Notes: generated by a model from the sequence alone, not told the origin. 43,187 nucleotides of DNA from Clostridia bacterium (GCA_003251775.1 QKEK01000020.1:1-43187); one strand, 5' to 3'; counted from the stretch's first letter, positions 1 to 43,187 are shown. Translations and numbers: made by a program.

Positions 1-66
1 CTAAAGCTAATAGCTTGGTTTTATTGATAGATAGCTTTGAAGTAATCGTTTATTGAGGTTATGTGT

Positions 67-690
67 ATGGATAATGAAGGTTTTTATATTTACCAAGAGA
101 AAGAGGATTTAAAAGATTGTTTTCCAGCAAAAAAGGAAATAGTCTGTATACAAGTGCCAAAAATTTTTGACCAAATACTGAAGAAAGAGCATACAACAAA
201 AAATGTTATCTTAAAGCCATGTGGAGAGGGTCAGCCCTGCTTTGAGCTGATTTCTATATGTGATTTTAATATCGTAAAGATAAAGGTATTATCAAAAAAA
301 GAGAATAAAAACAATCCAGATTTTAAAACTCTGAAATTGTTAATTAAAATGAAGTATACTATACATTACTCCGATCGCTGTCAGCAATTAAGTCAATGTG
401 AAATTGTTGAATTTTGTATTGAGGTTAAGGATTTCTACTGTCCTGCTAGCCCAACTCAAATGGGTATGATACGTATGCCCAAAAGTATATGCTGTACACC
501 CTGTACTAAGGATTGTGACGGATTATTAATAAACGTTGAATCAAGGACAGAGGCATATAATGAATATCTGAATCCATGTGTAGGGGTTTTGACGTTTAAT
601 ATAAGGTCTTCAATAGTTATAAGAAGTGAAAGCATAGTGCAGCTTCGTATACCATCGTATGGAAATTGTCCTGTTCCAAAAGAACAATAA
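67..690 (+). CDS. Cysteine-rich protein of unknown function
   Basis: I do not recognise a named family with confidence. The 207-residue product has about 15 cysteines, many in CxxC or CC settings in the middle (SICCTPC, TKDCDG). It has no signal peptide or membrane segment. Near the N-terminus is VCIQVPKIFDQ, a pattern reminiscent of Firmicute spore-envelope (coat/exosporium or SPOCS-type) proteins, so a spore surface role is possible but is inference. The ATG at 67 is chosen over the in-frame ATG at 61 because GAGG (55-58) lies 8 nt from the former and only 2 nt from the latter. A hairpin at 785-818 follows the gene. Confidence 0.6.
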   Translation: MDNEGFYIYQEKEDLKDCFPAKKEIVCIQVPKIFDQILKKEHTTKNVILKPCGEGQPCFELISICDFNIVKIKVLSKKENKNNPDFKTLKLLIKMKYTIHYSDRCQQLSQCEIVEFCIEVKDFYCPASPTQMGMIRMPKSICCTPCTKDCDGLLINVESRTEAYNEYLNPCVGVLTFNIRSSIVIRSESIVQLRIPSYGNCPVPKEQ

Positions 691-784
691 TTCTAAAAGA
701 ACAGTAAGAAAAATAATATGCATTTTGCGTTGTACTTATTTTTACATAACCATACTCAATAATAGAGCTAGGCTACAAGAAAAT

Positions 785-818
785 AGGCTTAGGGGTTTAA
801 TTCCATATCCCTAAGCCT
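785..818. terminator. Bidirectional terminator-like hairpin between convergent genes
   Basis: A perfect 10-bp stem, AGGCTTAGGG (785-794) with CCCTAAGCCT (809-818), has a 14-nt loop. It lies between the plus-strand cysteine-rich gene and the minus-strand ABC permease. Read on the minus strand it is followed by ATTTTCTTG, a weak U-rich tail. On the plus strand the tail is poorer. It probably ends both transcripts. Confidence 0.55.
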
Positions 819-845
819 GTATCTTTGTAATCTATTGTAACCTTA

Positions 846-1676
846 CTATAAATCAATCCTCTTATTCAGCAGTGTACCAGATACAAAGTAGAAAGCAGCC
901 ATATATATTAAATTTAGACCAGTTCCTACTAAGAGACTTTTCCATAGTAGGTTATTAATTTGTGAAGCTAGCATAGGGTTATATGCTTCGAAATTGCTTT
1001 GTACGCCGAATGTAAATATATCGTTATAAAAACCAAAGGGTGTCATTACTAGCATAGAGATTACCTGAAGTAAGAAGCTTATGCCTATAAAGACTCCAAT
1101 GCTTACAACCCAGTTGTGCCTATTGTTTGATAAAATGGTCTTGCTTATTGTAATTGATAGTATTGCCATTAATATGGTTGAGAACCATGAAAGAAGAAAT
1201 GATATTATGCTGACTAAAGCAACTTGCCAGAAGGAATAGGGAAACTGCTCCTTGAGTTCACTTATTACCCGAGAAAAACCTATTGTAAAATCATTTACTT
1301 CACTTAGATACATAGCATGTGTGATTTCAAAGTTAATATACATGAAGAATACGACTAAAGAAGTGAAAATAATTGCTTCGATTACACCTATTATTAGCTT
1401 TGAGCCTATAATTTTAAAGCCGTTGTTAGGGGTCAGGAATAGCATATAGCCGTGTTTGTTTTTTAGGTCAGAATAATACGTACTGAGGCTGTCGAAGAAC
1501 ACAAAAATGGGAACTCCAATACACATAATAGATATTAATGTGATTGAAAGTCCAAGCCACCCTACTCCTTTATATATACCAAATGCAGTAAGTGCTTCCA
1601 TAGCAAATAAAACACTAAGCACCACAATTAGTAGTGTTTTTCTTCTTAATAACTCATATTTTATTAGCTTAAGCAT
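846..1676 (-). CDS. ABC-2 type transporter permease
   Basis: Hydrophobic membrane subunit of about 276 residues with roughly six predicted helices. The first is just after the basic N-terminus (LLIVVLSVLFAMEAL), others are near the middle (IIFTSLVVFFMYI) and in the last third (WVVSIGVFIGISFLLQVISM). Length and layout fit the permease of YtrA-regulated ABC systems. It pairs with the ATPase gene just upstream, overlapping it by 8 nt. An ATG at 1682 is also in frame. The ATG at 1676 is preferred because GGAGGT sits about 9 nt before it and only 3 nt before the other. The substrate cannot be read from the sequence. In related systems these transporters respond to cell-wall-active antibiotics. Confidence 0.85.
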   Translation of the reverse strand: MLKLIKYELLRRKTLLIVVLSVLFAMEALTAFGIYKGVGWLGLSITLISIMCIGVPIFVFFDSLSTYYSDLKNKHGYMLFLTPNNGFKIIGSKLIIGVIEAIIFTSLVVFFMYINFEITHAMYLSEVNDFTIGFSRVISELKEQFPYSFWQVALVSIISFLLSWFSTILMAILSITISKTILSNNRHNWVVSIGVFIGISFLLQVISMLVMTPFGFYNDIFTFGVQSNFEAYNPMLASQINNLLWKSLLVGTGLNLIYMAAFYFVSGTLLNKRIDL

Positions 1677-2367
1677 TTGCATACACCTCCAGATATAAAT
1701 CAGCTATAGATTTTTTGTGTTCCTCTCTTATTTTTTCACACTCTCCTAATAGAACAACATCACCATTTTTAATGAAGATAACCTCGTCGAGGATTTTTTC
1801 CATTTCTTCAATCAAGTGGCTGGATATCATCATAATATTATCATCATTTGATTTTTCAATGATTGCAGAAATAATTTTCTTTCTAGCTACTAAATCTATC
1901 CCGTTTAGTGGCTCATCTAGCATGTAAAGCTTTGTCTTTCTTGAAAGGTTAGCGGCTATTTTTAGCTTTGCTGCCATTCCAGAGGACAGATTATTGACCT
2001 TCATTGACATGTCAAGCTCCATAAATTGGATAAGCCTAATGTATTCATTCATATCAAAATCCTTATAGAAGTCTGCATGAAAATCCCCCACTGTTTTAAT
2101 ACTCATGTAGTTGTAGAAATACGGCTCAGTACTCATATATGAGACATGCTCCTTTGATTCAATATTGAGCTTTTGATTCATGATCATAATTGAACCTGAA
2201 TTTGGGTAGAATAAGCCTGCAATCATTTTCATCAGGGTTGATTTACCACTGCCGTTTGGCCCTACTAAACCATATATTTTACCTGCGGTTAAGGCTAGAT
2301 TGACATTTCTTACAGCATACTTATTCCCAAATGCTTTGGACAGGTTCTGTACTTGCAAAATCGACAT
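1669..2367 (-). CDS. ABC transporter ATP-binding protein
   Basis: Nucleotide-binding subunit of 232 residues. Walker A GPNGSGKST is at 36-44, signature LSSGM at 127-131, Walker B LYMLDEP at 147-153 and the H-loop histidine near 184. The usual Q-loop glutamine region reads MSTEPYFY, without an obvious glutamine, as in some BcrA/YtrB-like ATPases. It starts 1 nt after the GntR stop codon, with its ribosome binding site (GGAGACGAAG) inside the upstream gene, and overlaps the permease gene at its 3' end. The three genes therefore form a tight operon for one exporter or antibiotic-response transporter. Confidence 0.93.
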   Translation of the reverse strand: MSILQVQNLSKAFGNKYAVRNVNLALTAGKIYGLVGPNGSGKSTLMKMIAGLFYPNSGSIMIMNQKLNIESKEHVSYMSTEPYFYNYMSIKTVGDFHADFYKDFDMNEYIRLIQFMELDMSMKVNNLSSGMAAKLKIAANLSRKTKLYMLDEPLNGIDLVARKKIISAIIEKSNDDNIMMISSHLIEEMEKILDEVIFIKNGDVVLLGECEKIREEHKKSIADLYLEVYANA

Positions 2368-2368
2368 T

Positions 2369-2725
2369 TTACTTCGTCTCCTTTTCCTTAATAATTTTCA
2401 CCATGTCAGGATAATTATATCCTAGCCCTGACATCTCTTGGATAAAGGTATCGATTACCTTGTTAGCCATCTCATCCTTGATTTCTGAGATCTTTTCTGT
2501 TGACTCTGTAACAAAGGTACCAAGCCCCCTTTTGGTAAAGCATATTCCTTGTAGCTCTAGCTCCTTGTATATTCTTGCTGCGGTATTTGTATTAACGTCA
2601 TAATCTAGTGCTAGAGTCCTTGTAGAGGGTAGTTGCTCACCTGGTCTTATTTTGCCTAGTATTAGCTGCTTTTTTATTGCATCCATTACTTGTAGATATA
2701 TCGGTACACTTGAATCATAATCCAT
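2369..2725 (-). CDS. GntR-family transcriptional regulator, YtrA type
   Basis: A short 118-residue regulator. Residues about 10-70 form a GntR winged helix-turn-helix (VPIYLQVMDAIKKQL, then GKIRPGEQLPSTRTLA, then VNTNTAARIYKELE). The remaining about 45 residues are a small helical dimerisation tail rather than a large effector domain, which defines the YtrA subfamily. It is first in an operon with an ABC ATPase and permease, the usual arrangement, and probably represses its own operon. The promoter at 2757-2785 and the GGAGGTG ribosome binding site lie directly upstream. Confidence 0.9.
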   Translation of the reverse strand: MDYDSSVPIYLQVMDAIKKQLILGKIRPGEQLPSTRTLALDYDVNTNTAARIYKELELQGICFTKRGLGTFVTESTEKISEIKDEMANKVIDTFIQEMSGLGYNYPDMVKIIKEKETK

Positions 2726-2756
2726 CTTAACACCTCCTTGATAGTGGCATAGGTAT

Positions 2757-2785
2757 ATAGTACACTAAACCAAAATGTTTGTCAA
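2757..2785 (-). promoter_or_regulatory. Sigma-A promoter of the GntR-ABC operon
   Basis: Read on the minus strand: -35 TTGACA (2780-2785), a 17-nt spacer, and -10 TACTAT (2757-2762). The -10 sits in GTGTACTATATACC, a plausible place for autoregulatory GntR binding, though no clear palindrome was found. Confidence 0.75.
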
Positions 2786-2844
2786 GAGCTATTTATTTAG
2801 TCTTTGATAGAAGAATTGAGGTCTGAATAGTTAAAAACTCAGCA

Positions 2845-4056
2845 TTAAAATAGGTCCTTGTGCGATACGGTATTTCTACCCTTTTCCTTAGATACATATA
2901 GCCCCTTATCTGCTGAGTCTATCAGTTCCTTAGATTTGCGTCCATCATCAGGGAAGGTTGAAATACCTATTGATATAGTAAAGTGTGGTCCTTCAGTATC
3001 GTCAACCTTCTTTCTAAGCCTCTCAGCTATTGCCTTTGCTTTTGCAAGATTTGCTTCTGGTATGACTATAATAAATTCATCTCCACCATAACGGCCCAGC
3101 GAATCCTTATCTCTCAAAGCGGTTTTAGAAATTAGTGACAGTCTCTTTATACATTTATCGCCAGTTATATGTCCATAGGTATCATTAATATTTTTGAATT
3201 TATCTATATCAAACATTAGAAGTGAGAATGGCGTATTATCTTTACCATGCCTGATTATGCTCTCCTCTATTATTTCCAATATTCCTGCTTTGTTATATGC
3301 TTGTGTCAGAGCATCTGTTTTTGCAATTGATACCAGCTTCCTTTGTGACTGCTCATAGGAGAATTGTAAATGAGATAACTCTTTTTTTACAGTGGTGTTT
3401 ATTGTGTTCTGTACATTTGCTAATGCCTTTTCTGCTTGGTTGATCTTGTCATATACAGGCTTGTAAATCTTTTTATGGTAATCAATGATATAGTATATAT
3501 AGGCTATTAGCTTTAGGGAAAAGGAAGCATAAGAAACTGAAGGATTTAGGTTTAGAAAAGGTATTATTTGATTACTAAGCTCACTAAGAAGTATTAGGAC
3601 TATAGCAGTAAACAATGCAAGCTGCTCCTTTTTTGCATTAATTACTAAAGAGATTAAGGCAAAAAGAAAGCATATGGTTAGTATTAAGGTAGCAATTATA
3701 AGGTAGGTGGACTGTGAAAAACTCAACGGCACCCTAATAACAGTAATTACCAAAGGAAAGAAAATAAGTAGAAACATTGCCAGAGGATGAGATTTTTCTC
3801 TATTTTTTATAAAAAAGCAAAATGCAATTGCAATACACCAATAAAGGTTAGCCGTTCTTGCTAAAGGCTCAGCTATTTCTCTAAAAACCGACAAAAACGA
3901 GACTATATACAAAAATAATGGAGTCAGAAAGGAAGCACTAATGATTTTTATGAAGCTATTATTTTTTTGCCACCAAACCCCTGAAACAAATATATAGAAG
4001 GTAAAAGCAATAGTTGTTATTAGTGTTAATTGATTAGCTAGATTCAAATAATACAT
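2845..4056 (-). CDS. Membrane diguanylate cyclase (GGDEF)
   Basis: Makes c-di-GMP from two GTP. The N-terminal about 190 residues hold some seven or eight membrane helices. A linker with coiled-coil character (about 200-245) leads to a GGDEF domain at about 246-400. The metal/substrate segment FDIDKFKNIND is at 282-292 and the catalytic GGDEF at 324-328. RDKD at 315-318 lies five residues before it and matches the RxxD product-inhibition I-site. The enzyme therefore looks active and feedback-controlled. There is no EAL or HD-GYP domain in the same protein. Its leader carries two units of the repeated element also found before the degenerate HD-GYP gene and tctB, suggesting shared control. The upstream in-frame codon is a stop, so the ATG is well supported, although the AAAGGA site is an unusual 13 nt away. 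Confidence 0.93.
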   Translation of the reverse strand: MYYLNLANQLTLITTIAFTFYIFVSGVWWQKNNSFIKIISASFLTPLFLYIVSFLSVFREIAEPLARTANLYWCIAIAFCFFIKNREKSHPLAMFLLIFFPLVITVIRVPLSFSQSTYLIIATLILTICFLFALISLVINAKKEQLALFTAIVLILLSELSNQIIPFLNLNPSVSYASFSLKLIAYIYYIIDYHKKIYKPVYDKINQAEKALANVQNTINTTVKKELSHLQFSYEQSQRKLVSIAKTDALTQAYNKAGILEIIEESIIRHGKDNTPFSLLMFDIDKFKNINDTYGHITGDKCIKRLSLISKTALRDKDSLGRYGGDEFIIVIPEANLAKAKAIAERLRKKVDDTEGPHFTISIGISTFPDDGRKSKELIDSADKGLYVSKEKGRNTVSHKDLF

Positions 4057-4207
4057 ATTTTATGTTCAATCCTTTCTTCAAGCACAAATCTAGGTTTAAA
4101 GAAAATAATATTTTTATACCTACTCTATTTAAATTATTTTAATAGGTAATTTTCTTTCAACATTGTCCAATCCTTTTTTCAGGCACAGATCTAGGTTTAA
4201 AGAAAAT
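4057..4207 (-). promoter_or_regulatory. Tandem repeated leader element before the GGDEF gene (units A1 and A2)
   Basis: On the minus strand, unit A2 has a long inverted repeat. GTTGAAAGAAAAT (plus coordinates 4149-4161) pairs with ATTTTCTTTAAACC (4093-4106), with a nested TACCTA/TAGGTA pair. A conserved tail follows, containing GTGCTTGAAGAAAGGA and running to the ATG. About 101 nt upstream, unit A1 repeats the 3' arm (4194-4207) and tail (4162-4193); its 5' arm is degenerate or lost. The same element occurs at 22007-22113 and 41283-41490. It fits no riboswitch class known to me. Confidence 0.7.
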
Positions 4208-4642
4208 AATATATTTATATCTTCTCTATATTAAATAGATTAAAAAGCTTTTATAAATTCTTTATCAAATAGGAAGCTTTCTTAACGTTTACACATTAAG
4301 AAACATTCTATAGGTATTTTATCGGTAAAATTTAAAGACTTTATTATTCTATTCATTAATTTTGTTGAAATAATTATGATACTACGTAAATATTTAGACA
4401 TCAACTAATCTAAAAAAGCTTACATATTATCAATGAGGGTTTAAAACATAAAAACTAGGATATAATTTACTAATGATAAAGTTATGTAACCATAAAATAT
4501 AGTTTAGGGTAGAAAAAACTACAAGATGTAGTTAAACAAGGTTAATTAAAAGACTACAAATGAGAGATAATAAGAACCTTGATGCTATCACAATATGAAA
4601 TAGGAAATAGATAAATATAGAACGCAGAAAGGAAGTGAGGAT
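4208..4642. other. AT-rich intergenic region between the GGDEF gene and murA
   Basis: No open reading frame of convincing quality. On the minus strand a possible sigma-28-like promoter is seen: TAAA (4340-4343), 13 nt, ACCGATAA (4319-4326). This would start a transcript carrying both leader units into the GGDEF gene, but the evidence is weak. On the plus strand there are small inverted repeats, AACTAC/GTAGTT (4517-4533) and CAAGGTT/AACCTTG (4537-4581), in what would be the murA leader. No strong murA promoter could be assigned. Confidence 0.35.
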
Positions 4643-5910
4643 TTGGAAGGATATATTATTAAAGGTGTGGAAAGGAGCTTTTTGGAAATGTTAGAATAAG
4701 CGGTGCTAAAAATTCGGCATTACCAATATTGGCAGCAAGCCTACTTACTGAAGAGAGTATAACACTAGAAGAAATTCCAAATCTTAATGATGTTAATATT
4801 ATGATTAAGCTACTTGACTCAGTAGGTGCTAATGTTCAATTTATGCCTGATGAGAAACGAGTGACAATAAAAACCTGTAAAATCAAGAGTACAACTGCAC
4901 CATACGAGCTTGTAAGTATGCTTCGAGCATCATTTTTATTAATGGGTCCATTATTGGCTAAAAAGGGAAAGGCGAAAATCTCACTTCCTGGGGGGTGTGC
5001 TATAGGGACAAGACCCATAGATATACATCTTAAGGGCTTTGAGGCTATGGGTGCTAAAATTAAAAGTGATAAAGGGTATATTGAAGCTATTGCTTCAAAG
5101 GGTCTTAAAGGAGCGGCAGTTTATTTTGATTTTCCAAGTGTTGGTGCAACAGAAAATTTGATAATGGCAGCGTCGCTTGCAAATGGGCAAACAATACTTG
5201 AAAATGCAGCAACAGAACCAGAAATTGTAGACCTAGCAACATATCTAAATAATTTAGGTGCTGATATAAAGGGTGCAGGTACTGATACTATAATAATTAA
5301 TGGGGTTAAAGAATTAAAGGGAGGGGCACATACAATAATACCTGATAGAATCGAGGCAGGTACATATATGGTGGCAGCAGCTATTACTGGAGGAGAAATA
5401 ACTTTAAATAATATTATCTATGACCATTTAAAGCCTGTCATTGCTAAGTTAAAGGAATCTGGTGTTGAAATCTCAGAGGTAACCACTGATGAATCAACTT
5501 TAAGGGTAAAGGTAACAGAGGGGGTAAAGGCAGTTGATATAAAAACCCATCCATATCCAGGCTTCCCTACTGACATGCAGGCACAGGTTACTGCATTAAT
5601 GAGTAAGGCTAATGGGACTAGCATGGTCGTGGAAACGGTTTTTGAGAATAGGTTTATGTATGTAAGTGAATTGAAAAGGATGGGTGCTAATATTAAGATA
5701 GATGGACGAAGTGCCATTATTCAAGGTGAGAAAAAGCTTTCAGGTACACAGGTAAAAGCTACTGATTTACGTGCAGGTGCAGCACTAATTATAGCGGCAT
5801 TGGCGGCAAATGGCACAACTGAGATTAGTGATATTCATCACATAGATAGGGGATATGTCAATATTGATAAAAAGCTGGAAGGCTTGGGTGCACAAATACA
5901 GAGGAGATAA
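4643..5910 (+). pseudogene. murA: UDP-N-acetylglucosamine 1-carboxyvinyltransferase, apparently frameshifted near codon 9
   Basis: First committed step of peptidoglycan synthesis: transfer of enolpyruvate to UDP-GlcNAc in the cytoplasm. The reading frame begins at TTG 4643 after GGAAGTGAGG and encodes (M)EGYIIKG, then leaves frame. Removing one GT from GTGT at 4665-4668 joins it to GKELFGNVRISGAKNS and gives a 421-residue protein, the normal size. In that joined numbering K22 and N23 match the essential MurA pair, and the loop GGCAIGTRP carries the catalytic Cys at 118. As written, the main frame can only start at TTG 4729 (residue 29), losing K22/N23, so the product would be inactive. Everything downstream is intact. 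Either a sequencing error, a recent mutation, or a second murA copy in decay; Clostridia often have two. Confidence 0.85.
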
Positions 5911-5932
5911 AAAGCCTTATAAAACAAAATAA

Positions 5933-5948
5933 CCCGCTAACAAGCGGG
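5933..5948 (+). terminator. Hairpin downstream of murA
   Basis: A 6-bp GC-rich stem, CCCGCT (5933-5938) with AGCGGG (5943-5948), has an AACA tetraloop. An outer AAGCC/GGCTT pair may extend it. There is no strong T-run after it, so it is only terminator-like. Confidence 0.4.
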
Positions 5949-5988
5949 CTTAGATCTATTAAATCTATATAAAAAAGGAGGTAAAAGT

Positions 5989-6114
5989 ATGTTAAAAGTA
6001 TCGGTGTTGATATTATTGTACACCTTATCGACAAATAAAGACAGATGCCAAAGGTCACTTTTTGATAGACAAATGGCACTGTATTTTGTTAACAGTGCAT
6101 GTATATGTGTTTGA
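5989..6114 (+). CDS. Possible small protein, 41 residues
   Basis: A 41-codon open frame starting at ATG 5989 behind a near-perfect ribosome binding site (AAGGAGG, with GGAGG at 5977-5981, 7 nt from the start). The N-terminus is hydrophobic (MLKVSVLILLYTLS), the middle polar with CQRSLFDRQ, and the end is NSACICV. It has no recognisable family. It sits alone between the hairpin after murA and the ATPase promoter. The strong ribosome binding site is the only argument for it being real; it could equally be a leader peptide or chance. Confidence 0.35.
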   Translation: MLKVSVLILLYTLSTNKDRCQRSLFDRQMALYFVNSACICV

Positions 6115-6130
6115 AGGTTCTAAAGTCATC

Positions 6131-6193
6131 CGCTATCTTTAATAGCGTCGACAACTTGATTAGGATTCTTTATTTGACAAGCATTTATGCTTG
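6131..6193 (+). other. Two hairpins upstream of the ATPase promoter
   Basis: CGCTAT/ATAGCG (6131-6147, loop CTTTA) and CAAGCAT/ATGCTTG (6178-6193, 7 bp). The second is followed by GAATTATCGCCTTTTTTG-like sequence with a T-run about 10 nt away. They may end transcripts from murA or the small frame. Confidence 0.35.
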
Positions 6194-6233
6194 AATTATC
6201 GCCTTTTTTGACGAATATCAGCAAAACTTTTTC

Positions 6234-6261
6234 TTGTTAATCACAGAAAAAATGATATAAT
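6234..6261 (+). promoter_or_regulatory. Promoter of the V-type ATPase operon
   Basis: -35 TTGTTA (6234-6239), a 16-nt spacer and a perfect -10 TATAAT (6256-6261). It lies 62 nt before the first ATPase start codon. It is the only strong promoter-like sequence before the nine-gene operon. Confidence 0.7.
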
Positions 6262-6323
6262 ATTATTTGTTGGAACAAAAAGCTAAAGCATTAATTAATA
6301 TAGACTTACTTGGAGGTGAAAAA

Positions 6324-6647
6324 ATGGCAGTATCTGTGCTGAAGGAGATCAGAGATGCAGAGTATGAGGCGGAGCGTATAGAAAAGAAGTCAATATCAGA
6401 TGCCAGGGAAATCGTTTCGGATACAAAGCGAGAGGCATATGAACATCTTGAAAGTACTATTCAGGATACCGAAATGAAGGCAAATGAGATTATGCAACAG
6501 GCTAAGCAACAGGCTCATGGAGAAATTGTTAAAATGAATGTCGATGTCAGTAGGGAATGTGATATGATAGTTGAACAGGCTATGACAAACCTTGACAAGG
6601 CTGTAGAATTCATTGTGGGAAGGATAGTGAACTTTAAGTGGCAATAG
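6324..6647 (+). CDS. ntpF: V-type ATP synthase subunit G/H (peripheral stalk)
   Basis: A 107-residue, nearly all-helical, charged protein with heptad-like Ala/Glu/Lys spacing (AEYEAERIEKKS, ANEIMQQAKQQA). It matches the peripheral-stalk G/H subunit that pairs with subunit E to hold the V1 head against rotation. Start at ATG 6324 is fixed by GGAGGTG 5-6 nt upstream; the longer upstream frame from TTG 6267 has no ribosome binding site. Length equals that of the Enterococcus hirae protein. It is first in the operon and overlaps the next gene by 10 nt. Confidence 0.85.
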   Translation: MAVSVLKEIRDAEYEAERIEKKSISDAREIVSDTKREAYEHLESTIQDTEMKANEIMQQAKQQAHGEIVKMNVDVSRECDMIVEQAMTNLDKAVEFIVGRIVNFKWQ

Positions 6648-8647
6648 TAAGCATGAATAAAATTACTCTTGTTGGGCTTAATGCACAGAAGGAGGCTATC
6701 TTTGAAACCTTGATGCAATTAGGTGTTGTTGAGATAGTAGATTATAGTAAGGCTGATAGCAGTAATGAGTGGGAAGAATTTGCTGAGAAGGATGGAAGTG
6801 AGTCCGAGCTTATAAGAACAGAAACTCAGATTTCAGAGGTAGCTAGTGCTCTGGAGTGTCTTTCTAGGTACTATAGCGAAAAAAAGGGGTTATTTGCGTC
6901 AAAGAAGACTATAAGCAATCAGGATTATCAAAAAACTATCTCAGAAAGCTCAGGAACAAGTGAGATCGTTAAACAAATACGTGGCTTTGAAGAAAAACTA
7001 ATTTCTTTAAGAACAGAGGAAAATCGATTAAAAACCTTACAAGTATCCCTTGAGGCATGGAAGGGCTTTGATGCTGACATAGAGAAAAGAGCAACAGGCA
7101 AAACCACTACAGCTATTGGCGTAATACCAGCAACAATAGATATTGAAGAATTTCAAGGGGCTTTCCTAGAGGAGCTTGAGTATGGTTATCTTGAATTAAT
7201 TAATAGTGATAAGGACCAACATTATATCTTTACTATTATACATAATCAATTCGAGCAAAAGGCAATGGAGCTTCTAAAGCAGAAAGCCTATTCACAGGTC
7301 ACCTTTAAGGAACTGAAGGGCACAGTAAGTGAAAATTTACAGCTACTTGAGGTGAAGATATCTCATATCAACAAGCAAAGAGAAGAGCTTGAGAAGAAAA
7401 TATCAGATTTGGGAAAGCATAAGGATCAAATCGAAGTATTCTATGATTCACTAGTAATGCTAAAGGATAGAAAAGCAGTACTAAAAAGCATTATAAAAAC
7501 GAGGAAAGCCTTTATGCTTAAGGGCTGGTTACCTGAAAACACTTCTGAAGCAGTTAAAACTCATCTAAGTAATACCTATGAATGTATGGTAGATATAGAA
7601 AAGCCTTCAGAGGATGAAGAAATGCCTATATTACTGGACAATAATAAAATAGTTGAAGCAATGGAGCCTATTACAGAAATGTATAGCCTGCCGAATCATA
7701 AAGAAATAGATCCAAATATAGTTACAATACCCTTCTTTGTTATATTTTTTGGCTTAATGTTGAGTGACGCGGGATATGGGCTTATTCTTGCCGCTTTTAC
7801 TGGAATAGTCTTATGGAAATTTGACTTAGCTGAAGGCACAAAAAGGTTTATGAAGCTAATGTTCTTTTGTGGGCTGTCAACTGTTTTCTGGGGAGCAATG
7901 TTTGGCGGTTGGTTTGGAAATGTTATACCAATGCTGGATGAGGTTATTACGGGTAAGACAGTTGGGCAATCACGGCTTTTTGGACCTATATGGTTTAACC
8001 CCATTGATCAAACAGAAAGAATGTTGAGATACGCTTTGATATTTGGAGTTATACACCTGTACGCTGGTTTAGCTATAAGGGGTATAAATCTAATTAAACA
8101 AAAGAAGTATATTGACGTAGTATTTGATGTTCTTATATGGTATGTATTCTTTACAGGGTTTGCACTATATGTGTTGCCATATGTTCCAGGTATAGAGGCA
8201 CAAGAGGTTGCAGGTGCGGTTGAGCTAGGAAAGAATTTGTTTCTTGTGGGAGCTGCGTTGCTTATCCTTACTCAGGGTAGAGCCAAAAAAGGTATTATTG
8301 GTAAGCTCTTTGGAGGGATATCTAGTCTATACAATATAATTGGGTTTATGAGTGATACGTTATCCTATTCACGCTTGCTTGCTCTTGGTATTGCTACATC
8401 TATAATTGCTAACATAGTTAATCAGATGGGGTCAATGATAGGACTTAATAAAGTACATGGTGTAATTGTATTTATTATAGTCTTTATAGGTGGACATATG
8501 TTTAATTTTGCAATTAATGCACTTGGGGCATATGTACACTCGAGCAGATTACAATATATTGAGTTTTTCAGTAAGTTTTATAATGGCGGTGGGGTTGCTT
8601 TCAAGCCATTAAAGCAAAATACTAAGTATATTAAAATTAAGAATTAA
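6638..8647 (+). CDS. ntpI: V-type ATP synthase subunit I (a subunit, ion channel and stator)
   Basis: A 669-residue stator subunit. The N-terminal half (to about residue 340) is soluble with coiled coils (IKTRKAF, KREELEKKISDLGKH). The C-terminal half has about seven to eight helices, beginning with IPFFVIFFGLMLSDAGYG, a hallmark of the family. It carries the half-channels through which ions reach the K ring. The GTG start at 6638 is chosen because the product then begins MAIVSMNKITLVG, like known homologues. A downstream ATG at 6653 lacks a ribosome binding site. Confidence 0.93.
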   Translation: MAIVSMNKITLVGLNAQKEAIFETLMQLGVVEIVDYSKADSSNEWEEFAEKDGSESELIRTETQISEVASALECLSRYYSEKKGLFASKKTISNQDYQKTISESSGTSEIVKQIRGFEEKLISLRTEENRLKTLQVSLEAWKGFDADIEKRATGKTTTAIGVIPATIDIEEFQGAFLEELEYGYLELINSDKDQHYIFTIIHNQFEQKAMELLKQKAYSQVTFKELKGTVSENLQLLEVKISHINKQREELEKKISDLGKHKDQIEVFYDSLVMLKDRKAVLKSIIKTRKAFMLKGWLPENTSEAVKTHLSNTYECMVDIEKPSEDEEMPILLDNNKIVEAMEPITEMYSLPNHKEIDPNIVTIPFFVIFFGLMLSDAGYGLILAAFTGIVLWKFDLAEGTKRFMKLMFFCGLSTVFWGAMFGGWFGNVIPMLDEVITGKTVGQSRLFGPIWFNPIDQTERMLRYALIFGVIHLYAGLAIRGINLIKQKKYIDVVFDVLIWYVFFTGFALYVLPYVPGIEAQEVAGAVELGKNLFLVGAALLILTQGRAKKGIIGKLFGGISSLYNIIGFMSDTLSYSRLLALGIATSIIANIVNQMGSMIGLNKVHGVIVFIIVFIGGHMFNFAINALGAYVHSSRLQYIEFFSKFYNGGGVAFKPLKQNTKYIKIKN

Positions 8648-8729
8648 ATAAAGCATTTCTTAGTTTTATATAAATTTAAATGAAGTAAATAAAAAAATAC
8701 TAATTATTTTTTACTGGAGGTTATTTATT

Positions 8730-9209
8730 ATGGAATTTATACTTCAAAACCTAAATGCACAAACAGGTAGCTTTTTAGCAATTTTAGGAGCAGCTTTCGG
8801 ATTTTTCTTAGCTGCAATGGGTTCATCAAAGGGGGTTGGCTTGGCTGGTGAAGCAGCAGCGGGAGTTGTTAGTGAAGACCCTGGCAAGTTTGTTCCTTGT
8901 ATGGTTTTACAGGCAATGCCTAGTACACAGGCGATATATGGATTTATAATAACAATTATGATACTTGGCAAGATTAATGCAAATTTATCACTTGAGCATG
9001 GGTTTATCCTTCTATTTGCTGCGTTGCCAATAGGGTTTGTTGGCTTTTTATCAGCAATTTATCAGGGGAGAGTTGCTGCTGCGGGTATTAACATGGTAGC
9101 AAAGAGACCAGAAGAAATGGTTAAGGGTATTATACTTGCATCTATGGTTGAAGTTTTTGCGATATTTGCACTTTTAATATCAATACTACTAATCAATAAC
9201 GTAGGATAA
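8730..9209 (+). CDS. ntpK: V-type ATP synthase subunit K (rotor ring, likely Na+-binding)
   Basis: A 159-residue rotor proteolipid with four helices, i.e. two fused hairpins as in E. hirae NtpK. The first hairpin has QAMPSTQAIYGF (Thr66, Gln67, Tyr70). The second has YQGRVAAAG (Gln112) and MVEVFAI (Glu141). These positions correspond to the Na+ ligands T64, Q65, Q110 and E139 and to Y68 of E. hirae. The ring is therefore predicted to move Na+ rather than H+. GGAGG lies 9 nt before the ATG. It is preceded by an 82-nt gap, the largest gap so far in the operon. Confidence 0.94.
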   Translation: MEFILQNLNAQTGSFLAILGAAFGFFLAAMGSSKGVGLAGEAAAGVVSEDPGKFVPCMVLQAMPSTQAIYGFIITIMILGKINANLSLEHGFILLFAALPIGFVGFLSAIYQGRVAAAGINMVAKRPEEMVKGIILASMVEVFAIFALLISILLINNVG

Positions 9210-9245
9210 TAGCTACCAAATACTATAGTCAAAGGAGCGTTCCAA

Positions 9246-9842
9246 ATGACGGGTGCAGAAAAGATTAAACAAAAAATTATAGATGATGCAAAGAGTATTG
9301 CACAGCAAAATATAGATAATGCAAGAAAGGAAGCTTCCTCTATTATGAAGCAGGCTGTTGAGGATGCTAAATTAAAGCAAGAGGAGCTTTTGGCTAAGGC
9401 TGATCAGGGAGCAACAGATACTATCAAAAAAATGATTGCGGTTGCTCAGCTTGAGGCAAGAAAGAGTAAATTAGCAGCCAAGCAGAGAATGGTTGAGCTG
9501 GCGTTTAATAAAGCAATTGAAAAAATGGTAAGCTTACCAGATAATCAATACCAACAGCTACTTGAGGAGCTCGTTTCTGAGAGTACAAAGGATGGTAATG
9601 AGGAGATTCTTCTTTCTGCTACGGATAAGGCAAAAATGAATGTGGATTTTGTCAACAACATAAATAGTCTTCTTGTAAAGAAGGGTATTAAGGGGGCGAT
9701 GAAGCTTTCTGAGTCTACAGCGGATATACTGGGTGGATTCATTTTAAGTAAAGGCAATGTAGAAATGAATCACTCCTTTGAAACTATTACCAAAATGAAG
9801 CGGGATGAGTTGGAGACTGACGTGGTAAAAATATTGTTTTAG
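9246..9842 (+). CDS. ntpE: V-type ATP synthase subunit E (peripheral stalk)
   Basis: A 198-residue peripheral stalk subunit. Residues 1-105 form a long charged helix (IIDDAKSIAQQNIDNARKEA), and the C-terminal part is a compact alpha/beta head ending in KMKRDELETDVVKILF, typical of the family. It is expected to form a heterodimer with the G/H subunit and bind the top of the A3B3 head. AAAGGAG precedes the ATG. Length is normal. Confidence 0.92.
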   Translation: MTGAEKIKQKIIDDAKSIAQQNIDNARKEASSIMKQAVEDAKLKQEELLAKADQGATDTIKKMIAVAQLEARKSKLAAKQRMVELAFNKAIEKMVSLPDNQYQQLLEELVSESTKDGNEEILLSATDKAKMNVDFVNNINSLLVKKGIKGAMKLSESTADILGGFILSKGNVEMNHSFETITKMKRDELETDVVKILF

Positions 9843-9905
9843 GTCTGCATATAAGCATTATAAAGCAAGCTTATGAAGACTATTCAAGAAATTGAGGTAT
9901 TTGAG

Positions 9906-10916
9906 ATGAGTAAAAAAAATGAGACAAATTTTCTGTATGCGGTAGCTAAAATAAAAGCTATAGAAAACAGATTGCTGGACAAGTCAAAAATCGAGAGAAT
10001 GTTGGACGCATATACGCCAGAAGATGCTCTTAAGGTAATAACTGAGGCTGACTATGGCTACTCTGTTTCTGAGGTCTCAGATGCTCATATCTATGAGGTA
10101 CTCTTGGAAGAGGAAATGCAAAAGACTATAAAATTGCTAAGTGATATTAGTCCGCAGAAAGAAATATTTGACATTTTTATGCAGAAGAATGATTACCATA
10201 ATGTTAAGGTGCTTCTTAAGGCAGAGTTTTTGGGAATAGAAAAGGATGAAAATCTAGTTGAAACGGGTGCGATAGAGCTTAGAAAAATGAAGATGAGTGT
10301 TAAGGAAAGAAGCTTTATTGATTTTCCTCCTATTTTGAGGCAAGCCATAAATGATTCTTTAGATACCTTTGGGAGGACAAATGACCCTCAAAGTATAGAT
10401 TTGATTTTGGATCAGGCTTGCTACAAGCAAATGCTTGAGAGTGCAAAGAGCCTAAACAATGATTTTGTAACAGGTCTGGTTAAGGCATTAATAGATACTG
10501 TTAATATCAAAATGTTTATGCGTTTGCGAGCACTGAAAAAAAACTGGGATTTTGCTCAGAGGGTGCTTTTAAAGGGCGGAAGTATAGATACGGATGTATA
10601 TATAAATAATCTTGAGAGCCCTGTTGATTCGGTTATCGAGTTACTGAGATATACTTCATATGGTAATGTCTGTGAAAGTGGAATTGAGGATTTTAAGAAT
10701 ACTGGATCTGTGGCAGCATTAGAGAAATTATGTGATAACTATATTATGGGATATGTTAAAAAGGCAAAATATCTCTCCATGGGAATGGCACCTTTAATAG
10801 CATATTATGTTGCTAAGGAGACAGAAATCAAAAATGTTCGTATCGTCATGACTGGTAAGATTAATAAGCTACCAAATGAACAAATAAAGGAAAGGCTACG
10901 TGATTTATATGTCTAA
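9906..10916 (+). CDS. ntpC: V-type ATP synthase subunit C (rotor-ring adaptor)
   Basis: A 336-residue helical subunit that sits on the K ring and links it to the central shaft. Family features are the early FLYAVAKIKAIENRLL, the LLKAEFLG region and the late CDNYIMGYVKKAKYLSMGMAPLIAYYVAKE segment, which should be read as separate parts. The ATG at 9906 is preferred over 9873 because GAGG lies 8 nt before it and the earlier ATG has no ribosome binding site. The 3' end overlaps the start of the F subunit gene. Confidence 0.92.
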   Translation: MSKKNETNFLYAVAKIKAIENRLLDKSKIERMLDAYTPEDALKVITEADYGYSVSEVSDAHIYEVLLEEEMQKTIKLLSDISPQKEIFDIFMQKNDYHNVKVLLKAEFLGIEKDENLVETGAIELRKMKMSVKERSFIDFPPILRQAINDSLDTFGRTNDPQSIDLILDQACYKQMLESAKSLNNDFVTGLVKALIDTVNIKMFMRLRALKKNWDFAQRVLLKGGSIDTDVYINNLESPVDSVIELLRYTSYGNVCESGIEDFKNTGSVAALEKLCDNYIMGYVKKAKYLSMGMAPLIAYYVAKETEIKNVRIVMTGKINKLPNEQIKERLRDLYV

Positions 10917-11229
10917 AATAGGTGTTATTGGAGATAAGGATAGCATACTTGGTTTTAAAGCATTGGGTTTTTCAGTTTTTCCCGCTGTAAGTAAGGAGGA
11001 TGCTGAGCAAAAGCTAAATGATTTAGCTAAGCAGGATTATGCAGTTATATATATTGTAGAGCAGACAGCACAGCTTGTAGCTGATTCTATTGCTCAATAT
11101 AAGGAGCAAAGATTTCCTGCTATTATACCTATTCCTGGTAATCAAGGAAGTCTGGGTATAGGCATGCAGTCAGTTAAGGCAAGTGTAGAAAAGGCTGTTG
11201 GTGCAGATATTTTGTTCAGAGAGGAATAG
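10909..11229 (+). CDS. ntpG: V-type ATP synthase subunit F (central shaft)
   Basis: A 106-residue protein beginning MSKIGVIGDKDSILGFKALG, the conserved N-terminus of the F subunit, which binds the D subunit in the rotor shaft. It ends GADILFREE. The ATG at 10909 overlaps the C subunit stop by 8 nt. A GTG at 10900 has a better-spaced AAGGA and would add three residues; homology favours the ATG. A 135-nt gap follows before ntpA. Confidence 0.88.
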   Translation: MSKIGVIGDKDSILGFKALGFSVFPAVSKEDAEQKLNDLAKQDYAVIYIVEQTAQLVADSIAQYKEQRFPAIIPIPGNQGSLGIGMQSVKASVEKAVGADILFREE

Positions 11230-11364
11230 CTTAGAATAAGGACCTTGTTGTTTGTACAATAAAAAAGCAGGTATAAGGTTAGCATGGAATAAAATTAACA
11301 AGAAAATTTACGTGATAAAAACTACTAGGCATGATAGTATTGTAAACAGTTCAGGAAAGAAGGG

Positions 11365-13140
11365 ATGAAATTGGCACAAGGAAGAATAGTAAAGGTATCG
11401 GGGCCGTTGGTTATAGCTGAGGGTATGCGTGATGCCAATATGTTTGACGTTGTTAGGGTGGGTAGTGAGAATCTAATTGGTGAAATTCTTGAGATGCGTG
11501 ACGATAAAGCGTCTATACAGGTATATGAAGAAACTGCTGGTCTAGGACCAGGAGGACCTGTTGTATCAACAGGAGCACCGCTAAGTGTTGAGTTGGGACC
11601 AGGCATAATAGAAAACATGTTTGATGGTATCCAAAGACCCCTTGAGGCAATGAGAGCACTTGTAGGTAATAACATAACCAGAGGTATCGAGGTAACTGCA
11701 CTTGACCGAGAAAAGAAATGGGCGTTTGTACCAAAGGTGCAAAAAGGTGCGAAGGTTCAGGCTGGGGACATAATAGGAACAGTTCAGGAAACTATTGTAA
11801 TTGAGCATAGGGTTATGATCCCATATGGGTTAAGTGGTACTATTGAGGAGATATATGAGGGTGAGTTTACTGTTGAAGAAACAGTTGCAAAGCTTAAGAC
11901 CGATAAGGGTGAGATTAAGGACATTATAATGATGCAGAAATGGCCTGTAAGAAGGGGAAGACCATATAAGCAAAAGCTACCCTTGGATGAGCCAATGGTT
12001 ACAGGACAAAGGGTAATAGACGCACTTTTCCCGATTGCTATGGGTGGGGTTGCAGCAGTACCAGGACCTTTTGGTAGTGGTAAAACTGTAGTACAGCATC
12101 AGCTGGCAAAGTGGGCTACTGCTGACATAGTTGTATACATAGGCTGTGGAGAGCGTGGTAATGAAATGACTGACGTTCTGAGAGAATTCCCTGAGCTAAA
12201 AGACCCAAAAACAGGGGAATCCTTGATGAAGAGAACGGTTCTTATCGCAAATACCTCTGATATGCCTGTTGCAGCTAGAGAGGCTTCAATCTATACAGGC
12301 ATAACCATTGCAGAGTATTTTAGAGATATGGGGTATGGTGTTGCACTGATGGCTGACTCATCTTCACGTTGGGCAGAAGCGTTAAGAGAAATGTCAGGTC
12401 GTCTTGAGGAAATGCCAGGTGAAGAAGGATACCCTGCTTACCTTGGCTCTCGTTTGGCACAGTTCTATGAGAGAGCTGGTAAGGTTAAAACTCTTGGTTC
12501 TGATGATAGAATAGGTGCACTTGCGGCGATTGGGGCTGTGTCTCCTCCAGGTGGTGACTTGTCTGAGCCAGTAACGCAGGCTACTCTTAGAATTGTTAAG
12601 GTTTTCTGGGGCTTGGATGCAAATCTTGCATACAGAAGGCACTTCCCTGCTATTAACTGGTTATTAAGCTATTCACTATATGTAGATAAATTAGATGAAT
12701 GGTATAGTCAGAATATAGCAAGAGACTGGGGTAAGCTCAGAACAGATATGATGAGAATCCTTCAGGAGGAGTCTGAACTAGAGGAAATTGTCCGTCTTGT
12801 TGGGGTTGACGCCTTATCACCTAAGGATAGAGTAACTCTTGAGGCAGCTAAGTCAATTCGTGAGGACTTCCTGCATCAGGATGCATTCCATGAGGTTGAT
12901 ACATACGCAACCTTGAACAAGCAATACCAGATGTTAAAGCTGATACTATCCTTCTACTACAAGGGTATGGAAGCTATTAAAGAGGGTGCAGAGCTTAATA
13001 AGCTATTTGCTATTCCTGCAAGAGGTAAGATTGGTAGAGCTAAATATATTGAAGAAAAGCTGGTTTCTGACGAGTTTTCAAAGATTGAAAATGAGCTTGT
13101 AAGCCAGATAGAGGCACTTGTATCAAAGGAGGGTGTGTAG
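11365..13140 (+). CDS. ntpA: V-type ATP synthase subunit A (catalytic)
   Basis: The 591-residue catalytic subunit, normal length. Walker A GPFGSGKT is at 234-241 and the catalytic-glutamate segment GERGNE at 262-267. The [20 protein letters not shown] and [10 protein letters not shown] regions are strongly conserved. It includes the A-specific bulge (about 115-200, with [11 protein letters not shown]). Start ATG 11365 follows AGGAAAGAAGGG; TTG at 11371 (giving a shorter MAQGRIVKV) is also possible. It is followed by ntpB after 1 nt. Confidence 0.96.
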
Positions 13141-13141
13141 A

Positions 13142-14518
13142 ATGCTCAGAGAGTATAAAACTATATCAGAAGTAGCAGGTCCTTTGATGCTTGTTAAACA
13201 GGTTGAGGGCGTAACATATGGTGAATTAGGTGAAATAGAGCTTTCAAGCGGTGAAATAAGAAGATGTAAGGTGCTTGAGGTAAATGAGGACACTGTTGTT
13301 GTTCAGCTATTTGAGAGTGCTACAGGTATAAATGTTGCTGACAGTAAGGTAAGGTTTTTGGGCAGAGGCCTAGAGCTTCCTGTATCTACTGATATGTTAG
13401 GTCGTGTTTTTAATGGACTTGGAAGACCAATCGATGGCGGTCCTGACATAATGCCAGAAAAGAGACTGGATATCAATGGCTTACCAATGAACCCTGCTGC
13501 AAGAAACTATCCTTCTGAATTTATTCAGACTGGGGTGTCGGCTATTGATGGTCTTAATACGCTTGTTAGAGGACAGAAGCTTCCGATATTCTCTGGTTCA
13601 GGCTTACCACACGCACAGCTTGCCGCACAGATAGCTAGACAGGCGAAGGTTCTTGGGGCTGATAGTAAGTTTGCTGTTGTGTTTGCAGCGGTGGGTATAA
13701 CCTTTGAGGAAGCGGATTACTTTATTTCCGACTTTAAACAAACAGGTGCTATAGACAGGGCAGTGCTATTTATGAATCTTGCAAATGACCCTGCTGTAGA
13801 GCGTATTTCAACACCTCGTATGGCATTGACTGCGGCTGAATATTTAGCCTTTGAAGAGGATATGCACGTTCTTGTAATAATAACTGATATTACAAACTAT
13901 GCAGAGGCACTTCGTGAGGTATCTGCTGCTAGAAAAGAGGTTCCTGGTAGAAGAGGATACCCTGGGTATCTATATACTGACCTTGCTACTTTATACGAAA
14001 GAGCAGGTAGACAGATAGGTAAAGAGGGTAGTATTACCTTGATTCCTATTCTGACAATGCCAGAGGATGATAAGACACATCCTATACCTGACTTAACAGG
14101 ATATATTACAGAGGGGCAGATTATTCTCAACAGAGAATTATACAAAAAGGGTATTATGCCTCCTATTGACGTTTTACCTTCGCTTTCACGTTTGAAGGAC
14201 AAGGGTATAGGTGTGGGAAAAACCAGAGAGGACCATGCTAATACTATGAACCAGTTATTTGCTGCATACGCAAGAGGTAAGGAGGCAAAGGAACTGGCTG
14301 TAATCCTAGGTGAAGCTGCATTGACAGAGATTGATAAGGCTTATGCCAGATTTGCAACTGAGTTTGAGGCAAGATATGTTTCACAAGGCTTTGAAGAGGA
14401 TAGAACCATTACTACAACCTTAGAAATAGGCTGGGAGTTGCTATCCTTGCTACCTGTTGATGAATTGAAGCGTGTTAAGCAGGAATTTATAGATAAATAT
14501 ATGCCAACTAAGAAGTAG
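13142..14518 (+). CDS. ntpB: V-type ATP synthase subunit B (regulatory nucleotide-binding)
   Basis: The 458-residue non-catalytic partner of subunit A in the A3B3 head. It lacks a true P-loop and has [18 protein letters not shown] in that place, and carries the conserved [20 protein letters not shown] stretch in two parts around 283-302. Start ATG 13142 follows GGAGGGTGTGT at the end of ntpA; a frame opening at 13118 overlaps ntpA and has no ribosome binding site. The end, [10 protein letters not shown], is typical. Confidence 0.96.
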
Positions 14519-14560
14519 AAGTAGTTAGTAAAACAAAGTATTGTGAAAGGAGAACCCCAG

Positions 14561-15220
14561 ATGGCCAATAAACTTAATGTAAACCCAACCCGTATGGTGC
14601 TTACAAATCTGAAAAGGCGTCTGAAGGTTGCCAGGAGAGGTCATAAGCTATTGAAGGATAAGCGTGACGAGCTTATGAAGAAGTTTCTGGAGATTGTAAG
14701 GCAAAACAAGGAAATGCGTGAGAAGGTTGAAGAAATGCTTCAGAAAGCACACTCTAGCTTTGTCATGGCAAGAGCGGTGACACCTACTGAAATTATAGAA
14801 GAAGCGTTGATGTTTCCAAAGAAAAAGATTTCGTTGGAGGTGTCTACTAAGAATATTATGAGCGTTGATGTTCCTGTTCTGAGCTTTAATACTGAGGGGG
14901 ACAGCAATGACATTGGTGATATATATCCTTATGGCTTTGCAACAACCTCTGGTGAGCTAGATGTAGCAATAGCAACCTTTTCAGAGGTTGTACCCTATAT
15001 GTTAAGACTTGCAGAGCTAGAAAAGTCTGCACAGCTTCTTGCTGAGGAGATAGAGAAGACTAGACGAAGGGTAAATGCGTTGGAATATGTTATGATTCCT
15101 AACCTTAATGAGACAATTAAGTATATCAATATGAAGCTTGATGAGAATGAGAGAGGAAACCTCACAAGATTAATGAAGGTTAAGGACATGATGCTGGAGC
15201 AGGCGAGACAGAAGGGTTAA
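14561..15220 (+). CDS. ntpD: V-type ATP synthase subunit D (central shaft)
   Basis: A 219-residue shaft subunit starting MANKLNVNPTRMVLTNLKRR, the standard N-terminus, followed by a long antiparallel coiled coil. The C-terminal helix includes RRVNALEYVMIPNLNETIKY, which is diagnostic. AAAGGAG lies 8 nt before the ATG at 14561. It is the last gene of the operon, followed by a strong hairpin at 15299-15338. Confidence 0.95.
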   Translation: MANKLNVNPTRMVLTNLKRRLKVARRGHKLLKDKRDELMKKFLEIVRQNKEMREKVEEMLQKAHSSFVMARAVTPTEIIEEALMFPKKKISLEVSTKNIMSVDVPVLSFNTEGDSNDIGDIYPYGFATTSGELDVAIATFSEVVPYMLRLAELEKSAQLLAEEIEKTRRRVNALEYVMIPNLNETIKYINMKLDENERGNLTRLMKVKDMMLEQARQKG

Positions 15221-15298
15221 GCTCTTTGTAAGGAGTTATAAAGCTTTAAAAAATGCATGATAGCTTGAAGATATTAGCATATAGTTTTAGAACTATAA

Positions 15299-15338
15299 AA
15301 TGAGCAAGAGAATTAGGTGTAAAATTCTCTTGCTCATT
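15299..15338. terminator. Strong bidirectional terminator between ntpD and the subtilase gene
   Basis: A perfect 16-bp stem (15299-15314 with 15323-15338; core GAGCAAGAGAATT) has an 8-nt loop AGGTGTAA. It is placed between convergent genes, 78 nt after ntpD and 4 nt before the subtilase stop codon. Minus-strand reading gives a TTATAG tail, plus-strand GTGTTT. It probably ends both operons. Confidence 0.75.
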
Positions 15339-15342
15339 GTGT

Positions 15343-16845
15343 TTACCCAGCATTTGAAATTACTTCGTATAGATACATATTATATATAACTTGATACAGT
15401 TCCGCATATGTAGCTGTAGAATTAGGATTAAATGAATCTTTAGTAACTCCTTCTATATACCCTTTTTGAAATGCATAAGTTAATATATTTTGGAACCTAT
15501 ATGGAGCTTCTTTAAAATCATTGAATATATTTGAATAAATATTTGTTTCAGGAACTTCAATATTCAGATCTTTAAATAAAATATATAATAGACTTATGCG
15601 ATTAATTATTTCTATTTCACTAAATTCTATTAATTTAATGTTAATGTTACTGTTACACTCAAAATCATTGGTATTAATGCATTTTTCTAAGTTACAGAAA
15701 ATTTTACTTAGCTTATTTTTACTAATATAATGGCTGGGTATAAATTCATCCTTATCTATAATCCTGTTTACAATACAAAATAAAACCGCTTCATTATACC
15801 ATTTTTTATCAAATTTATCTACTTGAATATTATCAAGTGAATTGTTTGATAAACTTTTAGCGGCTAAAAGTGCTTTATGTGCATTAATAATTCCAAATCC
15901 AGAATAAATGTCTCTTCCACAATTGTAGTTATATGCACCTTTATCAATGTCAGAAGCAGAATAATATATACACTTCTCGAGCTGTTGTTTTGAAATATAA
16001 GGGTATTTGGACAGTATTAGAGATAGTATTCCAGATACTATGGGTACTGATGCTGATGTTCCCATTCTTTCTACATAACCACCATCTAAATTAGCTCCCC
16101 TTATAAACATTCCAGGAGCTAATATATTTAAACCCTGTCCGTAATTTGAGAAGAATGCTTTATCCTTATTATGTGAAGCACCAACTGATATTACACCTGA
16201 AAACCTTGCAGGATATTGTAGCTCCATTTTACTTTCATTTCCTGAGCATGAAACAATAAGACAACCGTTTTTATTAGCATAATTAACTGCTGATTCTAAA
16301 CTTCTGCTATAATATTGGCTTCCAAGACTTATATTTATAATTTTTGCACCGTTATCTACAGCATAATATATCCCTTCTGACATAATTTCAGGATTGCATT
16401 CACCATTATCATCAGTTATTTTAATAGCCATAATATTTGCCTTCGGATTAATGCCATATATACCTCTTTTATCATCATGATTTCCTAAACATATAGACGT
16501 AACCCAAGTTCCATGTCCAATAGTATCAGAAACATTACTATTTTTTTCAATTATATTATATTTATGAATAACTCTATTTTTAAAACAGTAATCTTCAGTA
16601 TTAAGACCAGTATCAAGAATAGCGATAACAATAGGTAAACCATCATCTTTCATGTAGTTCCAGATTTCTGGCATACTTATGTCATTTATCCACTGAGCGT
16701 AGTTATCTACTGTTATTCCATAGCAAAATGAACACTCTAGATTTATAGTTGTGGTTACTAGCATCATAGCTAAAAGAATTCTTAAGACACTAAATTTAAT
16801 TGTCCGGACCAAATTCCTTAACCCTCCATTTTCCTTCATTTTCAT
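15343..16845 (-). CDS. Secreted subtilisin-like serine protease (S8) with SLH-like tail
   Basis: A 500-residue protein with an N-terminal hydrophobic signal segment (about 16-35). The S8 domain is at about 60-330 with catalytic Asp78 (AILDTG), His111 (GHGTWV), oxyanion Asn203 (SCSGNES) and Ser264 (GTSASVP). All are present, so it should be active. The last about 150 residues contain two SLH-like repeats (WYNEAVLFCIVNRIID, then YAFQKGYIEGVTKDSFNP), suggesting retention on the cell wall. There is little room for a propeptide between signal and catalytic domain. The start could be ATG 16845 or TTG 16812, the latter closer to GGAGGG. It overlaps the lipoprotein gene by up to 50 nt. Confidence 0.9.
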   Translation of the reverse strand: MKMKENGGLRNLVRTIKFSVLRILLAMMLVTTTINLECSFCYGITVDNYAQWINDISMPEIWNYMKDDGLPIVIAILDTGLNTEDYCFKNRVIHKYNIIEKNSNVSDTIGHGTWVTSICLGNHDDKRGIYGINPKANIMAIKITDDNGECNPEIMSEGIYYAVDNGAKIINISLGSQYYSRSLESAVNYANKNGCLIVSCSGNESKMELQYPARFSGVISVGASHNKDKAFFSNYGQGLNILAPGMFIRGANLDGGYVERMGTSASVPIVSGILSLILSKYPYISKQQLEKCIYYSASDIDKGAYNYNCGRDIYSGFGIINAHKALLAAKSLSNNSLDNIQVDKFDKKWYNEAVLFCIVNRIIDKDEFIPSHYISKNKLSKIFCNLEKCINTNDFECNSNINIKLIEFSEIEIINRISLLYILFKDLNIEVPETNIYSNIFNDFKEAPYRFQNILTYAFQKGYIEGVTKDSFNPNSTATYAELYQVIYNMYLYEVISNAG

Positions 16846-17443
16846 CTATCTGTATGATCCATGAAAGATTAACACCATCAAACGGACTACGAAGACTATC
16901 ATTTTCATCATTTTTTGAGGAAATTACCATGGTAGAATAGAAGGTAACTGAATAATAGTACACATCTTCTTGTTTATTCATTAATAAATTTTCACTTGGT
17001 GTAACCGAAATAAAATATAAGATTGGCTTTATTTCCTGAAAAACATCTTTGTTGTTATTAACCATAAGGCTATAATTTTCTAAATATTCTTCAATTAATG
17101 GTTTATGAAGATTATGTATACTATTATTTGAATCAAAATTAATGTATTCAGCACCACTTTTTTTAAGTATACCTATAATTTGTTCTATATCATTTCGAAA
17201 TTCTAACCTTTCTCTTTTTACTAATTCCAATTTACTTTCTAATTCTTGAACTTTATTTTTTAGTTCTTGAACGTTATTCTCTAGTGTCTCTGCATTTCTA
17301 CGTTCTGTTTCTTCGCTTGTCATTGTATATTCATTGATTTGTGATAAAGCTTGATTTTGTTGTATATCATCTTTGTTAGTGCATGACACTAAAAATATAC
17401 CTATTAAAACAGGCAATAGCACAATAAATATTTTCCGACTCAT
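16796..17443 (-). CDS. Putative lipoprotein with coiled coil
   Basis: A 215-residue product with a lipoprotein signal (IFIVLLPVLIGIFLVSC, lipobox LVSC) followed by a Gln/Glu-rich coiled coil (about residues 40-95, with NVQELKNKVQELESK). A globular C-terminal domain resembles small NTF2-like or Ser/Thr-lipoprotein domains (VYYYSVTFYSTMVIS, GKWRVKEFGP). Function is unknown. Start ATG 17443 has GGGAGGT 8 nt upstream. It is co-oriented with the amidase-like gene upstream and overlaps the subtilase gene, implying a common surface function. Confidence 0.75.
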   Translation of the reverse strand: MSRKIFIVLLPVLIGIFLVSCTNKDDIQQNQALSQINEYTMTSEETERRNAETLENNVQELKNKVQELESKLELVKRERLEFRNDIEQIIGILKKSGAEYINFDSNNSIHNLHKPLIEEYLENYSLMVNNNKDVFQEIKPILYFISVTPSENLLMNKQEDVYYYSVTFYSTMVISSKNDENDSLRSPFDGVNLSWIIQIDENEGKWRVKEFGPDN

Positions 17444-17466
17444 TTGAATCAACCTCCCTGATATAA

Positions 17467-17500
17467 TCTTATGAAGTGTTTTCTAGAACACTTCATAAGA
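17467..17500 (-). terminator. Strong hairpin between the amidase-like and lipoprotein genes
   Basis: A perfect 14-bp stem (17467-17480 with 17487-17500; core CTTATGAAGTGTT) has a 6-nt loop. On the minus strand it is followed by TTATATCAGGGAGG, so the tail is weak and the next ribosome binding site is immediate. It may be an attenuator or an RNA-stabilising hairpin rather than a full stop. Confidence 0.45.
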
Positions 17501-17509
17501 GCTAGTATT

Positions 17510-18841
17510 TTATGGTTTATAATATCCAATAATTCTAATATTTCTTAAATTAGATTGGTTACTACCAAATATACTACTTAGCAAATTGTGCCTTCTATTA
17601 AGAGTATGAGCAGATACCCATATATCACTTGTTGTTCTTGCACCTGCTGTACCTTGTACTTGATCTACAACGTATGTATGGTAATATGTTCCACTAGAAT
17701 CCTTTACTTGAATTATATCTCCTGCTTCAGTATAACTCAAGTTTGATTGATATATCCATCCATATGGACCTTCAATTTGATACCCTCCATTGTTTATATA
17801 GTCATCAAAGTATTCAACTCCAGTCCAGACCCATGTATTTGGTGTATCATAACGGGTATCAGTTTGATACCAAGCTCTAGATCCTGTAGAAACCATTGGA
17901 AAATCTTTATTATTAATAGCGGTTTGGTTATTAGAACCACCGAAACCGAACCATACGCATTGTGAACCAAAGTTTTGACAGTCACGGTTTAAGCCTCCAC
18001 TTGCATATTCACCAAACCTTGGATTATATGAATTAGTTGAATAGTCTCTTGTATCAGCGGAATATGTTAAAGCATAAACCCATGCATTATGTCTATCATA
18101 ATCATAACGCGTCCATTGTGTTGTTAAGTTTTTATTGTTACCTTTTTCTGATTTTTCGTTTTGGTATTCTAACTCTTTTCTAAGTGAATCCGCATTTAAA
18201 TCATTGTCTACAATACAGGCAGATAACATTGTATTAATTTTTTCATCTACATTAAAACCTGTCTCATAATATGCTGTGTCAAACTCATCATTTGATTTTA
18301 CTTCTGTTATTAACCATTGATTGTCAAATTTTTGGAATGAAATATTATAAGTTGTTCCAGTTGAACTGAATCCATTCTTATAATCATTAAGGATGAACTC
18401 ATAATCTTCAAAACATTCCACTTTAGCAGTATCTTTTAATACTTCTATATTATCAATACTTATTGTTGAATTATCCCATATAATTTCCTGATTTTGCTTT
18501 TGTCTAAGCTTTTTTTGTAACTTAATTTTGTCTTTCAAGAATTTTTGATTTTTTTCAAAATTTTTATTACTATAGAAAATTGCAGAAATATCTATTTCTG
18601 CATTGTCTCTATAGTCCTCTCTCATAAGCATTAAAAACAATTTAGTAAGATCTGATATCTTTTTTTCGTCTGTCATTAAATTGTTATTTTGTAAGAACGT
18701 AATCTCTTTTTGTATTGTAATTTGTATGCCATTATTCTCTCGAGCAAAAGATATTATTGAGCCAGAAATAATTATGGACATGGCAGTTATTACAAATAGA
18801 GCAAATATTACAAGTTTTTTATTCATTATATTTTCAGTCAT
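17510..18841 (-). CDS. Secreted protein with C-terminal amidase-like (Amidase_6) domain
   Basis: A 443-residue protein with a signal peptide or anchor (about 7-32, LVIFALFVITAMSIIISGSII), an NTF2-like middle region (about 60-195) and a C-terminal papain/NlpC-like domain of the Amidase_6 type (about 243-440). The hallmark is DCQNFGSQC at 287-295, preceded by YDRHNAWVYALTYS. Candidate catalytic histidines lie in TYYHTYVV (388) and SAHTLN (412). Such domains are thought to hydrolyse amide bonds in cell-wall or peptide substrates. The start is uncertain: AAGGA directly abuts ATG 18841, while ATG 18826 is more distant. It is the first gene of an operon with a lipoprotein and a subtilase, behind a strong promoter with Spo0A-like boxes. 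Confidence 0.8.
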   Translation of the reverse strand: MTENIMNKKLVIFALFVITAMSIIISGSIISFARENNGIQITIQKEITFLQNNNLMTDEKKISDLTKLFLMLMREDYRDNAEIDISAIFYSNKNFEKNQKFLKDKIKLQKKLRQKQNQEIIWDNSTISIDNIEVLKDTAKVECFEDYEFILNDYKNGFSSTGTTYNISFQKFDNQWLITEVKSNDEFDTAYYETGFNVDEKINTMLSACIVDNDLNADSLRKELEYQNEKSEKGNNKNLTTQWTRYDYDRHNAWVYALTYSADTRDYSTNSYNPRFGEYASGGLNRDCQNFGSQCVWFGFGGSNNQTAINNKDFPMVSTGSRAWYQTDTRYDTPNTWVWTGVEYFDDYINNGGYQIEGPYGWIYQSNLSYTEAGDIIQVKDSSGTYYHTYVVDQVQGTAGARTTSDIWVSAHTLNRRHNLLSSIFGSNQSNLRNIRIIGYYKP

Positions 18842-18997
18842 TCCTTAATTTAATATTAATAATTACAAATTTACAACCCAAGCAAAAAGATGTATACTTT
18901 ATCCATGGAATCTCTTTGTGTGATTGTATAATGAATTAGTTCTCAGAAAGCTTCTTTTCTATGGACACTCTATCTGGGAATTTATTCACTTGACGAT

Positions 18998-19026
18998 ATT
19001 TTATCATTAGGGCTCACGTATGTCAA
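18998..19026 (-). promoter_or_regulatory. Promoter of the amidase-lipoprotein-subtilase operon
   Basis: On the minus strand: -35 TTGACA (19021-19026), exactly 17 nt, -10 TAAAAT (18998-19003). The start site would be about 150 nt upstream of the first gene. Spo0A-like boxes lie directly upstream at 19056-19144. Confidence 0.7.
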
Positions 19027-19055
19027 TTACTTTTATGTTAAACGATAACATATTT

Positions 19056-19144
19056 ACCGACAAATATATTTTCAATTCGACATATTGTTGAATGCAACAC
19101 GGGAATTTGATATCAATACTTAAAATCTTTAATTGAGTCGACAA
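19056..19144 (-). promoter_or_regulatory. Cluster of three Spo0A-box-like sites
   Basis: On the minus strand: ATGTCGAA (19076-19083, exact match to the TGTCGAA core), TTGTCGAC (19137-19144, one mismatch to TTGTCGAA) and TTGTCGGT (19056-19063, weaker). All are in one orientation. The two proximal sites are 20 bp apart, two helical turns. They lie about 30-120 bp upstream of the -35 element, a position suited to activation. The rest of this 380-nt intergenic stretch shows no gene. Confidence 0.4.
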
Positions 19145-19223
19145 ATGAGGGTTCTTATTTTCAAACTTTATAGAACAAAATCATATAAACTAAACACATA
19201 TTTAGCATAAGATGTAAAGCTAT

Positions 19224-20016
19224 TTAATTTGAATCCAGATTTATAGAGGATACATAATCATAAGGTGCATTATAAAACAAAAAGGCTTGTTTTTCAGCAA
19301 GCCTTTTTGTTAGGCTATACTTACTTAAGGGGTAATGCATACTCTTTTCATTATTGTCCTGCTCCAATAATAAAAGTATCTGTAATTTATGTTCCTTTTT
19401 TATCTCAACAAGCCTTTTAGAAATTTCCTTAACCCATACCTCGCTATGCTTTTCATCTACAGGAGGATTTTCCCAACATATTCCGTCTATATATTTTGAC
19501 GTTGAAAAGCAAAGCCTCTCTAGTCCATTATTTTGTATCAATATAATATTAGTGTGTTTTTCTCTAAGCTCTCTAACAAATTCAACAGCTAGGTTTAATT
19601 GAAAATGTGTTTCTAAGGTATTTAACTCTTTTAGCTCAACATTACCAATTGTACCCATCATAACCATAAATATTTATAAATTTACCTATATTATGATGTA
19701 AAATATTTCTCCATCTTTCAGAGCTCAGACTTACCATATAAGTATTAAATCTCTCATTTATGAGTGGCTTTTCATTAACATGAATAAAGTCCTCTTCATT
19801 TAATAAATTGTAATTAGGACTATCTTTAATTACCTCAATAATGCTAATATAAGCAATTACTAGTGTATTACTTTCTTTTATCTTATTAATTTCCTCCTTA
19901 GTATGAGCTGTGGGTTCAATTATAGCAATATCAAAGTTAGATAATTCCTTTGTTTTTCCATAACCATAATATAATACAAAATTACTGGCAGTTCTAAATC
20001 TTTCACGTAAACTCAA
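19224..20016 (-). pseudogene. GH114-type glycosidase (endo-alpha-1,4-polygalactosaminidase-like), split by a frameshift
   Basis: Two overlapping frames are the halves of one TM1410/GH114-type TIM-barrel protein. The N-terminal part (19642-20016, TTG start behind AAGGAGA) has FVLYYGYGKTKEL, FDIAIIEP and LVIAYISIIEV and ends in YGYDG. The C-terminal part (19224-19667) resumes at TIGNVELKELNTL and has IDGICWENPP. Family members read roughly GYDGhhLDTIGNVE here, so about 11 nt seem missing around 19651-19656. The deletion removes the LD motif whose Asp is part of the active-site edge. There is no signal peptide. It closes the Pel-like cluster; PelA's hydrolase domain is of a related glycosidase type. 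A true loss or an assembly error are both possible. Confidence 0.75.
19276..19311 (-). terminator. Intrinsic-terminator-like hairpin inside the 3' end of the GH114-like frame
   Basis: A perfect 14-bp stem (19276-19289 with 19298-19311; core AAAAAGGCTTG) with an 8-nt loop. On the minus strand it is followed by TTATAATG after a stem whose 3' arm ends in CTTTTTGTT. It has classical terminator shape but lies about 50 nt before the stop codon, within sequence that still looks like the family C-terminus. Confidence 0.6.
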
Positions 20017-20056
20017 AGCTAGGTCTCCTTATCACTAAGTAGCCAAATATATTTTT

Positions 20057-20101
20057 AATTCCACTATTTAAGCTACTCGAGCTTACTGAAATAGTGGAAT
20101 T
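20057..20101. repeat. Long hairpin between the GH114-like and HD-GYP-like genes
   Basis: A 13-bp stem, AATTCCACTATTT (20057-20069) with AAATAGTGGAATT (20089-20101), has a further AAGCT/AGCTT pair in the loop. The T-run (20104-20111) is on the plus-strand side, where no gene needs a terminator. For minus-strand transcripts the tail is A-rich, so it is more likely a processing or stability element than a terminator. Confidence 0.5.
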
Positions 20102-20131
20102 AGATTTTTTTCAAAAACCTACAAATAGTTT

Positions 20132-22006
20132 CTAGCTATTTCTATATAAATATTCACTACGTATAAAACAGCTTTTGCATTCATTTCCATGCTCTTTGCA
20201 AATAGAACCTCCAAAATCCCAACAGTTCTTGTCAAATTGCATATATGCAGGGCATTTACTACATATGGATTCAGGCGAGCATCTCATCTCCCAGCAAGGT
20301 CCTAAGGATTTACTCTTATCTGAAATTAGTTGTTTTTCAATAAACCAGTTAATTAAAGTGTTAACGATATTAGAATCTAATTGTGTTTCTGATGAATTTT
20401 TTAACAACTCTATTGCCTGTTGAAAGCTTACTGGACTTCTTTCTGGCCGCCCTGTAAGCTTAGCTAGAAAGGTTTGTATAACTGCAATTATTTTAGAGCC
20501 AATTGGTATTTCGTTTGCATGTAAGCCAGCTGGATATCCACAGCCGTCCATTCTTTCGTGGTGATGTTTTATAATATTGGCTACATTACTATTTCCTATT
20601 GTTGCACTGATTATTGATGCACCAACCTCGCAATGAAGCTTCATTAGTTCAAATTCTAATTCAGTATATTTGCCCTTCTTATTAATAATGTCACTTGAAA
20701 GCCCAATAACCCCAATATTACTAAGATATGCTGCCAAAGAAATATCATAGGTTTCAGCCTCAGTCAGCTTTAATTCTCTACAGATAATTTGTGCATATCT
20801 ATACATAAGCTCAGCAGAGCCTACTGAAAATGGGGCTATATTATCATACATTTGAACCAGTATCTTTAAGACATCCACGTATGAATCTGAAAAAGACTTA
20901 AACATCATATGATTATTTAAAATATCAGTTAAGCGGTTTTGAATAATTAATACTGCAGTCATTCGATAACTAACTATATCTAATGCCTCTCTGAACCAGA
21001 ATATTGAGTATCCTCTTTTGTCCTTAAGCTTTGAAGGAATAAGTATAAAAGACTCAACACCCACTGAAGCTATATATGAGGGTAATTCATAAAATACATC
21101 TTTATCCTTAGTTACAAAAAAAGATTCCTTGCCATGAACTAGCTTATACAATAGCTCATGCGTTTCCTTATCTTTAATAAATAGTTCTTTTATTTTATCC
21201 TCAAGTCCAATTACACTTATAACATCAAATTCGTTATAAGTGTTTTCGAGCAAAAATGCACCTCCAAAAGCTTCTATGGATTTAATACATAATCCTATAA
21301 TAATATTTACTGTGCTATTTATATCTCCTAATAGTCCAGATAGATTAGTAGACGCCGAGCTAGAGGTCAGTACTGTACTGACCTGATCCTTCATATAGTC
21401 CAAATCAATTAAATTGTTCACCACTGGAGAAATTTTGTCACAAAGCTTAGTTAATTTTGGTATAGATTTTTTTCCACTCTTTTTAACTGGTCCTATTCTG
21501 ATTAAGCATTTTTTTTGCAATAGTGGAATATCAATAACTGTAACCTCACCATCCTTAGCAAAGCTTATTTGATTTTCTATAAGTTCAGCTACTATAGATG
21601 TAGGATGGACATATATCTCTTTTTTATATGGAAGCAAGCCACTATAGGAAGGTCCGATATCAGCATCCATCGAATTCTCATTACGAGTGGCTTTAATCTG
21701 ATAAGTGTCGCTCTTTGCCTCGTACAGGTATAATGAATAATTTGCTGAGTACAGTACATCACTTATTAACAATAGGATTAATTCAAAGCTCTTATCTATA
21801 CCTTTTGATATATCAAGTATTTTTAGTATACGTTCATTAGTAAGGCTTTCATTCTTTTTTGCAGCAATATTTCTTTTTTGTAGTAATAAAAATACAAATA
21901 CAACTATATTTATTATTATTAAAATTATCAATATTAATATATAATTCTTTTCGACAAATAACATAATGTCATTAATAATAGTACTAGCATATTGCATTAT
22001 TGTCAT
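20132..22006 (-). CDS. Membrane GAF-type sensor with degenerate HD-GYP domain and two-CW C-terminus
   Basis: A 624-residue protein with one N-terminal membrane helix (about 21-43). Two GAF-like regions (about 60-205 and 225-375) follow, then an HD-GYP-related domain (about 390-525) and a cysteine-rich two-CW tail (CWEMRC near 571, NCWDFGG near 594, plus CKSC). HD-GYP enzymes hydrolyse c-di-GMP using an HD dyad. Here that position reads AAYLSNIG (SN at 429-430), the first metal histidine region reads SAELMYRYA, and the later VaD motif reads VIQTF. Yet HHHERMDGCGYP (481-492) is kept. The domain is therefore probably not a phosphodiesterase but could bind c-di-GMP. It is in the Pel-like cluster behind a leader shared with the GGDEF gene. 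The start at 22006 is used; the frame opens upstream at TTG 22036 within the leader. Confidence 0.85.
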   Translation of the reverse strand: MTIMQYASTIINDIMLFVEKNYILILIILIIINIVVFVFLLLQKRNIAAKKNESLTNERILKILDISKGIDKSFELILLLISDVLYSANYSLYLYEAKSDTYQIKATRNENSMDADIGPSYSGLLPYKKEIYVHPTSIVAELIENQISFAKDGEVTVIDIPLLQKKCLIRIGPVKKSGKKSIPKLTKLCDKISPVVNNLIDLDYMKDQVSTVLTSSSASTNLSGLLGDINSTVNIIIGLCIKSIEAFGGAFLLENTYNEFDVISVIGLEDKIKELFIKDKETHELLYKLVHGKESFFVTKDKDVFYELPSYIASVGVESFILIPSKLKDKRGYSIFWFREALDIVSYRMTAVLIIQNRLTDILNNHMMFKSFSDSYVDVLKILVQMYDNIAPFSVGSAELMYRYAQIICRELKLTEAETYDISLAAYLSNIGVIGLSSDIINKKGKYTELEFELMKLHCEVGASIISATIGNSNVANIIKHHHERMDGCGYPAGLHANEIPIGSKIIAVIQTFLAKLTGRPERSPVSFQQAIELLKNSSETQLDSNIVNTLINWFIEKQLISDKSKSLGPCWEMRCSPESICSKCPAYMQFDKNCWDFGGSICKEHGNECKSCFIRSEYLYRNS

Positions 22007-22113
22007 ATTTATATTCAATCCTTTCTTCAGGCACAAAACTGGAGTGAAAGAAAATATATTTTAACACTCTCATTCTCTAGTTACAGTATCACAATAAGTC
22101 ATTTTCTTTAACC
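22007..22113 (-). promoter_or_regulatory. Repeated leader element before the HD-GYP-like gene (unit B)
   Basis: One unit fills the whole gap between the DUF2304 stop codon and this gene's ATG. On the minus strand, GGTTAAAGAAAAT (plus 22101-22113) pairs with ATTTTCTTTCACTCC (22041-22055), mainly over AAAGAAAAT/ATTTTCTTT. A nested CTTATT/AATGAG pair differs in sequence from units A and C but is at the same place. The conserved tail TTGTGCCTGAAGAAAGGA follows, 12 nt from the ATG. Confidence 0.65.
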
Positions 22114-22485
22114 TTATAACTCGTTTTGGTCAATTATATCCTTAGTACTCTCGTTGTTTTTGAGCTTTTCGATTGCAAATTGCTGTGTAAGCTCTTTAAG
22201 TCTATTCTCAAGACTTGATATATGCACAGATTGATACATAGAAATGATAAACAATATAACGGTAGCTATAAGAAACATAAGTGCAGGAGGGTAGTCAACC
22301 CCAATAAATTTAGCTATATTATCAAGTAGTTCAGGAAATACTGAAAAAGCAAATATAAGAACACTACCAAACAACCAATAAATGGAGATATTTTCATTTA
22401 TTTTTTTCTTAACTAATAGATATATTATAAAAAATGAAAATGAAAATCCAATAACAATTATTAATAACCTAAGATATAAGCTCAT
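22114..22485 (-). CDS. DUF2304 family membrane protein
   Basis: A 123-residue protein with three hydrophobic helices: YLRLLIIVIGFSFSFFIIYLL in the first 25 residues, YWLFGSVLIFAFSVFP in the middle, and ALMFLIATVILFIISMY. A charged coiled-coil tail follows (SLENRLKELTQQFAIEK). Length and layout match DUF2304 proteins, which are regularly encoded next to GT2 glycosyltransferases of the dolichyl-phosphate-mannose-synthase type, as here, and are thought to be their membrane partners. ATG 22485 has GGAAG 8 nt upstream; a GTG two codons earlier is also in frame. It overlaps the GT2 gene. Confidence 0.85.
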   Translation of the reverse strand: MSLYLRLLIIVIGFSFSFFIIYLLVKKKINENISIYWLFGSVLIFAFSVFPELLDNIAKFIGVDYPPALMFLIATVILFIISMYQSVHISSLENRLKELTQQFAIEKLKNNESTKDIIDQNEL

Positions 22486-23212
22486 TTTCACAGCTTCCTT
22501 TCTCAGTAAATTTTTCTCTTAAAACTACAATAATTATACTCAAGAAAACCTTTATAAAGTAATATATTGGTTTAAGCCCAGAATGCATACTCTCTCCGTT
22601 TTCTCTATAATGCATAACTGCGGGGATTTCTTTAATTCTATACTTAAATCGTAGCATCCTTATTATAATATCTGCATCAGGATAATCACCAGGATAATTA
22701 CCCATTGTTGAATAGTATTTGTATGTTCTGTGATTTAGTCCTTTCAGCCCAGATGTTGGGTCTTTTATTTCATTACCCGTTGTCAATTTAATTAACATCC
22801 TAAAAAAAGACAATGCTATTTTTTTTAGAATACCAACATTATACATTTTCTCGCTAATGAATCTTGAGCCAATTACTATATCAAACTTATTGGTATGTAG
22901 TTCATTCATAATATTTAGTATATTATTGATATCATGTTGACCATCAGCATCAAACTGAATTACATACTCGTAATTTTTTTTTAGGGCATATTTAAACCCA
23001 GTTTGCAGAGCTGCTCCATATCCTAAATTATAAGGATGTGAAACATAGCTTATCTTTAGCGATTTCAAAATCTCCAAGGTACAATCCTTTGACCCATCAT
23101 TAACGACCAAAACATCTAATTCATTTATTTCAAGCTCATTAATACTTGTGATAACTTTTTCGATGTTCTGTTCTTCATTATATGCGGGTATTATAAGTAA
23201 AGTTTTCCCCAT
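22469..23212 (-). CDS. GT2 family glycosyltransferase (polyprenyl-phosphate sugar synthase-like)
   Basis: A 247-residue GT-A fold enzyme, starting MGKTLLIIPAYNEEQN. NDGSKD at 38-43 and the metal-binding DAD in FDADGQ at 88-90 are intact. The C-terminal part has HYRENGESMH, resembling the end of dolichyl-phosphate-mannose-type synthases, followed by one hydrophobic segment (YYFIKVFLSIIIVVL). It likely moves a sugar from a nucleotide donor to undecaprenyl phosphate at the inner membrane face, with the DUF2304 protein as partner. ATG 23212 follows GGGGGA. Confidence 0.9.
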   Translation of the reverse strand: MGKTLLIIPAYNEEQNIEKVITSINELEINELDVLVVNDGSKDCTLEILKSLKISYVSHPYNLGYGAALQTGFKYALKKNYEYVIQFDADGQHDINNILNIMNELHTNKFDIVIGSRFISEKMYNVGILKKIALSFFRMLIKLTTGNEIKDPTSGLKGLNHRTYKYYSTMGNYPGDYPDADIIIRMLRFKYRIKEIPAVMHYRENGESMHSGLKPIYYFIKVFLSIIIVVLREKFTEKGSCENELIS

Positions 23213-23257
23213 TTTTAGTTCCCCCATTAGCATTTCGTTGAATTTGTTTTTCTATAC

Positions 23258-24841
23258 TTATTTATCTAGCTTTAGTATTCTTATGCTTGTCCAATAAACA
23301 ACTGCAAATAATACACAGACGGATAAAACATAAGTCATTATATAGTATATATCGGTATACACTCTTAAATTATACCATATTTTTTGAAAGAATAACATTA
23401 AAATAGCAACAGGAATGTTAGCTATAATAACGTATATTATTCTAATAAATAGTTTTTTAAATTGGAGACCAATGTATTTTTTTAATAATGTTAATATACA
23501 TAATGAACTTAGTAGGCTTGCAATAGCAGCACCTACTCCAATTCCAGCAAGCCCCATGTGGTTAACCAAAAAGTAATCTATACCTATATTAAAAATTGAA
23601 TAGACAAAAAACACGAAAAAGGGCATCTTTAGCTTACCCAATGCCAGAAAATACTTAAGTGAAATAGCCGATATCCCTAAACCTACAATAGCAAACGAGT
23701 AACCCTTTAATAGATTAGAGGTAATGGTAAGTGAGCTCATATTAAACGCACCACGCTTTAGTAGTATCCATAAAATCGGTTCTCTTAAGATAAGGATACC
23801 AATAGAAATAGGTATGGTTATAATAAGTGTTAATATAAGAGTTTTTTCTATCTGAGCTTTAAAACCTTCATTTTCATTGTGTCCCTTGAGCTGTGATAGC
23901 TTTGGCAGAATTACATTACCTATCGCCGCAACAAATACCCATATAGGAAACTGAACTAATCTGAAGGTATAATTCAAGCCAGCGATACTACCAGCCCCTA
24001 ATCTTGAAGCAAAGTAGCGTTCTGCGAATTGAATCAGATAGGTACAAACCAATATGCCTATATAAGGGAAAAGAATACACATAATTTCAGAGAAAAGCCT
24101 TCTGGATTCTATCTTATTTATATTTGTATATTCAATACCTCTAGTCATTTGAGGATTAGAATTTGCTAATAATAGTTTTTTTATACTTATATAAGCTGGG
24201 ATCATTGCGAAAGCAAGCATACCAATTACTGCAATAAGTATTATGTATGCAAGTCGATTTATTCCTACATCAATTGGTGACTTTGAACTAATTTCTGCAA
24301 TGAGTCCAATTAAGAATATAGCGTTAAATATTATGGGTATCATAGAAGCTGATTTAAAATAACTCGTGGAATACAAAATTGATACACACACTCCGATTAA
24401 AGGGAATATAACAATTGATGGGAGTAGTGTATCAAGTATTGCTAATACAATTCTAAAATCAGTTGTAGATAGATTTGGATTTATTATATTTAGTAAATTA
24501 CTTCTGGTTATATAAACAGTAATATATAGACCTATCGATATAAATATAATAACTAAAAGTATCTTTTTAATCAGGTTAGTTAATAATTCGACATTCTTTT
24601 TCGCAATCAGAATTGAGAAAACTGGTACACAAGCCACCCCTATAGCAGAAGATAGTAAGCAATTACCAAGAGTATCTGGTATAAAAAATGCTAAATATAA
24701 AGCATCAGCTTCTTTTGAAGTTCCTAAATAGGCAGCTGACATAATATCCTTTAATAAAGCAATTACAGCCAAAACAATATTAATTAAAGAAACCCAGATT
24801 ATAGTTGTATTTATATCAAATTTGATTTTTTTTAGAATCAT
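23258..24841 (-). CDS. MurJ/MviN-family lipid-linked oligosaccharide flippase
   Basis: A 527-residue polytopic protein with about 14 helices. Family features include the early SAAYLGTSKEADALYLAFFIPD, read as two parts, and NAIFLIGL. The later region with AERYFASRLGAGSIAGLNYTFRLVQFP, again in parts, matches the MurJ core (Arg/Gly-rich helix pairs lining the cavity). It is the second flippase-type gene in the cluster besides pelG, so it may flip a lipid-linked precursor made by the GT2/GT4 enzymes rather than lipid II. ATG 24841 has GAGG 8 nt upstream; a longer frame from 24886 lacks one. Confidence 0.85.
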   Translation of the reverse strand: MILKKIKFDINTTIIWVSLINIVLAVIALLKDIMSAAYLGTSKEADALYLAFFIPDTLGNCLLSSAIGVACVPVFSILIAKKNVELLTNLIKKILLVIIFISIGLYITVYITRSNLLNIINPNLSTTDFRIVLAILDTLLPSIVIFPLIGVCVSILYSTSYFKSASMIPIIFNAIFLIGLIAEISSKSPIDVGINRLAYIILIAVIGMLAFAMIPAYISIKKLLLANSNPQMTRGIEYTNINKIESRRLFSEIMCILFPYIGILVCTYLIQFAERYFASRLGAGSIAGLNYTFRLVQFPIWVFVAAIGNVILPKLSQLKGHNENEGFKAQIEKTLILTLIITIPISIGILILREPILWILLKRGAFNMSSLTITSNLLKGYSFAIVGLGISAISLKYFLALGKLKMPFFVFFVYSIFNIGIDYFLVNHMGLAGIGVGAAIASLLSSLCILTLLKKYIGLQFKKLFIRIIYVIIANIPVAILMLFFQKIWYNLRVYTDIYYIMTYVLSVCVLFAVVYWTSIRILKLDK

Positions 24842-24910
24842 TGTGTAAACCTCTTTCTGCTCCTTTATAGTGTTTACTTCCTGCAATATTAGTAAAATTA
24901 GTCAGTAAAA

Positions 24911-25768
24911 TCAACTTGTTAAATTATGATATCTTTCATTAAAGCTGTCATCGTTAATAATTGAGCCTAATGCTTTAAACTCAAAATCTTTGAGTAGCTT
25001 TTCTAGTTTTATAGCGTTGTTTTTAATATTATAATAATGTATAAACTGTTTATGTATCCCTGTCTTTATGCGTGGTTGTCCCAAATCAAATTCCCAGGGG
25101 TGAAAGTATACCATACCATCTCGCTGTTTACTGACTAGCTTCAAAAGGTATTTTGTACAAAGGTAAGGCATAAATCTAAAATAAAATCCCCCTGAAAAAG
25201 GCATTTTTATACCCTTTAGCTTGAAAATAGTTTGGGGGAATTCTATAATATTTAGTCGTTTGCCATTTATGATTGGTTTAAAGGGTATTTCCAATGCGTT
25301 TTTAAAGCCTGATAAGGGTGTATTGAAGGGCTGTATGCTTGAGTCACATATAAAGCCTAGTTCATCTAATACCTCTAAAACCCATAAATTGTTACTGTTT
25401 ATTGTCCAAGATGGAGCTCTGTGTAGCACCACCTTTTTTGAAATTATGCTTTCTAATATATCTCTTGACTCAATAATATCCATTTTGAATGATTCTTGAT
25501 TGAAATCAAATAGCTTTTTATGCCACATACCATGTGTTCCAATCTCGTGACCTGCAAGGTCTATTTTTTTTACAAGCTCTGGGTGTTTTTTAGCAACGCA
25601 CCCTAGTATGAAAAATGTCGCTTTTGTGCTATTTTTCTCTAGTATATTCAGTATTATTTCTGTACTGCATACGACACGATCATCACAGCTACTCCAGAAT
25701 TTTCTATCGAAATTAAAATCATGTGTCATATACCAGTCTTCTACATCTATTGTTATAATATTACTCAT
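24911..25768 (-). CDS. Polysaccharide deacetylase (NodB fold, DUF3473 type)
   Basis: A 285-residue CE4-like deacetylase with no signal peptide, starting MSNIITIDVEDWY. Asp8 and Asp11 lie in the first metal/base motif. ATFFILG follows, then GTHGMWHKKL with His79 and His83 as zinc ligands, then HRAPSW (Arg117) and the late YFHPWEFD motif. This matches the DUF3473-containing deacetylases of exopolysaccharide clusters. It would remove acetyl groups from an amino sugar at the cytosolic face or on a lipid-linked intermediate. In Pel systems deacetylation is done by PelA's own CE4 domain, so this may be the functional replacement. GAGGGG precedes the ATG. Confidence 0.88.
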   Translation of the reverse strand: MSNIITIDVEDWYMTHDFNFDRKFWSSCDDRVVCSTEIILNILEKNSTKATFFILGCVAKKHPELVKKIDLAGHEIGTHGMWHKKLFDFNQESFKMDIIESRDILESIISKKVVLHRAPSWTINSNNLWVLEVLDELGFICDSSIQPFNTPLSGFKNALEIPFKPIINGKRLNIIEFPQTIFKLKGIKMPFSGGFYFRFMPYLCTKYLLKLVSKQRDGMVYFHPWEFDLGQPRIKTGIHKQFIHYYNIKNNAIKLEKLLKDFEFKALGSIINDDSFNERYHNLTS

Positions 25769-25777
25769 AAACCCCTC

Positions 25778-26944
25778 TTACCTTCTTATTATAAATTTCC
25801 ACATATTTATATCAAATAAGTATCTTAAGCAAGCTAATATAAAGCCCAGAAAAGGCAATGGATCAGCTATAGATATTATATCATCATGTAAGCCCTTTCT
25901 TCTACCTGAAAAAAACGAAGGATTCATTCTAAACCTATCCTTATTTGCGATAAAATGTAGTAAATCGCCTGGAAGAAGGTTTCTTGAAAGTATATCTTTT
26001 TTGTAATCAAAGCACTCTGTGCAAGGTTCTTCGATAGCAAGCTTGTATAAAAGATACGGAAAATCAACCCCTGATAAAACTGCAACATTTACTGGATTCC
26101 AGAAACGTGGGTTGATTTCAAGTAACATAGGGCGATTGCTCTTAGGGTCTATCATAAATTCTAAGTCAGCTACACCATACCACTTAAGATGTTCAAGTAC
26201 TTTTTTAGATATTTCAACTAATTCAGGGTAGAAAACACTTTTTTGTACAGTGCTAGGTCCATTTTCAATTGGGAAGAGTCGCACTTCTTCATAAACGAAG
26301 GAGGCTTTTAGTTCTGTGTTTTCGCCATATAGCAGGCACACGTCAAATTTTTTGCCACTTCCCAAGTAATCTTGAATTATAGGGAAGGGGAATTTATTAT
26401 GTATCTGTATATATACAGATAGAAGCTCCTCTTTTGACTGTGCTATTTTAATTCCACGAGAGCCTGAGCTTATCCTAGGCTTTATTATTACAGGATACTT
26501 AAGCTCATTACCTAGGCAATCAAGCTCATTTAAATCCTTAATAGTATATGTATTTGGTATATCTACACCTATCAAATTACAGACAGAAGAGAATAAGCCT
26601 TTATCCAATACGCTTTGATAGCTTTCTAAAGTCGGATAAGGTAGTATACATTTGTTTTTTAGGTTCTCCCTAATATCAGAGGTGATTTTCATAATTGTAT
26701 CGTCCATAGGGAAAAGAACGCTATCAGGATATTTTTTCAATGTATTTAAAAGCCAGTTAATAAACTCTTGTTTATCTTTTTTTGGGTCGGGATAAACAAG
26801 AAACTTGTGTATGTACTTTGAAAATGCTCCTATAGCAAACCTCGTTTTTTCACACGCGATTACCTTTATTCCTTTTGAACCAAGTGAACGAATACATGCG
26901 AGGGTTTTTGTTAATTGAGCGTCTGTTAGAATTACCGTTTTCAT
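25778..26944 (-). CDS. ATP-grasp family enzyme
   Basis: A 388-residue protein of the carbamoyl-phosphate-synthase-like ATP-grasp type. The N-terminal Rossmann-like part is at about 1-95 (VILTDAQLTKTLACIRSLG), and the central ATP-grasp lid has YPVIIKPRISSGSRG. The metal site is LEINPRFWNP, with Glu and Asn as ligands. The last 80 residues end in a hydrophobic patch (PLPFLGFILACLRYLF). Such enzymes ligate a carboxylate to an amine or similar nucleophile. In polysaccharide loci they are thought to add amino acids or similar groups to sugars. The substrate is unknown. It is 9 nt upstream of the deacetylase, so the two probably act together. Confidence 0.82.
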   Translation of the reverse strand: MKTVILTDAQLTKTLACIRSLGSKGIKVIACEKTRFAIGAFSKYIHKFLVYPDPKKDKQEFINWLLNTLKKYPDSVLFPMDDTIMKITSDIRENLKNKCILPYPTLESYQSVLDKGLFSSVCNLIGVDIPNTYTIKDLNELDCLGNELKYPVIIKPRISSGSRGIKIAQSKEELLSVYIQIHNKFPFPIIQDYLGSGKKFDVCLLYGENTELKASFVYEEVRLFPIENGPSTVQKSVFYPELVEISKKVLEHLKWYGVADLEFMIDPKSNRPMLLEINPRFWNPVNVAVLSGVDFPYLLYKLAIEEPCTECFDYKKDILSRNLLPGDLLHFIANKDRFRMNPSFFSGRRKGLHDDIISIADPLPFLGFILACLRYLFDINMWKFIIRR

Positions 26945-27016
26945 AGCTTAGTTATTCTCCAATCCAGTTTATTTGCTCCTATCAAATAATTTCTGTATAA
27001 GCATTTTTTAAAAATG

Positions 27017-28198
27017 TTATTCCCTACTGTATAGGTTGTGAAGTCTTTTTATAACTGAGTTAATTGAATATTTATCCTTAATTTCATTATAAGCGTTCTC
27101 AGATAGTTTTTTTAATAACCCTTTGTCTTTGCTTAGTGTAAGAATTGCATTTACTATAGATTCACTATTCTTTTCTTCTACTAATATTGCATTTTCATAG
27201 TTTGAAAGTAATTGTCCTAAGCCTCCACTTGAAGTCGAAATTATAGCTAATCCACAAGACATGGCTTCTAATAGTGACATGGGTGTTCCTTCTATATTTC
27301 CCAAATTACTTATTGAAGGAATAACAAATACATCCGAAGTGTTATAGTATTCAACTAACTCCTTTTGTTCAATATTACCTAAAAACTCAACATAAGGTTT
27401 TAGCTTGTTGTTTTCAGTATAACGGATCAATTCTCCTTTTTCTGGTCCATCTCCTGCAATAAATAATTTTATTTTAACTTGACTTACTAAATTTTTCATT
27501 GCTTGAAGTACAAATTTTACTCCTTTTGACTGAATTAATCTTCCGCTATAGATTAATATAAGCTCTTCTTCAGTAATTAAATGCTTTTTTCTAATATTTT
27601 GTCTTGTAAAACTATCAAAGCGGTAAAACAACTGTGTGTCTACAAGATTTCTAATAATCGTCAATTTGCTTTTGTTAGTATGCTTAGAAATTAGTTCATA
27701 TGAGTAGTTTGAGACACAAATAATTTCTTGTGCTCTTTTATACGCTTGTATTTCTTTTTTAAATAGTACTTTGCTCAATAAAGAATCCTTACCTATAATA
27801 CGCGTAGCGGTACCGCTGTTATACAGGTGACCATGAACAGTCAAAACAAGTTTAATATTCTTTTTTTCACACAATTTATATACTGCGTTGCAGGAATTTA
27901 TATCCTGACAATGAATAACATCATACTTAGATTTTTGTATATCAAAATAGACACTCATTTTAATTTTTAGGTTAACAAGCATAAACGCTAAGTAAAAAAA
28001 CAAATCAATGTCCAAAATTCGTTTTATAATCTTAAATTGAATTTCTTGAATATAACTAATTTTATTTATTTTACTATTTATTGGGCATAGGATTTTTGCT
28101 TCATTGCCATTTTCACTTAACCCTTTTTTTATTGTCTCTATATAGGAGTTTACACCCCCTTTAATTGGCATTACAGAGCTAACAATTAAAACATTCAT
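27017..28198 (-). CDS. GT4 family glycosyltransferase
   Basis: A 393-residue GT-B enzyme. The N-terminal acceptor domain has a glycine-rich opening (MPIKGGVNSYIETIKKG) and HCQDIN; the C-terminal donor domain has YSGRLIQSKGVKFVLQAM, FIAGDGPEKGEL and the EGTPMSLLEAMSCGLAII motif with the conserved E-x7-E pair. It has no membrane helices and should act on a cytosolic or membrane-face acceptor using a nucleotide sugar. It starts 1 nt after the stop codon of the upstream membrane protein gene, so translation is probably coupled. The sugar cannot be read from the sequence. Confidence 0.92.
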   Translation of the reverse strand: MNVLIVSSVMPIKGGVNSYIETIKKGLSENGNEAKILCPINSKINKISYIQEIQFKIIKRILDIDLFFYLAFMLVNLKIKMSVYFDIQKSKYDVIHCQDINSCNAVYKLCEKKNIKLVLTVHGHLYNSGTATRIIGKDSLLSKVLFKKEIQAYKRAQEIICVSNYSYELISKHTNKSKLTIIRNLVDTQLFYRFDSFTRQNIRKKHLITEEELILIYSGRLIQSKGVKFVLQAMKNLVSQVKIKLFIAGDGPEKGELIRYTENNKLKPYVEFLGNIEQKELVEYYNTSDVFVIPSISNLGNIEGTPMSLLEAMSCGLAIISTSSGGLGQLLSNYENAILVEEKNSESIVNAILTLSKDKGLLKKLSENAYNEIKDKYSINSVIKRLHNLYSRE

Positions 28199-28199
28199 T

Positions 28200-30263
28200 T
28201 TATTTACCTTCCCATTTCAAAAGATTTATTGGATTCGAACCATTTTGCGTAATTTTATATACTTTAATATTAGAATTTTCATAATATATTTCAGTATTGT
28301 TATGATTATTCAATGCTTCTTCAGCCCAAAAGTATGCCTTTGATTGAATAATCTGTCTGGAGGTTTTATCTTTATAATAATCACTTAAGTTAGGAGGTTC
28401 TTTTGGAAATGGCATCAGTGAATACTCCATATTAACGTCTTCACCTGAAAATAATGATTTCTTCTCTACAACAAGAAAAATATAATCAGTAGTGAATTTA
28501 AAAGAATCTGATTTTTCATTAATAGCCTTAGTAAACTCCCATATTTGAGTATGGCGTCCATAATCTTCAACATAGTTATAGTGCTCTTGAGTTGAAATAA
28601 TAGTCCAGTTCAGTGGTGGATATTCATTCTTTATTTTTAAATAAACCTCAACATTCTGGTCATATTCATATTGCATACCTATGGGAGATTTTATATAAGT
28701 ACCTGTTAAGTAAATTGATATAATAAAAGTTACTAATATAACAAAGCTTATTCTTCTATATCGCTCTTTATAAGACACATTGATATTAACCTTATCTTTA
28801 ATTAAGCATATAGCTAAGCCAATAACAACTGGAATTAATATAGAAAGAAAAATTCCTATTCTGTTAACGTCCATTAATATGGGTAATCCAAACTTTTCAG
28901 CTCTGTAAAGTATGTACAATAAAATAGTTATAGCCAAATATCCAAAATAGAAATAATGCTTTTTATTATTTACACTGATTTCCTTTATTAGATACGTTAG
29001 CAAAATAATAGTTAGAATAAGAAATACTATAAGAGTTAAATTGTTTTCAACATCAAGTAGACTAGTTATTCTGATGGGTGAAGTTATTTTAATAGATGCT
29101 GCATTTTTTGCATAGCCAAAAGAACCATTTAAAGGTATATTTAAAATGAAATATCCAATACCTAATGGCAACAAGCCCAATATTACTGCACTTCCCATGA
29201 CAAGCATAACATCTATAAACTTTCTAATCATTGCCTTGAGATTTAATATAACAACTACTAAATATGCTATACTCTGTAAAATAAAAACATAAGGGTGAAT
29301 TAAAATTGTAAGTGCCAGACATTCACCAGATAAAATCAAAAGCTTAGTATTCTTGGTTTTTAAAAATTCACATATAAAATAGATACCTGGCAGAAAAAAA
29401 ATGGTAGCATATTCTTGAGGTAGTGGTGAAATTTGACGCCAAATATCACTTGGAAGCCCAGAGTAAATAACATAAAAAATTAAGCTAGTTACAATCACAA
29501 AAGTACTCTTTGTATTTTTAACCAATATATACATAATTGATAACACAATCAAAACACCAGTTAAAGGACCTATGAACCTCATTATATAATATGGATCCAT
29601 AATAAATGTTTTACTTAATGCAGAAATAATAGCGTGAAATCCAGCAGGATATACTCCAGCAGTTACTGTGTCAAATTTAGCGATTTCAGGTGCATAAATC
29701 TTGTTGTTCCCAAGAAATTTAACTAAAGTTAAATGAACATATGAGTCAGAAGCACCAAAATAGAGGTGTATAATTGAATGCTTAAATCGGGTATACACAG
29801 TTACTACCAAAATAAAAAGTAAACATATATTGTTTGGTGAGTTAACTATAAACATTACAAAGTATTCCTTTAAACTCTTAATTTTATAATAAACAGATAT
29901 AAGTCTTTTTTTAAAATATAATGTGTAGCTATGGCTATACTCTCTCATATCAAGAAAATTTATTATTTCAGGTACCTTTTTATTTTCTTTTATAGTAAAG
30001 TAATCTTTAATTTTTCTAATAATATAGACAACAAACAGCATATATGTAATTATAGAAAAAGTTTCATATAGCTTTAAAAAAGATAAAAGGTGAACTGCAA
30101 TAATAACAATAGTATTTGAATGAATAAGGCTGATAAATAATTTATCTAAACATGTGTCATATTTTTGTTCATATTCTATCAGGGTTGATGGAATAAATAT
30201 AAACACGACAGTGTATGTTATTAAAAATTTTATTAAAGGTAATATTGTAAACTCAAAAAACAA
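28200..30263 (-). CDS. Multi-pass membrane protein, GT-C-like, paralogue of the next gene
   Basis: A 687-residue protein with about 13 membrane helices and a C-terminal soluble domain (about 535-687). An early extracellular-loop motif, FGASDSYVHLTLVKFLG (170-185), contains an acidic residue in a place where GT-C glycosyltransferases and oligosaccharyl transferases keep a catalytic or metal Asp; YPAGFH follows at 205-210. The same arrangement is in the neighbouring 658-residue protein, so they arose by tandem duplication. A role in adding lipid-linked sugars outside the membrane is inference. The start is TTG 30263 behind GGTGGGG. Confidence 0.75.
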   Translation of the reverse strand: MFFEFTILPLIKFLITYTVVFIFIPSTLIEYEQKYDTCLDKLFISLIHSNTIVIIAVHLLSFLKLYETFSIITYMLFVVYIIRKIKDYFTIKENKKVPEIINFLDMREYSHSYTLYFKKRLISVYYKIKSLKEYFVMFIVNSPNNICLLFILVVTVYTRFKHSIIHLYFGASDSYVHLTLVKFLGNNKIYAPEIAKFDTVTAGVYPAGFHAIISALSKTFIMDPYYIMRFIGPLTGVLIVLSIMYILVKNTKSTFVIVTSLIFYVIYSGLPSDIWRQISPLPQEYATIFFLPGIYFICEFLKTKNTKLLILSGECLALTILIHPYVFILQSIAYLVVVILNLKAMIRKFIDVMLVMGSAVILGLLPLGIGYFILNIPLNGSFGYAKNAASIKITSPIRITSLLDVENNLTLIVFLILTIILLTYLIKEISVNNKKHYFYFGYLAITILLYILYRAEKFGLPILMDVNRIGIFLSILIPVVIGLAICLIKDKVNINVSYKERYRRISFVILVTFIISIYLTGTYIKSPIGMQYEYDQNVEVYLKIKNEYPPLNWTIISTQEHYNYVEDYGRHTQIWEFTKAINEKSDSFKFTTDYIFLVVEKKSLFSGEDVNMEYSLMPFPKEPPNLSDYYKDKTSRQIIQSKAYFWAEEALNNHNNTEIYYENSNIKVYKITQNGSNPINLLKWEGK

Positions 30264-30276
30264 TTATATCCCCACC

Positions 30277-32253
30277 TTACTCCCAAATTTGTTGAGTGTT
30301 ACCATCTTTATCTATATCCTTCATTATATAATAAACAATCAGATTATCATCCTCGTAAAAAATCTCCAAATTCTTCTCGTTTTTAATATAATTATCTATC
30401 CATTCTAATAACCTCTGGTTGTCTTTTTCCAGCTCTTCATAAAAGCCTTGTAGGTTAGTAAAATTGGTAGTAAATATCTTTTTTTGATAAAAAATAAATA
30501 TATTATTTGCAATATTTTTATCATTATTTATTTCTTCTTTATTTGCATTGGGATATGTGCCTAAAAAGTTCTTAATATCATCATTAAAGCCTTTGCCCAA
30601 AGCCAGTGAATAAGCACCCTCACCAGTATAGATTGTAGTCCATTGGGTTGGTCTTATGCTTTCATTTATCCTTAAATGAGCTTCTACTATACTATCATGC
30701 ACCATTTTGTAAGGCTTAATTGGCATATAATATCCTTCGTAAATTCTTCCATAGCTAGTTGTCGAGAAAGCAACTATTAACACTAATACATACTGAAAAA
30801 TCTGGTTAAATTTAGTTTTTTCTATCAGCTTAGCTAAAGTAATACTATAAAAAGAGGCAATCCCAAGGGGGATAACTAAAGCCCACAAATGAATAGCTCT
30901 TGTCTCGATAACCTCGTTTTTAGTTATTATTGGAGCAAAATAATATACAATAAAGGTCGCTACACCAATAATAGAGATGTACTTCTCTGATGATAAAACA
31001 AAAATTCCCTTATCCCTTATTAATGAGTATATAAGCAAGCAAAGCAAGCTGATTATTGTTAGTATATCAAAAAAGCTTAACGATTTAAAGGTAATATTCA
31101 CCACTTGGCTAGTTAGATATTCAGCAGAAGTGCTGAATATCTCTGCCCCTAGCAGTTTCCCAAGTACATATGGAATCAGTACTGCTACACAGGAAATCAT
31201 TCCGGCTGTTATTAATGCAAGAATAGCTTTATAGTTCTTTTTTATTCCATTTAGCACTAAGAACATAATGACTATACATATACTCATTACAACTAAAGCA
31301 TACGGAATCAAATGAACATATGCAGTTATAATTAAGCCACTACTACCTGCAAACAAATAGGAATTCAGTCGTGTTCTATAGTACAAGAAAATAAAATATA
31401 TAGTAGGAAAAGCAAATAGTAAAGCAAATTCCTGTGAATTAGTAGCTACCTGTCTTTCAAAGTCACCCTGTCCTAATATATGTACTCCTAAAATGCCATA
31501 TATAAATGCCGCCAATAGGCCTGCGGCTTTATTTGCTGTAAATCTTGAAGCCGCAAAGTATAACCCTAGAACAATCATTAAGCTACATAATGGTCCAGTA
31601 TAATTTACAATATATATATTATCTATAAATGCAAACTTTTTAATAAATGCCATTGTAATATGAAAGCCTCTTGGGTAAATACCACCGCCGTTTTGATAAA
31701 AAAGAACTCTTTCGCAAATATTTTGCATCCATGCCATAACACTAAATGCATCAGACATCGAAGGAGCGGCATGCTTTGTGGGCTCTGAAAAACGAAGATA
31801 TGCTGAGTACCCAATTATACTAAAAAATGACAAGTAAAAAAGTAAATTACTACTTAATGATTTATAAACAATAGATTTTTTATTATTTATCAAACTTCTG
31901 GTTTTTGAATTGTAATCCTCAACATTATTTTTATCAAAAACATCAAAAATTCTTATTTTTATACCTTCTGTGAGCTCTCTAATATTATATATGGAATTTC
32001 TTGAGTACCTAAAAACAATAACAAATCCGATTACTGCCATGACTGTAATAATCTCAAACAATTTAGTTACAACAAGTACATAACCTAGTGTAATCAAAAA
32101 GGCGACCATCTGTAAAAAATTCATATACAGTTTTTCTGTAAGAGCATCATCTTTTTTGCTAAACACAAAATGAGGTAATAAAATATATAAAAAGAATAAT
32201 GAAATAGAGTATTTACTTAAGTTAATAATCTGATTTAGTACATCCCCATACAT
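30277..32253 (-). CDS. Multi-pass membrane protein, GT-C-like, paralogue of the preceding entry
   Basis: A 658-residue protein with about 12-13 helices. The shared motif is PSMSDAFSVMAWM (around 165-176; Asp168) followed by YPRGFH at 193-198, then the NYTGPLCSLMIVLG helix that matches FIGPLTGVLIVLS in the neighbour. The C-terminal domain (about 510-658) includes PTQWTTIYTGEGAYSLALG, comparable to PLNWTIISTQEHYNYVEDYG in the neighbour. GGGGGTG precedes ATG 32253 by 6 nt. It lies 12 nt after pelG. The exact function is unknown. Confidence 0.75.
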   Translation of the reverse strand: MYGDVLNQIINLSKYSISLFFLYILLPHFVFSKKDDALTEKLYMNFLQMVAFLITLGYVLVVTKLFEIITVMAVIGFVIVFRYSRNSIYNIRELTEGIKIRIFDVFDKNNVEDYNSKTRSLINNKKSIVYKSLSSNLLFYLSFFSIIGYSAYLRFSEPTKHAAPSMSDAFSVMAWMQNICERVLFYQNGGGIYPRGFHITMAFIKKFAFIDNIYIVNYTGPLCSLMIVLGLYFAASRFTANKAAGLLAAFIYGILGVHILGQGDFERQVATNSQEFALLFAFPTIYFIFLYYRTRLNSYLFAGSSGLIITAYVHLIPYALVVMSICIVIMFLVLNGIKKNYKAILALITAGMISCVAVLIPYVLGKLLGAEIFSTSAEYLTSQVVNITFKSLSFFDILTIISLLCLLIYSLIRDKGIFVLSSEKYISIIGVATFIVYYFAPIITKNEVIETRAIHLWALVIPLGIASFYSITLAKLIEKTKFNQIFQYVLVLIVAFSTTSYGRIYEGYYMPIKPYKMVHDSIVEAHLRINESIRPTQWTTIYTGEGAYSLALGKGFNDDIKNFLGTYPNANKEEINNDKNIANNIFIFYQKKIFTTNFTNLQGFYEELEKDNQRLLEWIDNYIKNEKNLEIFYEDDNLIVYYIMKDIDKDGNTQQIWE

Positions 32254-32264
32254 ATTCTCACCCC

Positions 32265-33887
32265 CTATGAGCCTGCATAGATATAATAATCCAAATCTCT
32301 TAGCAGTATAATAACCTTATAAGTAGACAATACAAAAAAGACTATTGTACCAATAAGTAATCCATACACGGCATCCTCATACTCAAATCTTCTACTAAGA
32401 ATAAATCCTACAATAATATTAACATATAACGCTTTTGTAAGAGACCATGTTACTAGTGATGGCTGAGAGAAGGAAAATAGAATAACTGAATTCAGTAAGG
32501 CAATAGCTAAGGTAGTATATGAAATAAGTGAAATAAGAAATACCTTTCTAGTTATTTTACTGGACATAATATCTGTTTCAATAAAACGATCAAAAACAAA
32601 AATATCTTTTCCGTTAATATAATATACAAGTAAATAAACCACAATTGCACTTATGATAGAGACTACTCCAATTACTATAACTCTGGATATGTAAAGTGAA
32701 AGATATTTTCGGTTTAGAGTAGTATTCTCAGAATGTAAATAATTTTTTTGATTAAGCTCTAAATCAGTCATTAGCTTTGTCACAACAACCTCACTAACCC
32801 CTATGGGTATAATAAGTGTTAGCAAGGAAAAGTCTAGTCCCAATTCATACTGACCCTTAAACCAAATTATATATGGCATAAAATCTTGGTTTCTTGACCA
32901 TGCCAACAAGCGATCTACAAACAAAAAGGTAAAATAAAGAAAACCATAGTAGAAATACGGAGCAACACCGTAAAGAATAATAGACATTCTTGGTAAGGAT
33001 GCCTTTATTCCTCTTTCCATCTTATCCTCAGATGTATTAAAATAATAAATGACTATGAGCATTCCCAAAACTGTTACTATAAAAAGTGAGATGATTTGTG
33101 CGGTAATAATATATACACCAAACACCTTAAATAGTAAATAAACCAAACCTATACCTGTTAATATTAAGCCTGTAAACAGCAATTCTTTTCTTAATATATA
33201 CATGACAGTAACTGACAACCATATGGTGCTAAGGAAAAAGAAATACAGCACTATGATTAAAGACATATTTATAGATATCATTCTTATAAAAAGATTCACC
33301 AAGAAAAAGACAACAGAAACAATTGCACATACAAAATAGCCTACCCGAACAAAATAAAAGGTCATTTGTCTTGCCATTCTATAGTAACCCTGTACAATAT
33401 AATAAAAGCCTCGTCGTGCGATTGCCTGTGTAAAGCCCCCTATAGCCATAAAGCTCATTATGGTACCTATTGCAATACTTGTTGCTAATTCTAACGATAA
33501 ATAATAATATGACCATAGTGAAAATCTTAAAAATAGCATAGCAAATACTGAGAGAGCCATTGGCAAAGCAAAAATTACTCCTCTTAAAAAGCTAGTTACT
33601 AGTAAATATACATGCTCCCCAAAAGAAATCCTTTTTGTCAATTCAAACTGAGTACCTGTTTTTTTTGAATTAATATTTTCCCATATGGAAACAGCAAGTG
33701 AAAAAACATCCTCATAACCAAAGGTTTGCTGCACCTTACTGTTATTCCATCCCATGGATTCCAGAAGTGCAGAAATCTCAAGCATATCCTCAGGCTGGGA
33801 TTGTCTTTTTTGAATGTCTTTAACTAAATTTACGTATACATCCTTTTTGCTATTATCTTTTAGTATTACGTCACCCAATTTAATCAC
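32265..33887 (-). CDS. pelG: PelG-like polysaccharide transporter subunit
   Basis: A 540-residue membrane protein with about 12 helices from residue 95 on, matching PelG, the MOP-superfamily protein that with PelD/E/F forms the Pel synthase complex. Supporting segments are SIILYGVAPYFYYGFLYFTF, with LFVDRLLAWS after it, and the many-aromatic helices QGYYRMARQMTFYFVRVGYF. The first about 90 residues are a soluble extension (EDMLEISALLESMGWNNSKV) not typical of PelG and possibly a docking domain. It is probably fed by the PelF glycosyltransferase encoded three genes upstream. It starts at GTG 33887 (8-nt overlap with the upstream gene) or TTG 33878, which has a better-spaced GGGTG. Confidence 0.75.
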   Translation of the reverse strand: MIKLGDVILKDNSKKDVYVNLVKDIQKRQSQPEDMLEISALLESMGWNNSKVQQTFGYEDVFSLAVSIWENINSKKTGTQFELTKRISFGEHVYLLVTSFLRGVIFALPMALSVFAMLFLRFSLWSYYYLSLELATSIAIGTIMSFMAIGGFTQAIARRGFYYIVQGYYRMARQMTFYFVRVGYFVCAIVSVVFFLVNLFIRMISINMSLIIVLYFFFLSTIWLSVTVMYILRKELLFTGLILTGIGLVYLLFKVFGVYIITAQIISLFIVTVLGMLIVIYYFNTSEDKMERGIKASLPRMSIILYGVAPYFYYGFLYFTFLFVDRLLAWSRNQDFMPYIIWFKGQYELGLDFSLLTLIIPIGVSEVVVTKLMTDLELNQKNYLHSENTTLNRKYLSLYISRVIVIGVVSIISAIVVYLLVYYINGKDIFVFDRFIETDIMSSKITRKVFLISLISYTTLAIALLNSVILFSFSQPSLVTWSLTKALYVNIIVGFILSRRFEYEDAVYGLLIGTIVFFVLSTYKVIILLRDLDYYIYAGS

Positions 33888-35214
33888 CCAATTCTGGAAG
33901 TAGCATATTTATGATTAGTTCTGGCATCTTACCTTCTATAGTGCATAAATCTATAGTTTCACTAGTTATTATTTGATTTTTTGCAATTATTATCTTACCA
34001 TTCTTGCTCAATATATCTTTTCCTGAGACTTTCCCAATAATATAGTTCATTTGCAATAGTTTAATTTCTTCCTTTAGCTTTTCTTTTTCGTTATCTTTAT
34101 TTTCAGAGCTATCTGCATTTATTTGCACATCTCTATTTTCAATGCTATTAGCATTTTTGTTCGTATTTTTATTTTCAATGTCTTCAGCATATTTGTTCGT
34201 ATCTTTATTTAAGCTGATTTGTTTTTCTGTATTCATAGTGTTAGTATTAATATCAGTCTTGACTCTATTTTTCATTTCATTCTTTTTATCTATAAAATCT
34301 TTATTGGGTTTAGAGTTACTAAGTGCTATATCAGTATCCCAAAATGAATTATTTTTTTGCATTGACGGCAAATTGATTGTATAAGCCACAGTATTTTTAT
34401 TTGTTAGTACCTCAGGTGCAGTTGCAACAACCTCAAGCATAGAATTAGATAATGTTTTAAGAGATTCTTGAATGAAAAGTGCTTTTGTTTCTATTCCATC
34501 TTTGTCTTCTCTTACATTACTGATAGATAAGCCGTCAGCAGTTATAGGATACGGTATGTTATTCCAATACAATGAAGAGCTAAGGCTTTTGTTGCTTTGG
34601 TTTTCATCTTCAGTTTTAACAATATCTTTTTTCTCAACCAATTCTGTTTTATTACTATTATCTACATCCTCAGCTTCAAAAGAATTTGTTTTTAATCTTG
34701 CTCTATCTCTGTATTGTATGATTTTTGCAGTTACTCTCTCTGTCTTGGTCTTTTCATCCCTTAATACATCTTTTTTATCCGCCACTTTTGTCTCTGCTGT
34801 CTCAAATGCTTCTAACGCCTCTAACTCTTTTTCTATTTTCTTCAAAACATCAAGGGTGTTAACAAATTCTGTATAAGCTTCTCTATGGCTAACCTTTAAC
34901 GCATCAATTCTCTCTTGCAATTCATTATTATTCTTATTAATCGTTTCTTTAGAAAATGTGGTATAGCTTTCTATTACTATATCTATGTTATCAACTGCAT
35001 AATTCAATAAGGATAGTGAGTAAGGGATGTTTTTTATATATTTTTTTAGCTCCGAATGCTCCTTCTGCAATTCGGTATACATTAGATTGTACTTTTCAAT
35101 CTCACTCTCTATTGATTTTGCGTTAATCTCGCCACTCTCCATTAAATTTTTAATGTAAGCATCTGTATTATTTACATCAACGCCAAACATTACTTTATTT
35201 AGTTCTTTAATCAT
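33880..35214 (-). CDS. Coiled-coil protein with Asn-rich 12-residue repeats
   Basis: A 444-residue soluble protein, unrecognised. Residues about 25-190 are coiled coil (IESEIEKYNLMYTELQKE; KKIEKELEALEAFETAE). A low-complexity linker rich in Asn, Lys and Asp includes three 12-residue repeats near residues 334-369 (NTNKNANSIENR type). The last about 60 residues are a small folded domain (YIIGKVSGKDILSKNGKIII then IEGKMPELIINMLLPEL). The C-terminal domain could be a docking module. It is between the DivIVA-like and pelG genes and overlaps pelG, so it is probably a scaffold for the synthase. ATG 35214 has GAGG 8 nt upstream. Confidence 0.7.
   Translation of the reverse strand: MIKELNKVMFGVDVNNTDAYIKNLMESGEINAKSIESEIEKYNLMYTELQKEHSELKKYIKNIPYSLSLLNYAVDNIDIVIESYTTFSKETINKNNNELQERIDALKVSHREAYTEFVNTLDVLKKIEKELEALEAFETAETKVADKKDVLRDEKTKTERVTAKIIQYRDRARLKTNSFEAEDVDNSNKTELVEKKDIVKTEDENQSNKSLSSSLYWNNIPYPITADGLSISNVREDKDGIETKALFIQESLKTLSNSMLEVVATAPEVLTNKNTVAYTINLPSMQKNNSFWDTDIALSNSKPNKDFIDKKNEMKNRVKTDINTNTMNTEKQISLNKDTNKYAEDIENKNTNKNANSIENRDVQINADSSENKDNEKEKLKEEIKLLQMNYIIGKVSGKDILSKNGKIIIAKNQIITSETIDLCTIEGKMPELIINMLLPELGD
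34099..34206. repeat. Three 36-nt tandem repeats inside the coiled-coil gene
   Basis: Three imperfect 36-nt units begin at 34099, 34135 and 34171, the last two sharing ATTTTCAATG and TTTGTTCGTAT. They encode a 12-residue unit (DTNKYAEDIENK, NTNKNANSIENR, DVQINADSSENK). The unit length is a multiple of three, so copy number could vary without breaking the frame. Confidence 0.7.
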
Positions 35215-35227
35215 TAGCATAACCTCA

Positions 35228-35626
35228 CTACATTTTTAAAATCTCATTTAGCTTATCAAGCACCGATTTAATGGTTAATTCTACACTTTCTTTTTCCTGC
35301 TGTATCAATTTTGTTTTCTCCAGCCATTCTTTCTCACTTAAACCATATTTATCAAAAGAGCTTTTCATATTAATACTATTTTCAATATAATTATCAAACA
35401 ATCTTTCCTTTATGCTTTTCTCTAAGCTTGTATAAGCCTCTTTTTCTCTATTTAATCTTTCTATCTCTATTTTTAATATATCTGCCTTTTCTTTTATATC
35501 GTCATACATCTTCTGTAAATTAATAGTCTTCTTCTCATTATCCTCTTCGATGGTCTTAATATATTCATCGACATCTTGCTTCCTATAACCCCAAATAGAC
35601 CCGTTTGTTTTCTTCTTTTTATCCAT
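35228..35626 (-). CDS. DivIVA-like coiled-coil protein
   Basis: A 132-residue protein. A short basic start (MDKKKKTNGS) is followed by IWGYRKQDVDEYIKTIEED, resembling the DivIVA N-terminal lipid-binding module (the GYdkeeVdefL pattern). A long coiled coil follows (MYDDIKEKADILKIEIERLNREKE) and a second to the end. DivIVA-type proteins gather at curved membranes such as poles and septa and recruit partners. In the Pel-like cluster it may position the synthase. ATG 35626 has AGGAG 8 nt upstream; the frame opening at 35659 has none. The structured RNA at 35697-35785 lies in its leader. Confidence 0.72.
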   Translation of the reverse strand: MDKKKKTNGSIWGYRKQDVDEYIKTIEEDNEKKTINLQKMYDDIKEKADILKIEIERLNREKEAYTSLEKSIKERLFDNYIENSINMKSSFDKYGLSEKEWLEKTKLIQQEKESVELTIKSVLDKLNEILKM

Positions 35627-35696
35627 ACTATCCGCTCCTAAACAAAAAATAATTAACATATATTAACTCCACCATGCATTTGGCACAAATAACGCC

Positions 35697-35785
35697 TGTA
35701 AGCGGTCTTCAAGACATTTCGTCTTGGCGATTTAACGAACTTCATTAGAATTTCTATCAAATTTGAAGTTCGTTAAACGCTTACA
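35697..35785 (-). ncRNA. Candidate structured RNA with three-way junction
   Basis: Between pelF and the DivIVA-like gene. On the minus strand: an 8-bp closing stem TGTAAGCG/CGCTTACA (35778-35785 with 35697-35704), then a 14-bp stem TTTAACGAACTTCA/TGAAGTTCGTTAAA (35764-35777 with 35731-35744) with an apical AATTT/AAATT extension. A 6-bp stem CAAGAC/GTCTTG (35721-35726 with 35710-35715) has a 5-nt loop. All three stems are perfect and nest without conflict. No T-run follows, so it is not a plain terminator. It matches no RNA family I can name. Confidence 0.5.
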
Positions 35786-35826
35786 TATTAACAACAAATC
35801 AAGAAATATTTTAACTGCTTACAAAC

Positions 35827-37578
35827 CTACGCTGTATTCTGGTTTAATAAACTTGTCAAAAGATTTGCTTTTGTTATTTCAAGCTCAGCCTCTTTGTGCA
35901 TACCAAGCTTTTCATACGCTTCTGCAATTGATAGTAATATAATAGGAATAGATATTGCTTCTGGATTTATTTCAATTGCTAGTCTAAATTGCTCAATTGC
36001 TTCTGTATAATGACTCATTTTCAGCAAGGCATAGCCCTTTATCAATATCTGCTGTTGTTGTGTTTCTAAACTACCAGCTTTATGACTGTCTTCTTCATAG
36101 TTCAAAATTCCCATACTCAATGATATATATGTTTTCATATAGTTCTGCAAAAAATTTCCTATCGTAAAAAGATTCAAGGCTCTTTGTCTCGCTTCTTCAC
36201 CCATATCATACCTCAATGAAGGATTCATAAGTAGCTTAAGTAAGCTTGTTGCCATTTGTTGATAATCCATTGGGTTTACTAAAAAGCCTGTATCGCCAAG
36301 AGCCTCAGCGACCCCACCAACGTCAGTTGCTACCACAGGTTTGCCTGATAGCATTGCTTCAATAACAGAATAAGGAAATGCTTCAGATATACTTGAAAGA
36401 GCTACTACATCACCACTTTTATAGGCAGCGGCTACATTTGAGGTATGACCCGCTAAAATAAAGGTTTCAGTTAAACCAAGCTCCTTTATTAAATCCTCAC
36501 ATTCCTTTTTATATATAGGCACAGTAACAGACCCATAAACAATAAACTTTACATTAGGTATATCTCTTTTTACAAGCGCAGCTGCTCTTATCATTGTAAT
36601 AATATCCTTAATAGGGTCAATTCTTGCTGTCATAACTACTGTTGGTTCGGGCGTTTTGGGTACACTTGCTTCACTAGATAAAAAAACCGACTTTTCTACA
36701 CCATTATAAATTACTTTGATCTTCTTTTTGTCTACTCCAAGCTTTTCTTCCCATTTGGTATTATACTCGCAAACTGGAGAAACCTGATCGGCAAAGTGAT
36801 AGTTTACTGATACAACCGACTGAACCATTCTAATTAAGAAGGTATTCATAAATGACGAGTATTTCCTTTGAGATAATGATAGGTACTGTTCTCTTAAATA
36901 AACACCGTGCTCAGTAAGCAAAAAGGTTGTCTTGTTCTGCATCTTAGACACTACACACGGGATACCACAAAAAGCTGCTGCAGTGGCATGAGCAACATTT
37001 ACATATGGTACAGGCGTATTAATTATGTTAAAAAATCTGTACACCCATAGTAGTGTCTGAATCATAGAATACACACCAGCTTGTGGCAATTTATTATGAG
37101 CATCTATTATATATTTACTAGTCAATTCCTTATATATATTCCAGGTCACTTGGGATTTAAAGCTCTTTTTATATTCATACTTCTGAAAGTAATTATAAAG
37201 TCCAAATACCGCATCTCCAAATTTTTCTGGATCCTTTTTTACAGATAGTATATCTTCAATCAATATCTTGAAATAGGGAATAAAATACTTACTTATAGCC
37301 TTATCAGTAGTCATTTTCTTTGAAAGATAAATTTTGGAAAATGGAGTAGTTAAATGCTCACTAGGCTCTTCAGTACCCCACAAGGGTACCTTAATAAGAG
37401 AAGCATTTTCTGGCAATGAAAACTTCTGAGTAACATAAGGATTCATTATTACACTGAAAACAGTAAAGTCAATATCAGGCAATTTATTGATAAGCAAATC
37501 ACACCAAACACTTACGCCTCCTTGATGGAAGGGGTAAGTACCTTCGGTTGCCATCATCACTTTTATCTTTTCTCCCAT
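35827..37578 (-). CDS. pelF: PelF-like GT4 glycosyltransferase with TPR-like tail
   Basis: A 583-residue protein. The N-terminus MGEKIKVMMATEGTYPFHQGG followed by VSVWCDLLI is the PelF signature; PelF is the UDP-GlcNAc/GalNAc-using synthase subunit of the Pel polysaccharide. The donor domain has VVMTARIDPIKDI, GHTSNVAAAYKSGDVVALSS and SEAFPYSVIEAMLSGKPVVA. After about residue 505 there is an extra about 75-residue TPR-like pair (GYALLKMSHYTEAIEQFRLA, then LLSIAEAYEKLGMHKEAELE). Classic Pel systems have a separate TPR protein, PelE, so this could be a partial substitute. ATG 37578 lies 11 nt after GGAGG; an upstream TTG is unlikely. It is the first gene of the cluster. Confidence 0.9.
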   Translation of the reverse strand: MGEKIKVMMATEGTYPFHQGGVSVWCDLLINKLPDIDFTVFSVIMNPYVTQKFSLPENASLIKVPLWGTEEPSEHLTTPFSKIYLSKKMTTDKAISKYFIPYFKILIEDILSVKKDPEKFGDAVFGLYNYFQKYEYKKSFKSQVTWNIYKELTSKYIIDAHNKLPQAGVYSMIQTLLWVYRFFNIINTPVPYVNVAHATAAAFCGIPCVVSKMQNKTTFLLTEHGVYLREQYLSLSQRKYSSFMNTFLIRMVQSVVSVNYHFADQVSPVCEYNTKWEEKLGVDKKKIKVIYNGVEKSVFLSSEASVPKTPEPTVVMTARIDPIKDIITMIRAAALVKRDIPNVKFIVYGSVTVPIYKKECEDLIKELGLTETFILAGHTSNVAAAYKSGDVVALSSISEAFPYSVIEAMLSGKPVVATDVGGVAEALGDTGFLVNPMDYQQMATSLLKLLMNPSLRYDMGEEARQRALNLFTIGNFLQNYMKTYISLSMGILNYEEDSHKAGSLETQQQQILIKGYALLKMSHYTEAIEQFRLAIEINPEAISIPIILLSIAEAYEKLGMHKEAELEITKANLLTSLLNQNTA

Positions 37579-37682
37579 TAGCTTTTTTTCCTCCACATTT
37601 ACTGACAAATGCTTTGTTATTTTAGTCGGCTTTTTTAATATCTATATACAATTATCATATTTATTGTAGCTTTGATAGAAGA

Positions 37683-37711
37683 ATTATATCATATTTTCGG
37701 GTATTTGTATA
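37683..37711 (-). promoter_or_regulatory. Candidate promoter of the Pel-like cluster
   Basis: On the minus strand: -35 TATACA (37706-37711), 17 nt, perfect -10 TATAAT (37683-37688), about 105 nt before pelF. It is the best promoter-like pair between pelF and the divergent transketolase genes. Confidence 0.5.
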
Positions 37712-37732
37712 CCTAAGTTGTATTTGAGTATA

Positions 37733-37836
37733 TTGCGTTGTTGTATATTTATACGCTATTTTGCGTTATTTTGAATAAATATACATAAACACTGCACTTA
37801 TTGAGTATAATCTTGCATAAATATGTAACAACGCAA
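37733..37836. repeat. Inverted TTGCGTTGTT motifs between divergent operons
   Basis: TTGCGTTGTT (37733-37742) and its exact complement AACAACGCAA (37827-37836) flank an AT-rich stretch. A third partial copy, TTTTGCGTTATT, is at 37760-37771. They lie upstream of the candidate pelF promoter and could be regulator sites. The remaining sequence between pelF and the transketolase gene (580 nt in all) is AT-rich with no convincing gene. Confidence 0.35.
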
Positions 37837-38033
37837 AAAGCTTGTATTTAAATCAAATTAGTATAAACTGAGTAGAATTTTTAGATGATTAGTATTTTTT
37901 AATGAAGTGAACTGGTCTAGTATCTATTTAACTAGTAAATGGACAGTCTCTTGAATTATGCATTATGTTAGGGGTAAGAGGTAAATATCCACATTAAATT
38001 GTGAGTATTTCACAAAAAAAAATTAAAAAATGA

Positions 38034-38062
38034 TTGACATCATTAAAGGTAGGATGTATAAT
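38034..38062 (+). promoter_or_regulatory. Consensus sigma-A promoter of the transketolase operon
   Basis: -35 TTGACA (38034-38039), 17 nt, -10 TATAAT (38057-38062), both perfect. GTAGGATG (38049-38056) inside the spacer is mirrored by CATCCTAC (38119-38126) in the leader, a possible operator pair or fold-back site. Confidence 0.85.
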
Positions 38063-38158
38063 GAATTACATAAGGTTAAATTAATAATACAAATGTTAAT
38101 AATTCTTAATAAGTTTAATCATCCTACGTTATACATAATACTATAAAGGGGAGATATA

Positions 38159-38980
38159 ATGAATAAAGTATGCTTCTTGGAAGAAAAAGCACAAGAAATG
38201 AGGAGAAATATTGTTACTATGATTCATGAGGCAAAGTCAGGACATCCAGGAGGAGCACTTTCTGCCACTGATATAGTTACAGTTCTTTATTTCAATGAGC
38301 TAAGAATTGATCCAAATCAGCCCAAAATGAAGGAAAGGGATAGAGTTGTTCTTTCAAAGGGTCACACCTGTCCAGTTATATATGCTGCATTGGCAATGAA
38401 GGGCTTTTACGAAATGGAGGAGATATATAATCTAAGAAAAATGGGCTCAATTCTTCAAGGACATCCGTGTATGAAGAAGGTTCCTGGTCTTGATATGACA
38501 ACAGGCTCATTGGGACAGGGCTTGTCGGCAGGTGCAGGCATGGCTTTTGGAGCAAAATACGACAAGCTGGACAGCAGGGTTTATGTAATTATGGGAGACG
38601 GAGAAATTCAAGAGGGGCAGGTATGGGAGGCAGCAATGACAGCTGCTAAATATAAGCTTGATAATCTTGTTGCCTTCGTTGATGCTAATAACCTTCAGGT
38701 TGATGGACACTGTACAGATATAATGCCAGTGGAACCAATCGACAAGAAATGGGAAGCATTTGGTTGGGAAGTAATTAAGATAGATGGACACAGTATTCCG
38801 CAAATACTTGAGGCTCTTGAGGCTGCAAAGAAAGTTAAGGATAAGCCCGTCTGTATCATTGCTAAGACAGTAAAAGGTAAGGGCGTTTCTTATATGGAGG
38901 ATGTTTGTGAGTGGCATGGAATTGCCCCAAATAATGAGCAATACGAGATTGCCATGAAGGAATTGGGAGGTGCAGTATAA
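38159..38980 (+). CDS. Transketolase, N-terminal subunit
   Basis: A 273-residue protein equal to the thiamine-diphosphate-binding half of transketolase. Conserved features are SGHPGG (His29), KGHT (around 68-70), TGSLGQGL (115-122) and the metal/ThDP motif GDGEIQEGQVWEAAM (146-160) with NN at 177-178. The partner half is the next gene. Two-carbon ketol transfer in the pentose phosphate pathway or a special sugar pathway is expected. Split transketolases are common in Clostridia and are sometimes dedicated to catabolism of unusual sugars. GGGGAG precedes the ATG, and a perfect sigma-A promoter is 97 nt upstream. Confidence 0.94.
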   Translation: MNKVCFLEEKAQEMRRNIVTMIHEAKSGHPGGALSATDIVTVLYFNELRIDPNQPKMKERDRVVLSKGHTCPVIYAALAMKGFYEMEEIYNLRKMGSILQGHPCMKKVPGLDMTTGSLGQGLSAGAGMAFGAKYDKLDSRVYVIMGDGEIQEGQVWEAAMTAAKYKLDNLVAFVDANNLQVDGHCTDIMPVEPIDKKWEAFGWEVIKIDGHSIPQILEALEAAKKVKDKPVCIIAKTVKGKGVSYMEDVCEWHGIAPNNEQYEIAMKELGGAV

Positions 38981-38981
38981 T

Positions 38982-39920
38982 ATGAGCAACGAGAAGAGAA
39001 TGATACCTACCAGAGATGGCTTTGGGGATGCAATTGTTGAGCTTGCAAAGGAAAATGAGAATATATTTCTTATAGATTGTGATATATCTAAATCGTGTAA
39101 AACAACAAAATTTGCAAAGGCAATACCTGATAGACATATCAATGTTGGAATTGCTGAGCAGAATGCAGGTACATTTGCAGCTGGTCTAGCTACAATGGGT
39201 AAGATACCTTTTATTAGTACATATGCTGTTTTTGGTAGCATGAGAATGTTGGAGCAGATAAGAACATCTGCATGCTACCCACATTTAAATGTTAAGGTTG
39301 CATGTAGTCATGGAGGGCTGACACCAGGGAATGATGGGGTTACACATCAGGCTATAGAGGATATGGGCATATACAGAACTATACCAGGTATGACAGTAAT
39401 AATGCCAGCAGATTACAATGCTACAAAGAAGCTTGTTATAAAAGCAGCTGAATACGATGGACCTGTGTATTTAAGATTTACCAGAGATCCACTTCCTATT
39501 TTTTACGGTGAGGATGAAGAATTTGAAATAGGAAAGGGTAAAGTAATAAAAGAGGGAAAGGATATTTCATTAATCGCAATTGGTGATGCTCTTCACCAGG
39601 CAATAGCTGCAGCAGATGAGCTTGAAAAAGAGGGTGTAAGTGTTGAGCTTATCGATATGCATACGCTGAAGCCACTTGATATTGAGCTGGTTGAAAAAAC
39701 ACTTAGTAAGACTGGTAAGATTATTACAGTAGAGGATCATAATATTTTTAATGGTCTAGGAAGTGCTATTGCAGATGTAATAGCAGAGAAAGGTAAGGGC
39801 ATAATGAGAAAGGTTGCACTTAAGGATACCTTTGCTGAGTCTGGGGATTACTACAAGCTATTGGAAAAGTATGAGATGGACAGCAAATACGTGTTGAAAA
39901 TGGCTCGTGAGTTGTTGTAG
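38982..39920 (+). CDS. Transketolase, C-terminal subunit
   Basis: A 312-residue protein equal to the Pyr and C-terminal domains. The catalytic Glu59 is in NVGIAEQNAG; SHGGLTPGNDGVTHQAIED lines the active site; HTLKPLD and EDHNIFNGLGSAIADV are typical of the C-terminal domain. ATG 38982 is chosen, with GGGAGG ending 11 nt upstream. It follows the N-terminal subunit stop by 1 nt, so the two subunits are translated together as the alpha and beta parts of one active enzyme. Confidence 0.94.
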   Translation: MSNEKRMIPTRDGFGDAIVELAKENENIFLIDCDISKSCKTTKFAKAIPDRHINVGIAEQNAGTFAAGLATMGKIPFISTYAVFGSMRMLEQIRTSACYPHLNVKVACSHGGLTPGNDGVTHQAIEDMGIYRTIPGMTVIMPADYNATKKLVIKAAEYDGPVYLRFTRDPLPIFYGEDEEFEIGKGKVIKEGKDISLIAIGDALHQAIAAADELEKEGVSVELIDMHTLKPLDIELVEKTLSKTGKIITVEDHNIFNGLGSAIADVIAEKGKGIMRKVALKDTFAESGDYYKLLEKYEMDSKYVLKMARELL

Positions 39921-39980
39921 AATGATTAGTAACAAATCCTGAGCATTTTTAGTCCTTTTAGCTTTATTAAACTAAGTATT

Positions 39981-40008
39981 GAATAAAGCAAAAAAAATAG
40001 CTTTATTC
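39981..40008 (+). terminator. Hairpin after the transketolase genes
   Basis: A 9-bp stem, GAATAAAGC (39981-39989) with GCTTTATTC (40000-40008), has an A-rich 10-nt loop. There is no T-run after it, so read-through to tctC is possible. Weaker hairpins follow at ATGCTC/GAGCAT and TGCGT/ACGCA before tctC. Confidence 0.35.
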
Positions 40009-40103
40009 TGATATATGCTCTGTAATAGGAGCATCTCAAACTATTATTTTTCCATTAAAACTGCGTATTTCAAAAACGCATAAATTTAGAAGGAGGATTT
40101 GTA

Positions 40104-41123
40104 ATGAGAAAAAAACTAAGTTTGGTAGTAGCAGTGATTTTGGTAGTAGCAACGATGTTTACTGCTTGTAGCACAGGTGGAACCGAGAAATACCCTACAA
40201 GACCAGTTAACCTGATTGTACCGTTTGGTGCAGGTGGTGGTACAGACGTATGGAATCGTGCTTTAGCGGCAGCGATGGAAAAATCATTTGGGCAGAAAAT
40301 ATTAGTAAACAATATGCCTGGTGGTGGACCTGGTGGAACAGGTACAGCTTATGTATGGGGACAAAAACATGATGGTTACTCAATAATTGGTACGTCTGAA
40401 ACACCATTAACAATTCCTGTTATGACACAGGATATGAATCAGACCTCAAAGGACTGGGAATACTTTATTGCAGGTGGTTCACCTGGGTTACTCCTGGTTA
40501 ACAAAAACAGTGGAATTAAAGATATGCAATCATTAATTGATGCGGCAAATGCAAAGCCAAAGGAAATAAAGATTGCAAGTACAAATGGAGGACTATGGTT
40601 CCTGCTTGCAAATCTATTACCAAATTATGGTGATGTTCCTCTGGGGAATACAACTTATGATGGAAGCAGACCTGCTATTACTGCTTGCGTATCTGGTGAG
40701 ACAGTGGCAGTAGCGGCATCAGCTGGTGAAGTTGCTGATTTCATAAAGTCTGGAGATCTTATACCACTTGCAGTGTTTGACAAGGAAGGCTATGATTTTC
40801 CTGGTTTAGGTCAAATAGAAGCAATAATCTCAAAAGTACCAGCAGTCGACAAGTATTTACCACTAAAGCAGTTTATTGGATTTGCAGTACCGAAGGATGT
40901 TCCAGAAGAGGTTAAGAGCAAGCTTAAAGAGGCTTTTGCAGCAGCTATGAGTAGTGAAGAAATTAAGAAATTTGCTGATGAGCAGTATGCTGTTATATAC
41001 AACCTTACAGGCGAAGAAGCAAGTAAGCTGACTGCAAGTGCTGAAAGTACTATGTGCTGGATGCTTCAGGACATGGGTAAAACAACTCGTAGTCCAGAGG
41101 ATACAAAAATACCAAAGCCTTAA
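40104..41123 (+). CDS. tctC: Tripartite tricarboxylate transporter substrate-binding lipoprotein
   Basis: A 339-residue Bug/TctC-family binding protein. It has a lipoprotein signal with lipobox FTAC (Cys22), then YPTRPVNLIVPFGAGGGTD, the conserved first strand and ligand loop. NNMPGGGPGGTGTAYV follows, with a Gly-rich turn that in the family bridges the ligand carboxylate. It delivers a carboxylate-like solute to the TctAB permease at the outer face of the membrane. AAGGAGG lies 7-8 nt before the ATG. It is between the split transketolase and tctB. The ligand is not predictable from sequence. Confidence 0.93.
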   Translation: MRKKLSLVVAVILVVATMFTACSTGGTEKYPTRPVNLIVPFGAGGGTDVWNRALAAAMEKSFGQKILVNNMPGGGPGGTGTAYVWGQKHDGYSIIGTSETPLTIPVMTQDMNQTSKDWEYFIAGGSPGLLLVNKNSGIKDMQSLIDAANAKPKEIKIASTNGGLWFLLANLLPNYGDVPLGNTTYDGSRPAITACVSGETVAVAASAGEVADFIKSGDLIPLAVFDKEGYDFPGLGQIEAIISKVPAVDKYLPLKQFIGFAVPKDVPEEVKSKLKEAFAAAMSSEEIKKFADEQYAVIYNLTGEEASKLTASAESTMCWMLQDMGKTTRSPEDTKIPKP

Positions 41124-41207
41124 TAAGGTATATGAATACTAAATAGTTACATAACTAGTAAGAGCTAATTGTGATATTATATATTTGAATGCAAGAAGCT
41201 TAAGTAA

Positions 41208-41240
41208 GTATATAAGGTGCATAAGAAGCACCTTATATAC
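41208..41240 (+). terminator. Strong hairpin between tctC and tctB
   Basis: A perfect 13-bp stem, GTATATAAGGTGC (41208-41220) with GCACCTTATATAC (41228-41240), has a 7-nt loop ATAAGAA. There is no T-run. It could protect the tctC message from 3' decay so that binding protein is made in excess over the permease, or act as an attenuator. Confidence 0.5.
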
Positions 41241-41282
41241 TATATAAAAGCAACAAGGTTTTTAAAATTTAATTAGAGGTAA

Positions 41283-41490
41283 GGTTGAAAGAAAATTACC
41301 TATTAAAATGATTTAAATAGACAAGGTATAAATATATGATTTTCTTTCAACCAAGATTTGTGCCTGAAGAGAGGAATGGATATAAGGTCGAAAGAAAATT
41401 ACCTATTAAAATGATTTAAATAGAAAAGGTGTAAATATATGATTTTCTTTCAACCTAGTTTTGTGTATGAAGAAAGGGATGGACATAAGG
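41283..41490 (+). promoter_or_regulatory. Tandem repeated leader element before tctB (units C1 and C2)
   Basis: Two near-identical 103-nt units. In C1, GGTTGAAAGAAAAT (41283-41296) pairs perfectly with ATTTTCTTTCAACC (41339-41352). In C2, GGTCGAAAGAAAAT (41386-41399) pairs with 41442-41455. Each has a nested TACCT/AGGT(A/G) pair. Each ends in a tail (41353-41385; 41456-41490) containing TTTGTG, then TGAAGA(A/G)AGG and (A/T)TGGA(C/T)ATAAGG; the second tail stops exactly at the tctB ATG. The same element is at 4057-4207 and 22007-22113. Confidence 0.75.
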
Positions 41491-41991
41491 ATGGATAAAA
41501 ACTCATTAAGAAGAGCAGACTTGGTTACAAGCATAATCTTATTTAGTATATCAGTTATAGGATGTATAATGTCGGTGGGACTACTCTTTAACACCATTTC
41601 AAACGGAAGAAAGTGGTTTGAGTCAGCAGGGTTATTTCCTTCTATTGTTTGTGTTTTATTAGGGTTATGTTCGATATCCTTGTATACAAAAGCAAGAAAT
41701 GATGGTGCAAGATTTGATTTTATATCTGTGGATAAGCTCAAGGAGTTAGTAAAATCAAGAGAATTCAAGGTGGCGGCTATAATTATAGCTTTGTTAGGGG
41801 GATACATTTTTATACTTATGCTTCCAGGAAAAATGTATGAAGTAGCAACCTTTTTATATCTATTTGCATTTATGATTATTTTTCAGAAAAAAACAAGAAA
41901 GAGCATAATTAAATCTCTAATAGTATCAGTTATAGCTACAGTTCTTATTACTTTTGGATTTGGTCAACTGGCTATGGTGCCATTACCATAA
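41491..41991 (+). CDS. tctB: Tripartite tricarboxylate transporter small membrane subunit
   Basis: A 166-residue protein with four helices: ADLVTSIILFSISVIGCIMS at the start, FPSIVCVLLGLCSISLYT, AAIIIALLGGYIFILMLPG, and SLIVSVIATVLITFGFG near the end. This is the TctB (DUF1468) layout. It partners the large TctA subunit, whose gene follows after 15 nt. The start is not certain: the ATG at 41491 is used, but ATGs at 41479 and 41467 and a TTG at 41461 are in frame within the leader tail. No start has a normally spaced ribosome binding site; AAAGGG is 12 nt from 41491. Confidence 0.88.
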   Translation: MDKNSLRRADLVTSIILFSISVIGCIMSVGLLFNTISNGRKWFESAGLFPSIVCVLLGLCSISLYTKARNDGARFDFISVDKLKELVKSREFKVAAIIIALLGGYIFILMLPGKMYEVATFLYLFAFMIIFQKKTRKSIIKSLIVSVIATVLITFGFGQLAMVPLP

Positions 41992-42006
41992 GGAGGGAGG
42001 AATGAC

Positions 42007-43187
42007 ATGTCGGATTTACTTAACTTTTTTAATTCATTCGGTGAATTATTAGATATCGGAGTAATTCTAGTTTTGCTTGGTTCTACTGCTTTAGGAGTAA
42101 TTATTGGTGCTTTACCTGGACTAACTGCAACAATGGGAATTGCACTCCTAACAGGTTTAACATATAATGTGCCATTAGAGTATACATTTGCAATTCTAAT
42201 GGGGGTGTATGTTGGAGGAATATATGGAGGTAGTATATCAGCAATTCTTTTAAATATACCAGGAACAGCATCTGCAGCTGCAACTGCATTAGAGGGCTAT
42301 CATATGGCACGACGAGGACAAGCAGAAACCGCTATTAAAGTTACAAGACTAGCGTCAATTGTGGGTACAGCTATAGGGGTAATAGCTCTTGCTTTACTGG
42401 CACCACCCTTGACAAAGGTAGCTCTACAATTCCAATCACCTGAGTTTTTCATGCTTGCATTATTTGGGGTATTGATATGCGGCTCAATAGGAGCAAAAGA
42501 CCTGACCATAAAAGGGTGGATTGCAGGTATGATAGGGCTTTTAATAGCATTTGTACGTTTAGATGATATAGAAAGTGTTTCGCGTTTTACTTTTGGAAGA
42601 ACTGATCTTTTAAGCGGGTTTTCTGTTATTCCTGCAATGATAGGCTTTTATGCTGTTCCAGAGGTAATAAAGGCATTTACAAATAATGAAAATGTTACGG
42701 TTAATGCCTTAAAGAATGCGGCTAAGAAAAAGGAAAGCCAATTTAAAATAGTGTTTGCAAAAATGAGAGTGATAGTTCAATCAGCCCTGATTGGCTTAGG
42801 GATAGGTTCTTTACCAGGTGTTGGTGAAGATGTAGCGGCGTGGGTTGCATATGATGCAGCGAAAAAGACCAGTAAGCAAAAGGAAAAGTTTGGTACAGGC
42901 ATATATGAGGGAGTTATTGCACCAGAGGTTGGCAACAATGCGGCGATAGGAGGTGCACTAATACCCATGCTAACACTTGCAGTTCCGGGTAGTCCACCAG
43001 CAGCAGTTTTACTAGGAGCACTTACTCTTCACGGAATAAGACCAGGCCCAATGATTAACATCGAATCACCTGGCTTTATTGGGAAAATGGCAGCTCTTCT
43101 GCTTTTATCAGTAGTAACTCTTTGGATATCGGGAACTATGCTAGCAAAGCCTATGACGAAGATACTAAAGGTTCCTATAGTATATCT
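42007..43187 (+). CDS. tctA: Tripartite tricarboxylate transporter large membrane subunit (partial)
   Basis: About 393 codons of TctA are present and the frame runs off the window end; full-length members are near 500 residues, so roughly 100 C-terminal residues are missing. It starts MSDLLNFFNSFGELLDIG at ATG 42007 behind GGAGGGAGG; the ATG at 42002 hits a stop after 16 codons. Family hallmarks are GALPGLTATMGIALL, GGIYGGSISAILLNIPGTAS and EGYHMARRGQA, and later APEVGNNAAIGGALIPMLT and VPGSPPAAVLLGAL. It forms the main ion-coupled transport channel. Confidence 0.94.
   Translation, partial: MSDLLNFFNSFGELLDIGVILVLLGSTALGVIIGALPGLTATMGIALLTGLTYNVPLEYTFAILMGVYVGGIYGGSISAILLNIPGTASAAATALEGYHMARRGQAETAIKVTRLASIVGTAIGVIALALLAPPLTKVALQFQSPEFFMLALFGVLICGSIGAKDLTIKGWIAGMIGLLIAFVRLDDIESVSRFTFGRTDLLSGFSVIPAMIGFYAVPEVIKAFTNNENVTVNALKNAAKKKESQFKIVFAKMRVIVQSALIGLGIGSLPGVGEDVAAWVAYDAAKKTSKQKEKFGTGIYEGVIAPEVGNNAAIGGALIPMLTLAVPGSPPAAVLLGALTLHGIRPGPMINIESPGFIGKMAALLLLSVVTLWISGTMLAKPMTKILKVPIVY

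Follow-up and report, generated by a model that had tools for sequence, protein, structure and literature searches.

A widely shared relative of the Pel cluster in Bacillota keeps the polymerase and its probable exporter among other conserved partners

The DNA analysed here (the window) is a stretch of 43,187 nucleotides from a Clostridia bacterium, and makes up all of contig C246 in a draft genome that is 93% complete and totals 3.42 Mb in 326 contigs. Between positions 19224 and 37608 every sizeable gene lies on the minus strand, mostly with spacings of a few bases, and the block comprises 13 intact genes (20132-37608) and one broken glycosidase gene (Table 1). A first-pass annotation had described a same-strand block of about 18 kb, and all of the genes that it named are present, on the minus strand and nearly back to back, except that the GH114-type gene is not intact and that the PelG-like protein has no family match of its own; the end that it gave for the block, 37578, is an in-frame ATG of PelF. 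Confident Pfam or NCBIfam assignments were obtained for the PelF, GT4, ATP-grasp, DUF3473 deacetylase, MurJ-like, GT2, DUF2304 and HD-GYP proteins; neither collection gave a confident family for the coiled-coil protein, the PelG-like protein or either of the large membrane proteins. Scans for promoters and terminators gave no more matches than chance, and neither a c-di-GMP riboswitch nor any other Rfam match was found in the window. The genes immediately downstream of the cluster (15343-18841, minus strand) are not conserved together with it; they encode a subtilisin-like protease, a protein of 443 residues without a Pfam match and a small protein resembling a lipoprotein.

Table 1. Genes of the cluster, in window coordinates, with the evidence for each assignment.
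Feature	Coordinates	Strand	Evidence
PelF-type GT4 polymerase with C-terminal TPR tail, 593 aa	35827..37608	-	NF038011, PF11997, TPR
DivIVA-like small coiled-coil protein, 143 aa	35228..35659	-	PF05103 E 0.016, below cut-off
Coiled-coil protein with conserved C-terminal segment, 446 aa	33880..35220	-	no Pfam/NCBIfam match; homologue in 21/22 loci
Putative divergent PelG: N-terminal helical domain (approximately residues 1-75) and 12-TM MOP exporter, 540 aa	32265..33887	-	relatives, fold
Large membrane protein, GT-C-like paralogue 1, 658 aa	30277..32253	-	no family match
Large membrane protein, GT-C-like paralogue 2, 687 aa	28200..30263	-	PF20176 (DUF6541) 28.5 bits, cut-off 29
GT4 glycosyltransferase, optional	27017..28198	-	PF00534 149.7 bits; 4/22 loci
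ATP-grasp ligase, optional	25778..26944	-	PF02786 51.2 bits and others; 16/22 loci
XrtA-type polysaccharide deacetylase with DUF3473, optional	24911..25768	-	TIGR03006 251.9 bits (cut-off 276.2), PF11959, PF01522
MurJ-like MOP flippase, optional	23258..24886	-	PF03023 157.9 bits; 11/22 loci
GT2, polyprenyl-phosphate-sugar synthase-like	22469..23233	-	PF00535 103.1 bits
DUF2304 small membrane protein, GT2 partner	22114..22491	-	PF10066 85.5 bits; overlaps GT2
TM segment, two GAF domains, degenerate HD-GYP and Cys-rich tail, 634 aa	20132..22036	-	PF13487 109.7 bits
Broken PelA-hydrolase-like (GH114/GH166-type) gene, N-terminal half	19642..20016	-	PF03537 E 5.8e-5, alignment
Same broken hydrolase gene, C-terminal half, other frame	19224..19667	-	aligns with C-terminal half of intact homologues

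Searches of the window's order (33 genomes) and a single-protein scan of genome contigs returned no close relatives. A profile of two PelG-like proteins, on the other hand, found 13 loci in the genome-contig collection and eight convincing genomes, that of the window included, in a sample of 399 Bacillota genomes; a class search added two loci (one of which, G079, is also locus L025), giving 22 distinct loci with the window. Matches in G250 and G520 were dropped as chance or fragmentary. Genes were counted with one profile per family, searched over all ORFs of the 22 loci, and, as the loci from the contig collection reach 10 kb either side, absences refer to the sequence covered. PelF, the PelG-like protein (in pieces in G330) and at least one GT-C-like protein occur in all 22 loci, followed by the coiled-coil (21/22), HD-GYP (20/22), GT2 (19/22), DivIVA-like (18/22), GH114-type and ATP-grasp (16/22 each), DUF3473 (14/22), DUF2304 (13/22), MurJ-like (11/22) and GT4 (4/22) proteins. 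The two loci lacking HD-GYP, L021 and L024, are both interrupted by the locus end, the six lacking the GH114-type gene all end inside or before HD-GYP, and in all 14 loci besides the window that have both genes the two adjoin. On these counts the core of the cluster is PelF, the PelG-like protein, the coiled-coil protein, the GT-C-like proteins, HD-GYP and the GH114-type protein, the other genes being accessory.

The same block recurs at 21 other Bacillota loci from many families, and such an arrangement is far beyond chance. Most of the relatives are MAGs, and as some are recorded under Bacillales or Bacillaceae, the earlier suggestion of a new Pel-related system in Clostridia holds as regards its kinship and novelty but not its confinement to Clostridia. 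At locus L009 (G330) the PelG-like (11200-12950), deacetylase (16315-17297) and MurJ-like (17269-18878) genes are each split by frames or a stop, which is either decay or assembly error. The sister loci L007 (G079; 4064-11751) and L024 (906-6870) carry a run of other genes between the GH114-type gene and PelF.

The PelF-type protein matched the NCBIfam PelF model with 165.9 bits (cut-off 100), against 117.7 bits for the runner-up family, and PF11997 with 141.8 bits (cut-off 23.3), together with a TPR match in Pfam; PelF leads the NCBIfam matches clearly, and, judged by these scores, the identity of the protein as PelF is secure. A tree built from the 22 new PelFs, 10 canonical ones and other GT4s, with ORF can_L080 excluded, split the new from the canonical PelFs with 99/99 support, the other GT4s falling outside. 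An EX7E motif and an extra tail are common to the divergent clade, the C-terminal tail being found in 21 of its 22 PelFs compared with none of the 10 canonical ones. This distribution, with the TPR match of the window protein, goes part of the way towards the earlier proposal that the tail stands in for PelE.

The PelG call needed the relatives of the window protein, because that protein matches no Pfam or NCBIfam model even at an E-value of 0.1. The PelG model PF16933 was matched by seven of the 21 members of the PelG-like family (best 1.4e-7), the homologue in G678 exceeding its cut-off, and no other transporter family was matched. Aligned with canonical PelG by hhalign, the family gave an E-value of 0.0012 over 389 columns, collinear to the C-terminus but with a probability of only 19%, compared with an E-value of 0.023 against the MurJ-like family of the cluster; the profile comparison thus appears, at low probability, to favour canonical PelG. 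An HMM built from seven canonical PelGs recovered none of the new ones, so that the case for homology is carried by hhalign, the fold and the deeper Pfam model. The AlphaFold2 model (pLDDT 76) has 12 long helices in addition to a helical domain at the N-terminus, and with it Foldseek matched MATE, WzxE and MurJ structures; a profile search of the PDB gave nothing useful. The assignment as a divergent PelG would seem right but indirect. Its residues 1-75 (33663-33887, minus strand) form a conserved soluble helical domain (PEDxYEIAAxLESxGWND) outside the canonical PelG match.

The GAF domains of the HD-GYP-like protein matched the GAF chains 3ci6 and 1ykd, and Foldseek with its AlphaFold2 model returned the HD-GYP phosphodiesterase PmGH (4mcw) and tandem GAFs. 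The protein shares with PmGH the fold and the HHExxDGxGYP sequence, but differs from it in that the first His, the HD pair, the VxD aspartate and the HDxGK lysine have been lost in most members, all together in eight of the ten aligned. The window protein has GSA for GHS, SN for HD and Q for the VxD aspartate, and seven other members are likewise degenerate. The later His, HH, DGxGYP and two arginines are kept, with GYP 500-502, R530 and R533 (RxxR) invariant in all ten. The remaining two members (L022 and G678/L056) keep the metal ligands, without the HDxGK lysine, and the L022 and G678 proteins may be active phosphodiesterases. Such a residue pattern would be expected of a receptor that descends from a phosphodiesterase, and we regard the protein as a putative c-di-GMP-sensing subunit. 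Its loss of ligands runs parallel to PelD, which carries a degenerate GGDEF domain (PMC7112168), and the combination of a TM segment, two GAF domains and a degenerate c-di-GMP domain lends partial support to the idea, already put forward, that it takes the place of PelD. As the genome encodes 21 GGDEF domains, c-di-GMP is probably made in this organism. One GGDEF protein lies in the window (2845-4056, minus strand; PF00990, 143.8 bits at 2872-3324), some 15 kb from the cluster, and is a possible source. The Cys-rich tail (20135-20320, minus strand), with the pattern CWxMRC..ICxKCPA..CWE..C..HGNxCxTC, is conserved also at L016, L018, L019 and L022, matches no family and is perhaps a metal or redox site.

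The two ORFs of the broken glycosidase gene meet at the conserved GYDGxFLDT motif, which is kept by the intact homologues, single ORFs of about 250-310 residues; the frameshift is either biology or assembly error. The best solved relatives of the family profile are the PelA hydrolase structures 9cgy/5tcb (E = 2.4e-19), a notable kinship that may link the cluster to a galactosamine polymer. A hydrophobic N-terminus was found in none of 15 glycosidases and none of 13 deacetylases of these families, compared with six of six canonical PelA deacetylases, and the DUF3473 deacetylase of the window has neither signal peptide nor TM segment. Because they lack a hydrophobic N-terminus, both enzymes should act inside the cell, and they therefore do not simply take over from the PelA domains, which are exported. 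The deacetylase is, moreover, absent from eight of the 22 loci, some of which end early. What survives of the proposal that these enzymes stand in for PelA is the closeness of the glycosidase to the PelA hydrolase; the lack of export signals, the optional deacetylase and the broken gene in the window speak against it.

The first of the two large membrane proteins has approximately 9-11 hydrophobic helices and found no match in a profile search of the PDB. Every locus has a homologue of one or other paralogue, and paralogue 2 homologues cross-match paralogue 1; we infer a GT-C-type character for both, with one sub-threshold DUF6541 match (28.5 bits, cut-off 29). For the GT2 protein, the only PDB match under 1e-10 was dolichol-phosphate mannose synthase (5mlz, E = 3.8e-12), and as it also accompanies DUF2304, it is most naturally read as supplying the GT-C-like proteins with a polyprenyl-phosphate sugar. 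The DivIVA-like counterparts were counted with a family profile. The C-terminal end of the coiled-coil protein (33880-34070, minus strand) is a globular-looking segment, IGKVSGKDILSKNGKIIIAKNQIITSETI, without a family match.

We searched 399 Bacillota genomes with PF11997, and 19 proved to have a PelF above the cut-off. In 11 of them it scores 168-293 bits, and nine of these 11 have a canonical PelG (300-genome search); the other eight, at 138-153 bits, are exactly the eight genomes with the PelG-like protein, so that divergent PelF and PelG-like are never found apart (8/8). Canonical loci, from six genomes, hold pelD, pelE, DUF2194 pelA and pelFG together. At the 22 new loci, a canonical PelE profile that recovers six of six controls gave no match, and a PelD profile recovering all of its controls matched just epimerase-like genes, because PelD has an epimerase domain; the PelA deacetylase profile, which also recovered all of its controls, gave one 13-bit match, to the DUF3473 protein of one locus. 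In the window's genome there was no match to PF16963 (PelD; a search with no positive control), to PF09960 (the DUF2194 PelA deacetylase, for which the positive control worked) or to PF16933, and PelF is present in one copy only. The first-pass claim of PelF and PelG without PelD, PelE or a classic PelA is thereby borne out at the locus, and a canonical operon sought elsewhere in the 93%-complete assembly was not found. GalE-type epimerases lie near six loci and fit, weakly, a UDP-galactose or UDP-GalNAc donor. We found no description of this gene arrangement in the literature.

The Gram-positive pelDEA(DA)FG operon of Bacillus cereus ATCC 10987 (PMC7112168) has in common with the new loci a PelF polymerase, a PelG MOP exporter (putative in the new loci) and a PelA-hydrolase relative nearby, as well as GalE-type epimerases (near some of the new loci) and a membrane protein with GAF and a degenerate c-di-GMP domain. 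The new loci differ in having no PelD, PelE or DUF2194 PelA deacetylase, in the TPR tail of PelF, in a nearly unrecognisable PelG with its N-terminal domain, and in the coiled-coil, DivIVA-like and GT-C-like proteins as constant partners. The likeness to the Pseudomonas pelABCDEFG operon likewise lies in PelF, PelG and hydrolase homology; however, PelA there is periplasmic and bifunctional (PMC9894940), whereas the new loci have two separate enzymes without export signals, and PelD and PelE are missing. The DUF3473 deacetylase recalls the XrtA/PEP-CTERM exopolysaccharide loci (TIGR03006, 252 bits), but its score is below the cut-off of 276 and no exosortase-type gene is among the conserved genes. 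The cluster is a new conserved variant of Pel-type secretion and not a canonical Pel operon.

We think it reasonably probable that the cluster encodes a Bacillota exopolysaccharide system of Pel type, divergent and self-contained, which works as follows. By homology, PelF would polymerise a nucleotide sugar in the cytoplasm, UDP-GalNAc being a guess, and pass the chain to the PelG-like exporter, while the DivIVA-like protein, the coiled-coil protein and the PelF tail would hold or place the complex, as PelE does. The HD-GYP-like membrane protein, with its two GAF domains and a catalytic metal site that is mostly gone, would be the switch that senses c-di-GMP, filling the role of PelD by means of a nucleotide-binding domain unrelated to that of PelD. 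A polyprenyl-phosphate sugar would be made by GT2 and DUF2304, which the two GT-C-like proteins may attach as side groups outside the membrane, and the cytoplasmic PelA-hydrolase relative may trim or clear intracellular polymer. A bolder form of this model, which we advance only tentatively, is that of a second, anciently separate Pel lineage in which c-di-GMP control has shifted from a degenerate GGDEF domain (PelD) to a degenerate HD-GYP receptor and in which lipid-phosphate-dependent GT-C decoration outside the membrane would yield a branched or new polysaccharide.

The sharing of one block by MurJ-like, GT4, GT2, ATP-grasp and GT-C-like genes could instead suggest a lipid-linked (Wzx/Wzy-like) glycan locus, with the MurJ-like protein as flippase, a GT-C-like protein as polymerase or ligase and PelF as one ordinary glycosyltransferase of several. 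We consider this unlikely: only half of the loci have the MurJ-like gene and four of 22 have GT4, compared with all 22 for PelF, the PelG-like protein and a GT-C-like protein; the core is found without the MurJ-like gene in L014, L016, L018, L019, L022 and G407; and divergent PelF and PelG-like are never apart in the 399 genomes. Equally unlikely is that Pel-derived machinery makes not a biofilm matrix but a surface glycan of the spore coat or the cell pole, a reading in which the DivIVA-like protein would place the machinery at the pole or septum and the HD-GYP-like protein would sense a signal other than c-di-GMP. The presence of the DivIVA-like gene at 18 of 22 loci, the loss of the HDxGK lysine and the Cys-rich tail, which suggests another cue, are all in its favour, but the DivIVA match is below cut-off and no sporulation gene is in the conserved set. 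As the assembly is a draft in many contigs, a canonical Pel system with its PelD, PelE and PelA genes elsewhere in the genome was also considered; given the genome-wide searches above, with their single PelF (and with the PelD search lacking a control), and 21 relatives of the same arrangement whose loci have no PelD, PelE or PelA-deacetylase genes, this is very improbable.

The cluster is a widely shared Pel relative in which the polymerase and a probable exporter partner have been kept and the usual regulatory and modifying partners replaced by other conserved proteins. The divergent type accounts for eight of the 19 PelF genomes in the 399-genome Bacillota sample, and Pel-like potential in this phylum is undercounted, since the PelG half mostly escapes the family models. 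If the model is true, the PelF–PelG pair would be a portable polymerase–exporter module that can be rewired to other regulators and finishing enzymes, and a dead HD-GYP protein replacing PelD would offer a direct and testable example of one control job being taken on by two dead enzymes unrelated to each other.
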